Assembly: GCA_944385035.1 (NCBI GenBank)
Contig: CALWVV010000009.1
Coordinates: 1 to 64,000 of the forward strand
Reading direction: 5' to 3'
DNA length: 64,000 nt
Source of the DNA: an uncultured Oscillospiraceae bacterium
GTDB lineage: Bacteria > Bacillota > Clostridia > Oscillospirales > Oscillospiraceae
The notes below the pieces were generated by a model, which saw only the letters and a list, made by a program, of their open reading frames with translations, had not been told where the DNA came from and ran no database searches. This document shows positions 1 through 64,000 of this stretch, in pieces; within the stretch, counting starts at the first letter, position 1; every line of letters starts with the position of its first letter. The position numbers and the translations under genes are program-made.

Positions 1-14
1 TTGTTTTTTCTCAT
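1..14 (-). CDS. Start of a gene leaving the window (partial)
   Basis: An ATG at 14-12 on the minus strand is preceded by a near-perfect ribosome site (AAGGAGGAATTGACT, then ATG). Only four codons (MRKN) are inside the window, so nothing can be said about function. The gene is divergent from the DUF6076-like gene that begins at 173. Confidence 0.55.
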
Positions 15-43
15 AGTCAATTCCTCCTTGTTCTGAATATGAA

Positions 44-67
44 AAGCGCCCACCTCAGTGAGCGCTT
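44..67 (-). terminator. Hairpin with T-run in the leader of the leftmost gene
   Basis: Read on the minus strand, AAGCGCTCAC pairs with GTGGGCGCTT (ten pairs, one of them T-G) around a TGAG loop, and a short T-run follows. It lies 30 nt upstream of the ATG at 14. It could be an attenuator in that gene's leader or simply a stray intrinsic terminator. Confidence 0.45.
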
Positions 68-172
68 CCGGGAAAGGGATTTTTCCTTTCACTTGATTAT
101 TCTGGGAGTTTTGATAAAATGAGAATATCACAAGACAGGGCAAAAAGAGATATAGGACAGAGGTGCCTTACT

Positions 173-1303
173 ATGGAGTTTGGAACGGATCAACTCAATA
201 CATTTGACACCTTCACTTTGGACTGCTGGAAAGATCGGGTGTACTACGAAGGGCAGTCTTTTCCGGCCGGTTATTTTGCTGCGGAGATTTTGAATTTTGC
301 TGGTGAAGCCGATGACCCGATTTTAGAGCACATTATTGCTCTGCCTCCCCTTGTGTCCCAGGCCGCTGCTTTGAAAAAGGACGGAGGAAGAGATGTGCTG
401 GCACAGCTTCGTCCGCTGATGCATAAAGCTGTCTCCTGGATCTGTACCTGCCCGCCTTTTTGTTGTGGCGATGTTGAATTTGCATGGAGGGAATTTAATC
501 AGGCTATGGACGGGGATTGCTTTGATCGCGATTGTGATATCTCAGAAGATCATCTTCCCTACCGTCTTTTGATGTTCAGCGACCAGATTTTGAAGATTCT
601 GGTGTCAATTTATAATTTTTGCCTGCTTATTCGTGCCTTTGAGAAAAGATATCTTCGCAGGTTAAAGCGGCGGACAGAGAGTGAGTTTGCAAAAGCAGCG
701 CACACCTGCTTCGATCTGGACAACGACTTTCTGGACATAACGGACCGTATGCCTTTTGGCGAAATGGAGGAATTCTTTTCCTTTCCCCGTCTGATTTCTG
801 GTTTTTCCTATCTTCAGGATCCCCACGACAAAGAGAAGTGGATTTCTGTGCAGCAGGTGATCTGCAAGCGCCTCATTGACTTTTATGTATTTGATCTCCA
901 AAACGGTTTTCAGCATGGTCATGGCCCAAGCTTTTGCCAGAATTGCCATCGTTATTTTTTGACGACCACCGCTCATGTCCCGAAATACTGTGACGGTATG
1001 GCTCCCCAGGATCATCGTCTCACTTGCCGTCAGTACGGCGCCATGATGCACCAGAAGGAGCAGAACAAACAGCATCCTGTCTACCGTCTGTTCAGCACCC
1101 GTACCAACACCATCCGCAAACATCACCAGAGAGGAAAAATTTCCGATGAGCTGCGGCGAGAAGCACTGTATCTCGCAGAGACCTATCGGGACCGGGCGCT
1201 TATGGACAACGACTATGCCGCTGGAGACTATGTCCACGACATGGAGCAGGAGACGCTTTATGCTCAGGCGAGAGCACGCCTTGCCCAGGAGGACAAGCCA
1301 TGA
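173..1303 (+). CDS. DUF6076-like protein with a C-terminal zinc-ribbon-like motif
   Basis: This is a protein of about 376 residues that I match to the DUF6076 family of Clostridia; its function is unknown. The C-terminal third has a putative metal-binding cluster, CQNC...YC...C, followed by a basic helical stretch (RTNTIRKHHQRGK), which suggests nucleic-acid binding. An in-frame ATG exists at 119, but I prefer 173 because AGAGGTG sits about 8 nt before it. The stop overlaps the start of the next gene (ATGA), so the two are translationally coupled. The next gene is a sigma-like factor, which hints that this protein may be its partner or regulator; that is inference. Confidence 0.6.
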   Translation: MEFGTDQLNTFDTFTLDCWKDRVYYEGQSFPAGYFAAEILNFAGEADDPILEHIIALPPLVSQAAALKKDGGRDVLAQLRPLMHKAVSWICTCPPFCCGDVEFAWREFNQAMDGDCFDRDCDISEDHLPYRLLMFSDQILKILVSIYNFCLLIRAFEKRYLRRLKRRTESEFAKAAHTCFDLDNDFLDITDRMPFGEMEEFFSFPRLISGFSYLQDPHDKEKWISVQQVICKRLIDFYVFDLQNGFQHGHGPSFCQNCHRYFLTTTAHVPKYCDGMAPQDHRLTCRQYGAMMHQKEQNKQHPVYRLFSTRTNTIRKHHQRGKISDELRREALYLAETYRDRALMDNDYAAGDYVHDMEQETLYAQARARLAQEDKP

Positions 1304-2265
1304 GTATGTACCTCTGTGACGCTACCTGTCCCAGCAACGAGCAACTTGCCCAGCGCATACAGGACGGTGATCCGGAGGCCGCTTCACTTCTGGTTTCCCA
1401 GAACGAGGGATACCTGACCATGCTGGCCACAAGCTACTGCGAACAATTTTCTGAGGATTTTCTGGTGGACGATCTCAAGCAGGAGGGGGCACTGGCACTG
1501 CTGGACGCGGCACAGCGGTTCGATGTGTCCATGGGAACCAGGTTGCTGACCTACGCCACGCCCGCCATTGAAACGGCCATGAAGGACTGCGCCGCCCAAA
1601 GTTCTTTTTCTCTGTCCTTCCCGCTGGACCGTTACTACCAGCTGCGCCAGGTGGCGTTCCTCTATGCCACACACGAGCAGGACACCGAATCAGATCTTCT
1701 GACCGCCATTCAAGAGAAGCTGGAAGTCTCCGTCAAAGTGGCCAAGCGTCTGCTGGAGGAATATCGCACTGTGTTCCAGATCGAGCCACTGGGTGATCGT
1801 GTCTTCGATATTAGTTTTGGCGGTGATCCCGCCAGAGCCTATGACCATTTCATGCGCCGGACGCTGCTTCTCCAGCGCATGGAGGAGGTACTGAGTCCCA
1901 GAGAACTGAACTTGGTGCGCTGTTATCTGGGGATTGGCCAGCCCAATGAGCAGGGAATGACCTTTCAGGAACTGGCCATCCGGCTGAACTACAACGGCCC
2001 CAGCGGGGCGGAGAAGGCGTATAAGAGCGCCATCCGAAAGCTGAGAAAGCAGTTGAACGGCGGCACTTACGGTCAGTGGTTCTCCATCCAGGAAGCGATT
2101 CAAGCCGCACGCCGGGAGGCCAGCAGAGAGATAGGGCACTGTTCACCCCAGTTTACATGGCTGGATGAAAAGGAGTTGATTCGGGGGTTTTTGTGCAAAA
2201 CAGCGGCGTTGCGTCGTGTGCATTATATTCTGCACACAGCAAATGAAAGGAATCCCAGAGGGTAG
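1300..2265 (+). CDS. Sigma-70-like RNA polymerase factor of accessory DNA
   Basis: A 321-residue protein with sigma-70 features. A region-2-like segment (about residues 28-100) contains DDLKQEGALALLDAAQRFD and a TRLLTYATPAIETAM helix. A C-terminal region-4-like helix-turn-helix (about residues 190-250) carries LSPRELNLVRCYLG...TFQELAIRLN. The middle is not conserved with housekeeping sigma factors. The start overlaps the stop of the DUF6076-like gene by 4 bp (ATGA). A strong hairpin terminator follows at 2279. Such sigma-like genes are common on integrative elements of gut Clostridia. The target promoters are unknown. Confidence 0.7.
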   Translation: MSMYLCDATCPSNEQLAQRIQDGDPEAASLLVSQNEGYLTMLATSYCEQFSEDFLVDDLKQEGALALLDAAQRFDVSMGTRLLTYATPAIETAMKDCAAQSSFSLSFPLDRYYQLRQVAFLYATHEQDTESDLLTAIQEKLEVSVKVAKRLLEEYRTVFQIEPLGDRVFDISFGGDPARAYDHFMRRTLLLQRMEEVLSPRELNLVRCYLGIGQPNEQGMTFQELAIRLNYNGPSGAEKAYKSAIRKLRKQLNGGTYGQWFSIQEAIQAARREASREIGHCSPQFTWLDEKELIRGFLCKTAALRRVHYILHTANERNPRG

Positions 2266-2278
2266 CCAAAAAGCAACA

Positions 2279-2307
2279 GGGAGGGACCGGAAATTCCGGT
2301 CCCTCCC
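2279..2307 (+). terminator. Terminator after the sigma-like gene
   Basis: A nearly perfect palindrome: GGGAGGGACCGGAA, one central A, then TTCCGGTCCCTCCC (14-bp arms). There is no T-run, so it may act with the adjacent hairpin at 2319-2357. It lies directly outside the IS1182-type end at 2312. Confidence 0.6.
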
Positions 2308-2318
2308 TCAGCCTGTCG

Positions 2319-2357
2319 AGAAACCCGGCATATGCGTCAAGCATAAGCCGGGTTTCT
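2319..2357 (-). terminator. Hairpin at the 3' end of the IS fragment
   Basis: AGAAACCCGGC (2319-2329) pairs with GCCGGGTTTCT (2347-2357). The stem overlaps the last codons of the transposase fragment and its stop, and probably ends its transcript. Confidence 0.5.
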
Positions 2358-2800
2358 GGCGTATAGAGGCCAAAGAAGGATAACGGCAAATGGAGCAAGC
2401 TTCTCCTTCCACAACCAACAGGCAAATTTTTTCAGATTCATGGCAGCAAATTTAAGCTTCACCCAGTTGGACACCTGGGCCAAGCCTCTATACTGGGTAT
2501 AACGCATGGCGTGTTTTTCCTTAGCGTCGGCAAAGACCCGTTCAATGGTTTCTTTCCGTCGCTTGTAAAGCCTCTGGTATTTTGGCGTATAGCGGACGTC
2601 GTCGGCTAAGTCCTCGTAGTCTTTCCAGATATGTCGCTGTACCGTTTTGACACAGTCTTTGGAATGGGTGCACAGGTGGCGGGTAGGACAGCTTGCGCAG
2701 ATCTTTGGGTCGCTTTGGTACTCCCGGTAGCCATCCCGGTTAGTGGTGCGGTAGGACAACACCTGGTATTCTGGGCAAATCACTTTTTTGTGCGCTAATA
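2337..2800 (-). pseudogene. IS1182-family transposase, C-terminal remnant
   Basis: About 150 residues of the C-terminal half of an IS1182-family DDE transposase. Typical pieces are the zinc-finger-like segment (CPEYQVLSYRTTNRDGY, then CASCPTRHLC) and the conserved block ERVFADAKEKHAMRYTQYRG, which holds the catalytic Glu region, followed by the LKFAAMNLKKFACW tail. The N-terminal catalytic part is absent and the coding match stops near 2800. The first in-frame start codon (GTG, 2783) is incidental. The matching N-terminal part lies at 37372-38256 on the opposite strand. Confidence 0.8.
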
Positions 2801-2881
2801 GACAGTTATTTTAATATTATTATATTAAGTTTTTACATTTTCTCAGTTAATTTATCCCTCACTCCATTTTAACAAATAAAA

Positions 2882-2918
2882 AGCACGCAACAAAAAGCAT
2901 AGCCTCTCACTGCGTGCT
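2882..2918 (-). terminator. Terminator of gntR
   Basis: On the minus strand AGCACGCA pairs with TGCGTGCT across a 21-nt loop and is followed by TTTTTATTTG. It lies about 30 nt after the gntR stop. Confidence 0.6.
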
Positions 2919-2951
2919 CCTATGTTTCTATTTCAAATCAATAAAAATTAA

Positions 2952-3683
2952 TTACCGGACTATAATCTCAAAGTTTTCACCGTACCCGATTTGATAACTG
3001 CTATGCACGGTTTGTCCATCGTCCAGTCGAACGACTCGTCCTTTCATTTCCAACTGTGGCGCATTTCTGGAGACCTGCAACAGTTTGGCGAGTTTTGTAT
3101 CTGCCCGCACGATACTTAGACGCATCGTAGAAGAACGCAGTTCAATCCCTCTAACCTCCCTAAGATAACGATAAGTGGAATCCTTTTCTAAATCAATAGA
3201 GAGCAGGTATGCGTATTCAAGTGGATAATAATTATCTTCCATTACCAGCGGTTTGTCGCCCGCATACCGCAACCGACAGATTCGGACAGCCGGATCTCCC
3301 GGGTTCAGTCCTAACATCTCCCGCACAGACGCTGCTTCAGGCGCTTTGATCCCCGCTTCGAGTATCTTGGCACGGGCTTCTAAACCATTGGCTGCACACA
3401 TCTCAGTAAAACTCATAGGCCCAGATCCCAGTCCTCGGGTGAACTTCGGCGAACACAGGAAGGTACCTTTCCCTTGCTTTTTTTCCACTAGACCTTGACT
3501 CACTAATTCGTCCACTGCACGACGGATCGTTATACGGCTGACGTTGTACTTGTTCGACAATTCCTCTTCTGTGGGCAAACGGCCAGTCTGGCTATACAAT
3601 CCAGACTGGATGTCCCGCTGCAGCTGCTCCACAATCTGGGCATACAGGGGAACGATGCTGTTAGGATTTAAGGTGTTCTCCAA
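2952..3683 (-). CDS. GntR-family regulator with UTRA domain (FrlR-like)
   Basis: A 243-residue regulator of the HutC/FrlR type. The N-terminal winged helix-turn-helix spans about residues 10-75 (LPTEEELSNKYNVSRITIRR, wing GLVEKKQGKGTF). The C-terminal UTRA ligand-binding domain follows (about 90-240; VRICRLRYAGDKPLVMEDNYYP). In E. coli the fructoselysine regulator FrlR belongs to this class. An ATG at 3713 exists, but I chose TTG at 3683 because GGGAGG precedes it by 8 nt and because the upstream ATG lies inside a putative operator. The same 14-bp motif occurs before all catabolic operons up to 37 kb, so this protein is the likely regulator of that set. It stands about 6 kb from its nearest target, separated by unrelated DNA. 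Confidence 0.8.
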   Translation of the reverse strand: MENTLNPNSIVPLYAQIVEQLQRDIQSGLYSQTGRLPTEEELSNKYNVSRITIRRAVDELVSQGLVEKKQGKGTFLCSPKFTRGLGSGPMSFTEMCAANGLEARAKILEAGIKAPEAASVREMLGLNPGDPAVRICRLRYAGDKPLVMEDNYYPLEYAYLLSIDLEKDSTYRYLREVRGIELRSSTMRLSIVRADTKLAKLLQVSRNAPQLEMKGRVVRLDDGQTVHSSYQIGYGENFEIIVR

Positions 3684-3711
3684 ACGATTTCGCCTCCCGT
3701 AACATTCGACC

Positions 3712-3746
3712 ATATAACATTACAAAATAAGTCTATAATGTCCTAT
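3712..3746 (-). promoter_or_regulatory. Two putative operators upstream of gntR
   Basis: 3712-3725 (ATATAACATTACAA) matches the island motif ATATAACATTATAT at 12 of 14 positions. 3733-3746 (CTATAATGTCCTAT) matches its reverse complement at 11 of 14. They flank the gntR translation start, which suggests autoregulation. DNA identity changes at about 3808, so upstream promoter parts may have been replaced. Confidence 0.55.
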
Positions 3747-3807
3747 TTCATATGATGATTATATCATAAAGAGAGAAAGCTCGCAAGCATATTTCCTATT
3801 TTCTCCA

Positions 3808-6077
3808 TTAGGGCCGTCATCGGCGAGCATGCGAGCGGCGTGAACGTGGACTACCAGGCCCCGGCGGACGCCGGCACCTACACCGTCACCGCCCATGTGG
3901 GTGAGACGGCCAACTACACCGCCCACGAGGTCAGCGCCACCTTCACCATCGGGAAGGCCGACCTGACCATCACCGCGGACAAACTGCAGCGGCAGCAGTA
4001 CGGCGCTTATCCTGAGATGGTGGCCACCTATGAGGGCCTGGCCACCGACGGCGTGGCGCCCGACACCTCCCTGCGGGATGTGCAGATCCAGCCCGAGTTT
4101 GCCACCGATTGGGACAACTTCGCGCAGGATCACGTTGGCAGTTATATCATCACCCCGTCCTCTGCCCTGGCGAAGAACTACAACATCACCTATGTGGCCG
4201 GCAAGTACGCCGTGACGGCTGAGGATCCCCAGCCCACCCTGGCCATCCACGGCCTGCCCGACAACGGCACGGAGACGACGGAGAACATCGTCTACTACGG
4301 CGATACCATCCAGCTCTACGCCTACGGCAACCAGGTGGACGACGTTATCAGCGACTCCAGCCTGCTGACCTGGAAAGTGAGCGATAGCACGATTGCTGGG
4401 ATTGATGGAAACGGCCTGCTGACCATCCAGGGCGTGGGTGAGTTCACCATCACCCTGACCCGCGGCATCGGCACGGAGGCCATCAGCACAGAGATCGAAG
4501 TGACAGCCCTGAAGAAGGAAGTCAAGGTGGAAGTGCTCAGCCTGGACCGCGTGTACATTGGCAGCGAATACAATTACGCCTCCAACAGAGTGTACGCGGT
4601 GGACGAGATGGGCAAGGAGGTCACAGCGACCATTGACGTTGACAACCGTGCGCACACCGACGTGGGCGGCTATGTGGTCACCGGCAAGGCGGCCGAGGCT
4701 GACACGCTCTACCAGTCCGAGACCTACGGCGGCCTGTTCACCATCAACGACAGGGAAGTCACCATTGATCCCAATGCTGTGACGACCACTTACGGCACCA
4801 GTACGAAGGACGTGAAGAAACTCTGGAGTGCCGAAGGGAAGGATACTGGTGGTGCGGATGTCCTCTCTAACGGCCTGGCAGTTTCCCTGACCGACGCCTA
4901 CGACAACCTGGATGTGGGCGAGTACGAGATCCTGGTGGCTGGCCGCGAGAACATCAACTACAACGTCAGTTACAAGAAGTACGAGGCCAACACCAGCGGC
5001 GATGCCAACGCGGTCACCGTGGAGAAGAAGGCTTTGACCATCGAAACCGGTTCCTACGATGGCGAGATCGGTATCACCAGCGGTTCCGTGAACCCCGAGG
5101 GCGACTATCCCGCCCAGGGTGAGGACTTCGACACCAGCGCAATGCTTGAGGACGCCAACGTCCGCATGTACGGCGAGCCCAACTGGGCCATGGGATTCGA
5201 TGTTACCGGTTGGGTTCCTGGCGACGACGTGGACGACCTGGTGGCGATCCTTGACTGGCTGGTTCAGTTCTCCGAGGGCAACCTCCGCGGCATCGGCGAG
5301 GACGCCAACCTGAAGTTCGAGACAGACGGTGTCTACGACACGAAGATCGACAGTAGCATGGAGGACTATGTCATCGACAGCATGATGGATGAAGGCGACT
5401 TCCGGAACTACGATGTTGATCTCGACGAGGGCACCCAGAACATCTACCAGCGCCCGGTGACGCTGAACCTGGATAGCACGATCAGCGCTTACTACGGCGA
5501 TGTGGTCGAGAACGGCAACGTGGATACAGATGCTCTGAAGGCGTTCCTGGAGGCCTACATCACAGTTGGCGAATACAACGGCATTGGCGGCCTGGCAGAG
5601 TTGTTGAACCACACCGCAAAGGATTTGGATCTCCAGATCAGTAAGGCAAGTTACGATGATGCGGATGGTGAGATTACCGCGACCATCTCTATCGGTAACC
5701 AGAATTACTGGATGGAGGAGGGCTCTATTAAAATCACCATCCCAGTTGTGAAGGATGCTTATACTGTGCGTTATGATGCGTTCAATGCTACAAATGCCAC
5801 GGTTACCATCCTGCATCTTGATGAGGATGGAAATAGTACGCCTGCAAATCTGCCTACGGATTGCAAACTCTATTGCGTGATCTATGTAAGGGATGATTCG
5901 CTCAAGACCTATGCGGACTATGCGGCATATGGTGAGGTTGCTTATCGCGGCGAGATGACCCGGAGCGGCAGCACAGGTCGCTACACGATCTCTTACCCCC
6001 GTCTGACCGGTAGTTTCAAGATGTTCGCAATTGCTGAAGGTCCTGGTATCACACTCGTGCAAATCGACAATCCTTGA
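3808..6077 (+). pseudogene. 5'-truncated surface protein with MBG-type repeats
   Basis: About 755 residues of a secreted repeat protein without a beginning. The reading frame comes in from the gntR upstream region with no ribosome site; recognisable protein starts near 3810 (AVIGEHASGVNVDYQAPADA). The repeats resemble MBG/Ig-like domains of Clostridial adhesins: several copies of 'AGTYTVTA...NYTAHEVSATFTI', 'KADLTITAD' and 'KKALTIETGS' pattern, plus a Big_2-like segment (about residues 130-220; TWKVSDSTIAGIDGNGLLTI). There is no signal peptide or anchor in what remains. The downstream SLH gene may have been part of the same envelope locus. GC-rich composition contrasts with the AT-rich gntR side, marking a recombination junction at about 3808. 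Confidence 0.7.
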
Positions 6078-6085
6078 TTCAAAAC

Positions 6086-6118
6086 CTGTCCGTGCGGCGC
6101 ACAGCGCCGCACGGACAG
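6086..6118. terminator. 15-bp perfect hairpin between surface-protein genes
   Basis: CTGTCCGTGCGGCGC pairs perfectly with GCGCCGCACGGACAG around ACA. On the plus strand no T-run follows; on the minus strand GTTTTG follows. It ends the repeat-protein remnant and precedes the SLH gene's ribosome site. Confidence 0.55.
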
Positions 6119-6139
6119 GACGACAGTGGAGGGTTTATT

Positions 6140-7087
6140 ATGAACAAAGCAATCAGAAGATTTTTTGCTGCTGCGCTTGCACTGACGATGTCGTTAGGAA
6201 TTGCCGGTACTGCTTTGGCAGCGCCCTATGATCCAGGAACAGGAACGGATGGAGACTTCAGCGCCCCCGAGCCCAGCCGTCCCAGTTCCAGCAGCAGTTC
6301 CAGCAGCGACCGGGATGAGATCACCTTTGTGGCCGGCGTCGGCTACATCCTGGAGGCCCAGAAGGGCACCCGCACCAAGAGCGACGGCTCTGTGGTGGTG
6401 ACCCTCCGCTCCACCCGCATCCCCGAGGACGACATCCCCGGCGTGGAGCCGGCGGACGCCTACTATGAGGTGTACGGCTGGGCCATCCTCAACAAGGACG
6501 ATGAACTGGAAGAGATCGACCTGGAGGAGTACCGCTTCACCCGCGACACCGACGTCTACGCCCTGTATGAGGACCTGTGGCCGGTGTATGAGGACATGCG
6601 CCAGGACCGCAGCGACTGGTACTACCAGTATGTCCGCGACCTCTCCATCAACGGCGTGGTCAACGGCTATCCCGGCTATGTGTTCGAGCCCCGGGGGAAT
6701 GTGACCTGGGGCGAGGCCCTGAAGGCCATCCTGCTGGCTGTGGGCTACAGCGAGCAGGCCCCCACTGGTGAGCACTGGGCCAGCGGCTATCTCGCCGCCG
6801 CCCAGGCCGACGGACTGGTGGATGCGGACCTGGTGATCGAACTCAACGACCCCATTACCCGCCAGGAGTACGCCAGCGTGGCGGCCCGGGGCCTTGGGCT
6901 GGAGGACAGCGACATCCGCTCCCCCTTCATCGACACGGAGGACCCGGAGATCCTGGCTCTGTATGAGGCCGGCATCGTGGAGGGCTCCATCAACGAGGAT
7001 GACGAGCGGGAGTTCCTGCCCGACGACTACATCACCCGCGCGGAGATCTCCGCTGTGCTGTGGCGCATCGCCCGCTATGAGGGCTGA
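6140..7087 (+). CDS. Secreted S-layer-homology (SLH) domain protein
   Basis: A 315-residue exported protein. It begins with a signal peptide (MNKAIRRFFAAALALTMSLG...ALAAP), then a Ser-rich linker, a domain of unknown type (about 55-160), and three SLH repeats. The repeats are roughly residues 170-215 (DWYYQYVRDLSINGVVNGYP), 215-260 (WASGYLAAAQADGLVDADL) and 262-315 (PDDYITRAEISAVLWRIARY). SLH domains bind pyruvylated secondary wall polymers, so the protein is probably attached to the cell surface. The start at 6140 is set by GGAGGG and the signal peptide. A strong terminator follows. Confidence 0.85.
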   Translation: MNKAIRRFFAAALALTMSLGIAGTALAAPYDPGTGTDGDFSAPEPSRPSSSSSSSSDRDEITFVAGVGYILEAQKGTRTKSDGSVVVTLRSTRIPEDDIPGVEPADAYYEVYGWAILNKDDELEEIDLEEYRFTRDTDVYALYEDLWPVYEDMRQDRSDWYYQYVRDLSINGVVNGYPGYVFEPRGNVTWGEALKAILLAVGYSEQAPTGEHWASGYLAAAQADGLVDADLVIELNDPITRQEYASVAARGLGLEDSDIRSPFIDTEDPEILALYEAGIVEGSINEDDEREFLPDDYITRAEISAVLWRIARYEG

Positions 7088-7117
7088 TGCCCCGGGACAC
7101 GGGAACAGATGACCGGG

Positions 7118-7151
7118 AGGCCCCGGCGCCCACAGCAGAGCGCCGGGGCCT
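7118..7151 (+). terminator. Intrinsic terminator after the SLH gene
   Basis: AGGCCCCGGCGC and GCGCCGGGGCCT form a 12-bp stem with a 10-nt loop, followed by CTTTT. Its position shows that the next gene does not start at the in-frame ATG at 7087 but at 7195. Confidence 0.9.
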
Positions 7152-7194
7152 CTTTTATCCGCATACTGCCAGACAGAGAGAAAGGGGAGCACCT

Positions 7195-8022
7195 ATGCCG
7201 GAGGAGGCTGTACTGCATATGACACAGCAGCAGGCGGAGGCGTACCTGGAGGACCTGCGGGTCCGGCATCGAACGGAGGAGACCATCCAGAATTACCGCA
7301 CGAGCCTGGGGCAGTTGTACCGGGATCTGCCGGAGGGGAAACCCCTGGGCCGGGAAACCCTGGGCTGGTGGCAGGGGAGGCTTCTGGCCTCCGGGTATAC
7401 CCCCAGGACGGTGAACCGGGCCCTGTCCGTTGCCAACAGTTTTTTTGCCTTCCTGGGCCACAGGGAACTGCAGACCTCCGCTTTCCTGGAGCCGCCCCGG
7501 GACGTGGCCCCTCCGGAACTGACCCGCAGGGAGTACCTGCGGATGCTCCAGACGGCCCGGACGTTGGGGAAGGAGCGGACTTACCTGCTGATCAAACTCT
7601 TTGCTACCACGGGGCTGACCGTCCAGCAGCTTCCCTGCGTCACCGTGGAGGCGGTGGAGGGGGGGAGCCTCTCCTTCCGCCAGGGCGGGAAGCAGGTGGC
7701 GATGCGGATCCCCGAGCCCCTGCAGGAGGAACTGGAGGACTATGCCCGCCGGAGCGGGGTTTGCAGCGGGCCGGTGTTTGTGACCCGCGGCGGCACACCC
7801 TTGAGCCGCACCAATGTGTCGGACAGCATCCGGCACCTGTGCCGGGACGCAAGAGTGGATGAGCGCAAAGGTAACCCCACCTGTCTGCGGCGCCTGTATC
7901 TCTCGACTGTGGGCCATATCCGTGACAGCCTCTCGATCCTGCTGGACCAGACTTACCAGCGGCTGCTGGAGGCGGAACAGGAGACCATCGGCTGGGGCCA
8001 GGCGGAGAACAGGGAGTTTTGA
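7195..8022 (+). CDS. Degenerate tyrosine recombinase/integrase-like protein
   Basis: A 275-residue protein with the layout of XerC/D-type integrases. The SAM-like core-binding domain covers about residues 8-90 and the catalytic-type domain about 105-265. Key residues are altered. The first catalytic Arg, expected in ATG(I/L)RVSEL, is Thr here (ATTGLTVQQL). The box II motif reads NPTCLRRLY, so the usual His is lacking although the Arg remains. A possible nucleophile Tyr is in QTYQRLLE. It resembles the truncated integrase at 39644-40063. The start is set by AAAGGGGAGC before the ATG at 7195. It may have lost recombinase activity or act only as a DNA-binding protein. Confidence 0.7.
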   Translation: MPEEAVLHMTQQQAEAYLEDLRVRHRTEETIQNYRTSLGQLYRDLPEGKPLGRETLGWWQGRLLASGYTPRTVNRALSVANSFFAFLGHRELQTSAFLEPPRDVAPPELTRREYLRMLQTARTLGKERTYLLIKLFATTGLTVQQLPCVTVEAVEGGSLSFRQGGKQVAMRIPEPLQEELEDYARRSGVCSGPVFVTRGGTPLSRTNVSDSIRHLCRDARVDERKGNPTCLRRLYLSTVGHIRDSLSILLDQTYQRLLEAEQETIGWGQAENREF

Positions 8023-8060
8023 TGGAGCCCCGCAGGGCTGGCCGCCCGGCGGGGCGGTTT

Positions 8061-8091
8061 CCAGCGGCATGGGCAGCGCCCATGCCGCTGG
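8061..8091 (+). terminator. Intrinsic terminator after the integrase-like gene
   Basis: CCAGCGGCATGGGC and GCCCATGCCGCTGG form a 14-bp stem with an AGC loop, followed by ATCTGTTTTT. Confidence 0.9.
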
Positions 8092-8184
8092 ATCTGTTTT
8101 TCTGCAACTGCGGGAGGCGGCGTTGACAGCCGTGCTATGATAGAAGCAGCGTGACAGCGGATGGCTGGGCTGCGGAGGGGATTT

Positions 8185-9624
8185 ATGGGAAGCACCGTTA
8201 CATTACAGGAACTGCTGGCAGCTCGTGACAGCCGCGCTGCCAGGCAGAGGGAACTTTTGGCGCAGTATGGACGCCCGGTGGTATCGTTCTGCATGAATAT
8301 CGCCGGGCCGGTCAAACAGTCCCCGGTGATCTGCCGGGGATTCCGGGAGGGGCAGGAGCGGCTGGCTGCCGCCCTGGGTGCGGCGCGGCTCCCGGTCGTC
8401 TTCTGCGAGGAGCGGGCCGCCGCTGCAGGGTGCGAGGCCCTCTGGGTCGTGGACGGCCCGGTGTGGCAATTGAAAGAAGTGTGCATGGAGATCGAGGAGC
8501 GTGATGCCCTGGGGCGGCTGTTCGATTTGGATGTGCTGGCTCCCGGAGGGGGGAAATTGAGCCGGGAGGACCTGGGCTTTCCGCCCCGCCCCTGCCTGAT
8601 CTGCGGGCAGCGCGGGAAGGGGTGCGCCTCCCGGCGCATCCATGCCGTCCAGGAACTTCAGGAGAAGACCGACGGCATCCTGTCCCGCTGCTTCGCCGCG
8701 CGGGACCGGGAGACCCTTGCGGCGATGGCTGGGCGTGCCCTCTTGTATGAGGTATGCACCACGCCGAAGCCCGGCCTGGTGGACCGCTGGAATAACGGCA
8801 GCCATAGGGATATGGATGTGTTTACGTTCATGGACAGCACCACGGCGCTGCTTCCCTATTTCAAAAAGGCGGTGGAGATCGGCCAGGAGACAGCGGGGGA
8901 ACCGCCGGCCAGGACATTCCGGCGGCTTCGGGAGGCCGGACTCCGGGCGGAGAAGGCGATGTTTTGCGCCACGAAGGGAGTGAATACCCATAAAGGGCTG
9001 ATCTTTTCCCTGGGGTGCATACTGGGGGCGGCTGGCCGGCTCTGGACGCCGGAGGGTCCCTGCCGGGAGGCGCAGAGGGTGTTGGAGATGTGCCGGCAGA
9101 TGGTATCCCCGGCGGTGGAGGAAGACCTCGCCTTCCTCGCGCGGAGCGCTGCCCGGACGGAGGGAGAACGGCTCTATGTGAGCGCCGGTTTGCGGGGGGC
9201 CCGGGGAGAGGCGGCGGATGGGTTCCCTGCGGTGCAGCATGTGGGGCTGCCGGCCCTCCGCGCCGCTCTTGGGCGCGGGGCGACTTTGGAAAAAGCGGGG
9301 GTCACCGCGCTTTTGGCGCTGATGCAAGAGACGGCAGACACCAATCTGGTGGCCCGTGGGGGGATGGAGGGACGGCACTGGGCCGCGGAACAGGCGGCGA
9401 GACTGCTGTCAGAAGGCGACGGCCCCTCCGATGGGGCTGTGCGCGAATTCGACCAGGAGATGATCCGGCGGAACTTGTCCCCCGGCGGGTGCGCCGATTT
9501 GCTGGCAATCACCTTCTTCCTGCACTTTTTGGAGGAGGGAGCGGAAGAGGCTGGAGAAGGAGTGCCGGCCGAGGCGGGCGGCATGGGTGAGGACGTTGCC
9601 AGCCGGCATGGCGGGCCTGCTTGA
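8185..9624 (+). CDS. citXG: CitX-CitG fusion: citrate lyase prosthetic-group synthesis and transfer
   Basis: A 479-residue two-domain protein. The N-terminal CitX part (about 1-165) is the phosphoribosyl-dephospho-CoA transferase that loads the acyl carrier protein of citrate lyase; LGRLFDLDVL, SREDLGF and RPCLICG are typical. The C-terminal CitG part (about 175-465) makes the triphosphoribosyl-dephospho-CoA precursor; YEVCTTPKPGLVDRWNNGSH is the signature. CitXG fusions are known. The citrate lyase genes citDEF are not beside it, so the substrate must be encoded elsewhere or have been lost. An in-frame ATG at 8161 exists, but GGAGGGG precedes the ATG at 8185. Confidence 0.9.
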   Translation: MGSTVTLQELLAARDSRAARQRELLAQYGRPVVSFCMNIAGPVKQSPVICRGFREGQERLAAALGAARLPVVFCEERAAAAGCEALWVVDGPVWQLKEVCMEIEERDALGRLFDLDVLAPGGGKLSREDLGFPPRPCLICGQRGKGCASRRIHAVQELQEKTDGILSRCFAARDRETLAAMAGRALLYEVCTTPKPGLVDRWNNGSHRDMDVFTFMDSTTALLPYFKKAVEIGQETAGEPPARTFRRLREAGLRAEKAMFCATKGVNTHKGLIFSLGCILGAAGRLWTPEGPCREAQRVLEMCRQMVSPAVEEDLAFLARSAARTEGERLYVSAGLRGARGEAADGFPAVQHVGLPALRAALGRGATLEKAGVTALLALMQETADTNLVARGGMEGRHWAAEQAARLLSEGDGPSDGAVREFDQEMIRRNLSPGGCADLLAITFFLHFLEEGAEEAGEGVPAEAGGMGEDVASRHGGPA

Positions 9625-9695
9625 TCTGCGGGCCGCAGGTCGAGGCGCGGGGAGGTCCCGCGCCGGGTGGGACAGATAGCGTTGCTGGAAAAGAG

Positions 9696-9736
9696 AGGGA
9701 GCCGGTGCGGATGGTTAACATCCGCACCGGCTCCCT
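9696..9736 (+). terminator. Strong intrinsic terminator after citXG
   Basis: AGGGAGCCGGTGCGGATG and its exact complement form an 18-bp stem with a GTTAA loop, followed by TCCCCCTTCT. Confidence 0.9.
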
Positions 9737-9940
9737 TCCCCCTTCTATGAGGAGAAAAAGCGGCGTATGTATGGCAGAGGAGCCCGGTTTGAAGAAGGCC
9801 TTGAAGGGCAGGCACGGGGACATGGGGAGAAAGACGGGGGATTTACGCTCCAGTCCGGTCTGCAAAATGCCTCGGAATCAAAGAGGGGCCTGTGCTAATT
9901 GTATAAAAAGAACGGCGCAATTTTATGAAAGTTTATTATA
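9737..9940. other. Transition region before the left catabolic operon
   Basis: With the citXG tail region, about 370 bases between 9625 and 10000 carry no gene I can support. Composition falls from GC-rich to AT-rich at about 9890. A short open frame at 9621-9944 has no ribosome site and contains the terminator. Confidence 0.5.
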
Positions 9941-9970
9941 TTGACAATGGATTATATAATGTTCCATAAT
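9941..9970 (+). promoter_or_regulatory. Promoter with operator, left catabolic operon
   Basis: TTGACA (9941-9946) and CATAAT (9965-9970) are 18 bp apart. The motif ATATAATGTTCCAT (9954-9967) lies in the spacer and overlaps the -10 box. It matches the reverse complement of the island operator at 12 of 14 positions. A repressor there would block polymerase directly. Confidence 0.65.
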
Positions 9971-10000
9971 TATTTATAACAAGATATAAGGAGGGGCGAA

Positions 10001-11064
10001 ATGTTACTGGAGAAATCGGACCGGAACGCCGATCTGTACCGGCGGCCAGGAATCGTCTCTGACGGAGGATCTCAGGCGATTCTTTATTATGAGCATCAGG
10101 ACACCAGCCCCCTGCGCGCCAGACTCTGTATTATCGGATGACGACAGATGGCGGCAACACCTGGAGCGACCGGAATGTCCTCTTCTCTGGCGGCGCTACG
10201 GGAATGGTGCACAATCTGATGATGGCATATGCCGACGGCATCTTTTATAGTTTTTGGAATATCCAATATCGGCAGTTGTGGTGTTCCAGAAGCAAGGACG
10301 GGTTGACTTGGGAAGAGCCAAGGGATTTGACCCGCATGCTATGGCGCGCGGAATCAGAATACCCGTGGAACGCATTTGGAATCGGATCAGGGCACTGCGT
10401 GCGGCTGTCAAATGGCAGAATCCTGATTCCGACTTGGTTTACAACCGGGGGAGATGGGCACAAACCCTCCGCGTTTGCCAATATCTATTCAGACGACGGG
10501 TTCCAGACGGTACAGATCGGGGCGATGCTGCAGAACCGTCCGGAAACACCCATCGTCAATCCCAACGAGGGAGCAATCGTGGAATTAGACAACGGCAACG
10601 TCTTGGCCACAGTCCGCCATGATGGGACCTGCCGGGCGCGGGCTTTTGCTGTGAGCGCCGGAGGCGTTGGGCCTTGGCATACGCTGCAATTCCGAACGGA
10701 TCTGCCTGATCCCATCTGCCATGCGTCTTTACAGCGCCTGCAGAAGGACGGACGTACACGCATCCTGTTCTGCAACTGCTGTAATGCCGATCCGGGCGCT
10801 CAGGAGCGGTGGGAACGCGGGCTGAGCAAATATCCTTGGAGTGAAGATGCGCGGAAAAATCTGACGCTCCGGGTCAGTGACGATCAGGGCCAGACATTTT
10901 CAGCGGGGATACCGATTGCCCAGGAAGGGGGATACAGCGATTTGGCTGTGTGCGGGGATCAGATCCTTTGCATCTATGAGACCAACTGGAATGCAGAGGA
11001 CGGATGCATATATCCCCGTGGAATCGGTTTGGCCCGTATTGCCGTGTCGGAACTGGGCGAGTGA
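10001..11064 (+). pseudogene. Sialidase-like (BNR/Asp-box) protein, frameshifted
   Basis: First gene of the left operon. The start at 10001 follows AAGGAGGGGCGAA. The first 46 codons carry the Arg motif of sialidases (YRRPGIVSD, like YRIP) and then hit a stop at 10139. The rest continues in another frame from about 10110: Asp boxes TDGGNTW and SDDQGQTF, and the Arg/Glu region NPNEGAIVELDNG. Adding one C to the C5 run at 10108-10112 restores a single frame (...TSPPARQTLYYRMTTDGG). So one base is missing, by mutation, phase variation or sequencing error. No signal peptide, so the product would be cytoplasmic. It is paralogous to the intact gene at 35606-36679. Confidence 0.75.
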
Positions 11065-11109
11065 AAACAGAAGATGGACGTTGAAAAGATAAGGGAAGTA
11101 TTCTCTGTG

Positions 11110-11911
11110 ATGAACAACGCCTATGCAAGTTATACATTCCAATTCTTTTTGGACAGTATGGAGGCGTTGGGTTTGACGAAAGTCGACCTGTGGGGCGGCG
11201 TTCAGCATTTCGATCCCTACTGTGCAGACGCGGGGGTACATCAGGAGCACTCTGCGGAAATTGGCGGAGCGGGGCTTGTCTGTTACGGCGTACACCCCTG
11301 AAATATTGGCCTATCCCTACAATATCGCATCGGAAGATGATGAGGTCCGCAGGGAGAGCATAGCCTATATTGAGAGGAATATCTGGATCGCTGCACAGTT
11401 AGAGGCGCCGGTCATGCTGCTGTCGCCGGGCTGGGGTATGTGGGACCGCCCAAAGGAAGAGGCCAGGAAGCGGTCCGTAGATTCCCTGGCGCTGCTGGCG
11501 CAGAGAGCGGAAACTTTGGGGGTCCGTCTGGCTTTGGAACATTTGACAATCCAGAGTTCCAATCTCCTCAACTGTGTCGGGGATGTGCAAAAGGCCGTAT
11601 CTGAGATCGGGAACCCGTACTTTGGCGCTGTATTGGATTTGGGCCAGATGAGTGTATTCGGGGAAAACGTGTCGGATTACTTCCAGGCGCTGGGCGATAA
11701 GGTTTTTGTCGTACATATGATGGACGGCGGACCGCAGGGACATCTTGCCTTTGGGGACGGAGTCCTCCCGCTGCAGCAGTATTACGCTGATTTGCAGGCA
11801 TGTGGATACCGGGGGCCTATCACCCTTGAAATCAACGACGGCCGATATGCCAGAGATCCCCATCATGCGCTGCAGCAATGCGTGGCAGCCCTGCGCTGTT
11901 GGGAGGGGTGA
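11110..11911 (+). pseudogene. FrlC-like TIM-barrel epimerase, frameshifted
   Basis: Xylose-isomerase-like TIM barrel resembling fructoselysine 3-epimerase FrlC. The first part (SYTFQFFLDSMEALGLTKVDLWGG...) and the second part (LRKLAERGLSVTAYTPEILAYPYN...) lie in different frames. The break is at a G5 run at 11232-11236: with four G the text reads on as CADAGYIRSTLRKLAERG. Putative metal ligands are present (LEHLT, DLGQM, VVHMMD, LEIND). The start at 11110 matches the family N-terminus, although an ATG at 11074 is also in frame. It lies between the sialidase-like gene and another FrlC-like gene. Confidence 0.75.
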
Positions 11912-11914
11912 GCG

Positions 11915-12706
11915 GTGGATTTACAATATTTTTCCATTTGTACAAAGGCATTTTCCAAGAACTCCCTTCCCTATACCGTTCAGTCCCTTCAAAGGGCGGG
12001 ATGGTCGGATTGCGTTTTATGGGGCGGCGTCCCCCATGTGTGCCCCCTGTATGGAAATACGCGCACATGGGCGGAAAAGGCGGGATGGTTTCAGTCGGCA
12101 GGGATAACGATTTCCGCCTTTTATCCTGAGATGGCCGGATATGGATTGAATCCAGCCAGCGCAGACAGAAATTCCAAATGCAGGACAAAAGACTACTTGC
12201 TCCGGGCCATTGACTGCTGTGTGGCCGTGGGGACAAGGAGAATCCTCCTCTACCCGGGTGCGGCGTTGGAGGACGAGGACCGGGATCAGGCGCTGCGGCG
12301 GTCGGAGGAATTTTATCAGCCGGTTTTCGAGAAAATGGCGGCGGCAGGGATTACGCCTGTTTTGATGTGCGCTGGCTATAACGCCGGCAAAGAGGGATTC
12401 CCGATTTTTCAAAACAGCGCAATCAAATTTGCGGTTTCCAGCGACGAGATCATGGGGAACGCCGGGGCAGTCAAGGGATTGGAACGCAGTGTTGGCAAGG
12501 AGAATTTGGCGTTGCTGATTCTGTTTGACGGGCCGGGAGGGCATCTGGTGGCCGGAGACGGCATCTGGGATGTGAAGAAGTTGGCGGAGGACTGGCGGAT
12601 GCACTTTGAGGGGGCGTCCATGATGGTTCAGTTCGATGATCGGAGGTATGTGACAGATGCGCGGAGGGCGCTTCAGATTATGACGAAGCGGATACTGGCG
12701 TGGTAA
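11915..12706 (+). CDS. FrlC-like TIM-barrel protein lacking metal-binding residues
   Basis: A 263-residue TIM-barrel protein of the xylose isomerase-like family, paralogous to the preceding gene. It starts with GTG at 11915 after GGGAGGGGTGAGCG, 3 nt after the previous stop. Compared by eye with its neighbour, the positions that bind metal in FrlC-like enzymes are changed. LEHLT becomes LMCAG (Glu to Met), the His before the MD/FD pair becomes Leu (LILFDGP), and LEIND becomes VQFDD (Glu to Gln). The GGHLVAGDG stretch is kept. It may therefore be a non-catalytic partner or have a different chemistry. Confidence 0.75.
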   Translation: MDLQYFSICTKAFSKNSLPYTVQSLQRAGWSDCVLWGGVPHVCPLYGNTRTWAEKAGWFQSAGITISAFYPEMAGYGLNPASADRNSKCRTKDYLLRAIDCCVAVGTRRILLYPGAALEDEDRDQALRRSEEFYQPVFEKMAAAGITPVLMCAGYNAGKEGFPIFQNSAIKFAVSSDEIMGNAGAVKGLERSVGKENLALLILFDGPGGHLVAGDGIWDVKKLAEDWRMHFEGASMMVQFDDRRYVTDARRALQIMTKRILAW

Positions 12707-12739
12707 AAAGGAATGCGCTGAAGAATGGGAGGAAGCACG

Positions 12740-13220
12740 GTGGCAGATAAAAAAGCACTGGAAATGCAGCACATTTTTAAAAGTTTTGGCGGCGTGCATG
12801 CATTGCGGGACGTATCTTTTACCGCTTATGAGGGAAAGGTCAACGTCCTGATGGGAGAAAATGGCGCCGGAAAATCCACATTGATGCGGATTTTAGCCGG
12901 TGCAATCCAGGGGGACAGCGGTGAAATCTTCATCGATGGGCAGAAAGTGAACATCTACGATCCCAGCAGTTCCAGAACGGCTGGCATTTGTCGAAGAGTT
13001 GGAAAAGGGTGTAGGCAATACCATTGTTTGGTCTTTTGCGGCTCAGGATTGCTTTGCCATCGGTAGCCAGGCTTTTGAACTTGCTGTGGAAGCGGCAAAG
13101 GGTAACCTACCGACGGAAGAAATATACGATGTTCCCGGCCAATTGGTGATGGCGGACAACCTGGATGAGTATCTGGAGGAATATAACTTCCAGCAGGAGC
13201 AGGTTCTGAAGTATCAATAA
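12740..13220 (+). pseudogene. Deletion remnant: sugar ABC ATPase start joined to binding-protein end
   Basis: From GTG 12740 (GGAGGAAGCACG before it) the first about 85 codons are the start of an RbsA/MglA-type sugar ABC ATPase, with the Walker A motif [16 protein letters not shown]. At about 12975-12990 the match stops. In another frame follows the C-terminal end of a periplasmic sugar-binding protein ([18 protein letters not shown]...NLDEYLEEYNFQQEQV), ending at 13220. The rest of the ATPase, the permease and most of the binding protein are missing, as after a deletion of a few kb. The left operon thus once had a sugar ABC transporter. Confidence 0.8.
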
Positions 13221-13357
13221 CGGTAAGCAAAGAGAGAAAAAGTGAACTGACAAGCAGAAATGGACATGCGGCGCTCCGACGGAAAGAGCATCGGATGGAA
13301 CCGTGCGTTCGCTCCGCGGAGCGCCGCATGCATGCAAACAAGCAAAGGGGGTTAGAT

Positions 13358-14167
13358 ATGAAATTCGCGGCAGTTGGGTTTGTCTGTGTGGACGTGTACC
13401 AGAACCTGGGGGTCCGGTACCCGACAGGAAATGGCATTGACCTGATGTTCAATTTAATGGATTTGATGCCGGATATAGAGCCGGCGGTGATTGCTGCAGT
13501 CGGAAATGATGACCACGGGCGGATGCTTCTGGATATTTGCGAAAAAAAGCATGTGGATACATCCCACGTCCGCATAGTAAAAGGCGGTACCACGCCGACA
13601 GTGGAAATGCGCATGAATGGGACCGACCGGGTACATTACCACACAGAGCGCGGTGTAGCAGAATGCTACCAGCCAACTGGGGAGGAAATGGATTTTATCC
13701 GAAAGCAGGAGGTTATCCACACGGATTTGTCCTGGCATGTAACAGATCTTCTTCCAGACATGCGCAAGTTGGGCACACAGATTTATTTTGATTTCTCCAA
13801 GCGGTATCAACATCCGGATGTTCCCAAGATCCTGCGGAATATCCAATATGGGATTTTTTCTTTTGAAGAGGAGACAGAGGAAGTAAGAGAACTTCTGCGC
13901 ATGGGCTGCGGCCTTGGCGCAAAAATACTGCTGGCGACGTTTGGCGAACAGGGTTCCCTGGCCTATGACGGCAGCACATTTTATCGTGAACCATGCATCA
14001 AAGCGGATAATATCGTAAATACCGTGGGCGCTGGCGATTCATTCGGCGCAGGCTTTCTCAGTGGCATTTTGCAGGGGAAAACTATCCCGGAGGCCATGAG
14101 GGCTGGCGCGGCAAAAGCGGCTGAGATTGTACAGATTTTTAAACCATATCACACACCCGAAACATAA
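13358..14167 (+). CDS. PfkB-family sugar kinase, FrlD-like
   Basis: A 269-residue carbohydrate kinase of the ribokinase/PfkB family. Its N-terminus (AAVGFVCVDVYQNLGVRYPTGNGID) follows the pattern of fructoselysine 6-kinase FrlD. The catalytic signature is NTVGAGDSFGAGF near residue 225, with the Asp base in GAGD. It would phosphorylate the sugar part of the imported compound in the cytoplasm so that a deglycase can split it. The start at 13358 follows AAAGGGGGTTAGAT; an in-frame ATG at 13295 lacks a ribosome site. About 140 bases separate it from the deleted ABC genes. Confidence 0.8.
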   Translation: MKFAAVGFVCVDVYQNLGVRYPTGNGIDLMFNLMDLMPDIEPAVIAAVGNDDHGRMLLDICEKKHVDTSHVRIVKGGTTPTVEMRMNGTDRVHYHTERGVAECYQPTGEEMDFIRKQEVIHTDLSWHVTDLLPDMRKLGTQIYFDFSKRYQHPDVPKILRNIQYGIFSFEEETEEVRELLRMGCGLGAKILLATFGEQGSLAYDGSTFYREPCIKADNIVNTVGAGDSFGAGFLSGILQGKTIPEAMRAGAAKAAEIVQIFKPYHTPET

Positions 14168-14177
14168 GGAGGAAGAA

Positions 14178-15044
14178 ATGGTTATTGATATGCATGTCCA
14201 CCCGGTGCTTTTTGGACAGATTTGCACAGAGCCTGGGCAACTGGAATTTCGCAAAAAGGCCTTTGGCGTGTACAAGTCCTCTGCGGTGCCTATGGAACAG
14301 GTCATTGCAGTTATGGATCACGCCTGTGTCGACCAGGCAGTGCTGCTGGGTGAGGATTACACTGCGGACATGGGGAGGCCTATTGTCAGTAATCAGCAGA
14401 TCAGTGAGATCGTTTCAGCGTTTCCGGATCGATTTGTCGGGTTTGCCAGTGTCGACCCCAGAACAGACGAGGCGGCGGACAGGCTGAAAGAAGCATTTGG
14501 CTCCATGGGGCTCCAGGGGCTGAAACTGAATTTGTCCCACCTGCATATGAACCCCGACGACCAGAGATTGATCCCGCTCTACCAGATCTGCTGTGATTTT
14601 CAGAAGCCGATCATGTTTCACAGCGGGTTCAGTTGGGAACCGGATTCTCCCTCCAAATATGGCCGGCCCATTCTGTATGAGGATGTGGCGGTTGAATATC
14701 CGCAGTTGCGCTTCTGCCTGGCCCATCTTGGCTGGCCGTGGATCGACGAGACGGTGATGATGGTGTTGAAGTACAGGAATGTATATACCGATACCGCTAC
14801 GGTATTTATGGACTCGCCTGTAAACTGGTTTGATCAGATTTTCATGAAAAACATGGCGCCTGGCTGGCTGCAGAACAATTTGGCTGACAAGGTCATGTAT
14901 GGTTCCAACCTGCCGCGCTTCCGGCAGGTCCGCACGATGGCAGGCCTTCGGAAACTTCCGATTCGGCAGGACGTGCTGAATAAGATCTTGGGAGAAAACG
15001 CCGCCGTATTCCTGGGGAGGAAGGAGCAACGCTATGATGATTAA
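14178..15044 (+). CDS. Amidohydrolase-2 family TIM-barrel protein
   Basis: A 288-residue metal-dependent hydrolase/decarboxylase-like protein (amidohydrolase family 2). The first strand has the metal-binding pair DMHVH near residue 5, then SHLHMNP, FHSGF and AHLGW. At the C-terminal end the family normally has GSDxP with a catalytic Asp; here it reads YGSNLPR, with Asn. That may alter or abolish hydrolysis. The start at 14178 follows AAGGAGGAAGAA, just after the kinase stop. The 3' end overlaps the YjbQ-like gene by 11 bp, so the two are coupled. No counterpart exists in the right-hand operons. The reaction is unknown. Confidence 0.75.
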   Translation: MVIDMHVHPVLFGQICTEPGQLEFRKKAFGVYKSSAVPMEQVIAVMDHACVDQAVLLGEDYTADMGRPIVSNQQISEIVSAFPDRFVGFASVDPRTDEAADRLKEAFGSMGLQGLKLNLSHLHMNPDDQRLIPLYQICCDFQKPIMFHSGFSWEPDSPSKYGRPILYEDVAVEYPQLRFCLAHLGWPWIDETVMMVLKYRNVYTDTATVFMDSPVNWFDQIFMKNMAPGWLQNNLADKVMYGSNLPRFRQVRTMAGLRKLPIRQDVLNKILGENAAVFLGRKEQRYDD

Positions 15045-15465
15045 GACATTTTCCCACGAGGTCCGCAGCAGAGAAGAATTCGAGATGATCAAGATTACCA
15101 AGCAGGTGCAGCAGGATGTGGCTGAGAGCGGGATGCAGCGGGGGCTGGCTTTCGTTATCTCTCTCCATACCACCACGTCCATTATGATCAACGAAAGCCT
15201 ACCCTGTGTGGAGAAGGATATTGAACAGACGCTGGAACGCATCATCCCAACAGATGGGGACTATGTGCATACCCATATGCTCCCCAGTTACGGCACCTGC
15301 AGCGGGAATGCTCCGGGCCATTTGAAATCCATGCTGTGCGGGAACCACTGCGTACTTCCGGTGGAGAATGGGAAGATTGCGGGTGGAGCCGCCCAGGACA
15401 TCTATTTTGTGGAATTTGACGGACTCAAGATCCGCAAATATATTGTAGAACTGCTCGGCGAATAA
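15034..15465 (+). CDS. YjbQ/UPF0047 family protein
   Basis: A 143-residue single-domain protein of the YjbQ (UPF0047) family. Characteristic parts are SLHTTTSIMINE near residue 45, then YVHTHMLPSYGT and GHLKSMLCG, and a C-terminal FVEFDGLKIRKYIVELLG strand. The cellular role of this family is unsettled; a weak thiamine-phosphate-synthase activity has been reported for some members. Overlap with the upstream amidohydrolase suggests that the two act on related compounds. It occurs only in the left operon. Confidence 0.8.
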   Translation: MMIKTFSHEVRSREEFEMIKITKQVQQDVAESGMQRGLAFVISLHTTTSIMINESLPCVEKDIEQTLERIIPTDGDYVHTHMLPSYGTCSGNAPGHLKSMLCGNHCVLPVENGKIAGGAAQDIYFVEFDGLKIRKYIVELLGE

Positions 15466-15524
15466 AACGACATTGGGAAAAAGGATGCGCCTGATAAAAG
15501 AGCGCCAACAAGGAGGCAGATGCA

Positions 15525-17600
15525 ATGGGGTATATGATTGGTGTTGACGTCGGAGGGACGTTTACAGACTTTTCCGTGTTCCACCACGAGACGGGGAAGT
15601 TGTTCCATTTCAAGCATAGTTCAACAAACAAGGACTCCTCGATTGCCATCGTGGAAGGCATCAAGAAAGTGCTGGAGATGGAGCACGCGTCTACGGACGA
15701 TGTTACATATCTTGCGCACGGTACGACAGTGTCCACCAACGCGTTGATCGAAAAGAAGGGTGCCAAGGTAGGCGTTATCACAACGGATGGGTTCCGGGAT
15801 ATCATGGAGATCGGTATTCAGAAGCGCCCCTTTATGTACGACACGCTGGGAACAAAGCCGGAACCGCTGATCCTTCCCGGAATGAGCCGGGGGGTGCCGG
15901 AGCGGATTGCCTATGACGGCCATATTGTACAGGAATTGGATGAGAGTGCGGTGCGGGATGTGGTCCGGCTGTTCCGGGACAATGGGGTGGAGTCGATTGC
16001 GGTATCCACACTCTTTTCTTTCCTCAATCCGATCCATGAGAAGCGGATTAAGGAGATCATCAAAGAGGAGTATCCGGAAGCCTACATCACGATTTCCAGT
16101 GAACTGGTCCCTGAATTTCGTGAGTATCCCAGAATGAGCACCACCGTTCTCAATGCCTACCTCGGCCCGGTAATGGAAAAGTATGTCCACAACTTTGAGA
16201 CCTCTGTCAAGAACATCGGGATCAAGGTGGAGCCCTATGTCACGCAGTCCAACGGTTCTATCATCTCCATCAAAGAGACGACGGAGAGCCCCATCAAAAC
16301 AGCGGTGTCCGGCCCGTCCGCCGGCGTGATTGCGGCGGCAAATATCGGCCGGCAGTGCGGCTGCGACAAGATCATTACCTTTGACATGGGCGGCACCAGC
16401 GCCGACATCAGCCTCATTGAGAACTACCAGGCGCAGATTTCCAACGAGCGCCTGGTGGAGGGATATCCCGCCCGGATCCCCATGATCAATATTATTACGA
16501 TCGGTGCCGGCGGCGGTTCGATTGCACAGATTGACGCAGGCGGCATCATGAAAGTCGGCCCGGAGTCGGCCGGCGCCGAGCCGGGGCCGGCGTGTTACGG
16601 CCGGGGCGGCACACGCCCGACCGTGACCGACGCCAACATCCTGTTGGGAAAACTCAATCAGAAGAAGATCCTGGGCGGCCGGATGGATGTTTATCTGGAT
16701 TTGGCCAAGCAGGCCGTTCAGTCGGAACTGTGCGACAAATCAGGGCTGTCAATGGAGGCCGCAGCCAACGGGATCATCTCTGTTGTCAACTCCAACATGA
16801 TGCGCGCGATTCGGGTGGTCTCTGTAGAAAAGGGTTACGATGTCCGTGAGTTTTCTCTCATGGCCTTCGGCGGAGCCGGGCCGCTGCACGCCTGCGAGGT
16901 GGCGCAGGAACTGGGGATTCAGTCTGTGCTGATTCCGCCTTCTCCGGGAACCCTGTGCTCCCTGGGCCTTTTGATGGCGGATACGCGCTTCGACTTCTGC
17001 CGTACGAGCATTATGGATGCCACGGAGGCGGTCTTGCCCCAAGCGCAGCAGATTTTTGAGGATCTGATGACAGAGGGCGGGAAGATGTTGACGAAGGAAG
17101 GCATTTCTGAGGACTTGAGAGCCTTTGAACTGTCGCTGGATATGCGCTATGACCGGCAGAATTATGAGATTACTGTCCCGCTGCAGGGGCTGTGCATCAC
17201 AGCCGATGTCCTGAAGAAGGCGATTGAGGACTTCCACGCTGCCCATAAGAAGGCGTATGGCTACCGGAATGACCACGCACCGGTCAAATTGATCAGTTTC
17301 CGCGTATCTGCCATTGGTACCGTGGAGAAACCGCAACTCCATGGTGAGCCTGTGAATGAACATGCGCCGGCTCCGGTGCCGGTAGACAGCCGGCCGGTCC
17401 TGTTTGCAAATGAAACAGCCTATATGCCGACCAATGTGTATCAGAGAGACTCGTTTGTGCCTGGGACAAAGATCTCTGGGCCCGCGATCATTGAGCAGAT
17501 GGATACGACGATTGTCATCCCGCCAAAGTGGCATGTAGAGACAGATGGCTTTGCAAATCTTAAAGTGACCTATGGTGAGGAGGGGAAGGAAAATGCATAA
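15525..17600 (+). CDS. Hydantoinase/oxoprolinase subunit A (HyuA-like), left copy
   Basis: A 691-residue ATP-dependent amidohydrolase subunit of the HyuA / 5-oxoprolinase N-terminal family. The actin-like ATP-binding fold is shown by IGVDVGGTFTDF at the N-terminus, LAHGTTVSTNALIE near residue 65, FDMGGTSADISLIE near 285 and FGGAGPLHACEVAQELG near 455. With HyuB it would open a cyclic amide (hydantoin or lactam) using ATP. The start at 15525 follows AAGGAGGCAGATGCA. Its 3' end overlaps hyuB by 8 bp. It is closely similar along its length to the right copy at 30097-32160. No frameshift or gap is seen. Confidence 0.88.
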   Translation: MGYMIGVDVGGTFTDFSVFHHETGKLFHFKHSSTNKDSSIAIVEGIKKVLEMEHASTDDVTYLAHGTTVSTNALIEKKGAKVGVITTDGFRDIMEIGIQKRPFMYDTLGTKPEPLILPGMSRGVPERIAYDGHIVQELDESAVRDVVRLFRDNGVESIAVSTLFSFLNPIHEKRIKEIIKEEYPEAYITISSELVPEFREYPRMSTTVLNAYLGPVMEKYVHNFETSVKNIGIKVEPYVTQSNGSIISIKETTESPIKTAVSGPSAGVIAAANIGRQCGCDKIITFDMGGTSADISLIENYQAQISNERLVEGYPARIPMINIITIGAGGGSIAQIDAGGIMKVGPESAGAEPGPACYGRGGTRPTVTDANILLGKLNQKKILGGRMDVYLDLAKQAVQSELCDKSGLSMEAAANGIISVVNSNMMRAIRVVSVEKGYDVREFSLMAFGGAGPLHACEVAQELGIQSVLIPPSPGTLCSLGLLMADTRFDFCRTSIMDATEAVLPQAQQIFEDLMTEGGKMLTKEGISEDLRAFELSLDMRYDRQNYEITVPLQGLCITADVLKKAIEDFHAAHKKAYGYRNDHAPVKLISFRVSAIGTVEKPQLHGEPVNEHAPAPVPVDSRPVLFANETAYMPTNVYQRDSFVPGTKISGPAIIEQMDTTIVIPPKWHVETDGFANLKVTYGEEGKENA

Positions 17601-19320
17601 GAGACAGGCTGATCCCGTAACCGTAGAAGTGGTCCGCAACCTGCTGATGTCGATTGCTGAAGAGACGAACACGGTTATCATCAAGTCCGCGTATTCCACC
17701 AATATCAAAGAACGGCGGGATAACACGACGGCAATCATGGATCCCGCCGGCAATGTGGTGATTCAGGTCGAATCCAGCATTCCGATGCTTCTGGCGGCGC
17801 TGCTGTTTGCGGCCAGAAGTGTGGTCAGTCAGTATCATCCGGAGGATATCCACCCCGGGGATATGTTTATCGTCAACGATCCTTACCACGGCGGCGGCAA
17901 TCACCTGCCGGACATCACGGTGGTGGGCCCGGTTTTCTCAAACGGAAAGTTGATTGGCTGGGTGGGGAATACCGCTCACCACTCGGATATTGGCGGGAAG
18001 GTCCCTGGAAGCACATCGGGCGATGCGGATTCCCTGTTTCAGGAGGGGATCCGGATCCCTGTCATCAAAATCTGTAGAGATGGCGCCGTGAACGACGATG
18101 TCCTGAAACTGCTCCTGAACAATACGCGGACGCCGGACGAACGCATGGGGGATTTGACGGCGCAGATCTCGGCAAACTTGATCGGGACAGAGAAGTTGCA
18201 GGCTGCCTATGAAAAATATGGGGATACGCTTTTGGACTGCATGGCAGAGATGCTGGATTATACCAACCGGCTGATGCGGGCGGCAATCTCCCAGATCCCG
18301 GATGGGAAATACACGGCGGTCGACTATGTGGATGGCTGCGGTACACTGTATCCAGACCCGATCAACATCAACGTCGCCGCGACGGTCTCGGGGGATGAGA
18401 TGACCATTGATTTCACCGGGACCCACAGTGAAGTCATGGCGCCAATTAATATTCCCTATCCTGCGCTGCTAGCCTCGGTCATCTACTGCATGAAAGCCTT
18501 GATCAACCCGGACCTCCCCACAAACTGGGGGATTCTGCGCCCGTTGACCATCATTGCGCCAAAGGGTTCCATTGTCAATCCGGAGGAACCCTGTGCTGTG
18601 GGTTTGACCATTGATGCCAACCAGCGCGTACCCGATGCTATTTTTGGCGCATTGAATGGGGTGCTGTCCAAGCGGGCGCTTGCTGCGAGCAATGGCGCGT
18701 GCACGACCTGCGTGTTCTTTGGCCAGGTATCCAATAACGGCAGGGATCAGTATTTCATTTGCCATGAGGCCATTGCTGGTGGAGCGGGGGCAAGCCATAT
18801 CCATGACGGCTTAAGCGGCGTGCAGGTCTATCTGACCAACACATCCAACATGCCGATTGAGGCAACGGAGGGCGAATTCCCGGCGATCATGGTGAAAAAA
18901 TACCTGCTTCGGACGGATTCCGGCGGAGCCGGCGAATTCCGAGGCGGCTGCGGGATCTGGCGCGAGTACATGGTGACATGTGACGGCATTGCCGTCAACT
19001 GCTTTGGAGACCGTCAGCGTTTTGCCCCGTGGGGTATGGAAGGCGGCAAGGACGGAAAGCCGGGCGCATTTTTCCACATCAGTGCGGCCACAGGGGAAGT
19101 AACGCAGTTGAGTGCCAAGACCACGGGGTATCCGCTGAAGAAGGGGGACGTGATCCGGGTGTTCACACCTGGCGCGGGCGGTGTCGGCGATCCCAAAAAG
19201 CGGCCTGCAGAGCGTGTGCTGCAGGATGTTATGGAGGGTAAAGTCTCTATTGAAGGCGCCCTGCAGGATTACGGCGTGCAGATTGAGGGACACGATGGCC
19301 AGTATTCTGTTGTGGGCTGA
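17593..19320 (+). CDS. Hydantoinase/oxoprolinase subunit B (HyuB-like), left copy
   Basis: A 575-residue partner of HyuA. Family features are VEVVRNLLMSIAEETN at the N-terminus, NDPYHGGGNHLPDI near residue 95, HHSDIGGKVPGS near 130, and the Gly-rich C-terminus with VIRVFTPGAGGVGDPKKR. An in-frame start exists at 17572, but GGAGGGGAAGGAA stands directly before the ATG at 17593, inside the end of hyuA. It appears intact and closely matches the right copy (28353-30095). Confidence 0.88.
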   Translation: MHKRQADPVTVEVVRNLLMSIAEETNTVIIKSAYSTNIKERRDNTTAIMDPAGNVVIQVESSIPMLLAALLFAARSVVSQYHPEDIHPGDMFIVNDPYHGGGNHLPDITVVGPVFSNGKLIGWVGNTAHHSDIGGKVPGSTSGDADSLFQEGIRIPVIKICRDGAVNDDVLKLLLNNTRTPDERMGDLTAQISANLIGTEKLQAAYEKYGDTLLDCMAEMLDYTNRLMRAAISQIPDGKYTAVDYVDGCGTLYPDPININVAATVSGDEMTIDFTGTHSEVMAPINIPYPALLASVIYCMKALINPDLPTNWGILRPLTIIAPKGSIVNPEEPCAVGLTIDANQRVPDAIFGALNGVLSKRALAASNGACTTCVFFGQVSNNGRDQYFICHEAIAGGAGASHIHDGLSGVQVYLTNTSNMPIEATEGEFPAIMVKKYLLRTDSGGAGEFRGGCGIWREYMVTCDGIAVNCFGDRQRFAPWGMEGGKDGKPGAFFHISAATGEVTQLSAKTTGYPLKKGDVIRVFTPGAGGVGDPKKRPAERVLQDVMEGKVSIEGALQDYGVQIEGHDGQYSVVG

Positions 19321-19344
19321 ACTTAAAGAAAGAAGGTTGGAGAT

Positions 19345-19614
19345 ATGCTGCAGGAGAATATCGTTTCTATTATTCGGGATGCCAAAAATGCGCTGGACCA
19401 GCGCGGAGGATTAAAAGCGGTATATTTTGTGGGCTGCGGCGGTTCTTGGGCTGCTTCCCACACCGCCTTCGATTTTGTCTCCCATGAGAATACGTCCATG
19501 TTGGTAGTCTGTGCCCGGCTGCGCCATGTGGCCGGTACTCAGTGGGGCAACAAGAAGTACATGAACATGAAGCACTTGGAGGCGGTCCTTGAGGATGCCT
19601 CTATTGCTGGCTGA
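19345..19614 (+). pseudogene. Truncated SIS-domain (FrlB-like) gene
   Basis: Only 89 codons remain. The first about 50 residues are the start of a SIS sugar isomerase/deglycase (GGLKAVYFVGCGGSWAASHTA, matching GGLKQVIFVACGGSFASSYPA of the intact gene at 27333-28340). After about codon 52 the sequence no longer resembles the family and soon stops. The catalytic half is missing, so it is non-functional. It ends the left operon, shortly before a bidirectional terminator. Confidence 0.75.
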
Positions 19615-19745
19615 CCTCATTTATTCCAGAGACTGCAAACTAAATTTGCGAAAGAATGTTGACACTACCTTAGGGATTCATCTATAACCCAGTCTTTTCC
19701 TGCCCCACGAGTGGTTCTTCCCCTATATCGGACCAGTAAATATGT

Positions 19746-19780
19746 AAAAACCGGACTGTAGTAAATACAGTCCGGTTTTT
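19746..19780. terminator. Bidirectional terminator between converging operons
   Basis: AAAAACCGGACTGTA and TACAGTCCGGTTTTT form a perfect 15-bp stem with a GTAAA loop and T-runs on both strands. It separates the left (plus) operon from the right (minus) operon. The rest of 19615-19798 shows nothing recognisable. Confidence 0.92.
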
Positions 19781-19798
19781 ATTTCTGAACTAGTGACT

Positions 19799-21241
19799 TT
19801 ATTCTTCCCGGCCAGGATGCGCATTGGGAGGGAGCGGACACTCGTAAACACGCCCCTCCATAGCATTATGAAACTCTTCCCGCATCGCCTGCACCTTTTC
19901 CGGGCAGACAACTAACTCAGCCCCCGTTAATGCCATTACCTTTGCCGCAGTCATCATACCGTTGTAGCAAAGCGGACGCTTTCCCTGGGCCACTTGTTGC
20001 CAGGAATGACCCGGAGTATCTTTCGCATAGCAGGCTGTGGTGACCTGCATGGTGGGAGTAAACCAACTGACATCACACACATCCGTGGACCCATATTTGG
20101 CATGGGGGATCTCCGTGTAGGGATAAATAATGTCGTTGATCATTTTGCCCTTGATCTGAGGGATCAACTGCTGAGCCGTTTTCCCATAGAGGTAGGAAAG
20201 GTTATTACACGTACTCTCCTCCGCTCCAGCCGGGAAAGTGTCATGAATCTTCGTGCAGAATTCCAGATCCTCCTGGCTGTACGGAGTAGGCCCTACTTCC
20301 AAAAACTTTTCATAGGCGATCCGCTCCAGGGTTCGATTGGGAATCAGCTCCGAAAGGCCGCCCTCATAAAGAACCTCCACCCGGGTCCGGCTCATCATGG
20401 CGGCTCCTTTGGCAATGTCTTCTACCCACTGAGCCGCTGCCACTGCTTTCTTATGGGTATAGGCCCGGATATTATAGACCATTTCTGCATAGTCCTGAAT
20501 GACATTCGGGGCAGGGCCTCCGGCATTTGTAACGGCATAGTTGATGCACACGTCCCGCTCCACATGGCCTCTCAGATAATTGGAACCCACCCCAGTCAGC
20601 TCGGTAGCCTCCAGGGCATTGCGTCCCAAATGTCCCTGGGAGGCGGAGTGCGCCGCAACGCCGTAGAAACGGATGCGGAGATTCTGAATGGCCATAAAAT
20701 TCATGGACCAGATATTATTATCATCGCAGGGGTGCCATGTAATGGCGCAGTCCGCATCGTCAAAAAGGCCTGCCTTGGCCAGATATATCTTGCCAGCGCC
20801 CCCCTCTTCTGCGGGGCAGCCATAGTAGCGCACGGTTCCCGGCAGATTATGCCGCTGCATATACTCCTTCAGTGCCACTGCGGCCGCCAACGCGCCGGTA
20901 CCCAAAATATGGTGACAGCAGCCGTGACCGGCGCCGCCCTCTTGAATAGGCGTATGGGTTACGCAATCCGCTTTCTGACTGAGCCCGGGCAGCGCATCGT
21001 ATTCGCCCAGGAAACCAATCACCGGCTTTCCGGAGCCGGCTTCTGCCACAAAAGCCGTCTCCATACCCGCTACATTTCGCTGAACCCGGAATCCCTCCTG
21101 CTCCAAGAGATCCGCCAGGGCTTTGGAAGAGCGGTGCTCCTGGAAACAGGTCTCCGCATAGTCCCAGATCTGACTGGATACACGGACATATTGTTCTCTT
21201 TTATTTTCGATGCTTTGCACCAATTCTTCATGGTCAATCAT
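19799..21241 (-). CDS. M20 amidohydrolase, AbgB-like
   Basis: A 480-residue M20-family metal-dependent amidohydrolase. It is closest by pattern to AbgB, the p-aminobenzoyl-glutamate hydrolase subunit: GFLGEYDALPGLSQKADC, GHGCCHHILGTGALAAAVALK, YGCPAEEGGAGK with the catalytic Glu, ITWHP, and the dimerisation domain near residues 190-310. It would cleave an acyl- or carbamoyl-amide bond in the cytoplasm. The start at 21241 follows GGAGGAAGCAACC; an in-frame ATG further upstream lies inside oppF. It is the last gene of the opp operon, suggesting that it acts on what the transporter brings in. Confidence 0.85.
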   Translation of the reverse strand: MIDHEELVQSIENKREQYVRVSSQIWDYAETCFQEHRSSKALADLLEQEGFRVQRNVAGMETAFVAEAGSGKPVIGFLGEYDALPGLSQKADCVTHTPIQEGGAGHGCCHHILGTGALAAAVALKEYMQRHNLPGTVRYYGCPAEEGGAGKIYLAKAGLFDDADCAITWHPCDDNNIWSMNFMAIQNLRIRFYGVAAHSASQGHLGRNALEATELTGVGSNYLRGHVERDVCINYAVTNAGGPAPNVIQDYAEMVYNIRAYTHKKAVAAAQWVEDIAKGAAMMSRTRVEVLYEGGLSELIPNRTLERIAYEKFLEVGPTPYSQEDLEFCTKIHDTFPAGAEESTCNNLSYLYGKTAQQLIPQIKGKMINDIIYPYTEIPHAKYGSTDVCDVSWFTPTMQVTTACYAKDTPGHSWQQVAQGKRPLCYNGMMTAAKVMALTGAELVVCPEKVQAMREEFHNAMEGRVYECPLPPNAHPGREE

Positions 21242-21263
21242 GGTTGCTTCCTCCATTTCTCTG

Positions 21264-22292
21264 CTAAGGTTCTCCGGTCTGGGCGGCCGCCACATAAGAC
21301 ACTGGCTGCGGAAGCTCACCGGAAAGCACCCGATGGCAGGACACATAATGCCCGGGTTCTACCTCCGTCAGAACAGGCGCCTGCTCGGCACAGCACTGAG
21401 CGGCATAGGGACACCGCAGGTGGAAATGACACCCCGCAGGCGGGTTAGCCGGATTGGGAACGTCCCCCTGCAGAATCACTCGGTCCCGATGGGACGTGGG
21501 ATTGGGAAGGGGGATGGCGGACAGCAGCGCCCGCGTATAGGGATGCAGCGGCTTGGCATATAAGGCATCCTTGTCTGCCAGCTCCACAATACGTCCCAGA
21601 TACATCACCGCTACCCGGTTACAAATGTGGTGCACCACGGAAAGATCATGGGAAATAAAGATGTAGGTCAGGTGGAATCGGTCTTTCAAACTATTGATCA
21701 AATTCAGCACCTGTGCCCGTACCGACACATCCAAAGCGCTCACCGGCTCATCGCAGATCACCAGCTTGGGATGGGCTGCCAGCGCCCTGGCAATTCCGAT
21801 TCTCTGGCGTTGACCGCCGGAAAATTCATGGGGAAATCGGCTGAGATAGCTGCGGTCAATGCCCACCATATCCATCAGACGGTAGATCTGCTCCAGCTGT
21901 GCCTCACCGGTAAGCTCCGGCTGAAACAGCTCCAGCGGCTCCCGGATCTGCTCTCCCACCGTCATACGGGGATTGAGTGAGGCGCCTGGATCCTGAAAGA
22001 TCATCTGCATCTTGCTGCGCATCTGGCGCATTTCCTCCCGGGACAGTGCCCGGATATCGGTCCCATCAAACAGGATTTCACCGGAATCCGCCTCTACCAG
22101 ACGCAGAATCGTGCGTCCCAATGTGGATTTTCCACATCCTGACTCCCCAACGATTCCCAGAATCTCTCCCTCTTTGATTTGAAAGGAGACTCCATCCACC
22201 GCCTTTACCACCCGCTTAGGTCCCGAGAGGAATCCGCCCTTCGTGGTGAAATATTTTTTTAGTTCCTTGACTTCCAGCAAATATTCACTCAT
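21264..22292 (-). CDS. oppF: Oligopeptide-type ABC transporter ATPase (OppF/DppF)
   Basis: A 342-residue ATPase. Walker A is GESGCGKSTLGRTILRL, the signature is EFSGGQRQRIGIARALA, and Walker B is LVICDEPVSALD. The C-terminal extension has the Cys-rich motif of peptide transporters (HLRCPYAAQCCAEQAP). It energises import with OppD. Two ATGs lie at 22301 and 22292; I prefer the second because GAGGAGG abuts the first. The start overlaps the end of oppD by 8 bp. Confidence 0.9.
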   Translation of the reverse strand: MSEYLLEVKELKKYFTTKGGFLSGPKRVVKAVDGVSFQIKEGEILGIVGESGCGKSTLGRTILRLVEADSGEILFDGTDIRALSREEMRQMRSKMQMIFQDPGASLNPRMTVGEQIREPLELFQPELTGEAQLEQIYRLMDMVGIDRSYLSRFPHEFSGGQRQRIGIARALAAHPKLVICDEPVSALDVSVRAQVLNLINSLKDRFHLTYIFISHDLSVVHHICNRVAVMYLGRIVELADKDALYAKPLHPYTRALLSAIPLPNPTSHRDRVILQGDVPNPANPPAGCHFHLRCPYAAQCCAEQAPVLTEVEPGHYVSCHRVLSGELPQPVSYVAAAQTGEP

Positions 22293-23283
22293 TGTGGACA
22301 TCCTCCTCTAAGCCGTTTTCATAGCGGAAGCAGCGCACCTTTCTGTCGCCTACGTGATAAAGCTCCGGAATCTCCTGTTTGCAGCGCTCTGTGGCATAGG
22401 GACAGCGGGGCCAGAAACGGCAACCGGCCGGGAGATCATAGAGGCTCGGAACCGTGCCGTCAATGGCATAAAGAACATCCTTCGGGTCATCCAGGCGAGG
22501 CAGCGCCTTCATCAGGCCCTGTGTGTAAGGGTGAAGCGGACGGTCGAAGAGCGTGGTTACATCGCTGTACTCCATGACCATACCCGCATACATGACCAAC
22601 ACATAATCGCTCATTTCTGCCACCACCCCCAGATCGTGCGTGATCATCATAATGGAGGTGTTCAAGGTCTTTTTCAAATTGCGCATCAAGTCCAGAATCT
22701 GGGCCTGAATGGTTACATCCAAGGCAGTGGTGGGCTCGTCTGCAATCAGCAATTCCGGGTTGCAGGACAGCGCCATGGCAATCATAACCCGCTGGCGCAT
22801 TCCGCCGCTAAGCTCGTGGGGATACTCGTCCACCCGCTTCTCCGGAGCCGGAATATTCACCAGGCGCAGCATCTCAATGGCACGCTCCCGCGCCTGGCTG
22901 CGCGACATCTTTTCATGTTGGCGGATCATCTCGCTGATCTGCCAGCCTACGGTGTACACGGGGTTCAGGCTGGTCATCGGCTCCTGGAAAATCATGGCGA
23001 TTTCCTTGCCTCGGAGCATTGCCATCTCCTTGGGCGGAAGGTGGGTAATGTCCCGCCCCTTAAACCGTATTGTGCCGCCCACAATCTGTGCCCCCGGCGG
23101 GAGCAGGTGGAGGATCGACATGGACGTCACACTCTTGCCGCATCCCGACTCCCCTACAATCCCCAGCGTCTCTCCCTTACGGAGGGTAAAATCTACGCCG
23201 TCCACCGCCGGGACTTGCCCCTTACGGTCTTTAAAATAGGTTTTCAGTCCACTTACTTCCAGCAAAATTTCCTCATCATTCAT
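22285..23283 (-). CDS. oppD: Oligopeptide-type ABC transporter ATPase (OppD/DppD)
   Basis: A 332-residue ATPase with Walker A GESGCGKSVTSMSILHL, signature ELSGGMRQRVMIAMAL and Walker B LLIADEPTTALD. The C-terminal cluster RCPYATERCKQEIPEL is typical of peptide/nickel importers. The start at 23283 follows GGAGG with 7 nt spacing; the longer frame upstream has no ribosome site. It is coupled to oppF downstream. Confidence 0.9.
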   Translation of the reverse strand: MNDEEILLEVSGLKTYFKDRKGQVPAVDGVDFTLRKGETLGIVGESGCGKSVTSMSILHLLPPGAQIVGGTIRFKGRDITHLPPKEMAMLRGKEIAMIFQEPMTSLNPVYTVGWQISEMIRQHEKMSRSQARERAIEMLRLVNIPAPEKRVDEYPHELSGGMRQRVMIAMALSCNPELLIADEPTTALDVTIQAQILDLMRNLKKTLNTSIMMITHDLGVVAEMSDYVLVMYAGMVMEYSDVTTLFDRPLHPYTQGLMKALPRLDDPKDVLYAIDGTVPSLYDLPAGCRFWPRCPYATERCKQEIPELYHVGDRKVRCFRYENGLEEDVHNE

Positions 23284-23406
23284 AGGAGGACCTCCGTTTC
23301 TGTGTATGGCGGTGTTGCGCTGAAGAAAGCAGGCATCTCTCCGCATCCCTTGCAGGATGCAGAGAGATGCCAATCAGATTATAGCTTTATAGTGAGATCC
23401 GTCCGG

Positions 23407-25059
23407 TTACGCCAGTTTCCAGGTCCAAACCTCGTAGTTATACCAAATGAAGTCATCCATGGGAATCTCTGCGATACGCTTGGAATATGCCTGCAGATTA
23501 TTTTGATGATAGAGCCAGATATAGGGCTGGTCCTCTACCAGAGCAGCCTGAAAGGCATCAAACGCCTCCTTGCGCTCATCAAAGTCTACCAGAGAATCGC
23601 CCGCAGCGGCCAAATCATACCACTTACTGTCCGTCAACAGGGAGTAATTCTGGGCGCTGCCCGGTTTAAAAATAACTGCGCTCTCAAAAGGATCAATGTT
23701 AGATCCACCGCCCAGCAGTCCCAGATCAAACTCACCGTTACGCATCATCTCCAGAACTGTGGCAAAATCATAGGTTTCAATCTCGATCGTGATTCCGATA
23801 TCCTTAAGGTTCTGTTGGATAATAAGAGCAGACTGCTCCCGTACCTGGTTCCCCTGAGGAACCAGCAGGGTATAGGTACGGTCAAAGTCAAAGCCCGCCG
23901 CTTCCAGCTCGCTCTTGGCCGCCTCAGGATCATACGTGTTGGGCACCAGGTCCTCGTTATAGTAGGGATGATACTCGGGCATGGGACCCACGGCCACCAG
24001 GCCCTCGCCGGCCATCAGCTGATCCACCATGAGCTGCTTGTCAATGGCCTTGTCAAACGCAGTGCGGACCGCCGCATCCTGGAAGGTGTCGTTGCCCTCG
24101 GAGAGATTAAACTGCATGTACTGATAGGAGTAGGAAGTGATGGACTGCGCCACCAGATTGTCGCTGGATTTGACTGTCTCCCAGTCAGACAGGGGGATGC
24201 TGCCGGCACCGACCACATCGATATCACCATTCAGCAGACCGGCGGTCAGACTGGCGGCGGGCACAACCTTGATCACGAAGGTCTTGAAATCCGGGCAGCC
24301 CAGATAGTAGTCCTCATAAGCGGTCAGCTCCAGCTGCTCACCGGCCGTCTCCCGAACGAACTGGAACGGACCGGCACCCACAGGAGCGGACCAGAAATCA
24401 GAATCGTTGATGGAGGAATAGTCCCCAGTATCTAAAATATGCTGGGGAAGAACATACAAGAAACTGCACAGAATGGAGAGAACGGTTTGCTCATCCTTGG
24501 GCGTGCTCAGACCGATCTTCACGGTGTACTCGTCCACAGCCTCCACCTGGAGCTGAGAGGGATCGGCACAAATACCGTCGCTGTTGGTCCCGCCCACGCA
24601 CACAAACTTGGAGCGGTAATAGTTGTCCATCTTCTCGCTGGTCACGGCCTTCAGCGTAAAGACCACGTCATCAGCGGTGACGGGCTCTCCATCATGCCAG
24701 GTGGCATTCTGGTTGAGGTGGAAGGTCATGCTCATGTGGTCATCGGACATCTCCCAGCTGTCGGCCAGGCGAGGCAGATACTCACCATCATGGGTGCAGG
24801 TAACCAGCCGCTCAAACATCTGGTCAGCCACACAGTTTCCGTAGTTGCCGGAGGTGTTGTAAATATTCAGCGTATTCCAGGTGGAGATGATGGCCATGGT
24901 GACCACTTCATCCTTGGGGCCGGAGGCAGTTTCGCTTTGGGAGGTATTGCCAGAGGAGCTGGCAGAAGACTGGGCAGAACCGGAAGAATTTCCACAGCCG
25001 GTCAGAACCAGGCTCAATGCCAGAGCAGACGCTAACAGGGCACAGAGTTTCTTTTTCAT
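23407..25059 (-). CDS. Extracellular solute-binding lipoprotein (family 5, OppA/DppA-like)
   Basis: A 550-residue binding protein. It has a lipoprotein signal (MKKKLCALLASALALSLVLTGC) with the lipid-bearing Cys at about position 22, then a Ser-rich linker and the SBP_bac_5 fold (QMFERLVTCTHDGEYLPRLADSWE, TFHLNQNATWHDGEPVTADDVVF). It captures the substrate outside the membrane and hands it to OppBC. Proteins of this family bind peptides, but also glycosides, nickel and opines, so a glycated peptide or amine is possible. A TTG lies directly before the ATG at 25059; AGAGGTAAGATTG is the ribosome site. Confidence 0.9.
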   Translation of the reverse strand: MKKKLCALLASALALSLVLTGCGNSSGSAQSSASSSGNTSQSETASGPKDEVVTMAIISTWNTLNIYNTSGNYGNCVADQMFERLVTCTHDGEYLPRLADSWEMSDDHMSMTFHLNQNATWHDGEPVTADDVVFTLKAVTSEKMDNYYRSKFVCVGGTNSDGICADPSQLQVEAVDEYTVKIGLSTPKDEQTVLSILCSFLYVLPQHILDTGDYSSINDSDFWSAPVGAGPFQFVRETAGEQLELTAYEDYYLGCPDFKTFVIKVVPAASLTAGLLNGDIDVVGAGSIPLSDWETVKSSDNLVAQSITSYSYQYMQFNLSEGNDTFQDAAVRTAFDKAIDKQLMVDQLMAGEGLVAVGPMPEYHPYYNEDLVPNTYDPEAAKSELEAAGFDFDRTYTLLVPQGNQVREQSALIIQQNLKDIGITIEIETYDFATVLEMMRNGEFDLGLLGGGSNIDPFESAVIFKPGSAQNYSLLTDSKWYDLAAAGDSLVDFDERKEAFDAFQAALVEDQPYIWLYHQNNLQAYSKRIAEIPMDDFIWYNYEVWTWKLA

Positions 25060-25134
25060 CAATCTTACCTCTTTTCAAACATATATTTTGTTGTGTTGCT
25101 ACACAGAAACCCAAACGGATTGGTTATACGCTGC

Positions 25135-25995
25135 TTAACGGATCGAGGTCTTGGGGTCTAAGGCATCGCGCAGTCCGTTGCCAATAAAGTTAATGCTCAG
25201 GATTGTAAGCATCAGCACCAGCCCGGGCGGCAGCCACATCCACTGACAATTTTTCAAAATCGAAATCGATTGGGCATTGTAGAGCATATTGCCCCAGGAT
25301 GCGGCAGGCATCTGAACTCCCATTCCCAGGAAGCTGAGGGAGGATTCCAGAATGATAGCAGAAGCAATCCGGAACGTGATGGAGATAAAAATGGGAGCGA
25401 TGGCATTGGGCAGAATGTACCGGGTAATGATTACACTGTCTCGCTGGCCAATGGCCTTGCCGCCTTCCACATAGTCTTTTTCCCGGACTGAAAGGACCGT
25501 ACCATAGATCTGACGGGCAAACTTTGTCCATCCCAGCACCCCGATCACCACAGTGACTGTGACAATAGACGGGCCGAACATGGAAACCAGAAACAGGATC
25601 AAAATCGTGGAAGGAATGGTCATGAAGATATCGGTGGCCCGCATGACCAGTGTCTCAAACCAGCCCCGGTAAAAAGCGGCCAGCAGACCCAGGGGAATTC
25701 CGATGACCACGCTGATCAGCGTGCTGATCACACCCACAAACAAGGATACCCGGCCGCCATAGAGCAGTCTGGCCAGCACATCTCTTCCGGTTGTATCTGT
25801 GCCCAGAAGATGTTGTGCACTGGGTGGGGAATTAAACGCTGCCGCATCGATCTGGGCCTCATCGTATGGCAGAAAGGGCGGGACGATCAGCACGGCCAAA
25901 GTAATCAGCACCAAGACGATCAGACCGAAAACCGCCAGTTTGTTTTTACGGAAGCGCTTGAGAAAATTGCGCCACTCTGTTCGTTTTTGGGTCAA
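25135..25995 (-). CDS. oppC: ABC transporter permease (OppC/DppC)
   Basis: A 286-residue membrane protein: one N-terminal helix (LAVFGLIVLVLITLAVLIV), a soluble segment with HLLGTDTTGRDVLARLLYGG, then about five more helices and the EAA-like loop EGGKAIGQRDSVIITRYILPNA. GTG at 26004 is possible, but GGAGG is directly against it. TTG at 25995 has correct spacing and is chosen. It forms the membrane channel with OppB. Confidence 0.88.
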   Translation of the reverse strand: MTQKRTEWRNFLKRFRKNKLAVFGLIVLVLITLAVLIVPPFLPYDEAQIDAAAFNSPPSAQHLLGTDTTGRDVLARLLYGGRVSLFVGVISTLISVVIGIPLGLLAAFYRGWFETLVMRATDIFMTIPSTILILFLVSMFGPSIVTVTVVIGVLGWTKFARQIYGTVLSVREKDYVEGGKAIGQRDSVIITRYILPNAIAPIFISITFRIASAIILESSLSFLGMGVQMPAASWGNMLYNAQSISILKNCQWMWLPPGLVLMLTILSINFIGNGLRDALDPKTSIR

Positions 25996-26033
25996 GCTAC
26001 ACACCTCCGGACAATGAGCATTGCGTCTGTGGG

Positions 26034-26987
26034 TCAGTTGTGGCGGATACGGGGATCCAGCACCCCGTAAAAGAGGTCGGTCAAAAGATTAAAGAGCAGC
26101 ACCGCCACCGCCGTGATGATAGTGACCCCCATAATCACAGGATAGTCCCGGGAATTGATGGATTTCAGCATAAGGTTTCCCAGCCCGGGCCAGGAAAACA
26201 CCTGCTCTGTCACCACAGCGCCGCCCATAAGCAGAGGGATCTCCATGCCAAGATAGGTTACCACTGGAATCAGCGAGTTGCGGAGGATATGCTTAATGAC
26301 TACCACACGTTCCTTCAGGCCCTTGGAGCGCGCCGTACGCACATAGTCCTCTCCCATCACCTCCAGCATGCTGCTGCGGATATATTGGATCAGGCTGCCG
26401 ATCAGCGTGCTGCCTAACACACAGGCAGGCATAATCAAATGCCGCAGCAGGGACAGGAAAGTCGCATCCTTTCCCGTATCATACATACCTCCAATGGGAA
26501 GCCACCCGAAATGTACGGAGAATATACTCAGAAAGACCAGCGCCAGGAAAAAACTGGGGGTGGAGGTAGAGAGGAAAGAAAATACGGAAGAAATCGTGTC
26601 CCAAATGCCGTTCTGATGGCGGGCGGACTGGATTCCGAGCGGGAAAGAAATCAGGCACGCCACCAAAACTGCGGATAAGGTCAGCAGCACAGTGGGCCAA
26701 AGTGCCTCCATGAGCATCTCCATCACAGCCTGGTTGGTACGGTAGGAGTACCCCAAATTTCCGCAGAAGAAGTTTTTCAGCCAGGAGAAATACTGGATAT
26801 GAAAGGGATCATTCAGTCCCAGTTCCTCCGCCCGGCGGGCCACCTCCGCCTCAGATATGTTTGGGTCGCTGAGCAAAAGCTCCAGTGGGCTCCCGGTCGC
26901 GTTGTAGCACAGTGCAAATACCAACAACGTGATTCCCAGGAATGTCGGAATGGCAATGATCAGCCTTTTCAGCACATATTTCCTCAT
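26034..26987 (-). CDS. oppB: ABC transporter permease (OppB/DppB)
   Basis: A 317-residue permease. It has the classic N-terminus MRKYVLKRLIIAIPTFLGIT, six predicted helices, and the EAA-like loop DYVRTARSKGLKERVVVIKHILRNSLIPV. It is the first gene of the operon oppB-oppC-solute-binding protein-oppD-oppF-M20 peptidase. A leader of nearly 190 nt separates it from the predicted promoter at 27180-27208. Confidence 0.9.
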   Translation of the reverse strand: MRKYVLKRLIIAIPTFLGITLLVFALCYNATGSPLELLLSDPNISEAEVARRAEELGLNDPFHIQYFSWLKNFFCGNLGYSYRTNQAVMEMLMEALWPTVLLTLSAVLVACLISFPLGIQSARHQNGIWDTISSVFSFLSTSTPSFFLALVFLSIFSVHFGWLPIGGMYDTGKDATFLSLLRHLIMPACVLGSTLIGSLIQYIRSSMLEVMGEDYVRTARSKGLKERVVVIKHILRNSLIPVVTYLGMEIPLLMGGAVVTEQVFSWPGLGNLMLKSINSRDYPVIMGVTIITAVAVLLFNLLTDLFYGVLDPRIRHN

Positions 26988-27153
26988 ACTAGCCTACCTT
27001 TCCTAGCTTACTCTTCTGCGACAGGACACTGACATACACCGCAGGAATAGGAATGTTCCCTTCCTGCAGGTAACACAGAATATGTTGCCAACGCGGCTCT
27101 GTCTCCCACTTCACAAACATCAGGTTATATTGTCACATAAACTTTAATTCATA

Positions 27154-27208
27154 TCATAACATTATATTTACTATGAACAATTATAACACTAGAATTTAAT
27201 TTTTGCAA
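27154..27208 (-). promoter_or_regulatory. Promoter and operator of the opp operon
   Basis: On the minus strand TTGCAA (27203-27208) and TATAAT (27180-27185) are 17 bp apart. Just downstream, 27154-27167 (TCATAACATTATAT on the plus strand) matches the island operator at 12 of 14 positions, so a repressor there would sit in the early transcribed region. The 345-base gap 26988-27332 contains nothing else I can name; no terminator is evident for the SIS gene. Confidence 0.65.
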
Positions 27209-27332
27209 TAGTACATGGAGAAAAATGCAGATCCGCCTTCCACTTCGGAAGTTGTGAGTATCCGTGCCCTCTGATTCTCCCCGCAAGGCAACCCCACTTT
27301 ATTGCTATTGACACATCTTCGTAATTCCTAGA

Positions 27333-28340
27333 TTAATAGTCAAATTTCCACATGTAGCGTCGATAGGACATGGGGTGCATCCGGACATCTCCCATAGCGG
27401 CAATAAATTGCTTCGAAATAGGGTGCAGCAACAATGCATTGAAATATTCGGCCACATGCTCATCTAACTGATTTAGTCCAAGTTGAGCCGCATCAATAAC
27501 CCAATGGTGACCTCCAAACTGGTCCAGGAACCGCTGAGCCCGTTCATCAAGAGGTCGGGTACGTCCCACACTCTTAAACAGAAGGATTGCCAGGTCCTTG
27601 TCACAGGTCTCAAAAGCCCCATGGAAGTACTCCCCAGAGTGTACAGGGACACAGTGAACAGTCTGCATTTCCTGGAAGAAGCAGAAGGCGTCGGAATAAG
27701 CTACCTCCCAGGCTGCGCCGCTGCTCATCACGTTCCACACCTGGTCGTCCTTATATGTCATGGCAAACTTAGCCGTCTGAGGCTTGACAGCAGCATACGC
27801 AGCTCCGTAAATATCTCTCATCTTCTCAAAGGCTTCCATTGCCTGGTCAAAGTAGGCATAGTGGTCGTATTCTTTCAAAAGCCAAAAGGCGATCTTCAGA
27901 GCAGTGCCCTGGCTATTGCAGTGAACCAAAGAAGGATCCTGGTACCATTCGTCAGCGTGGTAATACGTGACATAATAACGAGCGGTTTGAGCGGTGAGGG
28001 AATCTGCGTAACCGGACAGACCAATGGTCACAGCCCCCTTGTCTTTCGCCACCTGAAGGGCTTGAACCGTCTCAGGAGTCGCCTTTGTAGAGGTACCAAT
28101 GACCAGGGTATTCTGATCTACAGACTTGGGCGTTGCATGAACAAACTCGCTGCTGTTATAGCCTTGGACTCGAAGGCTACTCTCCTGATTAAGTAGATAA
28201 CGGGCCGGATAGGAGGAGGCAAAGGAACCTCCACAGGCTACAAAGATTACCTGTTTCAGACCTCCATTCGCATCCAGATCGGCCTTGGCCTTGGCCATGA
28301 CCTCGTTCACTTCCTGCATTCCCTTGATCATCTCTATCAT
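27333..28340 (-). CDS. SIS-domain sugar-phosphate deglycase/isomerase, FrlB-like
   Basis: A 335-residue protein with two SIS domains (about 25-160 and 190-320). It matches the FrlB / fructosamine-6-phosphate deglycase type: GGLKQVIFVACGGSFASSYPA near residue 27, VIGTSTKATPETVQAL near 95, and HSGEYFHGAFE near 235, which corresponds to SGEFRHG of FrlB where the Glu/His catalytic residues lie. The end HPMSYRRYMWKFDY also fits. It would split a 6-phosphorylated Amadori compound into glucose 6-phosphate and an amine. The second ATG at 28331 has better spacing to AAAGGA and could be the real start. It follows hyuB by 12 nt. Confidence 0.82.
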   Translation of the reverse strand: MIEMIKGMQEVNEVMAKAKADLDANGGLKQVIFVACGGSFASSYPARYLLNQESSLRVQGYNSSEFVHATPKSVDQNTLVIGTSTKATPETVQALQVAKDKGAVTIGLSGYADSLTAQTARYYVTYYHADEWYQDPSLVHCNSQGTALKIAFWLLKEYDHYAYFDQAMEAFEKMRDIYGAAYAAVKPQTAKFAMTYKDDQVWNVMSSGAAWEVAYSDAFCFFQEMQTVHCVPVHSGEYFHGAFETCDKDLAILLFKSVGRTRPLDERAQRFLDQFGGHHWVIDAAQLGLNQLDEHVAEYFNALLLHPISKQFIAAMGDVRMHPMSYRRYMWKFDY

Positions 28341-28352
28341 TCCTTTCTTCCA

Positions 28353-30095
28353 TCAGCGCAGGTCCGAGGTGGCCTGCTCATCTATAGCATAATGGATTCC
28401 ATCTTCATTGGTAATTACTACGCCATACTGATCCCTTGCAGCCTGGAGGGACACCTTTCCCTCTACCACGTCCTGAAGCACTTTGGCTGCGGGGCGCTTT
28501 TTGGGATCTCCATATCCGCCGGCGCCGGGAGTAATCACCCGAATCACGTCTCCCTTCTTCAAAGGAAGACTGGTTGTCTTGTGCCCCATGCGGGTAACGC
28601 TGCCGTCCTGAGCGGATACTCGATAGAAAGCGCCCACGCCTCCCTCACCTCCGCCCTGGAGGCCCCAGGGGTGGAACTTGTGCCGGTCACCCAGGCCAGT
28701 ATAAAGCACGTCGTCCTGGAGAACCTCCAGTTCCCGCTCAATACCCAAACCTCCCCGCATCTCGCCCGCCCCGCCAGTATCCGTCTTAAGTTCATATTTT
28801 CTGGCAAGAATCTTGGTAAATTCCATTTCGGTAGCTTCGATCGGCATGTTGGATGTATTGGTCATGTTTACCTGTACACCTGAGAGCCCATCGAAGATCC
28901 GGGAGGCACCGCCACCCCCGGCAATAACCTCGTGAAAGATGAACACACTGTCGGTGCCGATGGCTCCCTCGCCAGCCAGAATGGTAGTGGTACAAGCGCC
29001 GTTACCCGCAGTAACAGCGGTGTCAGGGAAGATGGGGGCCAACGCGCCGAAGATAGCGTCAGGGATACGCTGGCAACAATCAATTTGAGCTCCAATCGGG
29101 CTGGGTTCCGTAGGATTAACGATGCACCCTTTAGGCGCAATGATATTTACCGCCCGATTAATCCCCTCATTGGCTGGAATATCATCCCCCATTAGAGCCT
29201 TGACAGAGAAAAAGACTGCCGCTTTGGTACAGGGATAAGGCACGTTAATTGGAGCCTTAATTTGCTGGGCGGTACCAGTGAAGTCAAAAGTAAGACTATC
29301 CCCAGCCACAGTAATCTTCACTCGAATGGGCAGGGGATCAGGATACTTGTCACCGCAGCCATCCACATAGTCAGTATAGGAATACTCCCCGTCGGGCAGC
29401 GTGGCCACCACCGCCCGAACTCGACGTTCGGAATAGGCCACTAATTCTTTCATACAGGCCTCCAAGTCGTCACCATAGCGCCTGTAAGCCTCCTGGATAC
29501 GCTGCACCCCAATGAGATTAGCTGACATCTGAGCTGTCAGATCCCCTTCTCGTTCCTGGGGAACTCGCGTGTTGTCCAACAGCAAATCTAGTACGCTTGG
29601 GATGAGCTGATCCCGCTCCCGAATACGAATCACAGGGATACGGATTCCTTCTTGGAAGAGGCTATCAGCATCACCCGAGGTGGATCCAGGTACCTTACCC
29701 CCAATATCCGAGTGATGGGCAATGTTGGCGATCCAGCCCACTAGCTTGTCTCCCACAAAGGCAGGAGCGGCGATGACAATGTCTGGCAAATGGTTGCCGC
29801 CGCCATGATAGGGGTCGTTGGCAATGAACATATCCCCTGGATGCACATTTTCCCGGCCGAATTTCTCATAAATGTTGGGGACTACACTGAGCATAGAACC
29901 CAAAAGAGCCGCTAGACTCTCAACCTGGGCTACACTGTTTCCGTCGGGATCAATCACAGCTGTACACACGTCACGGCGCTCCTTCATGTTGGTGGAATAA
30001 GCGCTGCGCACGATGATACCATAGGTCTCCTCAGCGATAGACATGAGCAGGTTACGGACCACCTCTACGGTGACGGTATCGATTTTCTTTGCCAT
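28353..30095 (-). CDS. Hydantoinase/oxoprolinase subunit B (HyuB-like), right copy
   Basis: A 580-residue HyuB-type subunit, intact. Hallmarks: VEVVRNLLMSIAEETYG, NDPYHGGGNHLPDIV, HHSDIGGKVPGSTSG and VIRVITPGAGGYGDPKKR. It starts one base after the hyuA stop, so the subunits are made together. With HyuA it is expected to hydrolyse a cyclic amide using ATP. The left paralogue is at 17593-19320. Confidence 0.9.
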   Translation of the reverse strand: MAKKIDTVTVEVVRNLLMSIAEETYGIIVRSAYSTNMKERRDVCTAVIDPDGNSVAQVESLAALLGSMLSVVPNIYEKFGRENVHPGDMFIANDPYHGGGNHLPDIVIAAPAFVGDKLVGWIANIAHHSDIGGKVPGSTSGDADSLFQEGIRIPVIRIRERDQLIPSVLDLLLDNTRVPQEREGDLTAQMSANLIGVQRIQEAYRRYGDDLEACMKELVAYSERRVRAVVATLPDGEYSYTDYVDGCGDKYPDPLPIRVKITVAGDSLTFDFTGTAQQIKAPINVPYPCTKAAVFFSVKALMGDDIPANEGINRAVNIIAPKGCIVNPTEPSPIGAQIDCCQRIPDAIFGALAPIFPDTAVTAGNGACTTTILAGEGAIGTDSVFIFHEVIAGGGGASRIFDGLSGVQVNMTNTSNMPIEATEMEFTKILARKYELKTDTGGAGEMRGGLGIERELEVLQDDVLYTGLGDRHKFHPWGLQGGGEGGVGAFYRVSAQDGSVTRMGHKTTSLPLKKGDVIRVITPGAGGYGDPKKRPAAKVLQDVVEGKVSLQAARDQYGVVITNEDGIHYAIDEQATSDLR

Positions 30096-30096
30096 C

Positions 30097-32160
30097 TCAC
30101 TTCACCTCGTCATTATGGATCTTCAGGTTGTGGTATCCGTCTATGTGGATAGTCCATCCAACGGGTACCACCAACGTGGTGTCCATCTGCTCACAGATGC
30201 AGGGTCCTGGGATGGACTGGCCAGGCAAAAAACTCTCCCGCTGATAGACCGGGGTATCTACATACTCCAGCTCCCCCTGGAAAAGGACTCTCCGGTGCTC
30301 AATGGGCTGGGGCAAAGGGGCGTCGGGCTGGAGAGAAGCCGGTTGAAGGTCTGGTTTGTCTATCACACCGATGGCGGATACCCGGTAACTGACAAATTGG
30401 ACAGGAGCCTCCTCTTTGCAGTAGCCGTAGCTGCGTTTGTGCTCGGCGTGAAAATCGGCCAGGGCATTGGCCAAGGTGTCCTCAGTCATCCTTCCAGCGG
30501 GAACGGGAATGCAGATTTCAAAGTTCTGGCGCTGATAACGCATATCCACATAATACTCAAAGTAGCGCCGGTCAGCGGGCACGCCCTCTTTATCCAGTAG
30601 CTGGGTACCCTGGTCCACCATATGGTCGAACTGTTCATTGATGGCATCCAAGTTAGTCACCTCGCCCCGGAGGACCTTGGTTCTGGAGAGGTCGAATTTG
30701 GTGTCGGCCAGCAGCAAACCCAAAGAGCACAGGGTACCGGGGTGAGGCGGGATGAGCACCTCTGACATCCCCAGCTCCTTGGCCACCTCGCAGGCGTGGA
30801 GCGGACCAGCTCCGCCAAAGGCCATCAGGCTGAACTCTCGCACATCGTAGCCCTTTTCCACCGACACGCTGCGGATGGCACGCACCATGTTGGAATTAAC
30901 GACTGTGATGATGCCGTTGGCTGCCCGGTTCAGATCAAGGTCAGATTTGTCACAGATCTTTTCCCGAATTGCCTTTTTGGCCAGCTCAATATCCACGTCC
31001 ATCCGGCCGCCTAGTATCTTTTTCTGGTTGAGCTTGCCCAGAACGATATTGGCGTCGGTGACGCAGGGGTTTTCGCCGCCGCGCATGTAGCAGGCCGGGC
31101 CGGGAGTGGCGCCCGCGCTCTTGGGGCCTACCTTCAGAGCGCCGCCGTCATCAATCTTGGCGATGGAGCCGCCGCCGGCGCCGATGGTGATGATGTTGAT
31201 CATGGGGATGCGTGCAGGATAACCCTCCACATAGCGCTCGTTGGATACCTGGGGCGTAAAGTTCTCAATAAGGGAAATATCTGCGCTTGTTCCCCCCATA
31301 TCAAAGGTAATGATCTTATCTGCACCGCACTGTCTACCGATATAGGCAGCGGCAATGACTCCGGCAGAAGGACCAGAGAGAGCCGTCTTGATGGGGCAAT
31401 CGATGGTCTCTTTGATGGAGATAATAGACCCATTAGACTGAGTGACATAAGGTTCCACACCGATGCCAATATCAGCGATGGAATCCCGGAAGTTGTTGAC
31501 GTAACGCTCCATGACCGGCCCCAGGTAACTGTTCATAACGGTAGTGCTCATGCGGCTGAATTCCCGGAACTCAGGGGCCAGCTTGCTGGATACGGTGACA
31601 TAGGCCTCGGGGAACTCCTCGTGAATGATCTCCTCAATGCGCAGTTCATGAACGGGATTGATAAAGGAGAACAGAGTGCATACCGCAATGGCGGCCACGC
31701 CCTGTGCCTTCAGGTAACGTACTACCTGGCGGGTCTCCTCTTCGTCCAGGGGAGTCTCTACCGTGCCGTCATAACGGATGCGCTCGGTGACGGTACAATT
31801 GAGACCAGAGGGAACCAGAGGATAGGGCTTTTGCGTTTGAAGGTTGTAGAGAGAGGGACGGCGCTGTGTGCCGATCTCCATCAGATCTTTGAAGCCCTTC
31901 GTGGTGATGAGTCCCAGACGGCAGCCTTTCTTTTCAATTAGGGCGTTGGTTCCCACGGTGGTGCCATGGGCCAGGTAGCTCACTTCCTCAGGGCTGGCTT
32001 GTTTTATGGCAAGGACATCTTCCACGCCTTTGACAATGGCACGGGAGGGGTCTGCCGGTGTGGAGCTGTCTTTGTAGTTAAATAATTCTCCCGTTTCCTG
32101 GTTGAAGACAGAAAAATCAGTAAAGGTTCCTCCTACGTCCACGCCGATCATATAAGACAT
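30097..32160 (-). CDS. Hydantoinase/oxoprolinase subunit A (HyuA-like), right copy
   Basis: A 687-residue ATP-binding subunit, intact. MIGVDVGGTFTDF opens the protein; LAHGTTVGTNALIEKKG, FDMGGTSADISLIE and FGGAGPLHACEVAKELG follow at the expected distances. First gene of the operon hyuA-hyuB-SIS. The perfect operator at 32238-32251 lies about 80 bp upstream of its start. Very similar to the left copy, so one was probably derived from the other or both from one ancestor cluster. Confidence 0.9.
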   Translation of the reverse strand: MSYMIGVDVGGTFTDFSVFNQETGELFNYKDSSTPADPSRAIVKGVEDVLAIKQASPEEVSYLAHGTTVGTNALIEKKGCRLGLITTKGFKDLMEIGTQRRPSLYNLQTQKPYPLVPSGLNCTVTERIRYDGTVETPLDEEETRQVVRYLKAQGVAAIAVCTLFSFINPVHELRIEEIIHEEFPEAYVTVSSKLAPEFREFSRMSTTVMNSYLGPVMERYVNNFRDSIADIGIGVEPYVTQSNGSIISIKETIDCPIKTALSGPSAGVIAAAYIGRQCGADKIITFDMGGTSADISLIENFTPQVSNERYVEGYPARIPMINIITIGAGGGSIAKIDDGGALKVGPKSAGATPGPACYMRGGENPCVTDANIVLGKLNQKKILGGRMDVDIELAKKAIREKICDKSDLDLNRAANGIITVVNSNMVRAIRSVSVEKGYDVREFSLMAFGGAGPLHACEVAKELGMSEVLIPPHPGTLCSLGLLLADTKFDLSRTKVLRGEVTNLDAINEQFDHMVDQGTQLLDKEGVPADRRYFEYYVDMRYQRQNFEICIPVPAGRMTEDTLANALADFHAEHKRSYGYCKEEAPVQFVSYRVSAIGVIDKPDLQPASLQPDAPLPQPIEHRRVLFQGELEYVDTPVYQRESFLPGQSIPGPCICEQMDTTLVVPVGWTIHIDGYHNLKIHNDEVK

Positions 32161-32237
32161 GTGCGTTCACCTCGTTTAAAATTGGTTTTTCATAGGCCTG
32201 CAGATTAAGTGACCACAGGACGGCAAATCATATCGTC

Positions 32238-32251
32238 ATATAACATTATAT
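32238..32251 (-). promoter_or_regulatory. Operator of the right hyuA-hyuB-SIS operon
   Basis: ATATAACATTATAT is the best copy of the island motif: inverted repeat ATATAA / TTATAT with a CA centre. On the minus strand it contains TATAAT, the likely -10 box, so repressor and polymerase would compete. No convincing -35 box is seen. Confidence 0.65.
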
Positions 32252-32289
32252 TTCCTTTAAAGATAAGTTAACGCAAATCTCCGGGCTTG

Positions 32290-33087
32290 TCAAGACCTGG
32301 AAGACAAAAATTTGTTTGCCTCAAGCCAGGCGATATTGCGCCGGTCGGCCAGGGCAGGATTTTGCCGGTAACGTGGGTCATTGCACTCTAAGGCATACAT
32401 TCCCTGATAGCCCCACTCCTCCAGGCGGGTGAGATAGTCGGCCAAGGGGAGGTCACCGTCTCCCAAGGCCATGTGGATGGCGGGATGGGAGTCGTGAAGA
32501 TGGACATGGTCTAACTGAGCCCCCAGGGCCAGGTAGTCTTCCAGTGCTTGCCCCATGAATACCATTTGCCCCAAGTCTACCATGGCACGGACCGATCCCT
32601 GCGGCAGCTGTGCAATCATTTGGCGCTGCTGGGATGGTGTGTTGACCAGGTTGGAAGACAGCGGCGTCAGAGTTTCCAAAACCAGATAGACTCCATGCAG
32701 ACGGGCAAACTGGGCAATTTGTGTCAGGCTGTCCACGCTGCGAGCCCAGGCCGCTTCCACAGAACGGTTGAAATAGCCGCAACCTGCGGTTACCAGCACC
32801 TTGGGGCAGCCCAGTACCTGGGCAACCTGCACCGCACGCTGGAAGTTACGTATGCTGTATTGGCGAAGTTCTTCCTCCTCGGCAGCGAGGTTTACGGGGT
32901 AGACACACTGTTCGGGAGTGAGACAGCATACTTGTAAATTTCTGACCCGGAGTTCCCGGGCAATTTGGTCCAACCGCTGGGCAGTAATGGTATCCAGGCA
33001 GAGATGGGGGGCAGCTGCCCATAATTCCACCTGTCTCATGCCCAGCTCTGACGCTGTGTCCAGAAAATATTCCAAAGGATAGCGCAA
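32290..33087 (-). CDS. FrlC-like TIM-barrel epimerase, right copy
   Basis: At least 265 residues of a xylose-isomerase-like TIM barrel close to fructoselysine 3-epimerase FrlC: ELGMRQVELWAAAPH, then LTPEQCVYPVNLAAEEEELR. The metal ligands are present (LETLTP, VDLGQM, HVHLHD, LECNDPRY). The first standard start in frame is TTG at 33087, without a ribosome site. Family-like sequence continues upstream to about 33115 (RIALGSYQY), and only ATC/ATT codons are available there before a stop at 33147-33145. Translation may begin at a rare codon or the start may be lost. It lies 47 nt after the kinase stop. Confidence 0.75.
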   Translation of the reverse strand: MRYPLEYFLDTASELGMRQVELWAAAPHLCLDTITAQRLDQIARELRVRNLQVCCLTPEQCVYPVNLAAEEEELRQYSIRNFQRAVQVAQVLGCPKVLVTAGCGYFNRSVEAAWARSVDSLTQIAQFARLHGVYLVLETLTPLSSNLVNTPSQQRQMIAQLPQGSVRAMVDLGQMVFMGQALEDYLALGAQLDHVHLHDSHPAIHMALGDGDLPLADYLTRLEEWGYQGMYALECNDPRYRQNPALADRRNIAWLEANKFLSSRS

Positions 33088-33134
33088 ATATTGATAGCTG
33101 CCCAGAGCAATGCGGTCTCGACCGATCGTAACGA

Positions 33135-34037
33135 TTACCCCCCTTCATAGATTCGGGCTCGCACTGATTCGGGTACTGGCGTCCCACAGCCAAAGGCCCC
33201 GTGGGTCAGGCAGGTCTGAGCGGAGTAATGGGCTGCCTGGTCCAATGCAGCGGGGATGGTTCCCGCCCGGAACAGTTCGCTGTCCCATTTGGTGCGCCGC
33301 TCCGGCTCCATGGCATTCAACAGGTGGATCAGCATAGCGGTGGCAAAGCTGTCCCCTGCGCCCATGGTGTCTACTGGTTCCACCAGATGAGGGAGTTGGC
33401 GGTAGAAGTGTGCGCCGTCATAGACGGTGGCGCCTTTGCTGCCCCGAGTGGCAGTTACGACCCCACAGCCCATTTGGTTTAAGCGCAGACACAGATTTCG
33501 AGTTGCTTCCTCGTCAAGATCGCTGCAGGAGAGGAAGGCAAAGTCTACATAGGGACAGACCCGCGCCAGCCGGTCCTCTTCATTCCAGCGATAGGAGAAA
33601 TCGTAGCTCACCATAGAAGGTAGGGTGTGAAGGATGGGCAGCAGTGAGTCGGTAAAGCCATTATTTGTGGTATGGATGAGCTGAAACGAAGCGAGGTATT
33701 CCATGTCGCTGGGTTCCAGGGCAATGGGGTGTTCCTGAAGCACACCGCCTCGGTTGCTTCCTTTAAACACTCGATCTCCATTCACCAGAGTAACCCGGGC
33801 AAATCCATTTTCTCCTGGCCAACTACGACAATGGCTGTGTCCGACTCCCTTCTCATCTAGAGTCTGTTGCACATGTGCGGCTACCTCGTCTTGGCCAAAC
33901 ACTCCCATATAGTCCGCTTGTACTCCCATTTGAGCGGCATAGACCGCAAAGTTCAGTGCCTGACCGCCGGGATACATGATGCCTGTGTGAAGATAGACAT
34001 CGCAGACATTGTCCCCCAACCCCAATACTTTTACCAT
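33135..34037 (-). CDS. PfkB-family sugar kinase, FrlD-like, right copy
   Basis: A 300-residue kinase with the FrlD-type N-terminus (VLGLGDNVCDVYLHTGIMYPGG, then NFAVYAAQMG). The C-terminal catalytic signature is DTMGAGDSFATAM, about residue 230. In E. coli, FrlD phosphorylates fructoselysine at C6; an equivalent role on a glycated amine is inferred. The start at 34037 follows AGGGGGAAAG. It is longer than FrlD at its C-terminus. It differs clearly from the left kinase, so the two may not have identical substrates. First gene of the kinase-epimerase pair. Confidence 0.82.
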   Translation of the reverse strand: MVKVLGLGDNVCDVYLHTGIMYPGGQALNFAVYAAQMGVQADYMGVFGQDEVAAHVQQTLDEKGVGHSHCRSWPGENGFARVTLVNGDRVFKGSNRGGVLQEHPIALEPSDMEYLASFQLIHTTNNGFTDSLLPILHTLPSMVSYDFSYRWNEEDRLARVCPYVDFAFLSCSDLDEEATRNLCLRLNQMGCGVVTATRGSKGATVYDGAHFYRQLPHLVEPVDTMGAGDSFATAMLIHLLNAMEPERRTKWDSELFRAGTIPAALDQAAHYSAQTCLTHGAFGCGTPVPESVRARIYEGG

Positions 34038-34196
34038 GAACTTTCCCCCTGAACTTTGATTCCAACTGAGCACCCAGGTAGCAAGCTTCTCCAGCCACAC
34101 TTGGAGATGTTGGAATCGTATCCCATACTCTCATATCTATACATTGAGAAGCGCTTCCTTCAGCAGCAGGCGTACTTAACACAACTTTAATTTATA

Positions 34197-34210
34197 TTAT
34201 ATTGTTATAA
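34197..34210 (-). promoter_or_regulatory. Putative operator of the kinase-epimerase operon
   Basis: TTATATTGTTATAA matches the island motif (reverse complement form) at 11 of 14 positions, the weakest of the set, inside a long AT-rich stretch. The gap 34038-34374 (337 bases) otherwise shows only AT-rich DNA with no clear terminator for either neighbour. Confidence 0.45.
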
Positions 34211-34374
34211 TATATTAATACCAAATGCAATTTAAAAATGCAAGTGGCTTTAAACGTTTTTTTCAAAATCGTAGACTTTCACAATTCTTTCATCATTTTC
34301 TCTTTCGCTTCATCGCTTTAACTTGAAAAAATTTAAAAAACCGAATATTATGTGAAAATTTCTTAACCTTTCTT

Positions 34375-35592
34375 CTACAACTCTTCCCTTCTAACACACC
34401 CGTGTCCCATGAGAAAGAACAAGGGAATATTCCCCACGCTGATTGCTAAGCTAAGCCACACCAATACATCTGTCCCTAACCTGTCACATAAGAATCCGCC
34501 CAATAAATTGGCCGCAATAGTCCCTCCGACACTACTTGCTGTCAACCCCACAGAGATGGAAAAAATTCGAATATAAGGATAGGAAACACAGGTAAACCAC
34601 TCAGCACTACCTACGTAAAAGAGTGCAAAGCTAACCGATTGAAGCAGCTGCCCCAAATACAATGGCCACACCCCCGGCAGCAGCAGGATACACATCGGGC
34701 GTATTATTCCCGATACCAATGCCCCAGTCATACAGGCAATGTGGGAGAGCTTACCTCTTTTCTGGTAAACGGCCACTACAAGCAAGGCTAAACATTCTAC
34801 GACTGCACCCATACCGCACACCGCTCCGTAAGTTCCAGGCCCTCCCGATCTCTCTTCCACAATTAAAGAGAGGTAGCTGCCCACCGGGCGATGGCTAAAC
34901 CAATACACCGTACATACCAGTAAACAAATACAGTAAGAGTGTTCCCTGAGAGCAGTCTTGATGCAGCAGAGGGGAGACATACCTGGACCGCCTGTATCCC
35001 GTCTGCGGTTGCCCGGTTTTATGTCAGGCAGGTCAGACAAGAAGGGAATCATGGTCAAAAAGAAACCTGCTTGAAGCAAAAAATACCCGTCCCACCCATA
35101 CCGTTTCAAATATCCTCCCACCACAAGAGAAGACAGCGCAAAGCCGATGGAGCCCCCAGCCCTAATCCGGCTGTAAGTTAGTCCTGGATCAACTTCCCGG
35201 CTGCAATTGACCCAGGCATCCAACAGTTGACTAAATGGATAAGCTACACCGGCCGTAGCTACCAAAGCGGGGAAATACAACCAGGGCATATCTGCCGCCC
35301 AGGTACACAACAAACACAAAACCCCGATGATACCTACACACATCATTAAAAATCGGCGGGCAGATAGGAACGTATCTGTGATATATCCACCTATTGGTTC
35401 GGTTATCAGATTAGCAATTAACGTTAAACTGGTGATGAGACCACACAGTGTCACACTGTATCCCTTATTGGTTAAATACATGACCATATAGCTCGAAAAA
35501 ATACAATAACCACCGTAATAAAAGAAATAGACTGCAAAAAAGGAAGCAGAATATCTGCTTCTCTCACACCGACCAACACCACAGCCCCGCAT
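34375..35592 (-). CDS. MFS transporter (PPP/NHS-like)
   Basis: A 405-residue membrane protein with about 12 hydrophobic segments and the pattern of the MFS 'phenylpropionate/nucleoside symporter-like' group. SASFFAVYFFYYGGYCIFSSYMVMYL comes first, and the loop TEPIGGYITD lies between helices 2 and 3. LTYSRIRAGGSIGFALSS resembles the conserved YGKIRLWGSIGF motif. The start at 35592 follows GGAGGAAAGG and overlaps the end of the sialidase-like gene. It may import the free sugar or conjugate made available by the operon. Confidence 0.82.
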   Translation of the reverse strand: MRGCGVGRCERSRYSASFFAVYFFYYGGYCIFSSYMVMYLTNKGYSVTLCGLITSLTLIANLITEPIGGYITDTFLSARRFLMMCVGIIGVLCLLCTWAADMPWLYFPALVATAGVAYPFSQLLDAWVNCSREVDPGLTYSRIRAGGSIGFALSSLVVGGYLKRYGWDGYFLLQAGFFLTMIPFLSDLPDIKPGNRRRDTGGPGMSPLCCIKTALREHSYCICLLVCTVYWFSHRPVGSYLSLIVEERSGGPGTYGAVCGMGAVVECLALLVVAVYQKRGKLSHIACMTGALVSGIIRPMCILLLPGVWPLYLGQLLQSVSFALFYVGSAEWFTCVSYPYIRIFSISVGLTASSVGGTIAANLLGGFLCDRLGTDVLVWLSLAISVGNIPLFFLMGHGCVRREEL

Positions 35593-35605
35593 TACCTTTC
35601 CTCCG

Positions 35606-36679
35606 TTAATCCGATCCAAAGGATGACAACGGGATTCCAGCTACCGTCAAAGTTTTATTGTAAATACAGTTGCCATCAGACCAGCCTTGTTCATAAAAGC
35701 ATAGTATATGGCTCCCATCTTTTGTCTGCCCCAGATCACAGCCGCCTCCCTCTCTCTCTAAACAGATGCCTCGGGACCAAGTACTTCCCCCATCTGCGCT
35801 CAGACGCAAAGTTAGATTCTGCCGTGCATCCAGGCTCCAGCGTACTGACTCTCCCCGTCGCTGCCGTTCCAAGGCAGCCTCATCTCCCCAGGCGCAGTTA
35901 GCAAAAGCCAAACGCCCATCCTTTAAGGCTAACAGAGCCCCGGAACACACTGGGTCAGGCAGGTTTTGATCCAGCCAAGGTCGGCTCCACTTCTCAGGTC
36001 TGCCCTGACAAAATGCCCTGAGCCGTACACCAGGAATCTCATGGCGTAATGTGGCTAAAAGCATACCATCCTCTCTCTGCGCCACCGAAGCTTCCGTAGG
36101 ATCTCCTATCCCTTCGCCTGCTTGAACTATACTGCCGCACTTCCAGTTCTGACCCAGATCATCGCTGAACAAACAGGCAAAACAGGCGGGAAGGTGGGCG
36201 TTTTTCCCCCGGCTCAGCCACAATGGTATCACCAGCCTCCCTTCTCTCAAAAAGAGACCGTGTCCGGGAGATATGGCCCAGAGCGTCACTGGCCAGATTG
36301 AGCGAAAACCTTCTATAACCTGGGTAAGCTCCTTAGTCGGTCCAAAATGTTCTCCGTTGTCCCAACTTTCCCGCACAAACAGTCGGTGGTAATCCTGGCA
36401 CCAAAACAACCAAACTCGACCCTCTGGCCCTGCAATCATCAAGGGATTATGTATCAGCTCTGCCCCCTGTCGCTGAACCAAAATCTGCCGTTGTAAAAAG
36501 CTTCGCCCACCATCCAGGCTACGCCGTCCCAACAAAGTCCGGCAGTCTCCTTCCTCTCCGCGCCCCTCATAATAAATCAGTACCTCACCATTGGACACAG
36601 TCACCAATCCTGGGACTCGATAAGACTTAAAGCCACCTTCTCCGTTTTGCTCCACCAAAGCACTATAGTTCTCTTCCAT
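35606..36679 (-). CDS. Sialidase-like (BNR/Asp-box) cytoplasmic hydrolase
   Basis: A 357-residue six-bladed propeller-type protein of the BNR_2 sialidase superfamily. It has the Arg motif YRVPGLVTVSNGEVLIYYEGRG near residue 20, Asp boxes (SLDGGRSF, SDDLGQNW, SADGGSTW), and a Glu/Arg region EASVAQREDGMLLATLRHE near 190. No signal peptide, so it acts inside the cell, unlike secreted sialidases. It follows the mutarotase stop by 3 nt and is coupled to the MFS gene. A glycosidase working on an imported, perhaps acidic, glycoside is a fair guess. Intact paralogue of the broken gene at 10001-11064. Confidence 0.75.
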   Translation of the reverse strand: MEENYSALVEQNGEGGFKSYRVPGLVTVSNGEVLIYYEGRGEEGDCRTLLGRRSLDGGRSFLQRQILVQRQGAELIHNPLMIAGPEGRVWLFWCQDYHRLFVRESWDNGEHFGPTKELTQVIEGFRSIWPVTLWAISPGHGLFLREGRLVIPLWLSRGKNAHLPACFACLFSDDLGQNWKCGSIVQAGEGIGDPTEASVAQREDGMLLATLRHEIPGVRLRAFCQGRPEKWSRPWLDQNLPDPVCSGALLALKDGRLAFANCAWGDEAALERQRRGESVRWSLDARQNLTLRLSADGGSTWSRGICLEREGGGCDLGQTKDGSHILCFYEQGWSDGNCIYNKTLTVAGIPLSSFGSD

Positions 36680-36682
36680 CCT

Positions 36683-37129
36683 TTACTCCTCCTGTTTTTC
36701 TGAAAAACTAAGTGTAAACCGCTCCACATACTTCTCCATCCCTGAAGCAGAATATAGTACCATGCTACAGCAGCTCCCCATATCCCCTGTGCGTACAACC
36801 GCTTTGGCCCGAAGCATAATCTCTGTTAGTTCTCTCTGGTCTACTGTGCCGCCCGGCAAGGGGTTCAGCAGACTTTGAATGGCCTTTGCCATGCCTGGAT
36901 TGTATTCAGGCATCAAAGAAAACAGGTCATACCTCTCTGCCACCATATCATTGAGCACGGCCTTCATAACTTGCATCATCGTAGGTACTCCCCTCGTCAA
37001 AGAAAGATCGATAATTGAACATTTTGGTGGAATGGGCATGTTCCCATCACACAAGACGATTGCATCTCCATGCCGGGCCTCCACCATCGCCCGGCAAAGC
37101 TCTGCATTAATAACCGTTGTTTTTACCAT
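36683..37129 (-). CDS. RbsD/FucU-family sugar mutarotase
   Basis: A 148-residue protein of the RbsD/FucU fold, which interconverts sugar anomers (pyranose/furanose or alpha/beta). ARHGDAIVLCDGNMPIP holds the catalytic His and Asp near residue 20, and RTGDMGSCCSMVLYSA is the family C-terminal block. The start at 37129 follows GGAGGGATATCT. It leads the operon mutarotase - sialidase-like - MFS. A mutarotase beside a glycosidase suggests that a free reducing sugar is released in the cell. Confidence 0.82.
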   Translation of the reverse strand: MVKTTVINAELCRAMVEARHGDAIVLCDGNMPIPPKCSIIDLSLTRGVPTMMQVMKAVLNDMVAERYDLFSLMPEYNPGMAKAIQSLLNPLPGGTVDQRELTEIMLRAKAVVRTGDMGSCCSMVLYSASGMEKYVERFTLSFSEKQEE

Positions 37130-37152
37130 AGATATCCCTCCATTTTTATTAT

Positions 37153-37180
37153 ATTATATAACATCATATCCTTTTGTAAA
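37153..37180 (-). promoter_or_regulatory. Promoter and operator of the mutarotase operon
   Basis: On the minus strand TTTACA (37175-37180) and TATAAT (37153-37158) are 16 bp apart. ATATAACATCATAT (37156-37169, plus-strand reading) matches the island operator at 13 of 14 positions and fills the spacer, so binding would exclude polymerase. Confidence 0.65.
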
Positions 37181-37306
37181 ATTATATTGGTTGACATTTT
37201 AAATGTCAAGATTCAGCATCTCATTTATAGGTGTATAAATGCTCCCATCTTTCATCTTTTAGAGCCCGAAACTTCTATTCAAATACAGATAAGGTAGAAT
37301 AAGGGA

Positions 37307-38278
37307 CCTGTTGACAAAAGTCCCAAATACACCATTCCTATGGTATAATTAAAATAAGGGAGGGATGGAGCATGATGGGACGGCAGAGCGGTCAGATGAG
37401 TATGGTAATTCTGGATATAGCAGAATTGATCCCAAATGATCACTTACTTCGGAAAATCGATCAGCTGGTTTCATTTGACTTTATTTACGATCTTGTGGTA
37501 CCGTATTACCCTGCAAATGGCCGCCCATCTGTTGACCCTGTCAGTATGTTCAAAATGTTGCTGGTAGGATACCTTTACGGAATCAAGTCAGAACGCCGAC
37601 TTGTCCAGGAAATTCAGCTAAATATTGCTTATCGTTGGTTTTGTGGCTTTGAGCTTGGAGAAAAGATACCGGATCATTCTACATTCAGCAAAACAAGAGT
37701 ACGCAAGTGGAATGAGAGTAGCTTGTTCCAACAGATCTTTCTGAAAATTGTCCGGTGCTGCATGGAACAGAAATTGATAGACGGCAAAGAGATGGCCTGC
37801 GATGGCAGCTATATCCCCGCTGAAGTTTCAAGGAACAGCTGGATCGATATAGAAGTTGAAGTCGAGCAGAGTATGCAGAGCTATCTTGACGATCTGGACC
37901 AAGAACTTGCATCACAGCCGGGATTTAAGAAACCGCCGAGCCATACAGTTACTAAAAAGGTTACAACAAGCACAACAGATCCTGAGTGCGGTTATATCCA
38001 CCACGGGAGCAAACGAGGTGTGGGATACCTCATGGAAGCGACCGTAGATTGTAAGCATGGGATTGTTACAGGAGTAGACGTATTCCCGGCAAATGAAAAA
38101 GAAAGCCTCTTGGTTTTGCGGCATCTGGAACGGCAGCAAGAACAGTTGGGCCTTTCTATGGAGAAAGTTGCTTTGGACAGAGGGTATGACACTGGTGCCG
38201 TTCACAGAGGTTTGGAATTATTGGGAAATTACGGGTCAATCCCAAATTCCGTGTAAACACCATTTGAGGTGCGAATAG
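37307..38278 (+). mobile_element. 5' half of an IS1182-type insertion sequence
   Basis: It begins with the putative terminal repeat CCTGTTGACAAAAGTCCC (37307-37324), which resembles the end of the fragment at 2312. It continues through the N-terminal two thirds of a transposase gene and stops being recognisable near 38260. The promoter-like TATAAT at about 37343 precedes the gene. The missing end is of the type found inverted at 2312-2800. Confidence 0.65.
37372..38256 (+). pseudogene. IS1182-family transposase, N-terminal remnant
   Basis: 294 codons from ATG after GGGAGGGATGGAGC. Typical IS1182 sequence: ELIPNDHLLRKIDQLVSFDFI, FKMLLVGYLYGIKSERRLVQEI, DHSTFSKTRVRKW, and the catalytic region KEMACDGSYIPA with VALDRGYDTGAVHRGLELLG. 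Immediately after LELLG the frame breaks and ends; family members continue for about another 150-200 residues. The C-terminal block it lacks is what is found at 2337-2800. Confidence 0.85.
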
Positions 38279-38408
38279 AGCAAAATTTATTCAGGGCGGT
38301 AGCCGAGAAAATCCGGCTGCCGGCTTTTCAACAACATAATGCCGGTGGGGGTGGATGTCAAGGGCGGCGGAGTCGTTCATCTGCCCTTGGTATCCGGCCC
38401 CGGCGGTG
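38279..38408. other. Unassigned stretch between the two transposase genes
   Basis: 130 bases with a GC-rich repeat-like portion, probably the 3' flank of the IS256-type element. I could not define a terminal inverted repeat by eye. Confidence 0.3.
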
Positions 38409-39647
38409 TTACTCGGGCATACGCTCGGCAAAGTAGATAGCCATCTGTGCATGGATCAGGCTCCAGTCCTGCCGCCGTCCAGTCCACTTTTTCGTAATAT
38501 CCATCATAGCCAGATACAGCATTTTCAGCAGGCTGTCATCGGTGGGAAAGACGGACTTGGACTTGGTCACCTTGCGCAGCTGGCGGTTGAAACCCTCAAT
38601 GGCGTTGGTGGTGTAGATCAGCCTGCGCACTTCCTGGGGGTACTTGAAATAGGTGCTGAGATTGGCCCAGTTGGACCGCCAGGATTGGGAGATTTTCGGG
38701 TATTTCTTGTCCCAGCGCGCCCCAATGGCGTCCAGAGCATCCAGGGCTGCCTGCTCATCCACGGCGGCATAGACCGCCTTCAGATCGGTCATAAGGGCTT
38801 TCAGGTCCTTGTAGGACACATACTTGCTGGAATTGCGCAGCTGGTGGATGATACAGTTCTGGATCTCGGTCTGGGGGAAGGTAGCATGAATCGCCGCGTC
38901 AAACCCCGCCAGATTGTCGGTGCAGGCAATGAAAATATCCTCTACACCCCGGTTTTTCAAGCCATTGAGAACAGTTGCCCAGAACTTGGCGCTCTCATTT
39001 TCACCAACCCACATCCCCAGGACATCTTTCCGGCCATCCAGATTGACTCCAATGGCAATGTACACTGCTTTCTTCACAATCTGTCCTTCGCTGCGGACAT
39101 GGTAGTGGATGGCATCCAGAAATACCACAGCGTAGATGGACTCCAGTGGCCGCTGCTGCCACTCTTTAGCGATGGGCAGGATCTTGTCGGTGATCCGGCT
39201 GATGGTACTGTCTGAAACAGAAATGCCGTAGATGTCCTGGATGTGGGTCTCAATGTCACCTGTGGTCATGCCCTTGGCGTACATGGACAGAATCTTCTCC
39301 TCAATGTCCTGACTGATGCTGGTTTGGTTCTTTTTCAGTACCTGAGGCTCAAATTCCCCCTTCCGGTCCCGGGGAACCGACACATCTACTTCGCCAAAGC
39401 TGGTACGCAACGTTTTGCTGCTGTGGCCGTTACGGCTGTTGTCTGTGTCCTTGTTCTTGTAGTCGTATTTGCTGTAGCCCAGCTCATCATCCAGTTCTGC
39501 TTCCAGTCCATTCTCCATAAACTCGGCAATGGTTTCCTTGAACAGATTCTGAATGTCATCCATACTGCCGATGTTTGCCATCTGCAGCAACTCGCGAATC
39601 TTCTCTCGTCGGGCATTTTCTTCCGGGGTACGATTCTTTCTGGTCAT
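38409..39647 (-). CDS. IS256-family (Mutator-type) transposase
   Basis: A full-length 412-residue transposase. The DDE triad is suggested by VFLDAIHYHVR, ACTDNLAGFDAAI and the C-terminal TTNAIEGFNRQLRK. The N-terminus MTRKNRTPEENARREKIREL matches the usual start of this subgroup. The ATG overlaps the stop of a truncated integrase gene (ATGA at 39647-39644), leaving no room for the terminal repeat normally found upstream. The element therefore seems fused to the integrase by deletion or recombination and may no longer move on its own. Confidence 0.9.
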   Translation of the reverse strand: MTRKNRTPEENARREKIRELLQMANIGSMDDIQNLFKETIAEFMENGLEAELDDELGYSKYDYKNKDTDNSRNGHSSKTLRTSFGEVDVSVPRDRKGEFEPQVLKKNQTSISQDIEEKILSMYAKGMTTGDIETHIQDIYGISVSDSTISRITDKILPIAKEWQQRPLESIYAVVFLDAIHYHVRSEGQIVKKAVYIAIGVNLDGRKDVLGMWVGENESAKFWATVLNGLKNRGVEDIFIACTDNLAGFDAAIHATFPQTEIQNCIIHQLRNSSKYVSYKDLKALMTDLKAVYAAVDEQAALDALDAIGARWDKKYPKISQSWRSNWANLSTYFKYPQEVRRLIYTTNAIEGFNRQLRKVTKSKSVFPTDDSLLKMLYLAMMDITKKWTGRRQDWSLIHAQMAIYFAERMPE

Positions 39648-40063
39648 ATACCGGTGGCTCCAATGGTCTCCACCAGAAGTTCCAGCCGTTCCCGTCCCAA
39701 TTTGTGGGCCGTGTTCAGAAGCCGCTGGTAGTCATCCTTTGTCAGTTCACGGTCAGCATCCCGAAACAGGCGGCGCTGGATTTTCAGAAACTTCACCCGG
39801 CACTCCCGCAGGTCGAGAAACTCCAGCAGACTGTTTAGGGCAGAGAGCATGGCATTGACTGTGGTCGGGGCGTAGTCCTGGGATACAAGGTGACTTTTCC
39901 ATTCCGAGGTCAGTTCCTTGCTGATGTCACGACCATCAAGCCAGCAGGCAAACGCCCGGATATCCCGCAGATATTTTTCCGTGGTTGCGCCGCTCTTTTC
40001 CTCCATCTGAAGATGATGGGCGTATGCTCGGATTTGTTGTTGTGTCAATTGACGTTTCTTCAT
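39644..40063 (-). pseudogene. Tyrosine integrase truncated after the core-binding domain
   Basis: 139 residues: the N-terminal SAM-like core-binding domain (LTQQQIRAYAHHLQ...TTVNAMLSALNSLLEFLDL) and the first helices of the catalytic domain (LTKDDYQRLLNTAHKLGRERLELLVE). It stops at GATGI, exactly where the first catalytic Arg (ATGIRVSEL) should follow. All catalytic residues are missing. The stop is formed with the start codon of the IS256-type transposase. It is related to the degenerate integrase-like gene at 7195-8022. Confidence 0.85.
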
Positions 40064-40115
40064 AAAAATCCTCCCATTGGAATGATATTGCTATTGTACA
40101 GGAAATACGTAGACA

Positions 40116-40153
40116 ACAAAGCCCACAGCGGCAGATACCGCTGTGGGCTTTGT
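40116..40153. terminator. Bidirectional hairpin terminator
   Basis: ACAAAGCCCACAGCGG and its complement CCGCTGTGGGCTTTGT form a 16-bp stem with a 6-nt loop, between the small zinc-ribbon gene and the truncated integrase. Confidence 0.7.
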
Positions 40154-40241
40154 ATGCTGTATGGAGGCTTTGCCGCTGGCACAGGAGGGATATACACTTT
40201 AAACTTTTCTTCATGACATTCCATTCTCCTGCGCTGTAAGG

Positions 40242-40445
40242 TTATCTTCTTGCCTGTGGGAACCGGTGAGGTTCTGCCACACACTGGTACAGCACTGCTC
40301 CGCAGCGGCGGCAAATCAGGTATTTTAAGCGATTTCCCAGCAGTCCGTGATACTTGAACGTGACCAGGGCTTCGCCGTGTTGCCAGCCTTCCCCAATGTC
40401 TTGCGAGCCGCAGTACTGGCATCTGGTAATGTGAACTTGTGTCAT
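40242..40445 (-). CDS. Small zinc-ribbon protein
   Basis: 67 residues with two CxxC pairs (CQYCGSQDIG near residue 9 and CRRCGAVLYQC near 45), a typical zinc-ribbon arrangement. The start at 40445 follows GGGGAGGAACACT. Such genes are frequent on mobile elements of gut Clostridia; function unknown. Confidence 0.65.
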   Translation of the reverse strand: MTQVHITRCQYCGSQDIGEGWQHGEALVTFKYHGLLGNRLKYLICRRCGAVLYQCVAEPHRFPQARR

Positions 40446-40599
40446 AGTGTTCCTCCCCTCTCTATTTTGTTGGCTGCAAACACACAATACCGAGAGAGGA
40501 TTCAGAAGTCCAGAGAATGTTGCTGCTCAAAATGGAGAAGATCAGAGATGATGAAATTGCAATACGCCCAAAAGCATTGTACGCCTGACCGCATAAAAA

Positions 40600-40890
40600 T
40601 CAGGCATCTCTCTCCGCTTCTTCCGCTGGAAAGGGATGCCTGTCCGTCTCAAAGTGATTCAATTCGTATGCCAGTTCCCATGCCAATTTAAACCCGCAGT
40701 AGAAACTGTCCATGGAGCGTCCTTCCGCAATCAGGCCCTGGTTATCCATGATCCGCAGCACCAGTTTTCTCTCTGGCTTTTCCAATCGCTCGATGAGCTG
40801 CTTGTGACAATCTTCAATTTCTTGCTCAGTCTCTGTCATGGGAAGTGGCGTGTAAAATCTGTTGTAGAGCTGTTTCAAAGTGTCGTTCAT
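40600..40890 (-). CDS. Small helical protein (DUF6809-like)
   Basis: A protein of about 96 residues, MNDTLKQLYNRFYTPLPMTE..., predicted helical, ending SFYCGFKLAWELAYELNHF and an acidic tail. It resembles the DUF6809 family of mobile-element proteins; I am not certain of the family. The start at 40890 follows GGGGGCAGGACAT. Function unknown. Confidence 0.6.
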   Translation of the reverse strand: MNDTLKQLYNRFYTPLPMTETEQEIEDCHKQLIERLEKPERKLVLRIMDNQGLIAEGRSMDSFYCGFKLAWELAYELNHFETDRHPFPAEEAERDA

Positions 40891-40999
40891 ATGTCCTGCC
40901 CCCTTTATAGCAAGACACCATACCACAGGTCACCTGAAAAAGCCACCAAAATATTTGAATGGTTTCTAATCGTTTGGTCGCTTTGAAACATTGACATAA

Positions 41000-41040
41000 A
41001 AAATAGCCGCAAGCCACTTTTCGTGACTTGCGGCTATTTT
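41000..41040. terminator. Hairpin terminator at the edge of the accessory region
   Basis: AAAATAGCCGCAAG and CTTGCGGCTATTTT form a 14-bp stem with flanking A- and T-runs. From here rightwards all genes are core-type. Confidence 0.75.
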
Positions 41041-41148
41041 CCCATTTTCGTCTGGGGTGACACCCCAGAGCATCTCTCAATCGGTCATTCTTGGTTTCGT
41101 GTCAAGATGTCCCTATGAGGAGTAGCCCTTTGCCCATCCTTTTTTTGA

Positions 41149-42675
41149 TTATCGCAAATAGTTCAGGGGGTTTACCGCGGTGCCCCGCACCCGGACCTCA
41201 AAGTGGCAGTGCACGCCGGTGCTGTTGCCGGTGCTGCCTGCTTTGGCAATGGCCTGGCCCTGATAGACCTTGTCACCGGCCGAGACCAGCAGGGAGGAAT
41301 TGTGGGCGTAATAGGTCTGGACCCCGTTGTCGTGGGTGATGATGACCAGGTAGCCGTAAGAGCCCTTCCAGCCGGCAAAGGTAACGGTGCCGCCGTCGGC
41401 GGCCTTGATCTTCTCTCCATAGGTGGCGTGGATGTCCAGGCCGGAGTGGTAATCGTAGTAGCCATAAAGATAGCGGCCGCCAAAGTAGGAGTTGATGCGG
41501 CGGCTGGAGGTGGGCCAGCTGTAGGTGCCGGTAGAGGCCGTCTTGGGCTTTTCCTTGGTACCCACGGCCTTGACGGTGGTGGTGGGCTCCCGCAGGGTGG
41601 TGGAGCTGATGATGGTCCGTTCCTGCTCGTAGCCGTTCACATAGACCACATCGGCTTCGATCTGGGCTTCGCCCTCCTCCCCCTGGGTAATGATCTTGCT
41701 GTCGCCCTTATACATGGAGCTGTCCTCCACGGTTTCCACCGGGCATTCAATGGCCTGGGTGTAAACCTCGTGGTCCAGGGTCTGGACCGAGAGGGTGGGG
41801 ATTTGTTCCTTTACGTTCAGCACGTCCCCGATCATCAGGCGGTTGATGTCGATGCCGGGGTTCAGGGCCTTTAGATCGCTGACGGACATGTCGTTGGCAT
41901 AGGCGATGGCGTTGAAGGTATCGCCCTTTTCCACCGTATAGGTGGTTTCGCCGGTGGAGTTGGCCTCCAGGGCCTGGCGCATCTCGTCGGTGGTCATCAG
42001 GTCCTCCACAGCATAGACGTTACGCACCTGCAGGTTTTCTACAAACTCCGTTTTTACGGTATTTTCTGTGGTGTACTGGTCCTTCAGATCATCCAGCATG
42101 TTGGACAGGGAGTTTTCATCCTTCACCGCGCCGATGGCGCGGCCGTCCACCACCACTTCATAGGCCCGCAGTTCATCGCTTACCTCGTTGAGCTGTTCAT
42201 AGAAATAATTGCGGATGGTCTGCTCGTCGTTGAGATCGCTTTTTAAGGTAAGGCCAAATTCATAATCCACCTGGGCTTCCACCTGGTAATCATAGCCCAG
42301 CAGCTGGGAGCCCTGGTTTTCCACGGTGGCGATGGCGTGGTCCACAATGCTCTGATCGGCCACCACGCCCACCTGCTCCCCATCCACCACCACGGCATAG
42401 CTGGTGGAATAGAGGGTGGTCAGGGTAAGGGCAGAGCCTAAGGCAGCCGAGACCAAAATAAATGTAATGGGGCCTACGGCCCGGTTGCCCGCCGCCGCCC
42501 CGTGAAAGAGGTGGGTCCAGCGGCGAATGTGGATGCGGGACCACTCCCGGCCTACCTTGTAGTAGAGCATAAGCTTTTTCTTCCGGGGGGACTGGTCAAT
42601 TCGCTCCCAAAGGGAGGTAAATGTTTCATTTAGTTTGGCGGCAAGTTCCTGAAGCCGCGCCTGAAGCTGTTCCAT
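41149..42675 (-). CDS. Membrane-anchored M23 endopeptidase with LysM and G5 domains
   Basis: 508 residues. A short cytoplasmic part is followed by one membrane helix (PITFILVSAALGSALTLTTL, about 69-88), then an extracellular region of helices. A LysM domain follows (about 243-290; YTVEKGDTFNAIAYANDMS), then a G5-like domain (about 300-365) and a C-terminal M23 (LytM) peptidase domain (about 390-508). The zinc site is visible as HSGLDIH (His/Asp) and HCHFEVR (HxH). It would cut peptidoglycan cross-bridges at the outer membrane face during growth or sporulation. A good promoter lies upstream at 42746-42774. Confidence 0.9.
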   Translation of the reverse strand: MEQLQARLQELAAKLNETFTSLWERIDQSPRKKKLMLYYKVGREWSRIHIRRWTHLFHGAAAGNRAVGPITFILVSAALGSALTLTTLYSTSYAVVVDGEQVGVVADQSIVDHAIATVENQGSQLLGYDYQVEAQVDYEFGLTLKSDLNDEQTIRNYFYEQLNEVSDELRAYEVVVDGRAIGAVKDENSLSNMLDDLKDQYTTENTVKTEFVENLQVRNVYAVEDLMTTDEMRQALEANSTGETTYTVEKGDTFNAIAYANDMSVSDLKALNPGIDINRLMIGDVLNVKEQIPTLSVQTLDHEVYTQAIECPVETVEDSSMYKGDSKIITQGEEGEAQIEADVVYVNGYEQERTIISSTTLREPTTTVKAVGTKEKPKTASTGTYSWPTSSRRINSYFGGRYLYGYYDYHSGLDIHATYGEKIKAADGGTVTFAGWKGSYGYLVIITHDNGVQTYYAHNSSLLVSAGDKVYQGQAIAKAGSTGNSTGVHCHFEVRVRGTAVNPLNYLR

Positions 42676-42745
42676 CTGGGGTTACCTCGCTTCTGTCAAA
42701 GAAAAAATGACAAAGTTGCAATAAGAGTTACAAAACGGTAACAAT

Positions 42746-42774
42746 ACTATACACAAATTTATTTTTGCCGTCAA
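42746..42774 (-). promoter_or_regulatory. Promoter of the M23 peptidase gene
   Basis: On the minus strand TTGACG (42769-42774), a 17-bp spacer and TATAGT (42746-42751), about 70 nt before the start codon. Confidence 0.65.
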
Positions 42775-42811
42775 CCCCTTTGCCCAAAAAGCGTGGAAAA
42801 AATTGTACAAA

Positions 42812-42846
42812 AAAAGAATGCCGGGAGGTTTTCCCGGCATTCTTTT
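42812..42846. terminator. Terminator of the small membrane-protein gene
   Basis: AAAAGAATGCCGGGA and TCCCGGCATTCTTTT form a 15-bp stem with a 5-nt loop and T-runs on both sides. It separates the gene at 42902 from the peptidase promoter. Confidence 0.85.
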
Positions 42847-42901
42847 AACAAATCTTGTCCAGACTATAACGAATTACGAAACGGAAGAAGGGGAGCCGGA
42901 C

Positions 42902-43189
42902 TTAAAAGAGGTTCAGTGCAAAGGAGAGGGTCATGACGATCACACCCAGACTGGCACAGGCGTCCAGCACCCAGGCGGCCCATTCCCGGCGTCGGCCGCG
43001 CTTTTTTCCAGTGGAGGGCAAAAGGGTGAGCTGGGGCTTTTGCACCGGAGCCGGCGGTCTGGGGCGTTCCAGTTTGGGGGCCAGGCTCCCCTCCTGGGTC
43101 AGGGCGAGCTTACGGCGGAACTCAGACAAATCCACCAGATTGCCCTCATGGCGAATGAAATTGGAAGTGGCGTAGTAGACCGTTTTCAT
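42902..43189 (-). CDS. Small predicted membrane protein, function unknown
   Basis: 95 residues. The N-terminal half is polar (MKTVYYATSNFIRHEGNLVD...), followed by a Pro-rich and basic stretch (RPRPPAPVQKP, KKRGRRREW) and one C-terminal membrane helix (AWVLDACASLGVIVMTLSFAL). A C-tail-anchored protein is likely. The start at 43189 follows GGAGGG; a longer frame upstream has no ribosome site. I do not recognise a family. Confidence 0.6.
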   Translation of the reverse strand: MKTVYYATSNFIRHEGNLVDLSEFRRKLALTQEGSLAPKLERPRPPAPVQKPQLTLLPSTGKKRGRRREWAAWVLDACASLGVIVMTLSFALNLF

Positions 43190-43434
43190 GCGAGATCCCT
43201 CCGTTTCGTTTTGACCAAATTTTATGGGAAAGATAGTCCGAAAAAACGGACTATTCTGACATCTTACAACAAAATTCGTGCCTCTGGCTATAAAATACAA
43301 CAAACGTTCCATAATGTCAAGAGAAATTCGAACATTTTTTCCATTCTTGAAATCCATGGAACAGGTCCTTCTATGGGAAACAGACGAAAAAGAGGCAAAA
43401 AGGTTCCTGGTTCATAATTTTTTTCTTCTCCTGG

Positions 43435-43463
43435 TTGCGTTTTGGAGAAAATAGAGGTATAAT
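43435..43463 (+). promoter_or_regulatory. Promoter of typA
   Basis: TTGCGT (43435-43440), a 17-bp spacer and TATAAT (43458-43463), about 40 nt before the typA start. Confidence 0.65.
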
Positions 43464-43501
43464 AGCCAATCGTTGAGAAATCCAAGAGAGGTGCAGCTTC
43501 C

Positions 43502-45331
43502 ATGCGGAATGAAAAACTGAGAAACGTAGCAATTATTGCCCACGTCGACCATGGCAAGACCACCCTGGTAGACGAGCTGCTCAAGCAGTCGGGCGTATAC
43601 CGAGAGAACCAGACCGTGGTGGACCGGGTCATGGACTCCAACGACCTGGAGCGGGAGCGCGGCATCACCATTACGGCCAAAAATACCGCTGTACAGTACG
43701 GCGATATTAAGATCAACATTGTGGACACTCCGGGCCACGCCGACTTCGGCGGCGAGGTGGAGCGCATTTTGAAGATGGTCAACGGCGTCATCCTGCTGGT
43801 GGACGCCGCCGAGGGCCCCATGCCCCAGACCCGCTTTGTGCTGAGCAAGGCCCTGGAGCTGGGCCACCGGGTCATCGTGGTGGTCAACAAGATCGACCGC
43901 CCCGACCAGCGGGTGTACGAGGTCATTGACGAGGTGCTGGAGCTGCTGATGGACCTGGATGCCACCGACGAGCAGCTGGACTCCCCCATGCTCTTCTGCT
44001 CCGGCCGCCAGGGTACCGCTTCTGTCCAGCCTGACGTGGCCGGCAGCGACCTGAAGCCCCTGTTTGACGCTATTGTGGAGTATATCCCCGCCCCCGAGGT
44101 GGACCTGGAGGCCCCCTTCCAGATGCTGGTCTCCTCCATTGACTACAACGAGTTTGTGGGCCGGATCGCCATCGGCCGCATTGAGCGGGGCGTCATTAAG
44201 CAGAACCAGGAGATCGCTGTGTGCAACTACCACGACCCCGATGCCCCCGCTAAGAAGGCCAAGGCGGCCACCCTCTATGAGTTTGACGGCCTGGCCAAGG
44301 TCCCCGTGCAGCAGGCGGAGGCGGGCAACATCATCGCCATGAGCGGCATGGGCGAGATCACCATCGGCGATACCATCTGCGCCCCCGAGTGCATCGAGCC
44401 CATCGAATTTGTAAAGATCTCCGCCCCCACCATTGAGATGACCTTCTCCGTCAACGACTCCCCCTTTGCCGGCCGGGAGGGCAAGTTTGTCACCAGCCGC
44501 CAGCTGCGGGAGCGACTGTTCCGGGAGACCATGAAGGACGTGTCCCTCCGGGTCACCGAGGTGGAGGGTTCCACCGACTCCTTCAATGTGGCCGGCCGGG
44601 GCGAGATGTCCCTGTCCATTCTCATCGAGACCATGCGCCGGGAAGGCTATGAGCTTCAGGTCTCTCCCCCCCGTGTGCTCTACCAGGAGATCGACGGCGT
44701 GAAGTGCGAGCCTGTGGAGCGCCTGGTGGTGGACGTCCCCGCCGACTGTGTAGGCGCGGTGATGGAGAAGATCGGCTCCCGCAAGGGCGACCTGCTGGAG
44801 ATGAATCCTGTGGGCGACCGGATGAAGGTAGAGTTCCTGGTCCCCTCCCGCGGCCTGTTCGGCTACCGGAATGAGTTTTTGACTGACACCAAGGGCGAGG
44901 GCATCATGGCCTCCGTCTTTGACAGCTACCAGCCCCTGAAGGGCGAGATCAGCCGCCGTTCCACCGGCTCCCTGGTGGCCTTCGAGACCGGCGAAGCCGT
45001 GACCTACGGCCTTTACAATGCCCAGGAGCGCGGCAGCCTGTTCATTGGTCCGGGCACGCCTGTTTACGCCGGCATGGTGGTGGGTGTTACCCCCAAGAAC
45101 GAGGATATCTCCGTCAACGTGTGCAAGAAGAAGCAGCTGACCAACATGCGGGCCTCCGGCTCCGATGAGGCCCTGCGCCTGGTGACTCCCCGGACCCTGT
45201 CTCTGGAGCAGTGCCTGGAGTTCCTGGCAGATGATGAGCTGCTGGAGTGCACCCCTGAGAACCTGCGTCTGCGCAAGCGGATCCTGGACCACGGCGAACG
45301 GATGCGCGAGGCTTCCAAGAAGAAACAGTAA
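43502..45331 (+). CDS. typA: Ribosome-associated GTPase TypA/BipA
   Basis: 609 residues, the usual length. G motifs: [10 protein letters not shown] (G1), RGITITA (G2), [10 protein letters not shown] (G3) and NKIDR (G4). Domain II, EF-G-like domains III and V, and the TypA-specific C-terminal domain ([15 protein letters not shown]...LRLRKRIL) follow. It binds 70S ribosomes and helps assembly and translation under stress. AGAGAGGTGCAGCTTCC precedes the ATG. Single gene with its own promoter and terminator. Confidence 0.97.
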
Positions 45332-45334
45332 GAA

Positions 45335-45374
45335 AAACGCCCCGTATTTTATGCTGATAAAATACGGGGCGTTT
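45335..45374 (+). terminator. Terminator of typA
   Basis: AAACGCCCCGTATTTTAT and its complement form an 18-bp stem with a GCTG loop, immediately after the stop codon. Confidence 0.9.
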
Positions 45375-45550
45375 GATCATTTCAGGCGGTCTGGCCGAAA
45401 GGGAAAGCCGGAACACTTCCACTCTCCCCCCAGCGGGAAAGGGGGGCTGCAGGGGATTTTTATGCTTTTCCTTGCCTTTTCTTTTGGCAAAGGGTATAAT
45501 AAATCAAAATCGGGTGTCTTGTCACCCCCCCTTGAAGGAGGCTTTCCGCG

Positions 45551-46999
45551 ATGAAAGCGAAAACCAATCTTACCATGCTCTGCGACTTTTATGAGCTGAC
45601 CATGGCCAACGGCTATTTCCAGACCGGCCTGAAAGACCGCATCTGCTACTTTGATGTATTTTACCGCTCCGTCCCCGATAAGGGTGGCTTTTCCATCGCC
45701 GCCGGCCTTGCCCAGGTGGTGGAATACATTCAGGACCTGTGCTTTGATGAGGAGGATCTGGAGTACCTGCGGGGCAAGGGCTGCTTTAACGAGGCGTTTT
45801 TGGACTTCCTGAAACACTTTAAATTTACCGGCGACATCTGGGCGGTGCCCGAGGGGACTCCGGTCTTCCCCAACGAGCCCATTCTCACCGTCCGGGCCCC
45901 CGCCATTCAGGCCCAGTTTGTGGAGACCTTTGTGCTGCTCACCCTGAACCATCAGAGCCTTATTGCCACCAAATCCAACCGGATCGTCCGGGCGGCGGAG
46001 GGGCGGCCTGTGGCGGAGTTCGGTTCCCGCCGGGCCCAGGGTTCGGACGGAGCCCTGCTGGGTGCACGGGCCAGCTACATTGCCGGCTGCGCCGCCACCG
46101 CCTGCACCATGGCCGATCAGCGGTACGGCTCTCCCGCTACCGGGACCATGGCTCACTCCTGGGTGCAGATGTTCCCCGATGAGTATACCGCCTTTAAAAC
46201 CTACTGCCAGCTGTATCCCAACAATGCCACCCTGCTGGTGGACACCTACAACGTGCTGAAATCCGGTGTGCCCAACGCCATCCGGGCCTTCCAGGAGGTC
46301 CTTCTCCCCCAGGGGATCACCAAGTGCGGCATTCGGCTGGACTCGGGCGATCTGACCTATCTGTCTCAAAAGGCCCGGCAGATGCTGGACGATGCCGGTC
46401 TGACCGACTGCAAGATCGTGGTGTCCAACGCCCTGGATGAGTATATCATCCGGGATCTGGTGCGCCAGGGGGCGCGGATCGACTCCTTCGGCGTGGGCGA
46501 GCGGCTCATCACCTCCCGCAGTGAGCCGGTGTTCGGCGGAGTGTATAAGCTGGCCGCCATTGAGGATGACCAGGGGAACATCATTCCCAAGATCAAGATC
46601 AGCGAAAATCCCGCCAAGATCACCACCCCCCACTTCAAGAAGGTGTACCGCATCTTCTCCAAGGACACCGGAAAGGCGGAGGCGGACCTCATCTGCCTCC
46701 ACGATGAGGAGTTTGACTTTGACGCGCCTCTGGAGCTCTTTGACCCCGATGCCACCTGGAAGCGGAAGACCTTTACCAACATTGAAGCACGGGAACTGAT
46801 GGTGCCCATTTTCCAGAAGGGCGAGCTGGTCTATCAGGTCCCCGACCTGCAGGCCAGCCGGGCCTACTGCCAACGGCAGGTGGATTCCCTGTGGGACGAG
46901 GTCAAGCGCTTTGAAAATCCCCACAACTACTATGTGGACCTGAGCCAGAAGCTGTGGGACATTAAGCAGAGTCTGCTCAACCGCCACGATATGAAATAA
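45551..46999 (+). CDS. pncB: Nicotinate phosphoribosyltransferase
   Basis: 482 residues. It joins nicotinate and PRPP to form nicotinate mononucleotide in the NAD salvage pathway. Family blocks: TMLCDFYELTMANGYF, FGSRRAQGSDGALLGARASYI, GTMAHSWVQMF, and the PRPP-site region IRLDSGDLTYLSQKAR followed by DSFGVGERLITS. Start after AAGGAGGCTTTCCGCG. Stands alone between terminators. Confidence 0.96.
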   Translation: MKAKTNLTMLCDFYELTMANGYFQTGLKDRICYFDVFYRSVPDKGGFSIAAGLAQVVEYIQDLCFDEEDLEYLRGKGCFNEAFLDFLKHFKFTGDIWAVPEGTPVFPNEPILTVRAPAIQAQFVETFVLLTLNHQSLIATKSNRIVRAAEGRPVAEFGSRRAQGSDGALLGARASYIAGCAATACTMADQRYGSPATGTMAHSWVQMFPDEYTAFKTYCQLYPNNATLLVDTYNVLKSGVPNAIRAFQEVLLPQGITKCGIRLDSGDLTYLSQKARQMLDDAGLTDCKIVVSNALDEYIIRDLVRQGARIDSFGVGERLITSRSEPVFGGVYKLAAIEDDQGNIIPKIKISENPAKITTPHFKKVYRIFSKDTGKAEADLICLHDEEFDFDAPLELFDPDATWKRKTFTNIEARELMVPIFQKGELVYQVPDLQASRAYCQRQVDSLWDEVKRFENPHNYYVDLSQKLWDIKQSLLNRHDMK

Positions 47000-47008
47000 C
47001 CAAGGAAC

Positions 47009-47033
47009 GTGCCCCGGCCATTGGCCGGGGCAC
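47009..47033 (+). terminator. Terminator of pncB
   Basis: GTGCCCCGGCC, ATT loop, GGCCGGGGCAC; a perfect 11-bp stem 10 nt after the stop. There is no strong T-run. Confidence 0.75.
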
Positions 47034-47051
47034 ATGATTTGGAAGAATAAA

Positions 47052-47081
47052 AAACAGCCCGGTCTTTTGACCGGGCTGTTT
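47052..47081. terminator. Terminator of secG
   Basis: AAACAGCCCGGTC, TTTT loop, GACCGGGCTGTTT; a 13-bp stem with flanking T-runs for the minus strand. Confidence 0.9.
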
Positions 47082-47090
47082 GAACGTTTA

Positions 47091-47327
47091 TCAGATGATG
47101 CACAGGATCAGGGTCAGCAGGATCCAGACGATGGCCACCCACTTGGTCATCTTAGCCAGCTTGGCATCCACGCTCTTGGCCTTGTTCTTGGACAGGAAGG
47201 TATCGGCGCCGCCGGCAATGGCTCCGGACAGGCCGGCGCTCTTGCCGGACTGGAGCATGACCACAGCGATGACAGCCAGCCCACACAGGACCTGGACGAT
47301 GGTAAGGATCAGATTCAGCGTTTCCAT
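47091..47327 (-). CDS. secG: Preprotein translocase subunit SecG
   Basis: 78 residues with two membrane helices (ILTIVQVLCGLAVIAVVMLQ and WVAIVWILLTLILCII) and the conserved loop SGKSAGLSGAIAGGADTFL. It is an accessory part of the SecYEG protein export channel. Length is standard. Confidence 0.94.
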   Translation of the reverse strand: METLNLILTIVQVLCGLAVIAVVMLQSGKSAGLSGAIAGGADTFLSKNKAKSVDAKLAKMTKWVAIVWILLTLILCII

Positions 47328-47507
47328 TTGTTCTCGTTCCTTTCAAGGCCCCTGGGGGGCAAGTATTTCACAAAATTGACCGGAAATGCCCGGAAGTACA
47401 GAAGATTGTACCACAAATGTGGATAGATTGCAAGACTTTCCCGAAATTTTCCCCGAAACCGGGAAAAACTACCACAAGTTGTGGACAAATTTCCGGTGTC
47501 CACACCA

Positions 47508-48422
47508 TCAGGTGGAAGGTTCTTCCCCTTCTGCCGGGCGGCGGTAATAGACGATGCCGTTTTGGCAGATGGTCTCCAGCAGTCCCCGGTCGGTGAGGTA
47601 CTCCACAAAGAAGCGGATGTTGCGCTCAAAGCGCAGGGCCCGCCGGGGCTTTTTGGTAAAAAGCTCGTCCTGGATGCACACAGCCTCATTGATCTGGCTG
47701 GCGGACATGGGCCGGTGGATAAGGGAGAGAATTTCCTCCGCCCGGCGGCGCAGGAGGGCCTGGTTTTCGTCCACAAGCTCCTCCAGCTCCTCCTGGGAAC
47801 AGGTTCCCCGGTGGGCCATGATATACTGCGCACAGGAAAGGCCCCGGAGCTTTTCCCGGCTGTCTGCAGCGGCCTGATGACTGAGGTTATAGGGCAGTTT
47901 TGCTTTCAGCATTTCGTGGCTGAGCAGGGCATCGGCGGTGTAGCATACGTGGTCCGGGGTAATGGTACAGATGTGCCCGGCGGAGTGGCCGGGGGTGTGG
48001 AGGATCTGAAAGTCTGCTCCGCAGAAGGAAAAGGTCCCGTCCTCTGGGGGGATGATCACATCGGGGGTGTGGACCATGCAGGAGGATTCCCGAGCGACCA
48101 TATCCGGGGGCAGCGTGAGAAAGTAACATTTCAGGGTCAAAATGTTGGCACACATGGCGGCTTCCGGAGCCGTGAGGGCAATCTTTGTGCCGTATTTCTG
48201 CTGAAAATACCCACTGTTTCCACAGTGGTCCACATGGGCGTGGGAGCAGAGAACGCCCACCGGGCGAAGGCCCTGGGACAAAAGAGCCTGCTCCAGCTCC
48301 TCCCGTTCCTCCAACAGTCCGGTATCCAGCAGGATACACCGGCTCTCGTCCAGTTTATAGAAGGGGATGAGCTCCATGGCCTCCGCCACCCAGGTGTTTC
48401 CCTTAATTTGCCTCAGTTCCAT
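47508..48422 (-). CDS. Metallo-beta-lactamase-fold hydrolase
   Basis: 304 residues. The metal site is SHAHVDHCG near residue 60, with HTPGHSAGH near 143 and a further Asp/His downstream. The C-terminal third looks like a winged-helix ([33 protein letters not shown]). Such enzymes hydrolyse thioesters or act as glyoxalase-II-like proteins; the substrate is unknown. The start overlaps the end of mnmG by 20 bp, so the two are co-translated. Confidence 0.85.
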
Positions 48423-50310
48423 GAGCGCTGCCTCCTCTCTCCTCCCCCTGCTTCAAATAGACCATCAGGACCGCCACATCTGCGGGGGACACGCCGGACA
48501 CCCGGCTAGCCTGGCCCAGGTTCCGGGGCCGGATGGCAGAGAGCTTCTGCCGGGCCTCCAGACGCAGGCCGGAGATGGACAGATAGTCCAGGTCCGGGGG
48601 CAGGGGCCGCTCCTCCAGGCGCTTGACCTCTTCCACCTGGCGCAGCTGGCGGTCGATGTAGCCGGCGTACTTGATGGTGATCTCCGCCTCGCTGACGACC
48701 TTGGGGGGAAGCTGGGGCCGCTGAGGGTCAAAGGGGGTGAGGTCGGCATAGGTGAGCCGGGGGCGGCGGAGCAGGTCGCTGAGCCGGGCCCCGTCCTTCA
48801 CCGGGGGTTCGCCCCGGTCCTCCAGCAGCTTGTTAAGCTCGGGAGAGGGGGGCGTGCCGGTGCGCTCCAGGCGCTGTACCTCTTTGTCCACCATGCGGTA
48901 CTTTTCCAGCACCGCTTCATATTGTGTCCGGGAAATCAGGCCCAATTCATAGCCCAGGGGGGTGAGCCGCCGGTCGGCGTTGTCCTGGCGGTGCAGGAGC
49001 CGGTACTCCGTGCGGGAGGTCATCATCCGGTAGGGCTCATTGGTGCCCTTGGTCACCAGGTCATCAATGAGCACGCCGATGTACCCCTGATCCCGGCGCA
49101 GGATAAAGGGAGGCTTGCCCAAAATCTTCAGGGCTGCGTTGACCCCGGCCACGAACCCCTGGACGGCGGCCTCCTCATAGCCGGAGGAGCCGTTGAACTG
49201 TCCCGCCCCGTAGAGGCCGGGGACGGACTTGACTTCCAGGGTGGCCTCCAGCTGGGTGGGGTCCACGCAGTCATATTCGATGGCGTAGGCGCACCGGGTC
49301 ATTTCCGCCTGCTCCAGGCCGGGGATGGTGTGGAGCATCTGGATCTGTACCTCCTCGGGCAGCGAGGAGGAAAAACCCTGGATGTACAGCTCCTCGGTGT
49401 CCAGGCCCATAGGCTCGATAAACAGCTGGTGGCGCTCCTTGTCCGGGAAACGGTCCACCTTGGTCTCAATGGAGGGGCAGTACCGGGGGCCTACTCCCTC
49501 AATGGTGCCGTCAAACAGAGGGGAACGGTGCATATTGGCCCAGATGATGTCATGGGTGTGCTGGTTGGTGTAGGTGAGGTAGCATACCGCCTGATTTTTT
49601 GGGGGTGTCTCGGTCTGGAAGGAGAAGGCCTGGCCGTCCTCGTCCCCCACCTGGAGCTCCATTTTGGAGAAATCCACCGACCGGGCGTTGACCCGTGGGG
49701 GTGTTCCCGTTTTAAACCGGCGGATGGATAAGCCCAGCTTCAGAAGGCTCTGGGTCAGGGGCAGGGCGGCGGACAGGCCGTCCGGTCCGGAGTCCCGGAC
49801 CACCTCCCCCACCACGATGCGGCCCCCCAGATAGGTGCCGGTGGCCACCACGGCGGCCTTCACGGCATAGGTGGCTCCGGTGTGGGTGACCACCCCGGAC
49901 ACGGCTCCATTCTCCGTGAGGATCTCCACCACCTCTGCCTGCTTGACCCACAGGTTTTCCTGCTTTTCCAGGGTGTGCTTCATAATTTTCTGATATTCCC
50001 GGCGGTCGGCCTGGGCCCGGAGGGACCAGACGGCAGGGCCCTTGCTCCGGTTCAGAAGGCGGTACTGAATGCAGGCCTTGTCCGCGGCACGGGCCATCTC
50101 ACCCCCCAGGGCGTCCAGCTCCCGGACCAGGTGGCCCTTCCCGGTGCCGCCAATGGCGGGGTTGCAGGGCATGTTGCCCACCGCGTCCAGATTGACGGTG
50201 AAGCACAGGGTTTTAAGGCCCATCCGGGCGGCGGCCAGAGCAGCCTCGATGCCTGCGTGTCCCGCCCCGATGACGGCAATATCAAATGTTCCGGCAAAAT
50301 AGGTAGTCAT
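48403..50310 (-). CDS. mnmG: tRNA uridine 5-carboxymethylaminomethyl modification enzyme MnmG
   Basis: 635 residues, the usual length. With MnmE it modifies U34 of tRNAs. The FAD site [18 protein letters not shown] is near the start; [33 protein letters not shown] ([18 protein letters not shown]) and the C-terminal [12 protein letters not shown] are diagnostic. I start at the ATG at 50310, since the longer frame upstream overlaps the divergent tadA. Not near an evident replication origin. Confidence 0.95.
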
Positions 50311-50454
50311 AGGCGAAAATCCTCTGTCTCTAAATTCGCTGGCTATTGTATCACGATTTTGCGCCCAGTACAAGTAAGCTCCCGCTTTCCGGTTGCGAAA
50401 AACGGCGGGATAGGGTACACTGGAGAAAACAGCAAAAAAGGCGGGAGAAGGGAA

Positions 50455-50898
50455 ATGGACCACGAATACTATATGGGAAAGGCTCTGGAGCTGGCCCAGG
50501 AGGCCCAGGCGGACGGGGACGTGCCGGTGGGCTGTGTCATTGTCCGGGACGGAGAGATCATCGGCCGGGGCCGGAACCGCCGGGAGGCCAATGGAGATGC
50601 CACCGCCCACGCGGAGCTGGATGCCATTCGGGACGCCTGCCAGCGGACGGGAAGCTGGCGGCTGCACGGCTGCACCCTCTATGTGACCCTGGAGCCCTGC
50701 CCCATGTGCGCCGGGGGGATCATCAACGCCCGTGTGGAAGAGGTGCGCTATGGAGCCAAAGATGAAAAGGCCGGGTGCTGCGGGTCGGTCCTGAACCTCT
50801 TTGAGGAGCGCTTCAACCACCATCCCAGGATCTATCAGGGGCCGCTGACCGGGCCGTGCGAGGAGATTCTCCAGCGCTTTTTTGAAACTCTGCGCTGA
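50455..50898 (+). CDS. tadA: tRNA(Arg) adenosine-34 deaminase
   Basis: 147 residues. It converts A34 to inosine in the anticodon of tRNA-Arg(ACG). The zinc site has AHAELDAI (His, with the catalytic Glu) and PCPMCAGGI (two Cys). Start at 50455 after GGGAGAAGGGAA. Divergent from mnmG. Confidence 0.95.
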
Positions 50899-50905
50899 GG
50901 AAAAG

Positions 50906-51129
50906 ATTTAATTCTTTTGTAACATTTGCAGAGAACTTTTTTAATGATTCTTGGATATACTCATACTCGCAAGGCAAGAACATCTTTTCATTCTATCCTC
51001 CAATTTCTTGAAAGGCTGATGGGTCGCTCCATCAGCCTTTCCTCCATTGTGGGGGAAGATGTGGAAAACTTTTTGCTGCGAAGGTTGGTTTTTCGGAAAT
51101 TTTGGAATGTATTTAATTCTTTTGTAACA
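50906..51129. repeat. 19-bp direct repeat in a 430-base gene-free region
   Basis: ATTTAATTCTTTTGTAACA occurs exactly at 50906-50924 and 51111-51129, 205 bp apart. The region between tadA and the thiolase gene holds no credible coding frame. Three hairpins also lie in it (51010-51041, 51220-51245 and 51285-51318). Confidence 0.6.
51010..51041 (+). terminator. Hairpin inside the gene-free region
   Basis: GAAAGGCTGATGG, GTCGCT loop, CCATCAGCCTTTC: a 13-bp stem without a strong T-run. It could end the tadA transcript or belong to a small RNA. Confidence 0.5.
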
Positions 51130-51219
51130 ACTGGGGATGGAATTGTTAATAACTTTCCCGTATCATAACATCTGCAAGAGACAGTTCGTTTCATTTTAAT
51201 CCTCTTTTTCAACGGGAAC

Positions 51220-51245
51220 CCCGGCGCCTTGGAGCAGGCGCCGGG
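51220..51245 (+). terminator. Hairpin terminator
   Basis: CCCGGCGCC, 8-nt loop, GGCGCCGGG, then ATTTTCGTTTTT. Confidence 0.7.
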
Positions 51246-51284
51246 ATTTTCGTTTTTGGAGCAAGGCCATGTGTTCCAAAGCAG

Positions 51285-51318
51285 AAAAAGCGCCCCGGCG
51301 AAAGCCGGGGCGCTTTTT
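51285..51318. terminator. Terminator of the thiolase gene
   Basis: AAAAAGCGCCCCGGC, GAAA tetraloop, GCCGGGGCGCTTTTT; a perfect 15-bp stem 17 nt after the stop on the minus strand. Confidence 0.92.
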
Positions 51319-51335
51319 TATCAATTGGGAAGCGA

Positions 51336-52595
51336 TCAGCACTTCTCGAAGATGGTGGCAACACCCATGCCGCCGCCAATGCACAGGGTGGCAAGACCCT
51401 TCTTGGCGTCGTCACGCTTCTGCATCTCGTGGAGCAGGGTGACGATGATGCGGGCGCCGGAAGCACCAACGGGGTGACCCAGGGCGATGGCGCCGCCGTT
51501 GACGTTGACCTTGCTCATGTCGAAGCCCAGCTCACGGGCCACGGCGATGGACTGGGCGGCAAAGGCCTCGTTGGCCTCCACCAGGTCCATGTCCTCGATC
51601 TTCAGGCCGGCCTTCTCCATGGCCTGGCGGGAAGCGGGAACGGGACCCACACCCATGATCTTGGGATCCACGCCGCCCTGGCCCCAGGAAATGAGCTTGG
51701 CCATGGGCTTGAGACCGTACTTCTCCACAGCCTCGCCGGAGGCCAGGATGATGGCGGCAGCGCCGTCGTTGATGCCGGAGGCGTTGGCGGCGGTGACGCG
51801 CTGAACATGCTTCTTGGCGTCGGCCTCGTGGATCTGAGTGGGCTCAAAGGTGTGGACGATCTCGTCCTCCACGCCCTCGGGGCCTACGGGGAAAGCGCCG
51901 CGCAGCTTGGCGATGCTCTCAGGAGTGACGCCGGCGCGGGGGAACTCGTCCACCTTAAACTCCACGGTCTCCTTCTTCTTCTTGATCATCACGGGGACGA
52001 TCTCGTCGTTGAAGCGGCCGGAGTTGAGGGCGGCCTCGGCCTTGTTCTGGGAGGAGGCGGCGAACTCGTCCAGCTCTTCCCGTGTGATGCCCCACACGTC
52101 GCAGATGTTCTCAGCGGTGGTGCCCATGTGGTAGTTATTGTAAGCGTCCCACAGGCCGTCCTTGATCATGGTGTCCATCATCTTGTTGTCGCCCATACGA
52201 GCGCCCCAGCGGGCGGCGGGGATGGCATAGGGGGCGGCGGACATATTCTCAGTACCGCCGGCAACCACGATGTCGGCGTCGCCGGCAGCGATGGTACGGC
52301 CGGCCTCAATAACAGACTTCATGCCGGAGCCGCACACCATGCCCACGGTGTAGGCGGGGACGGAGGTGGGCACACCGGCCTTCAGGGCGGCCTGGCGGGC
52401 CACGTTCTGGCCCAGGCCGGCGGTGAGGATACAACCGAACATGACTTCATCCACCTGCTCGGGCTTCACGTTGGCCCGATTGAGGGCCTCCTTAATGACA
52501 ACCGCGCCCAGATCAGCAGCGGGAGTATCCTTCAGAGAACCACCGAAGGAGCCGATGGCGGTGCGGCAGCAGCTAACAACATAAATGTCTTTCAT
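51336..52595 (-). CDS. thlA: Acetyl-CoA C-acetyltransferase (thiolase)
   Basis: 419 residues. It condenses two acetyl-CoA to acetoacetyl-CoA, the first step of butyrate formation. Catalytic Cys in [11 protein letters not shown] (near residue 88), HPVGASGAR with the catalytic His, and CIGGGMG near the end. It is about 25 residues longer than usual because of an extra segment around residues 230-260 ([19 protein letters not shown]...), just before [12 protein letters not shown]. The gene stands alone here; the rest of the butyrate pathway is not in the window. Confidence 0.93.
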
Positions 52596-52740
52596 AGTGT
52601 TTACCTCCAGTCGTTTGATAACGGCGCCCGGCCTGAGCGCCCTGATTTTAATCCGCTCTTTCTGTCATCATAGCAGAGCGTGAAAGAAAAAGCAATAAAA
52701 TTTTCTTTGTTTTGGAAGGATTGGCCCCTGCGCCGGGAAA

Positions 52741-53334
52741 TCAGCCGTTGAATTTCCCCATGGCCCGGTCCAGGCCCTCGCTGAGGATACACTCCACCGC
52801 GTCAGCAGCCCGTTTGACGGCGGCATCGATGGCCTTCTTATCCTCCCCCTGGAACTTGCCCAGTACCCAGTCGGCCAGGTCATAGTCCGGGTGGGGCTTC
52901 TCCCCCACCCCCACCCGCAGACGGGGGAACTGGTCGGTGCCCAGGTGCTGGATAATATTTTTCAGGCCGTTGTGGCCCCCGGCGGAACCCTTCAGGCGGA
53001 TGCGCAGCCGGCCCACGGCCAGGGCCGTGTCGTCCGAGACCACCAGGATGTGGTCAGGGGAAATTTTGTAAAAATCCGCCGCCTGGCGCACGGCCTCCCC
53101 GGACAGGTTCATATAGGTAATGGGCTTCATCACCAGCACCTTTTCCCCGGAAATGGTGAAAAGGTTGGTCAGGGCCTTGAATTTCAGCTTCTGGATGGGT
53201 TTCTTTTGCCGCTCGGCGATCTCGTCGGCTACCATAAACCCCACATTGTGCCGGGTGTTTTCATACTTGTCCCCAGGGTTGCCCAGACACACCAGCAGCC
53301 AGCCGGCTCCCCCGGAATCTTTTTTAAACAGCAT
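52741..53334 (-). CDS. pth: Peptidyl-tRNA hydrolase
   Basis: 197 residues. It recycles tRNA from peptidyl-tRNA that drops off ribosomes. Diagnostic: LVCLGNPGDKYENTRHNVGF with the catalytic His, MKPITYMNLSGEAV, KGSAGGHNGLKNI and RLRVGVG. Follows prs in the order glmU-like, prs, pth that is conserved in Firmicutes. Confidence 0.95.
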   Translation of the reverse strand: MLFKKDSGGAGWLLVCLGNPGDKYENTRHNVGFMVADEIAERQKKPIQKLKFKALTNLFTISGEKVLVMKPITYMNLSGEAVRQAADFYKISPDHILVVSDDTALAVGRLRIRLKGSAGGHNGLKNIIQHLGTDQFPRLRVGVGEKPHPDYDLADWVLGKFQGEDKKAIDAAVKRAADAVECILSEGLDRAMGKFNG

Positions 53335-53360
53335 AGTCTTTCCTCGCTTAATGCTTAAAA

Positions 53361-53392
53361 CACAGGGGCGGGTAAAGCTACCCGCCCCTGTG
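53361..53392. terminator. Terminator of prs
   Basis: CACAGGGGCGGGTA, AAGC loop, TACCCGCCCCTGTG; on the minus strand followed by TTTTAAG. It separates prs from pth. Confidence 0.85.
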
Positions 53393-53412
53393 CTGGCGTC
53401 ATCAAATGGTTC

Positions 53413-54396
53413 TTACAGGAACAGAGGAGATACGGAGGTCTCCATGTAGATGTGGCTGATGGCCTCGGCAAACATATGAGCCACGGAGATGTACTTGATC
53501 TTGTCGCACTGCAGGCCCTCTCTGGGGGGAATGGTGTTGAGGAACATGACCTCGGTGAGGACACTGTCCGTGATGCGCTGGACGGCGGGGCCGGAGAGCA
53601 CACCGTGGGAGGCGCAGGCGGTGACGTCCTTGGCGCCGCCGATCTCCACCAGGGCCTTGGCGGCGTGGCACAGGCTTCCGCCGGTGTCCACCATGTCGTC
53701 CAGGAGGATGACGTGCTGGTCCTTCACGTCGCCGATGATGTTCATGACCTCAGAGGAGTTGGCCTTCTGACGGCGCTTATCCACAATGGCCAGAGGCATG
53801 CCCAGCTTCTGGGCGAAGGCACGGGCACGGGCCACGGAGCCCACGTCGGGAGAGACGACCATGGTGTCGTCGCTGTTGTCCTTGAACTTGCGGTTGAAGT
53901 AGTCCACAAAGATGGGGGAGCCCAGCAGGTTGTCCACGGGGATGTCAAAGAAGCCCTGGATCTGGTTGGCGTGCAGGTCCATGGTCAGCACCCGGTCGGC
54001 GCCGGCCTGGGTAATGAGGTTGGCCACCAGCTTGGCGGAAATGGGATCGCGGGGCTTGGTCTTGCGGTCCTGACGGGCATAGCCGAAGTAGGGGATCACA
54101 GCGGTGATCCGGCCGGCGGAGGCACGCTTCAGGGCGTCGATCATAATGAGCAGCTCCATGAGCGCGTCATTGACGGTGCCGGGCTTGCCGTCCTTCACAA
54201 AGGAGCAGGTGGACTGGACGACGAACACGTCGGAACCACGGACGGTCTCATAGATGGAGGCAAAATTCTCTCCGTCAGAGAAGCTGCCTACCTCGCAGTT
54301 GCCCAGAGGGATGCCCAGCTCCATGCAGATGTCCTTGGCCAGCTTGGGGTTGGAATTGCCGGTGAAAACCTTGATGTCCTTCCCGTGTGCAATCAT
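53413..54396 (-). CDS. prs: Ribose-phosphate pyrophosphokinase
   Basis: 327 residues. It makes PRPP from ribose 5-phosphate and ATP. Key blocks: IPYFGYARQDRK, TMDLHANQIQGFFDIPVDNL and the PRPP loop VILLDDMVDTGGSLCHAA. Start at 54396 after TTGGAGGATTTCAACT. PRPP is also the co-substrate of pncB nearby, though not co-transcribed. Confidence 0.96.
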   Translation of the reverse strand: MIAHGKDIKVFTGNSNPKLAKDICMELGIPLGNCEVGSFSDGENFASIYETVRGSDVFVVQSTCSFVKDGKPGTVNDALMELLIMIDALKRASAGRITAVIPYFGYARQDRKTKPRDPISAKLVANLITQAGADRVLTMDLHANQIQGFFDIPVDNLLGSPIFVDYFNRKFKDNSDDTMVVSPDVGSVARARAFAQKLGMPLAIVDKRRQKANSSEVMNIIGDVKDQHVILLDDMVDTGGSLCHAAKALVEIGGAKDVTACASHGVLSGPAVQRITDSVLTEVMFLNTIPPREGLQCDKIKYISVAHMFAEAISHIYMETSVSPLFL

Positions 54397-54495
54397 AGTT
54401 GAAATCCTCCAAATCTTTTTTGGGTCGGCGCAGCATCTGCCGCCCATTGTAAATATGCGGATGGGTCTATTGCCGGTGGAATCTTGTCCACAACG

Positions 54496-55179
54496 TTACT
54501 TTTTTCCTTTTTTCTCCCGGTTGGCTGCCGCCCAGCCCTCCTTCACCTGCTGGCGGCTGCGGCCGATGACCATGGCGTCCACCGGGATATCCTCGGTCAC
54601 GGTGGTGGCGGCGGCGATAAAGGCCCCGTCGCCGATCTTCACCGGGGGAACGAAATTGGTGTTGCAGCCCACAAAGACGTTGCTGCCGATGGTGGTGCGG
54701 TGCTTGTGGAAGCCGTCGTAGTTGCAGGTGACGGTACCGCAGCCGAAGTTGCAGTTGTCGCCCACGTCGCTGTCGCCCACATAGGTGAGATGGGCCATCT
54801 TGGTTCCCTTGCCCAGGTTGCAGTTTTTCAGCTGGACAAAGGCGCCGATTTTGGAGCCCTCCCCCACCACACAGTGGGGCCGGATGTGGGTGTAGGGGCC
54901 AATCTGGCAGCCCGGCTCGATCTGGCTCTCCTCGCACTGGGAGGCGTTGATGGTGCAGTTATCCCCCACCTGGCAGTCGGTGAGCATCACGTTGGGGCCC
55001 AGCTGGCAGTTGGCGCCCACGGTGGTCTTGCCCCGGAGAATGGTGCCGGGCAGCAGCAGGGTGCCGGGGCCGACGGTGACCTCCTCTTCCACATAGACGC
55101 TGGAAGGGTCCATCATCACAACGCCGGACTGAAGCAGCTGTTCCCGCTTTGCCTGAAAAGCGGCTTGGTAGTCTTTCAT
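54496..55179 (-). CDS. GlmU-like acetyltransferase domain without uridylyltransferase
   Basis: 227 residues that match only the C-terminal left-handed beta-helix of GlmU: VMMDPSSVYVEEEVTVGPGT near residue 21, IGPYTHIRPH near 92, and KMAHLTYVGDSDVGDN near 125 with the catalytic His. GTVTCNYDGFHKHRTTIG follows. It lies in the place of glmU in the glmU-prs-pth order. The N-terminal pyrophosphorylase of about 230 residues is lacking, and the start at 55179 looks genuine, so this is a real short protein. It may acetylate glucosamine 1-phosphate, with uridylylation done by another protein. Confidence 0.82.
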   Translation of the reverse strand: MKDYQAAFQAKREQLLQSGVVMMDPSSVYVEEEVTVGPGTLLLPGTILRGKTTVGANCQLGPNVMLTDCQVGDNCTINASQCEESQIEPGCQIGPYTHIRPHCVVGEGSKIGAFVQLKNCNLGKGTKMAHLTYVGDSDVGDNCNFGCGTVTCNYDGFHKHRTTIGSNVFVGCNTNFVPPVKIGDGAFIAAATTVTEDIPVDAMVIGRSRQQVKEGWAAANREKKGKK

Positions 55180-55333
55180 GGTTCCTCCTGATCAAAACGC
55201 CCCGAAAAAGGGCAAAAAATTAACTGTGTTCATTATAGCATATTATTTTGTCTTTTTCCATGACAATCCAAAATTTTTCAAAATGTCAAGAAACCAAATA
55301 TAACCAGTGAAAATCTGTGAAATATTGCAAAAA

Positions 55334-55360
55334 CCGCCCCTCCCTGTGTGGGAGAGGCGG
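55334..55360 (-). terminator. Terminator of the HD-domain gene
   Basis: CCGCCCCTCCC, TGTGT loop, GGGAGAGGCGG with one mismatch; on the minus strand TTTTTGC follows. Confidence 0.75.
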
Positions 55361-55374
55361 CCATTTGTTTGTGT

Positions 55375-55875
55375 TTAGCAGACAGATGTCAGCGGACGTA
55401 CCCCCAGGCGCTCCCGCAGGCGGGAGGGGCGGCAGATCCGGGACAACTCCAGTCCGGCGCAGACCGTGTCCACCAGGTCCACCAGCCAGGCCTCCAGAGA
55501 CCGGGGCAGGGCACCTCCCAGCGGCCACATGTGAGAGAGAATGATATTCTCCTCCTTGCGGGTGAGTTTGGTGACCCGAGCGGCGTTTCGGGCGGCAAAG
55601 CGGGGGTGGTCGAAGCACTGGTTGCCCGGATGGGCGGATTTATCTTTGGAATCGTACAGGTACAGGTCATGGAGCAATCCTCCCCGTGCGGCGGCATGGG
55701 CATCCAGACGGAGAAAGCGGGCCACACGGTAGGAATTGTAGGCCACAAACAGGGAGTGATCCAGGGTGGTGACGGGACCGTGGTGTTTCCATCGGCCCAT
55801 CATCCGCACTAGGTCGGAATCCAACAGTTCGCGGGTCAGTTCCAAGAATTCATGCTCACGGATTTTCAGGCTCAT
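55375..55875 (-). CDS. HD-domain hydrolase
   Basis: 166 residues. The HD metal-phosphohydrolase fold is shown by LDHSLFVAYNSYRVAR, GLLHDLYLYD (the HD pair) and ENIILSHMWPLG. Such enzymes hydrolyse nucleotides or phosphoesters; the substrate is unknown. The start at 55875 (MSLKIREHEF) is preferred over a much longer frame that overlaps proA. Downstream of proA on the same strand with a gap of about 90 bases. Confidence 0.8.
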   Translation of the reverse strand: MSLKIREHEFLELTRELLDSDLVRMMGRWKHHGPVTTLDHSLFVAYNSYRVARFLRLDAHAAARGGLLHDLYLYDSKDKSAHPGNQCFDHPRFAARNAARVTKLTRKEENIILSHMWPLGGALPRSLEAWLVDLVDTVCAGLELSRICRPSRLRERLGVRPLTSVC

Positions 55876-55966
55876 TGGAATCAGTCCTTTCCGGGCGCAA
55901 GCCCATTGTTCTATCTTCATCTTACACCAAAGTGGTTCAAATGTCATTTCATAAATTTTTACAAAT

Positions 55967-57223
55967 TCACCGTGTCTGTCCCGTCCCCTTGATGAGGAAC
56001 TGATAGGTGCACAGCTCCTGCAGTCCCAGGGGTCCGCGGGCGTGGAGCTTCTGGGTGGAGATGCCCATCTCACAGCCCAGGCCAAACTCGCCCCCATCGG
56101 TAAAGCGGGTGGAGGCGTTCCAGTAGACGGCGGCGGAGTCCACCTGCCGGAGGAAGGCCTTTGCACGGGCCTCGTCCCCGGTCACAATGGCCTCGCTGTG
56201 GCCGGTGGAGTGCTCGGCAATGTGGGAAACCGCCTGCTCCACCCCGTCCACCACCTTGACGGCCAGGATGTAGTCCAGAAATTCGGTGTCAAAGTCCTGG
56301 GCTCCGGCCGGAGTTCCGGGAATGATGGCGGCCGCCGTTTCGTCCAGCCGCAGCTCCACGGGGGGCAGGCCCTGGGCGCAGCGGTCATCCACCAGGCGCT
56401 TATGAAGCCGGGGCAGGAACTCCCCGGCAATGGAGCGCTCCACCAGGCACACCTCGGCGGCGTTGCACACGCTGGGCCGGGAGCACTTGGCGTTTTCCAC
56501 AATGGCCAGGGCCATGTCCAGGTCGGCATAGCGGTCCACATAGATGTGGCAGATGCCCGTGCCCGTCTCCAGCACCGGGACGGCGGCGTTGTCCACACAG
56601 GCCCGGATGAGACCCGCGCCCCCACGGGGGATGAGCAGGTCAATGAGGCCCCGTGCGGCCATCAGCTCGTTGGCGGAGGCGCGGGAGGTGTCCTCCACCA
56701 GCTGGAGGGCAGCGGCGGGCAGGCCGGCCTGAGTAAGGCCCTCCTTCAGGGCGTCTACAATGGCGGCGGCGGAGCGGTGGGCCTCCTTGCCGCTGCGCAG
56801 CACACAGGCGCTTCCTGCCTTCAGGGCCAGGGCGGCGGCGTCGGAGGTGACGTTGGGCCGGGACTCGTAGATGATGGCAATGACCCCCATGGGGACAGCG
56901 GTCTTTTCAATGACCAGGCCGTTGGGCCGCTGTACCCGGCTTCGTACCTCCCCCACCGGGTCGGGCAGGGCGGCCACCTCCCGAATGCCCTGGGCCATAC
57001 CGGCGATGCGCTGGGGGCTGAGGGCCAGGCGATCCAGCATGACAGCAGAGATGGTCCCACGGGCCGCCTCCAGGTCCAGGGCATTGGCGGCTAAAATGGC
57101 GCTCTCATGGGCTACGAGGGCATCCGCCATGGCCAGCAGGGCCTGGTTTTTGGCCGCGGTGTCGGCCAGAGCCATGGCCCCCTTGGCTCCCTTTGCCTGC
57201 AAAAGAAGTTCCTGTGTGGTCAT
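55967..57223 (-). CDS. proA: Gamma-glutamyl phosphate reductase
   Basis: 418 residues. Second step of proline synthesis: reduces glutamyl 5-phosphate to the semialdehyde. Catalytic Cys in RPSVCNAAE; the N-terminal [20 protein letters not shown] and the C-terminal [29 protein letters not shown] block are diagnostic. Starts one base after the proB stop. Confidence 0.96.
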
Positions 57224-57224
57224 G

Positions 57225-58004
57225 TCAGATTCCCTCCTTGTTCCTGGACAAAAACCGGGTGCCCACGGCCTTGCCCTCGGCAATGTCATAAAGGCGATCG
57301 GGATGTTCTCCGTTGGTGATCACCATGTCGCACCCGGCGGCGGTGACCATCTTGGCGGCCCGGAGCTTGGTGGCCATGCCGCCGGTGCCCAGGCTGGAGC
57401 CCACGCCCCCGGCCAGGGCCTCCACTTCGGGGGTGACCTCCTCCACCACGGGGATGAGCCGGGCGGTGGGGTCCTTCCGGGGGTCGGCGGTGTAGAGCCC
57501 CTCAATGTCGGAGAGGAGCACCAGCAGATCGGCCTTCACGGAGCAGGCCACAATGGCCCCCAGGGTGTCGTTGTCCCCCACCTTGATCTCCTCGGTGGCG
57601 ATGGTGTCGTTTTCGTTGATGACGGGCAGCGCGCCCAGCTCCAGCAGCCGGGCCATGGTGTTTTCAAAGTTCTGCCGCCGGTCGGGGTGGTCCACGTCCT
57701 CACTGGTGAGGAGGATCTGGGCCACGGTGTGGTTATACTGGGCAAAAAGCTTATCATAGGTGTACATGAGCTCGCACTGGCCCACGGCGGCGGCGGCCTG
57801 CTTGGTGGGCATGTCGGCGGGCCGGCCGGGGAGGTTCAGCTTGCCCACCCCCATGCCGATGGCCCCGGAAGAGACCAGGATCATCTCATGGCCCGCATTT
57901 TTCAGATCGGAGAGCACCTTGACCAGCTCCTCCACATGGCGGATGTTCAGCCGCCCGGTGGCGTGGGCCAGGGTGGAGGTGCCCACCTTCACCACAATTC
58001 TCAT
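57225..58004 (-). CDS. proB: Glutamate 5-kinase, short form
   Basis: 259 residues; first step of proline synthesis. [31 protein letters not shown] and [10 protein letters not shown] mark the amino-acid-kinase fold; [13 protein letters not shown] follows. The C-terminal PUA domain of the longer enzymes is absent, as in many Firmicutes, which may affect feedback control by proline. Confidence 0.95.
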
Positions 58005-58046
58005 AAACGAAACCCCCTGTGTGTTTGATCGAAGATAAGGAGATTT

Positions 58047-58856
58047 TTACTTGGCCAGGGCCAGGGTTTTCTCATAGGCGGCAATGACCGCGTCCATGGC
58101 GGCCGCCCGGAAGCCCCGCTGCTCCAGGATACGCACCCCCTGGATGGTGGTGCCGCCGGGAGAGCACACCGCGTCTTTCAGCGCGCCGGGGTGCTTGCCG
58201 CTCTCCAGCACCATCTGGGCCGCCCCCGCCGCCATCTGGGCGGCGTAGCGCAGGGCCTTGTCCCTTGGCAGGCCGCAGGCCACTCCGCCGTCGGCCAGAG
58301 CTTCTAAAAAGAGGTAGGCAAAGGCCGGACCGCAGCCGGACACAGCGCTGGAGGCGTCAATGAGGGACTCCGGCACCGGGTCGATGAGCCCCGCCGGGGC
58401 CATAAGGGCGGCAAAGGCGTCCAGCTCCTCCTGGGCGACGTCCAGGCCGCAGTACTGGACCACCCCCACGCCCAGAGCGCTGGGAGTGTTGGGCATCATG
58501 CGGATGACGGGATAGTTTCCCCCGGCCAGGGCCCGGATCTTTTCACAGGTAAGGCTGGCGGCCATGGTCACCAGGATGAAACGGTCCCGGCGCTGCTCCA
58601 GGATGGGGGCGATGCCTTCCAGCATCCCGGCCATCATCTGGGGCTTGACCCCCAGGAAGATGAGCTGGCACTCCTGGGCCACGGCGGCATTGTCCGCCGC
58701 CTCCCCTCCCCCAGGCAGCTCCTGGGCCAGAGCCTGGGCTTTGGCCGGGGTGCGGTTAGAGAGCAGAATACGCCCGGCCAGGCCGCTTTTGGCGGCGGCG
58801 GTGGCAATGGCGCTGCCCATGTTCCCGGTACCGATGAAACCAATGCAGTTGTACAT
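58047..58856 (-). CDS. proC: Pyrroline-5-carboxylate reductase
   Basis: 269 residues; last step of proline synthesis. The NAD(P)H site is CIGFIGTGNMGSAI at the start; MPNTPSALGVGV and SAVSGCGPAF, then CSPGGTTIQGV, are typical. Start at 58856 after TAGGAGGATTTGCC. First gene of proC-proB-proA. Confidence 0.96.
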   Translation of the reverse strand: MYNCIGFIGTGNMGSAIATAAAKSGLAGRILLSNRTPAKAQALAQELPGGGEAADNAAVAQECQLIFLGVKPQMMAGMLEGIAPILEQRRDRFILVTMAASLTCEKIRALAGGNYPVIRMMPNTPSALGVGVVQYCGLDVAQEELDAFAALMAPAGLIDPVPESLIDASSAVSGCGPAFAYLFLEALADGGVACGLPRDKALRYAAQMAAGAAQMVLESGKHPGALKDAVCSPGGTTIQGVRILEQRGFRAAAMDAVIAAYEKTLALAK

Positions 58857-59020
58857 GGCAAATCCTCCTACTGCCGCTTCCCCGCAGGTGGGCGGCAAAA
58901 CATTTTGAGATTAGGGCTATTGTATCACAGGATTGGGGAGAAGGGGAAGTGAAAGATGTGGGAAGAAAAAGATAAGAAAACCTTAAGAAAACCTTAATGG
59001 CATTTGCCGCCGGGATGAAA

Positions 59021-59049
59021 TATACTATGTGTACTAATACAGCTAGTAC
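59021..59049 (+). promoter_or_regulatory. Promoter -10 and inverted-repeat operator of the ytrA-type operon
   Basis: TATACT (59021-59026) is a likely -10 box. GTACTA (59031-59036) and TAGTAC (59044-59049) form an inverted repeat with a 7-nt spacer just downstream, fitting autoregulation by the YtrA-type repressor encoded next. Confidence 0.6.
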
Positions 59050-59113
59050 AGTTCGCTCCACCTTTGTGGGCGGAGCGCGTAAAACCGGGAAATCCCGGAG
59101 AGAGGAGGAAACC

Positions 59114-59485
59114 ATGCTCCATTTGGATTATCGGGATGCCCGACCCATTTACGAGCAGGTGAAAGACGGGCTGCGCCGTCTGATGGTCACCGGCGTCATC
59201 CGGGAGGGGGAAAAGCTTCCCTCCGTGCGGACCATGGCCGGGACGCTGGCCATCAACCCCAACACCATCCAGCGGGCCTATGAGGCCCTGGAGGCGGAGG
59301 GATATGTCTATTCCGTGCCGGGGAAGGGCTCCTTTGCCGCCCCCAATACGGGAGTGGATGAAGGACGGCGCACCGAGCTATACCGGGTCTTTGACCAGGC
59401 GGCGGCGGAGCTGCTGTTTTTGGGGGTCAAGGGCCAGGAGCTGCGCGGCAGGATCGGCCGTTTGGAGGGAGGAAAAAACGGATGA
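59114..59485 (+). CDS. YtrA-subfamily GntR regulator
   Basis: 123 residues: a GntR winged helix (REGEKLPSVRTMAGTLAINPNTIQRAYEALEAEG) with only a short C-terminal helix for dimerisation, typical of YtrA. These repress ABC operons that respond to cell-envelope stress. Start after GAGAGGAGGAAACC; the end overlaps the ATPase start (ATGA). Confidence 0.9.
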   Translation: MLHLDYRDARPIYEQVKDGLRRLMVTGVIREGEKLPSVRTMAGTLAINPNTIQRAYEALEAEGYVYSVPGKGSFAAPNTGVDEGRRTELYRVFDQAAAELLFLGVKGQELRGRIGRLEGGKNG

Positions 59486-60384
59486 TACAGGTCAACAATG
59501 TGGTCAAGACCTTTGATGGGTTCCGGGCCCTGGACGGGCTCAGCATGCATGCGGAGAAGGGTTCCATCTACGGTCTGGTGGGCCCCAACGGAGCGGGAAA
59601 ATCCACCATTCTCCGTCACATTATGGGCATCTACCGCCCGGATTCCGGGTCGGTGCTGGTGGATGGGCAGCCGGTGTATGAAAACCCGGCGGTGAAGGCA
59701 AAGATCGCCGCCATTCCCGACGAGCTCTACTACTTTACTTCCGCCACCACACGGGATATGATGCATTTTTACCGGGGGCTCTATCCCCAGTTTGACAACA
59801 AGCGCTACGAGGCCCTGAAGGAGGCCTTCCCCGAGGTGGATGAAAAGCAGCCCATCCGCCGCCTCAGCAAAGGCATGCAGAAGCAGAGCGCCTTTTGGCT
59901 CACCCTGTGCTGCAATCCTGAGGTGCTGGTGCTGGATGAGCCGGTGGACGGCCTGGACCCGGTGATGCGCCGCCAGGTGTGGTCCCTGCTTATGGGCGAC
60001 GTGTCCCAGCGGGGGACCACGGTGCTGGTGTCCTCCCACAACCTGCGGGAGCTGGAGGATGTGTGTGACCATGTGGGGGTGCTGTCCCACGGAAAGGTGC
60101 TGCTGGAGCGCTCCCTTACCGACCTTCAGGACAATGTGGTCAAGCTGCAGATCGCCTTTGCCGACGGCCAGCTGCCCCAGCTGCCGGAGGATCTGAACCT
60201 GCTCCACACCACTCAGGTGGGGAGGGTCTATACCCTCATCGTCCGGGGCAATCCTGCGGACATCCGCAAGCGTATGGCGCAATATAACCCCATTCTCATG
60301 GAGGCGCTGCCCCTGAGTCTGGAGGAGATCTTTATTTATGAAATGGGAGGTGAGGACTATGGCGTTCGGGACATCGTGCTTTAA
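59482..60384 (+). CDS. ABC transporter ATPase (YtrB-like)
   Basis: 300 residues. Walker A GPNGAGKSTILRHIMG, a modified signature RLSKGMQKQSAFWLTL, Walker B LVLDEPVDGLDPV and the switch His in SSHNLRELED. It powers the permease encoded next, whose start overlaps its end. Confidence 0.92.
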   Translation: MIQVNNVVKTFDGFRALDGLSMHAEKGSIYGLVGPNGAGKSTILRHIMGIYRPDSGSVLVDGQPVYENPAVKAKIAAIPDELYYFTSATTRDMMHFYRGLYPQFDNKRYEALKEAFPEVDEKQPIRRLSKGMQKQSAFWLTLCCNPEVLVLDEPVDGLDPVMRRQVWSLLMGDVSQRGTTVLVSSHNLRELEDVCDHVGVLSHGKVLLERSLTDLQDNVVKLQIAFADGQLPQLPEDLNLLHTTQVGRVYTLIVRGNPADIRKRMAQYNPILMEALPLSLEEIFIYEMGGEDYGVRDIVL

Positions 60385-62260
60385 TGGAACCCTGTACCGC
60401 AAGTCCCTGGCCCGGTTCTGGCCCCTGTGGGGGCTGTGGGGCCTCATTTGGATGTTCCTGATTCCCCTGCGTATGCTCAACAACTATTTTGAGATTCTGC
60501 GCTGGAGTGGAAGCATGGGAGAGGCCCGGCAGAGCATCTATCAGGATGCCCAGCGGCTGGGTGAGCTGCTGACTCCGGGGGTGTGGCTGGCCTGCGCCTT
60601 CGGGGTGCTGGCGGCCATGGCGGTGTTCGGGTATCTCTACTCCACCCGCTCTGCCTGCATGATGCACGCCCTGCCCCTGCGGCGGGAGAGCCTTTTTATC
60701 ACCCAGTATCTGGCGGGCCTGTCCTTCCTGCTGCTGCCCCTGGCGGCAGTGGGAGTCATTACTCTGGCGGCAGAGCTGATCCTGATCCCCTCGGGACAGT
60801 GGGCGCTCACCGTCCCCAGCCTGGGGGTGGTGCTGCTGATCCAGGCGGGGGTGTGCATCTTCTTCTTCTCCTTTGCCAGCTTCTGCGCCATGTTTACCGG
60901 GCACATCCTGGCCCTGCCCGCCTTTTACCTGATTTTCAACGGATTGGTCTATGTGGTTTACTATCTGGTGACCATGCTCCTGCGGCAGTTCTTTTACGGA
61001 TATAACGCCAGCTACTACAACTTCTGGGTGACCTGCTGCACTCCGGTCTATGCCCTGAGCGAGGCCTGCCGGTGGGAATTGACCAGCTTTTCTGATCGTA
61101 CGATGACGGTAGAAGATTGGCACCTGGCCTCCCCCACCATGGTGGCGGTCTATGCCGGGGTGGGCGTGCTGTTCGCCCTGGCGGCTCTCAGCGTCTACCG
61201 CCGCCGCCATGTGGAGAGTGCGGGCGATGTGGTGTCGGTGAAGGTGGTGCGGCCCATCTTCAAGTATGGTGTGGCCCTGTGCTCCGGCCTTTGCCTGGGC
61301 GTATTTACGGCAAGCTTTTTCAACTGGCGCAACGATCCCCCCACGGGGCTGATTGTCTGCGTGCTCCTTTGGACGGCGGTGGGCTACTTTGCCGCCGAAA
61401 TGCTGCTGAAAAAGTCCTTCCGGGTGTGGAAGGCCTGGAAGGGCGGCGTGGCCGCCGTGGCGGTGATGGGCCTTTTGTGCGCGGTGTGCGTTTTCGACCT
61501 GTTTGGGGTGGAGAAGCGGGTGCCCAGTGTGGACAGTGTGGAAAAGGTCTACTTCTACGGAGACATCGGTTACCCCTATGATGACGGACGGCTGCATTTT
61601 GACAACACCAGCGACCCCAGGCTGATTGAAATGGTCACCCAGCTCCATCAGAAGGCTGTGGAGGAGAAAGGCCGGGCCCAGCAGGTGGGTGGGGACGACT
61701 ATATCTATTTCAATATCGACTACACCCTGAAAAACGGTTCCACCATCAGCCGAAATTATACCAGCATTCCGGTCTACAAAGACGAGCTCCAGGATCCGGA
61801 TACCCTCACCGGCTGGGCCCAGGGGATGCTGGAGGACCGGGAACTCATCGAGCAGATGTATAACTTTGACTACTATGAGCAGGGCCAGCTTACCCAGACC
61901 TATCTTGTGGATGTCTGGCAGGAGAAGGAGGAGTACTTTGGGACCCTCTTCCTGGAGGACCAGTCCCTTGCCGATCTGCGCAAGCTGTGGGAGGCGGTGC
62001 GTCTGGACTTTGAGGAAGGGAACATCGGCGTACACACCCTCTTCACCGACCCCGGCCAGGGCGACATGAACCCGAAGCTGGAGTTTACCTGGGTTTTTGA
62101 GACGGATAGCAGAAGCCCCACCTCAGACCGGGAGGGCTCCAAGTCTATCCTCTATGAGGACTGCACCATTGCCGTCACGCCCCAGGCAAAGCACACCCTG
62201 GCCTGCCTGGAGGAGATGGGATTGCCCAACGGGGGCTATCGGCTCTTCCACGACAATTAA
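60359..62260 (+). CDS. ABC permease with large extracellular domain (YtrC/D-like)
   Basis: About 633 residues. The first about 360 residues have roughly eight membrane helices in two groups, with a further helix near 365-385; the C-terminal 240 residues are soluble and acidic. I believe this is the DUF6449 type found in YtrC-like permeases, but I am not certain. The start at 60359 follows GGGAGG; an in-frame ATG at 60338 also exists. Likely an envelope-stress or antibiotic-response exporter. Confidence 0.75.
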   Translation: MAFGTSCFNGTLYRKSLARFWPLWGLWGLIWMFLIPLRMLNNYFEILRWSGSMGEARQSIYQDAQRLGELLTPGVWLACAFGVLAAMAVFGYLYSTRSACMMHALPLRRESLFITQYLAGLSFLLLPLAAVGVITLAAELILIPSGQWALTVPSLGVVLLIQAGVCIFFFSFASFCAMFTGHILALPAFYLIFNGLVYVVYYLVTMLLRQFFYGYNASYYNFWVTCCTPVYALSEACRWELTSFSDRTMTVEDWHLASPTMVAVYAGVGVLFALAALSVYRRRHVESAGDVVSVKVVRPIFKYGVALCSGLCLGVFTASFFNWRNDPPTGLIVCVLLWTAVGYFAAEMLLKKSFRVWKAWKGGVAAVAVMGLLCAVCVFDLFGVEKRVPSVDSVEKVYFYGDIGYPYDDGRLHFDNTSDPRLIEMVTQLHQKAVEEKGRAQQVGGDDYIYFNIDYTLKNGSTISRNYTSIPVYKDELQDPDTLTGWAQGMLEDRELIEQMYNFDYYEQGQLTQTYLVDVWQEKEEYFGTLFLEDQSLADLRKLWEAVRLDFEEGNIGVHTLFTDPGQGDMNPKLEFTWVFETDSRSPTSDREGSKSILYEDCTIAVTPQAKHTLACLEEMGLPNGGYRLFHDN

Positions 62261-62263
62261 GGC

Positions 62264-62297
62264 AAAAAAACGGATGGCAAACGCCATCCGTTTTTTT
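62264..62297 (+). terminator. Terminator of the ytrA-type operon
   Basis: AAAAAAACGGATGGC, AAAC loop, GCCATCCGTTTTTTT, 4 nt after the stop. Confidence 0.95.
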
Positions 62298-62384
62298 AAG
62301 CCTATTGAAAAGTCCTGCTGCAAGGAGTTCTGACGCCCGCAGGCGGCAGAATAAAATTTCATTTTGCCGCTGTTTCCATGGGAT

Positions 62385-64000
62385 TTATCCGGTGATGGTA
62401 GTGCCCGCCGAGCGCTGGCCCAGCATGTGCAGCAGCAGGGCATGCTCCCCCCGGCCGTCCAGGATGGAGACCTCCCCTACCCCGGCGCGGATGGCATGGA
62501 CGCAGCCCCGGACCTTGGGGGCCATGCCCCCGGCAATGAGCCCGGTATCGATGAGCTCCTCCGCCCGCTTGATGTCCATGCGGTCCACCGCGGTTTTGCT
62601 GTTGTGGCTGTCGATGAGGATGCCTCCCACGTCGGTGAGGAATACCAGGTGCTCGGCCCCCAGGGCCTCGGCCACCGCACGGGCGGCGTCGTCGGCGTTG
62701 CAGTTGAGGCTCCCCCCGTCCTCACCCAGAGCGATGGGAGAGACGACGGGAACAAAGTCCGCGTCCAGGAGGGTATTTAATACCTTGGGATTGACTTTGG
62801 TGATCTCCCCCACCCGTCCCAGAGCGGGGTCCTTCACCGCGGCGGTGATGAGACTGCCGTCCTTGCCGGAGATCCCCACGCCGGACACCTCCAGCCGGGC
62901 CAGGTCGGCCACGATGGCCTTGTTCACCTGGGCGGACAGGGCCAGCTCGGCGGTCTCCAGGGTGGTTTCATCGGTGTAGCGGTAGCCGTTTACAAAGTGG
63001 GTGGGTACCTGGAGCTTGTCCAAAAGGGCGGTAATGTGCTTGCCGCCTCCGTGGACCAGCACCACCCGCATGCCCACCATCCGCAGGGCGGCCACGTCCT
63101 GGAGGGTGGTGTCCTGGTCGGACGCTGCCCCGATGGCCGAGCCGCCGTATTTTACCACCACGGTCTTTCCCTCGTGGCGCTTGAGGATGGGGAGAATGGA
63201 CAGCAGGTTTCGCACCTTCTCCATGCCGTCCAGGCCGTGCTGCACGTCGTATTCCTGGAGAAAGGTGTGGACATAGTCCACGTCCGAGGGAGTGTCGATA
63301 TACTGGTTGCCCCGCTTCTGCCGGGTCTCCGCCCCCTTGCCGGTGATAAGCAGGACGGAGGGCGCATGGCAGCCCAGAATGGCTTGGCGGATGGCCTCTC
63401 CCCGGTTGGGCTCGATGGAATATTCACAGTTTTCCTTTGCCACATACTGGGAAATCTCCCGGCAGATGTCCAGGGTGTCCTCCTCCCCGCTGTCCTCCTC
63501 GGTGAGGATGACAAGGTCGGAGTACTTGCCCGAGATCTCCCCCAGATCCTTTCGCCGGTCCAGGGCCTTTTTGCCGGGGCAGCCAAAGACCGTGACCACC
63601 CGGCGGCCGGGGTACTCCGCCTGGACAGAGCGGAACAGGGTCTCAAAGCTCATGCGGTTGTGGGCGTAATCCACAATGGCGATGACCGTGTCGTCGGCGT
63701 TGGAGTAGACCTCCATCCGTCCGGGGACACGGGCCTTCATCAGGCCCACATAGATGCACCGCTCGGGGATCTGGAGCCCCTCGCACACGGCGATGGCAGC
63801 CAGGGCGTTTTCCACGTTGAACAGGCCGGGCATGGTCAGCCGGAACTCCCGGAAAAAGCGGCGGGTGCGCACCCGGAAGAGAATGTCGTTGCCCCGCTTG
63901 CGCACCTGGGAGGCAAAGACGTCTGCCTGCTCGTTTTTCTGGGAGAAGGTATAGACCGGCTTTCCGGCCCCCTGGGCTGCGGCCAGGATCCGGTCGGCGT
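62385..64000 (-). CDS. Mur ligase (MurE-like)-acetylglutamate kinase (ArgB) fusion, partial
   Basis: One unbroken frame runs from the right edge to 62385. Its C-terminal about 285 residues are N-acetylglutamate kinase (ArgB; arginine/ornithine synthesis): KTVVVKYGGSAIG, RVVLVHGGGKHIT, NGYRYTDETTLE, LNCNADDAARAVA and IAGGMAPKVRGCV. The part before it is the end of a MurE-type ligase: FNVENALAAIAVCEGLQIP, IVDYAHNRMSFETLF, VTVFGCPGKKALDRRKDLG and LLITGKGAETRQ. The meso-diaminopimelate motif DNPR, expected after VILT, is absent (TEEDSGEEDT). The N-terminus lies beyond the window. Confidence 0.88.
   Translation of the reverse strand, partial: ADRILAAAQGAGKPVYTFSQKNEQADVFASQVRKRGNDILFRVRTRRFFREFRLTMPGLFNVENALAAIAVCEGLQIPERCIYVGLMKARVPGRMEVYSNADDTVIAIVDYAHNRMSFETLFRSVQAEYPGRRVVTVFGCPGKKALDRRKDLGEISGKYSDLVILTEEDSGEEDTLDICREISQYVAKENCEYSIEPNRGEAIRQAILGCHAPSVLLITGKGAETRQKRGNQYIDTPSDVDYVHTFLQEYDVQHGLDGMEKVRNLLSILPILKRHEGKTVVVKYGGSAIGAASDQDTTLQDVAALRMVGMRVVLVHGGGKHITALLDKLQVPTHFVNGYRYTDETTLETAELALSAQVNKAIVADLARLEVSGVGISGKDGSLITAAVKDPALGRVGEITKVNPKVLNTLLDADFVPVVSPIALGEDGGSLNCNADDAARAVAEALGAEHLVFLTDVGGILIDSHNSKTAVDRMDIKRAEELIDTGLIAGGMAPKVRGCVHAIRAGVGEVSILDGRGEHALLLHMLGQRSAGTTITG

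Follow-up and report, generated by a model that had tools for sequence, protein, structure and literature searches.

The frl operon of E. coli (FrlABCDR) serves fructoselysine, and the fra operon of Salmonella (FraBDAE-FraR) serves fructose-asparagine. In the parts of the two fra papers that were covered, hydrolysis of the amide by the asparaginase FraE was proposed by the authors to precede deglycation (PMC4072780), and 6-phosphofructose-aspartate was given as the FraB substrate (PMC12051030). For the ATP-dependent lactamases, the covered part of PMC8453981 names lactams, hydantoins and 5-oxoproline as substrates of the family, and describes as important in caprolactamase the ATP-site and metal residues considered below.

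The window, that is, the whole stretch of 64,000 nucleotides analyzed here, comes from an uncultured Oscillospiraceae bacterium, a relative of gut species, and its island was read from the genes alone. An Amadori-type cassette was joined to HyuAB in one conserved gene set, a conclusion that is well supported. The minus-strand operon is probably an Amadori-compound utilisation operon with the HyuAB lactamase as its first enzymatic step.

An intact operon, a decayed paralogue and a shared palindrome

Families were assigned by Pfam and NCBIfam scans, with PDB matches alongside. The intact operon occupied the minus strand at 19.8-37.1 kb and comprised genes for a FrlD-type kinase, a FrlC-type epimerase, HyuA-HyuB, an SIS deglycase, Opp, M20, MFS, BNR_2 and RbsD:

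19802-21346, minus, M20 amidohydrolase (TIGR01891 amidohydrolase, 250 bits; cutoff 154)
21267-26987, minus, OppF, OppD, OppA, OppC, OppB importer (family scans)
27336-28340, minus, SIS-domain ketosamine-6-phosphate deglycase, FraB/FrlB-like (family scan, PDB, alignment, tree)
28356-30095, minus, HyuB (metal residues D42/H102/D105/H127-128 kept)
30100-32160, minus, HyuA (ATP-site motifs kept)
32293-33087, minus, FrlC-like 3-epimerase (PRK09856, 120 bits)
33138-34100, minus, FrlD-like PfkB kinase (fructoselysine 6-kinase model, 182 bits; next family 55)
34378-35619, minus, MFS transporter (family scan)
35609-36679, minus, BNR_2 sialidase-like protein (family scan)
36686-37129, minus, RbsD/FucU mutarotase (family scans)

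The second operon, on the plus strand at 10.0-19.5 kb, was a decaying paralogue of the first:

10001-11061, plus, BNR_2 protein (Pfam BNR_2), frame broken near 10110-10140
11065-11908, plus, FrlC-like epimerase, frame broken between 11229 and 11252
11915-12703, plus, weak TIM-barrel, AP_endonuc_2-like protein (Pfam, 28 bits, below cutoff)
12740-13217, plus, relic in which residues 1-84 of a ribose-type ABC ATPase are joined to a binding-protein tail (296-372)
13346-14164 (start approximate), plus, FrlD-like PfkB kinase (fructoselysine 6-kinase, 226.7 bits; next 67)
14127-15041, plus, Amidohydro_2 hydrolase (109.6 bits)
15034-15462, plus, YjbQ/UPF0047 (family scans)
15525-17597, plus, HyuA (Pfam Hydantoinase_A, 330 bits)
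17572-19317, plus, HyuB (593 bits)
19357-19455, plus, relic of this operon's own SIS gene, 33 residues (15-47), 64% to the SIS of locus L016

Alignment of the plus-strand BNR_2 protein to its L016 counterpart started only at residue 64, and the break in the epimerase appeared as two HSPs in different frames, of which the 11222-11908 part matched PRK09856 with 115 bits. The HyuA proteins of the two operons were 65% identical. The Amidohydro_2 and YjbQ genes (14127-15462) were absent from the preliminary description of this DNA.

That description had placed all four non-transport frl functions together with HyuAB in one island, and the scans bore out these families: HyuA and HyuB (two copies each), M20, OppABCDF, RbsD, MFS and two BNR_2 proteins were all found in the window. 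Of the three TIM-barrel epimerases that it named, those at 32293-33087 and 11222-11908 stood, and the product of 11915-12703 gave only a weak, sub-cutoff AP_endonuc_2 match. Where it had a single island pathway, the window has one operon intact and its paralogue decayed, not a set of doubled parts, and a pathway shared by both operons was dropped, the plus operon being decayed. No tRNA was present in the window, and no RNA family reached its gathering score there.

The palindrome TATAAYRTTATA stood ahead of a GntR gene and again ahead of segments of the intact operon, four in all. The regulator gene and the operator-like sites, to which no strand is assigned, were:

2955-3713, minus, GntR/UTRA regulator (Pfam UTRA, 93.5 bits; GntR, 69 bits)
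3713-3724, operator-like palindrome at the GntR start, 1 mismatch to TATAAYRTTATA
27155-27166, operator-like palindrome upstream of OppB, 1 mismatch
32239-32250, operator-like palindrome upstream of HyuA, exact TATAAYRTTATA
34198-34209, operator-like palindrome upstream of the kinase, 1 mismatch
37147-37168, two overlapping operator-like palindromes upstream of RbsD, 1 mismatch each

All six palindromes of the window sat just upstream of island genes, and the palindrome sites numbered 51 as against 3-11 in five shuffles. Of 33 sequences, only 20 had the palindrome ahead of an island gene, which counts against the best explanation. The window GntR was 77-78% identical to the GntR encoded directly downstream of the SIS gene in two related loci (L003 and L004), and the gene at 2.95 kb is the displaced regulator of the operon. 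We infer that GntR would repress the gene set by binding TATAAYRTTATA as a putative operator.

Family evidence for the deglycase, kinase, epimerase and lactamase

The top NCBIfam model for the SIS protein (27336-28340, minus strand) was the FrlB deglycase, at 66 bits under a cutoff of 430. In the PDB its closest matches were 3fkj at 226 bits and, at 192-219 bits, the SIS entries 9ot*/9ou6, which we take to be Salmonella FraB, and it aligned end to end with the 3fkj and 9ot* deglycase-type chains; in chain 9otu the catalytic-site Glu is replaced by Ala. The corresponding Glu224 and also His240, the general acid and base, which we assume to match the numbered catalytic residues of FraB, were kept in all 38 aligned rows. 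The tree put 27 of the 28 HyuAB-linked SIS proteins in one clade (support 99/95) near FraB and 3fkj, and this clade bears a private FET motif. In Priestia the SIS shows the ordinary FEI in place of FET, which counts against the preferred reading.

Both kinases matched the fructoselysine 6-kinase model best (226.7 bits on the plus strand and 182.2 bits on the minus strand; next family 67 and 55), and this wide margin in model scores marks them as FrlD-type PfkB kinases. They are not equivalog-grade, because both fall below the curated cutoff of 247 bits. Fructoselysine 3-epimerase was likewise the best model for the epimerases at 32293-33087 (minus, 120 bits) and 11222-11908 (plus, 115 bits), under a cutoff of 305. 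With the FrlB, FrlC and FrlD equivalog cutoffs all missed, the locus is not a strict frl fructoselysine operon, and it counts against the preferred reading that the NCBIfam scores of HyuAB, kinase, epimerase and SIS are all below equivalog cutoffs. The marks of a frl/fra-type Amadori operon were present, namely an SIS deglycase, a FrlD-type PfkB kinase, a 3-epimerase (frl only) and a GntR/UTRA regulator. A nucleoside or ribose pathway, considered on account of RbsD, PfkB and MFS, was rejected: the kinases match fructoselysine 6-kinase far better than ribokinase.

The top PDB matches of HyuA were N-methylhydantoinase (514 bits) and 5-oxoprolinase (453 bits). The ATP-site Asp residues of HyuA were kept in 34 of 34 rows, and the Asp-His-Asp-His metal residues of HyuB in each of the 32 rows that were ungapped at that point (2 others had a gap); these residues were assigned from motifs and not from an alignment to CapA/CapB. 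On these residues HyuAB belongs with the ATP-dependent lactamases (HyuAB/CapAB/5-oxoprolinase). It is not a caprolactamase in the strict sense, the CapA/CapB cutoffs of 1000 bits being missed by the minus-strand (614 and 266 bits) and plus-strand pairs (630 and 295 bits). HyuAB is also homologous to acetophenone carboxylase subunits, and an ATP-dependent carboxylase (like acetone/acetophenone carboxylase) acting on a sugar-derived ketone might be read from this; however, the carboxylase scores were far below those for lactamases (for HyuA, 351 and 204 bits versus 614 for caprolactamase alpha), and such a role is hardly credible.

Gene neighbourhood and proposed pathway

For comparison, 31 loci from Bacillota were taken in which HyuA is close (61-90% identity). 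SIS was present in 26 of the 31, the FrlD-type kinase in 26 and both in 25, and a further locus (L138, HyuA 78%) had both. Neither gene was found near a distant HyuA in any of 87 loci (49 at 28-45% identity and 38 at 36-46%, with none in each), some of which were short. SIS came directly after HyuB (<300 bases) in 23 of 27 loci, and the gene order on a Priestia plasmid was MFS-SIS-HyuA-HyuB-PfkB-GntR. Swapping of transport and sugar modules among loci would suit two unrelated pathways that are neighbours by chance, but the SIS position after HyuB and the one palindrome ahead of the segments make this very improbable, and a chance neighbourhood was rejected on the 25/31 close versus 0/87 distant HyuA loci. 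The two checks on which the preliminary description had staked its reading thus came out in its favour: co-occurrence with HyuAB was kept, and neither kinase nor SIS fell in other sugar families (model scores for both, PDB matches and tree for SIS).

It counts against the preferred reading that L017, L020, L031 and L033, although they belong to the same HyuA clade, were without SIS and kinase and had an FGGY kinase and BtpA instead, and that L024 had the kinase and lacked SIS. The epimerase was present in only 13 of the 31 close loci, which counts against the preferred reading. In a class sample, HyuAB was near SIS in only 1 of 9 other SIS-bearing genomes, which also counts against that reading and means that Amadori use in general does not depend on HyuAB. 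The importer was TRAP in 14 of the 31 loci, Opp in 12 and ribose-type ABC in 2. Pyroglutamate as a TRAP ligand was rejected on structural kinship, since the binding protein of L012 had generic top matches in the PDB, with no pointer to pyroglutamate.

The cyclic amide could lie elsewhere in the substrate, in an Amadori compound or glycated peptide with an N-H lactam or hydantoin (a pyroglutamyl peptide, carbamylated lysine/arginine as hydantoin, a lysine lactam); SIS and kinase would then come first or work alongside, with HyuAB and M20 processing the amine part. This agrees with Opp and M20 in the window, with M20 inside the operon together with Opp in L009, L025 and L028, with N-methylhydantoinase as the best HyuA match and with the family substrates named in the covered part of PMC8453981. 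However, M20 was inside the operon in just these 3 of 31 relatives (L030 has an M20 fragment 9 kb away), and the same HyuAB clade also occurs with TRAP and ribose-type ABC importers, which speaks against a peptide as the substrate common to all, so that we consider it unlikely. Accordingly, the glycated compound with a cyclic and an acyl amide that had been suggested earlier keeps its Amadori/HyuAB core, and the acyl amide is weakened.

HyuAB might also be an ordinary 5-oxoprolinase, present in the operon only to salvage free pyroglutamate from spontaneous Amadori decay. Besides the PDB match of HyuA to 5-oxoprolinase, no PxpA family protein was found in this genome (89.5% complete), so PxpA gives no ground for dismissing a plain 5-oxoprolinase role. 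However, among 394 genomes of the order HyuA (E<=1e-60) was limited to 5, one of them the genome of the window itself; it is therefore no housekeeping enzyme there, and a housekeeping 5-oxoprolinase was dropped. Such tight tracking of a single deglycase clade would be unexpected in a salvage enzyme, and we regard this role as improbable.

For the preferred reading, a lactamase-first Amadori operon, the order of steps that we infer is as follows. Opp (in relatives TRAP, MFS or ribose-type ABC) would import a carboxylated ketosyl-amine whose amine is tied up in a lactam ring; the likeliest candidate is N-(1-deoxyfructosyl)-pyroglutamate, which is fructosyl-glutamine in its cyclised form. Opening of the ring by HyuAB at the expense of ATP would yield fructosyl-glutamate, in which the secondary amine is basic. 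Phosphorylation of its sugar at C6 would fall to the FrlD-like kinase, and cleavage to glucose-6-phosphate plus glutamate to the FraB/FrlB-like SIS. Epimers or anomers may enter by way of the FrlC-like epimerase and RbsD. From the gene set, the exact substrate may well be N-fructosyl-pyroglutamate. In the literature covered, opening of an N-alkylated lactam by HyuAB is not shown for any enzyme, and the neutral lactim route is closed to such a lactam, which counts against this reading.

N-fructosyl-pyroglutamate is reported in buckwheat honey in the covered part of PMC12114437. The open-licence literature gave nothing on fructoselysine with hydantoinase, on Amadori compounds with 5-oxoprolinase in the gut or on deoxyfructosyl with oxoproline; at the level of titles and abstracts it gave no bacterial use of fructosyl-pyroglutamate, and the records covered for Amadori with hydantoinase held an unrelated use only.

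Tentatively, Bacillota of the gut and the environment may possess a dedicated N-ketosyl lactam pathway, chiefly for N-fructosyl-pyroglutamate, in which a so far unrecognised HyuAB subfamily uses ATP to open an N-alkylated lactam, a matched SIS clade then releases glucose-6-P and glutamate, and BtpA provides an alternative, undescribed sugar-release module. Amadori compounds occur commonly in food that has been heated or dried, and part of them close to lactams; known deglycases should not attack these, since their nitrogen belongs to an amide. A conserved operon of lactamase and deglycase in Bacillota would account for the breakdown of this fraction. If this is true, HyuAB gains a glycated N-alkyl lactam substrate, BtpA becomes part of a module paired with the same lactamase and an FGGY kinase, and gut bacteria are tied to agrobacterial opine chemistry. 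The substrate question is testable with three purified enzymes.

Comparison with known systems

The frl operon agrees with the window in the families of its kinase, deglycase, 3-epimerase and GntR/UTRA regulator, but it is without HyuAB, uses another transporter, and its proteins are only 22-32% identical to those of the window. The fra operon holds the nearest characterised deglycase group and, with the proposed role of FraE, a precedent for handling an amide ahead of deglycation; however, it has a side-chain-amide asparaginase where the island has an ATP-dependent ring opener, uses another transporter and is without an epimerase. The ATP-dependent lactamases (caprolactamase, 5-oxoprolinase, N-methylhydantoinase) share the metal and ATP-site residues, whereas the island sets them in a sugar kinase and deglycase context and leaves the caprolactamase cutoffs unreached.

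On agrobacterial opine plasmids, a HyuA 46-47% identical to that of the island lies beside ABC importers and an oxidoreductase, and the mot-moc operon of pAoF64/95 encodes an SIS protein and a PfkB kinase 33% and 36% identical to those of the window. A close tie between the island and opine HyuA did not emerge from the tree, the opine rows grouping with two other distant rows (support 80) outside the island clade. Among the listed open-licence papers with aga gene names, only PMC4231840 deals with opines, judged by title. The opine plasmids (pAoF64/95, octopine Ti) differ in pairing HyuAB with an FAD oxidoreductase and in carrying SIS/PfkB in a separate operon. Their HyuAB substrate is presumably agropinic acid, a mannityl lactam and reduced analogue of fructosyl-pyroglutamate. 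FraE and the opine-plasmid HyuAB, both missing from the preliminary description, are the closest parallels.

Two facing operons in the window

The genome (2.52 Mb in 53 contigs, 89.5% completeness) is that of a probable gut bacterium, and the window is its contig 9. Two facing operons were found between 10 and 37 kb:

19.8-37.1 kb (-), minus operon: RbsD, BNR_2, MFS, FrlD-like kinase, FrlC-like epimerase, HyuA, HyuB, SIS (putative deglycase), OppB, OppC, OppA, OppD, OppF, M20
10.0-19.5 kb (+), plus operon: BNR_2, epimerase, weak TIM barrel, ABC relic, FrlD-like kinase, Amidohydro_2, YjbQ, HyuA, HyuB, SIS relic

The two copies of HyuA/HyuB (ATP-dependent hydantoinase/lactamase subunits) noted in the preliminary description were both recovered, one per operon, and these are the only HyuA copies in this 89.5% complete genome. 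The minus operon was intact. The plus operon contained the following damaged genes:

11065-11229 and 11252-11902 (+): epimerase split over two frames
12740-13217 (+): importer relic, joining residues 1-84 of the ATPase to residues 296-372 of the binding protein
19357-19455 (+): SIS relic, only residues 15-47 seen

The same operon type occurs in two relatives (L016 and L029), where parts of a ribose-type ABC importer lie between the epimerase and the kinase, and SIS and GntR genes follow HyuB. The first part of the plus-operon BNR_2 lies in another frame, and its alignment to L016 starts at residue 64. The two frame breaks (epimerase and BNR_2) may be sequencing errors. Next to the intact operon, window 10001-19455 holds a paralogue in decay: frames are broken, a deletion inside it has joined two importer genes, and a remnant of SIS is left.

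The Amidohydro_2/YjbQ pair (14127-15462) was also present in L016, L024, L029, and L133, the last of which carries it with SIS, two kinases, FGGY, and BtpA, and has no HyuAB within the fetched stretch. A CitX-CitG fusion protein (citrate lyase prosthetic group synthesis) is encoded at 8161-9621, in a stretch with higher G+C than the island. The island flanks (3840-8019 and 37372-40060) contain possible MBG/Big_2 and SLH-domain frames, integrase-like N-terminal domains (7087-8019, +; 39644-40060, -), and a DUF772 transposase. Some of these frames overlap other frames and may be spurious.

Association of HyuAB with the deglycase and kinase

The genome scan with the minus HyuA, from which the best 80 of 111 relatives were taken, gave 31 Bacillota loci (L003-L033, 61-90% identity) and 49 distant loci (L034-L082, 28-45%), which were searched by tblastn with the window proteins. 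Among the 31 close loci from these best 80 of 111, SIS was present in 26, the FrlD-type kinase in 26, and both in 25; the kinase missing from L011 coincides with a contig end. A GntR/UTRA gene was found in 26 of the 31 and a recognisable FrlC-type epimerase in 13, with TRAP (14), Opp (12), or ribose-type ABC (2) transporters. In contrast, SIS or kinase was found in 0/49 of the distant loci from the same best 80, of which 29 span at least 5 kb on both sides.

In further genome samples, HyuA (E<=1e-60) was detected in 5/394 genomes of the order and 57/398 of the phylum, both including the window's own genome. Forty stretches around further HyuA genes were fetched, two at 65-78% identity and 38 at 36-46%; L139 was L020 again. 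L138, one of the two closer stretches, had both SIS and kinase, and the 38 others (21 spanning at least 5 kb on both sides) had neither, giving 0/87 for distant loci combined. The expected co-occurrence of HyuAB with deglycase and kinase in other genomes was thus conserved, in 25/31 close versus 0/87 distant loci.

In the reverse test, SIS was found in 10/391 class genomes (the window's own included). Because HyuAB adjoins SIS in only one of the nine others, Petroclostridium (L018), HyuAB marks one subtype of Amadori (fructosamine-type) operon. Plasmid pBEH4 of Priestia filamentosa (L158, outside the scan) carries MFS-SIS-HyuA-HyuB-PfkB-GntR, with HyuA 50.6% identical, and is a minimal plasmid-borne cassette. 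Since the close loci were found with patterns from the window protein, such intermediate relatives are under-sampled. On Enterococcus faecium plasmids (L162), a SIS gene whose product shares 37% identity lies next to genes for a mannose-family PTS IID component and a sigma-54 regulator; 171/421 plasmid records with a SIS match were Enterococcus.

The SIS tree placed 27/28 HyuAB-linked sequences in one clade (support 99/95), near groups with FraB, 3fkj, and unlinked SIS proteins; the L027 SIS lay outside it on a long branch. All 27 clade members have FHG[AP]FET at the catalytic His, and T at that position was found in 0/11 other rows of the alignment. The Priestia SIS has FEI, without the island signature. 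In the HyuA tree, the SIS/kinase loci and the FGGY loci grouped in a single clade (100), separate from the 24 distant rows included; Priestia HyuA joined it (99), and opine-plasmid HyuA was weakly placed outside. The FGGY loci (L017, L020, L031, L033) combine same-clade HyuAB with FGGY kinase, BtpA (PF03437), and TRAP, have no SIS or FrlD-type kinase, and in 3/4 have an epimerase. This set points to an alternative sugar module also served by the same HyuAB clade, with BtpA as a candidate new enzyme.

The 12-base palindrome TATAAYRTTATA (at most one mismatch) had 51 sites in 693,503 bases (window, L003-L033, L138) versus 3-11 in five dinucleotide shuffles, and 9 exact sites versus 0, a contrast that is a guide only, since the pattern was found in the same upstream regions and whole-locus shuffles do not model AT-rich promoters. 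Of these sites, 39 lay at most 300 bases upstream of an island gene, 3 fell within genes, and 9 were elsewhere. All six window sites (two overlapping) precede island genes, namely GntR, OppB, HyuA, kinase, and RbsD; the shared palindrome links the GntR gene to the operon across 24 kb. We infer that it is an operator bound by a repressor. It was present upstream in 20/33 sequences; the 13 without it (L008, L015, L017, L020, L023-L028, L030, L031, L033) therefore probably use another operator.

Enzyme families and catalytic residues

The PfkB kinases scored as Amadori type: fructoselysine 6-kinase was the best model for both (226.7 bits, plus; 182.2 bits, minus; next family 67 and 55), though under the equivalog cutoff. 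Three TIM-barrel epimerases had been proposed; two best matched fructoselysine 3-epimerase (115 bits, plus; 120 bits, minus), and the third, in the plus operon, was only a weak TIM barrel. SIS best matched FrlB deglycase (66 bits). None of the kinases, epimerases, or SIS reached the equivalog cutoff of its best-matching model.

Among PDB entries, SIS matched 3fkj (226 bits), the 9ot*/9ou6 SIS chains (192-219), and 3eua (202), titled 'putative fructose-aminoacid-6-phosphate deglycase'. The 9ot*/9ou6 chains, named only 'SIS domain protein', we take as Salmonella FraB from their length and one chain with a catalytic-site Glu->Ala change. With the catalytic residue numbers that we assume for FraB, the Glu and the FHGxFE-motif His were kept in 38/38 aligned rows. 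A 2022 paper describes a general acid and a general base, conserved in and used by both FraB and FrlB (PMC9609667).

The top PDB matches were N-methylhydantoinase and 5-oxoprolinase for both HyuA (514 and 453 bits) and HyuB (304 and 225 bits). With site residues equated with caprolactamase sites by motif, the HyuB Asp-His-Asp-His metal residues were present in 32/32 rows with sequence there (2/34 gapped) and the HyuA ATP-site Asp residues in 34/34. In caprolactamase, mutation of these sites abolished activity when made in CapB and strongly reduced it when made in CapA (PMC8453981).

Proposed pathway and known parallels

Deglycation by this enzyme type is sugar-ketosamine chemistry and requires a basic amine for amine release. 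An amine locked in a lactam would thus need ring opening before deglycation. The best-known Amadori lactam is N-fructosyl-pyroglutamate, which arises from fructosyl-glutamine. It is reported to occur in buckwheat honey (PMC12114437). Its opening would give fructosyl-glutamate, which has one carbon more than fructosyl-aspartate. The amine left at the end would be glutamate, for which no further dedicated enzyme is needed, and this fits the minimal gene set. We infer this substrate and order of steps. TRAP and Opp systems suit a carboxylated substrate. In some lineages, the presence of M20 and Opp would also allow a substrate that resembles a peptide.

For the fra operon, the authors propose that FraE first converts fructose-asparagine to fructose-aspartate, with FraD and FraB acting afterwards (PMC4072780). 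The logic would be the same, with an amide step ahead of kinase and deglycase proposed in both. In the opine plasmids pAoF64/95 and octopine Ti, HyuA is 46-47% identical and HyuAB lies beside an FAD oxidoreductase and ABC importers:

NC_019555.1 (pAoF64/95), 44.2-47.9 kb and 61.8-67.9 kb: HyuAB/FAD oxidoreductase and SIS-PfkB regions
NC_002377.1, 84.2-87.9 kb: HyuAB and FAD oxidoreductase

According to the pAoF64/95 report (PMC6341043), an operon for agropinic acid uptake adjoins the mannopine genes; motABCDmocDE is also described there. The annotated record shows a run of four transport genes followed by SIS and PfkB, which we take to be that motABCDmocDE operon. Agropinic acid is N-mannityl-pyroglutamate, and the HyuAB-like Ti-plasmid genes agaF and agaG reportedly open it. 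If so, HyuAB enzymes do open N-hexityl lactams, and the main chemical objection would be gone.
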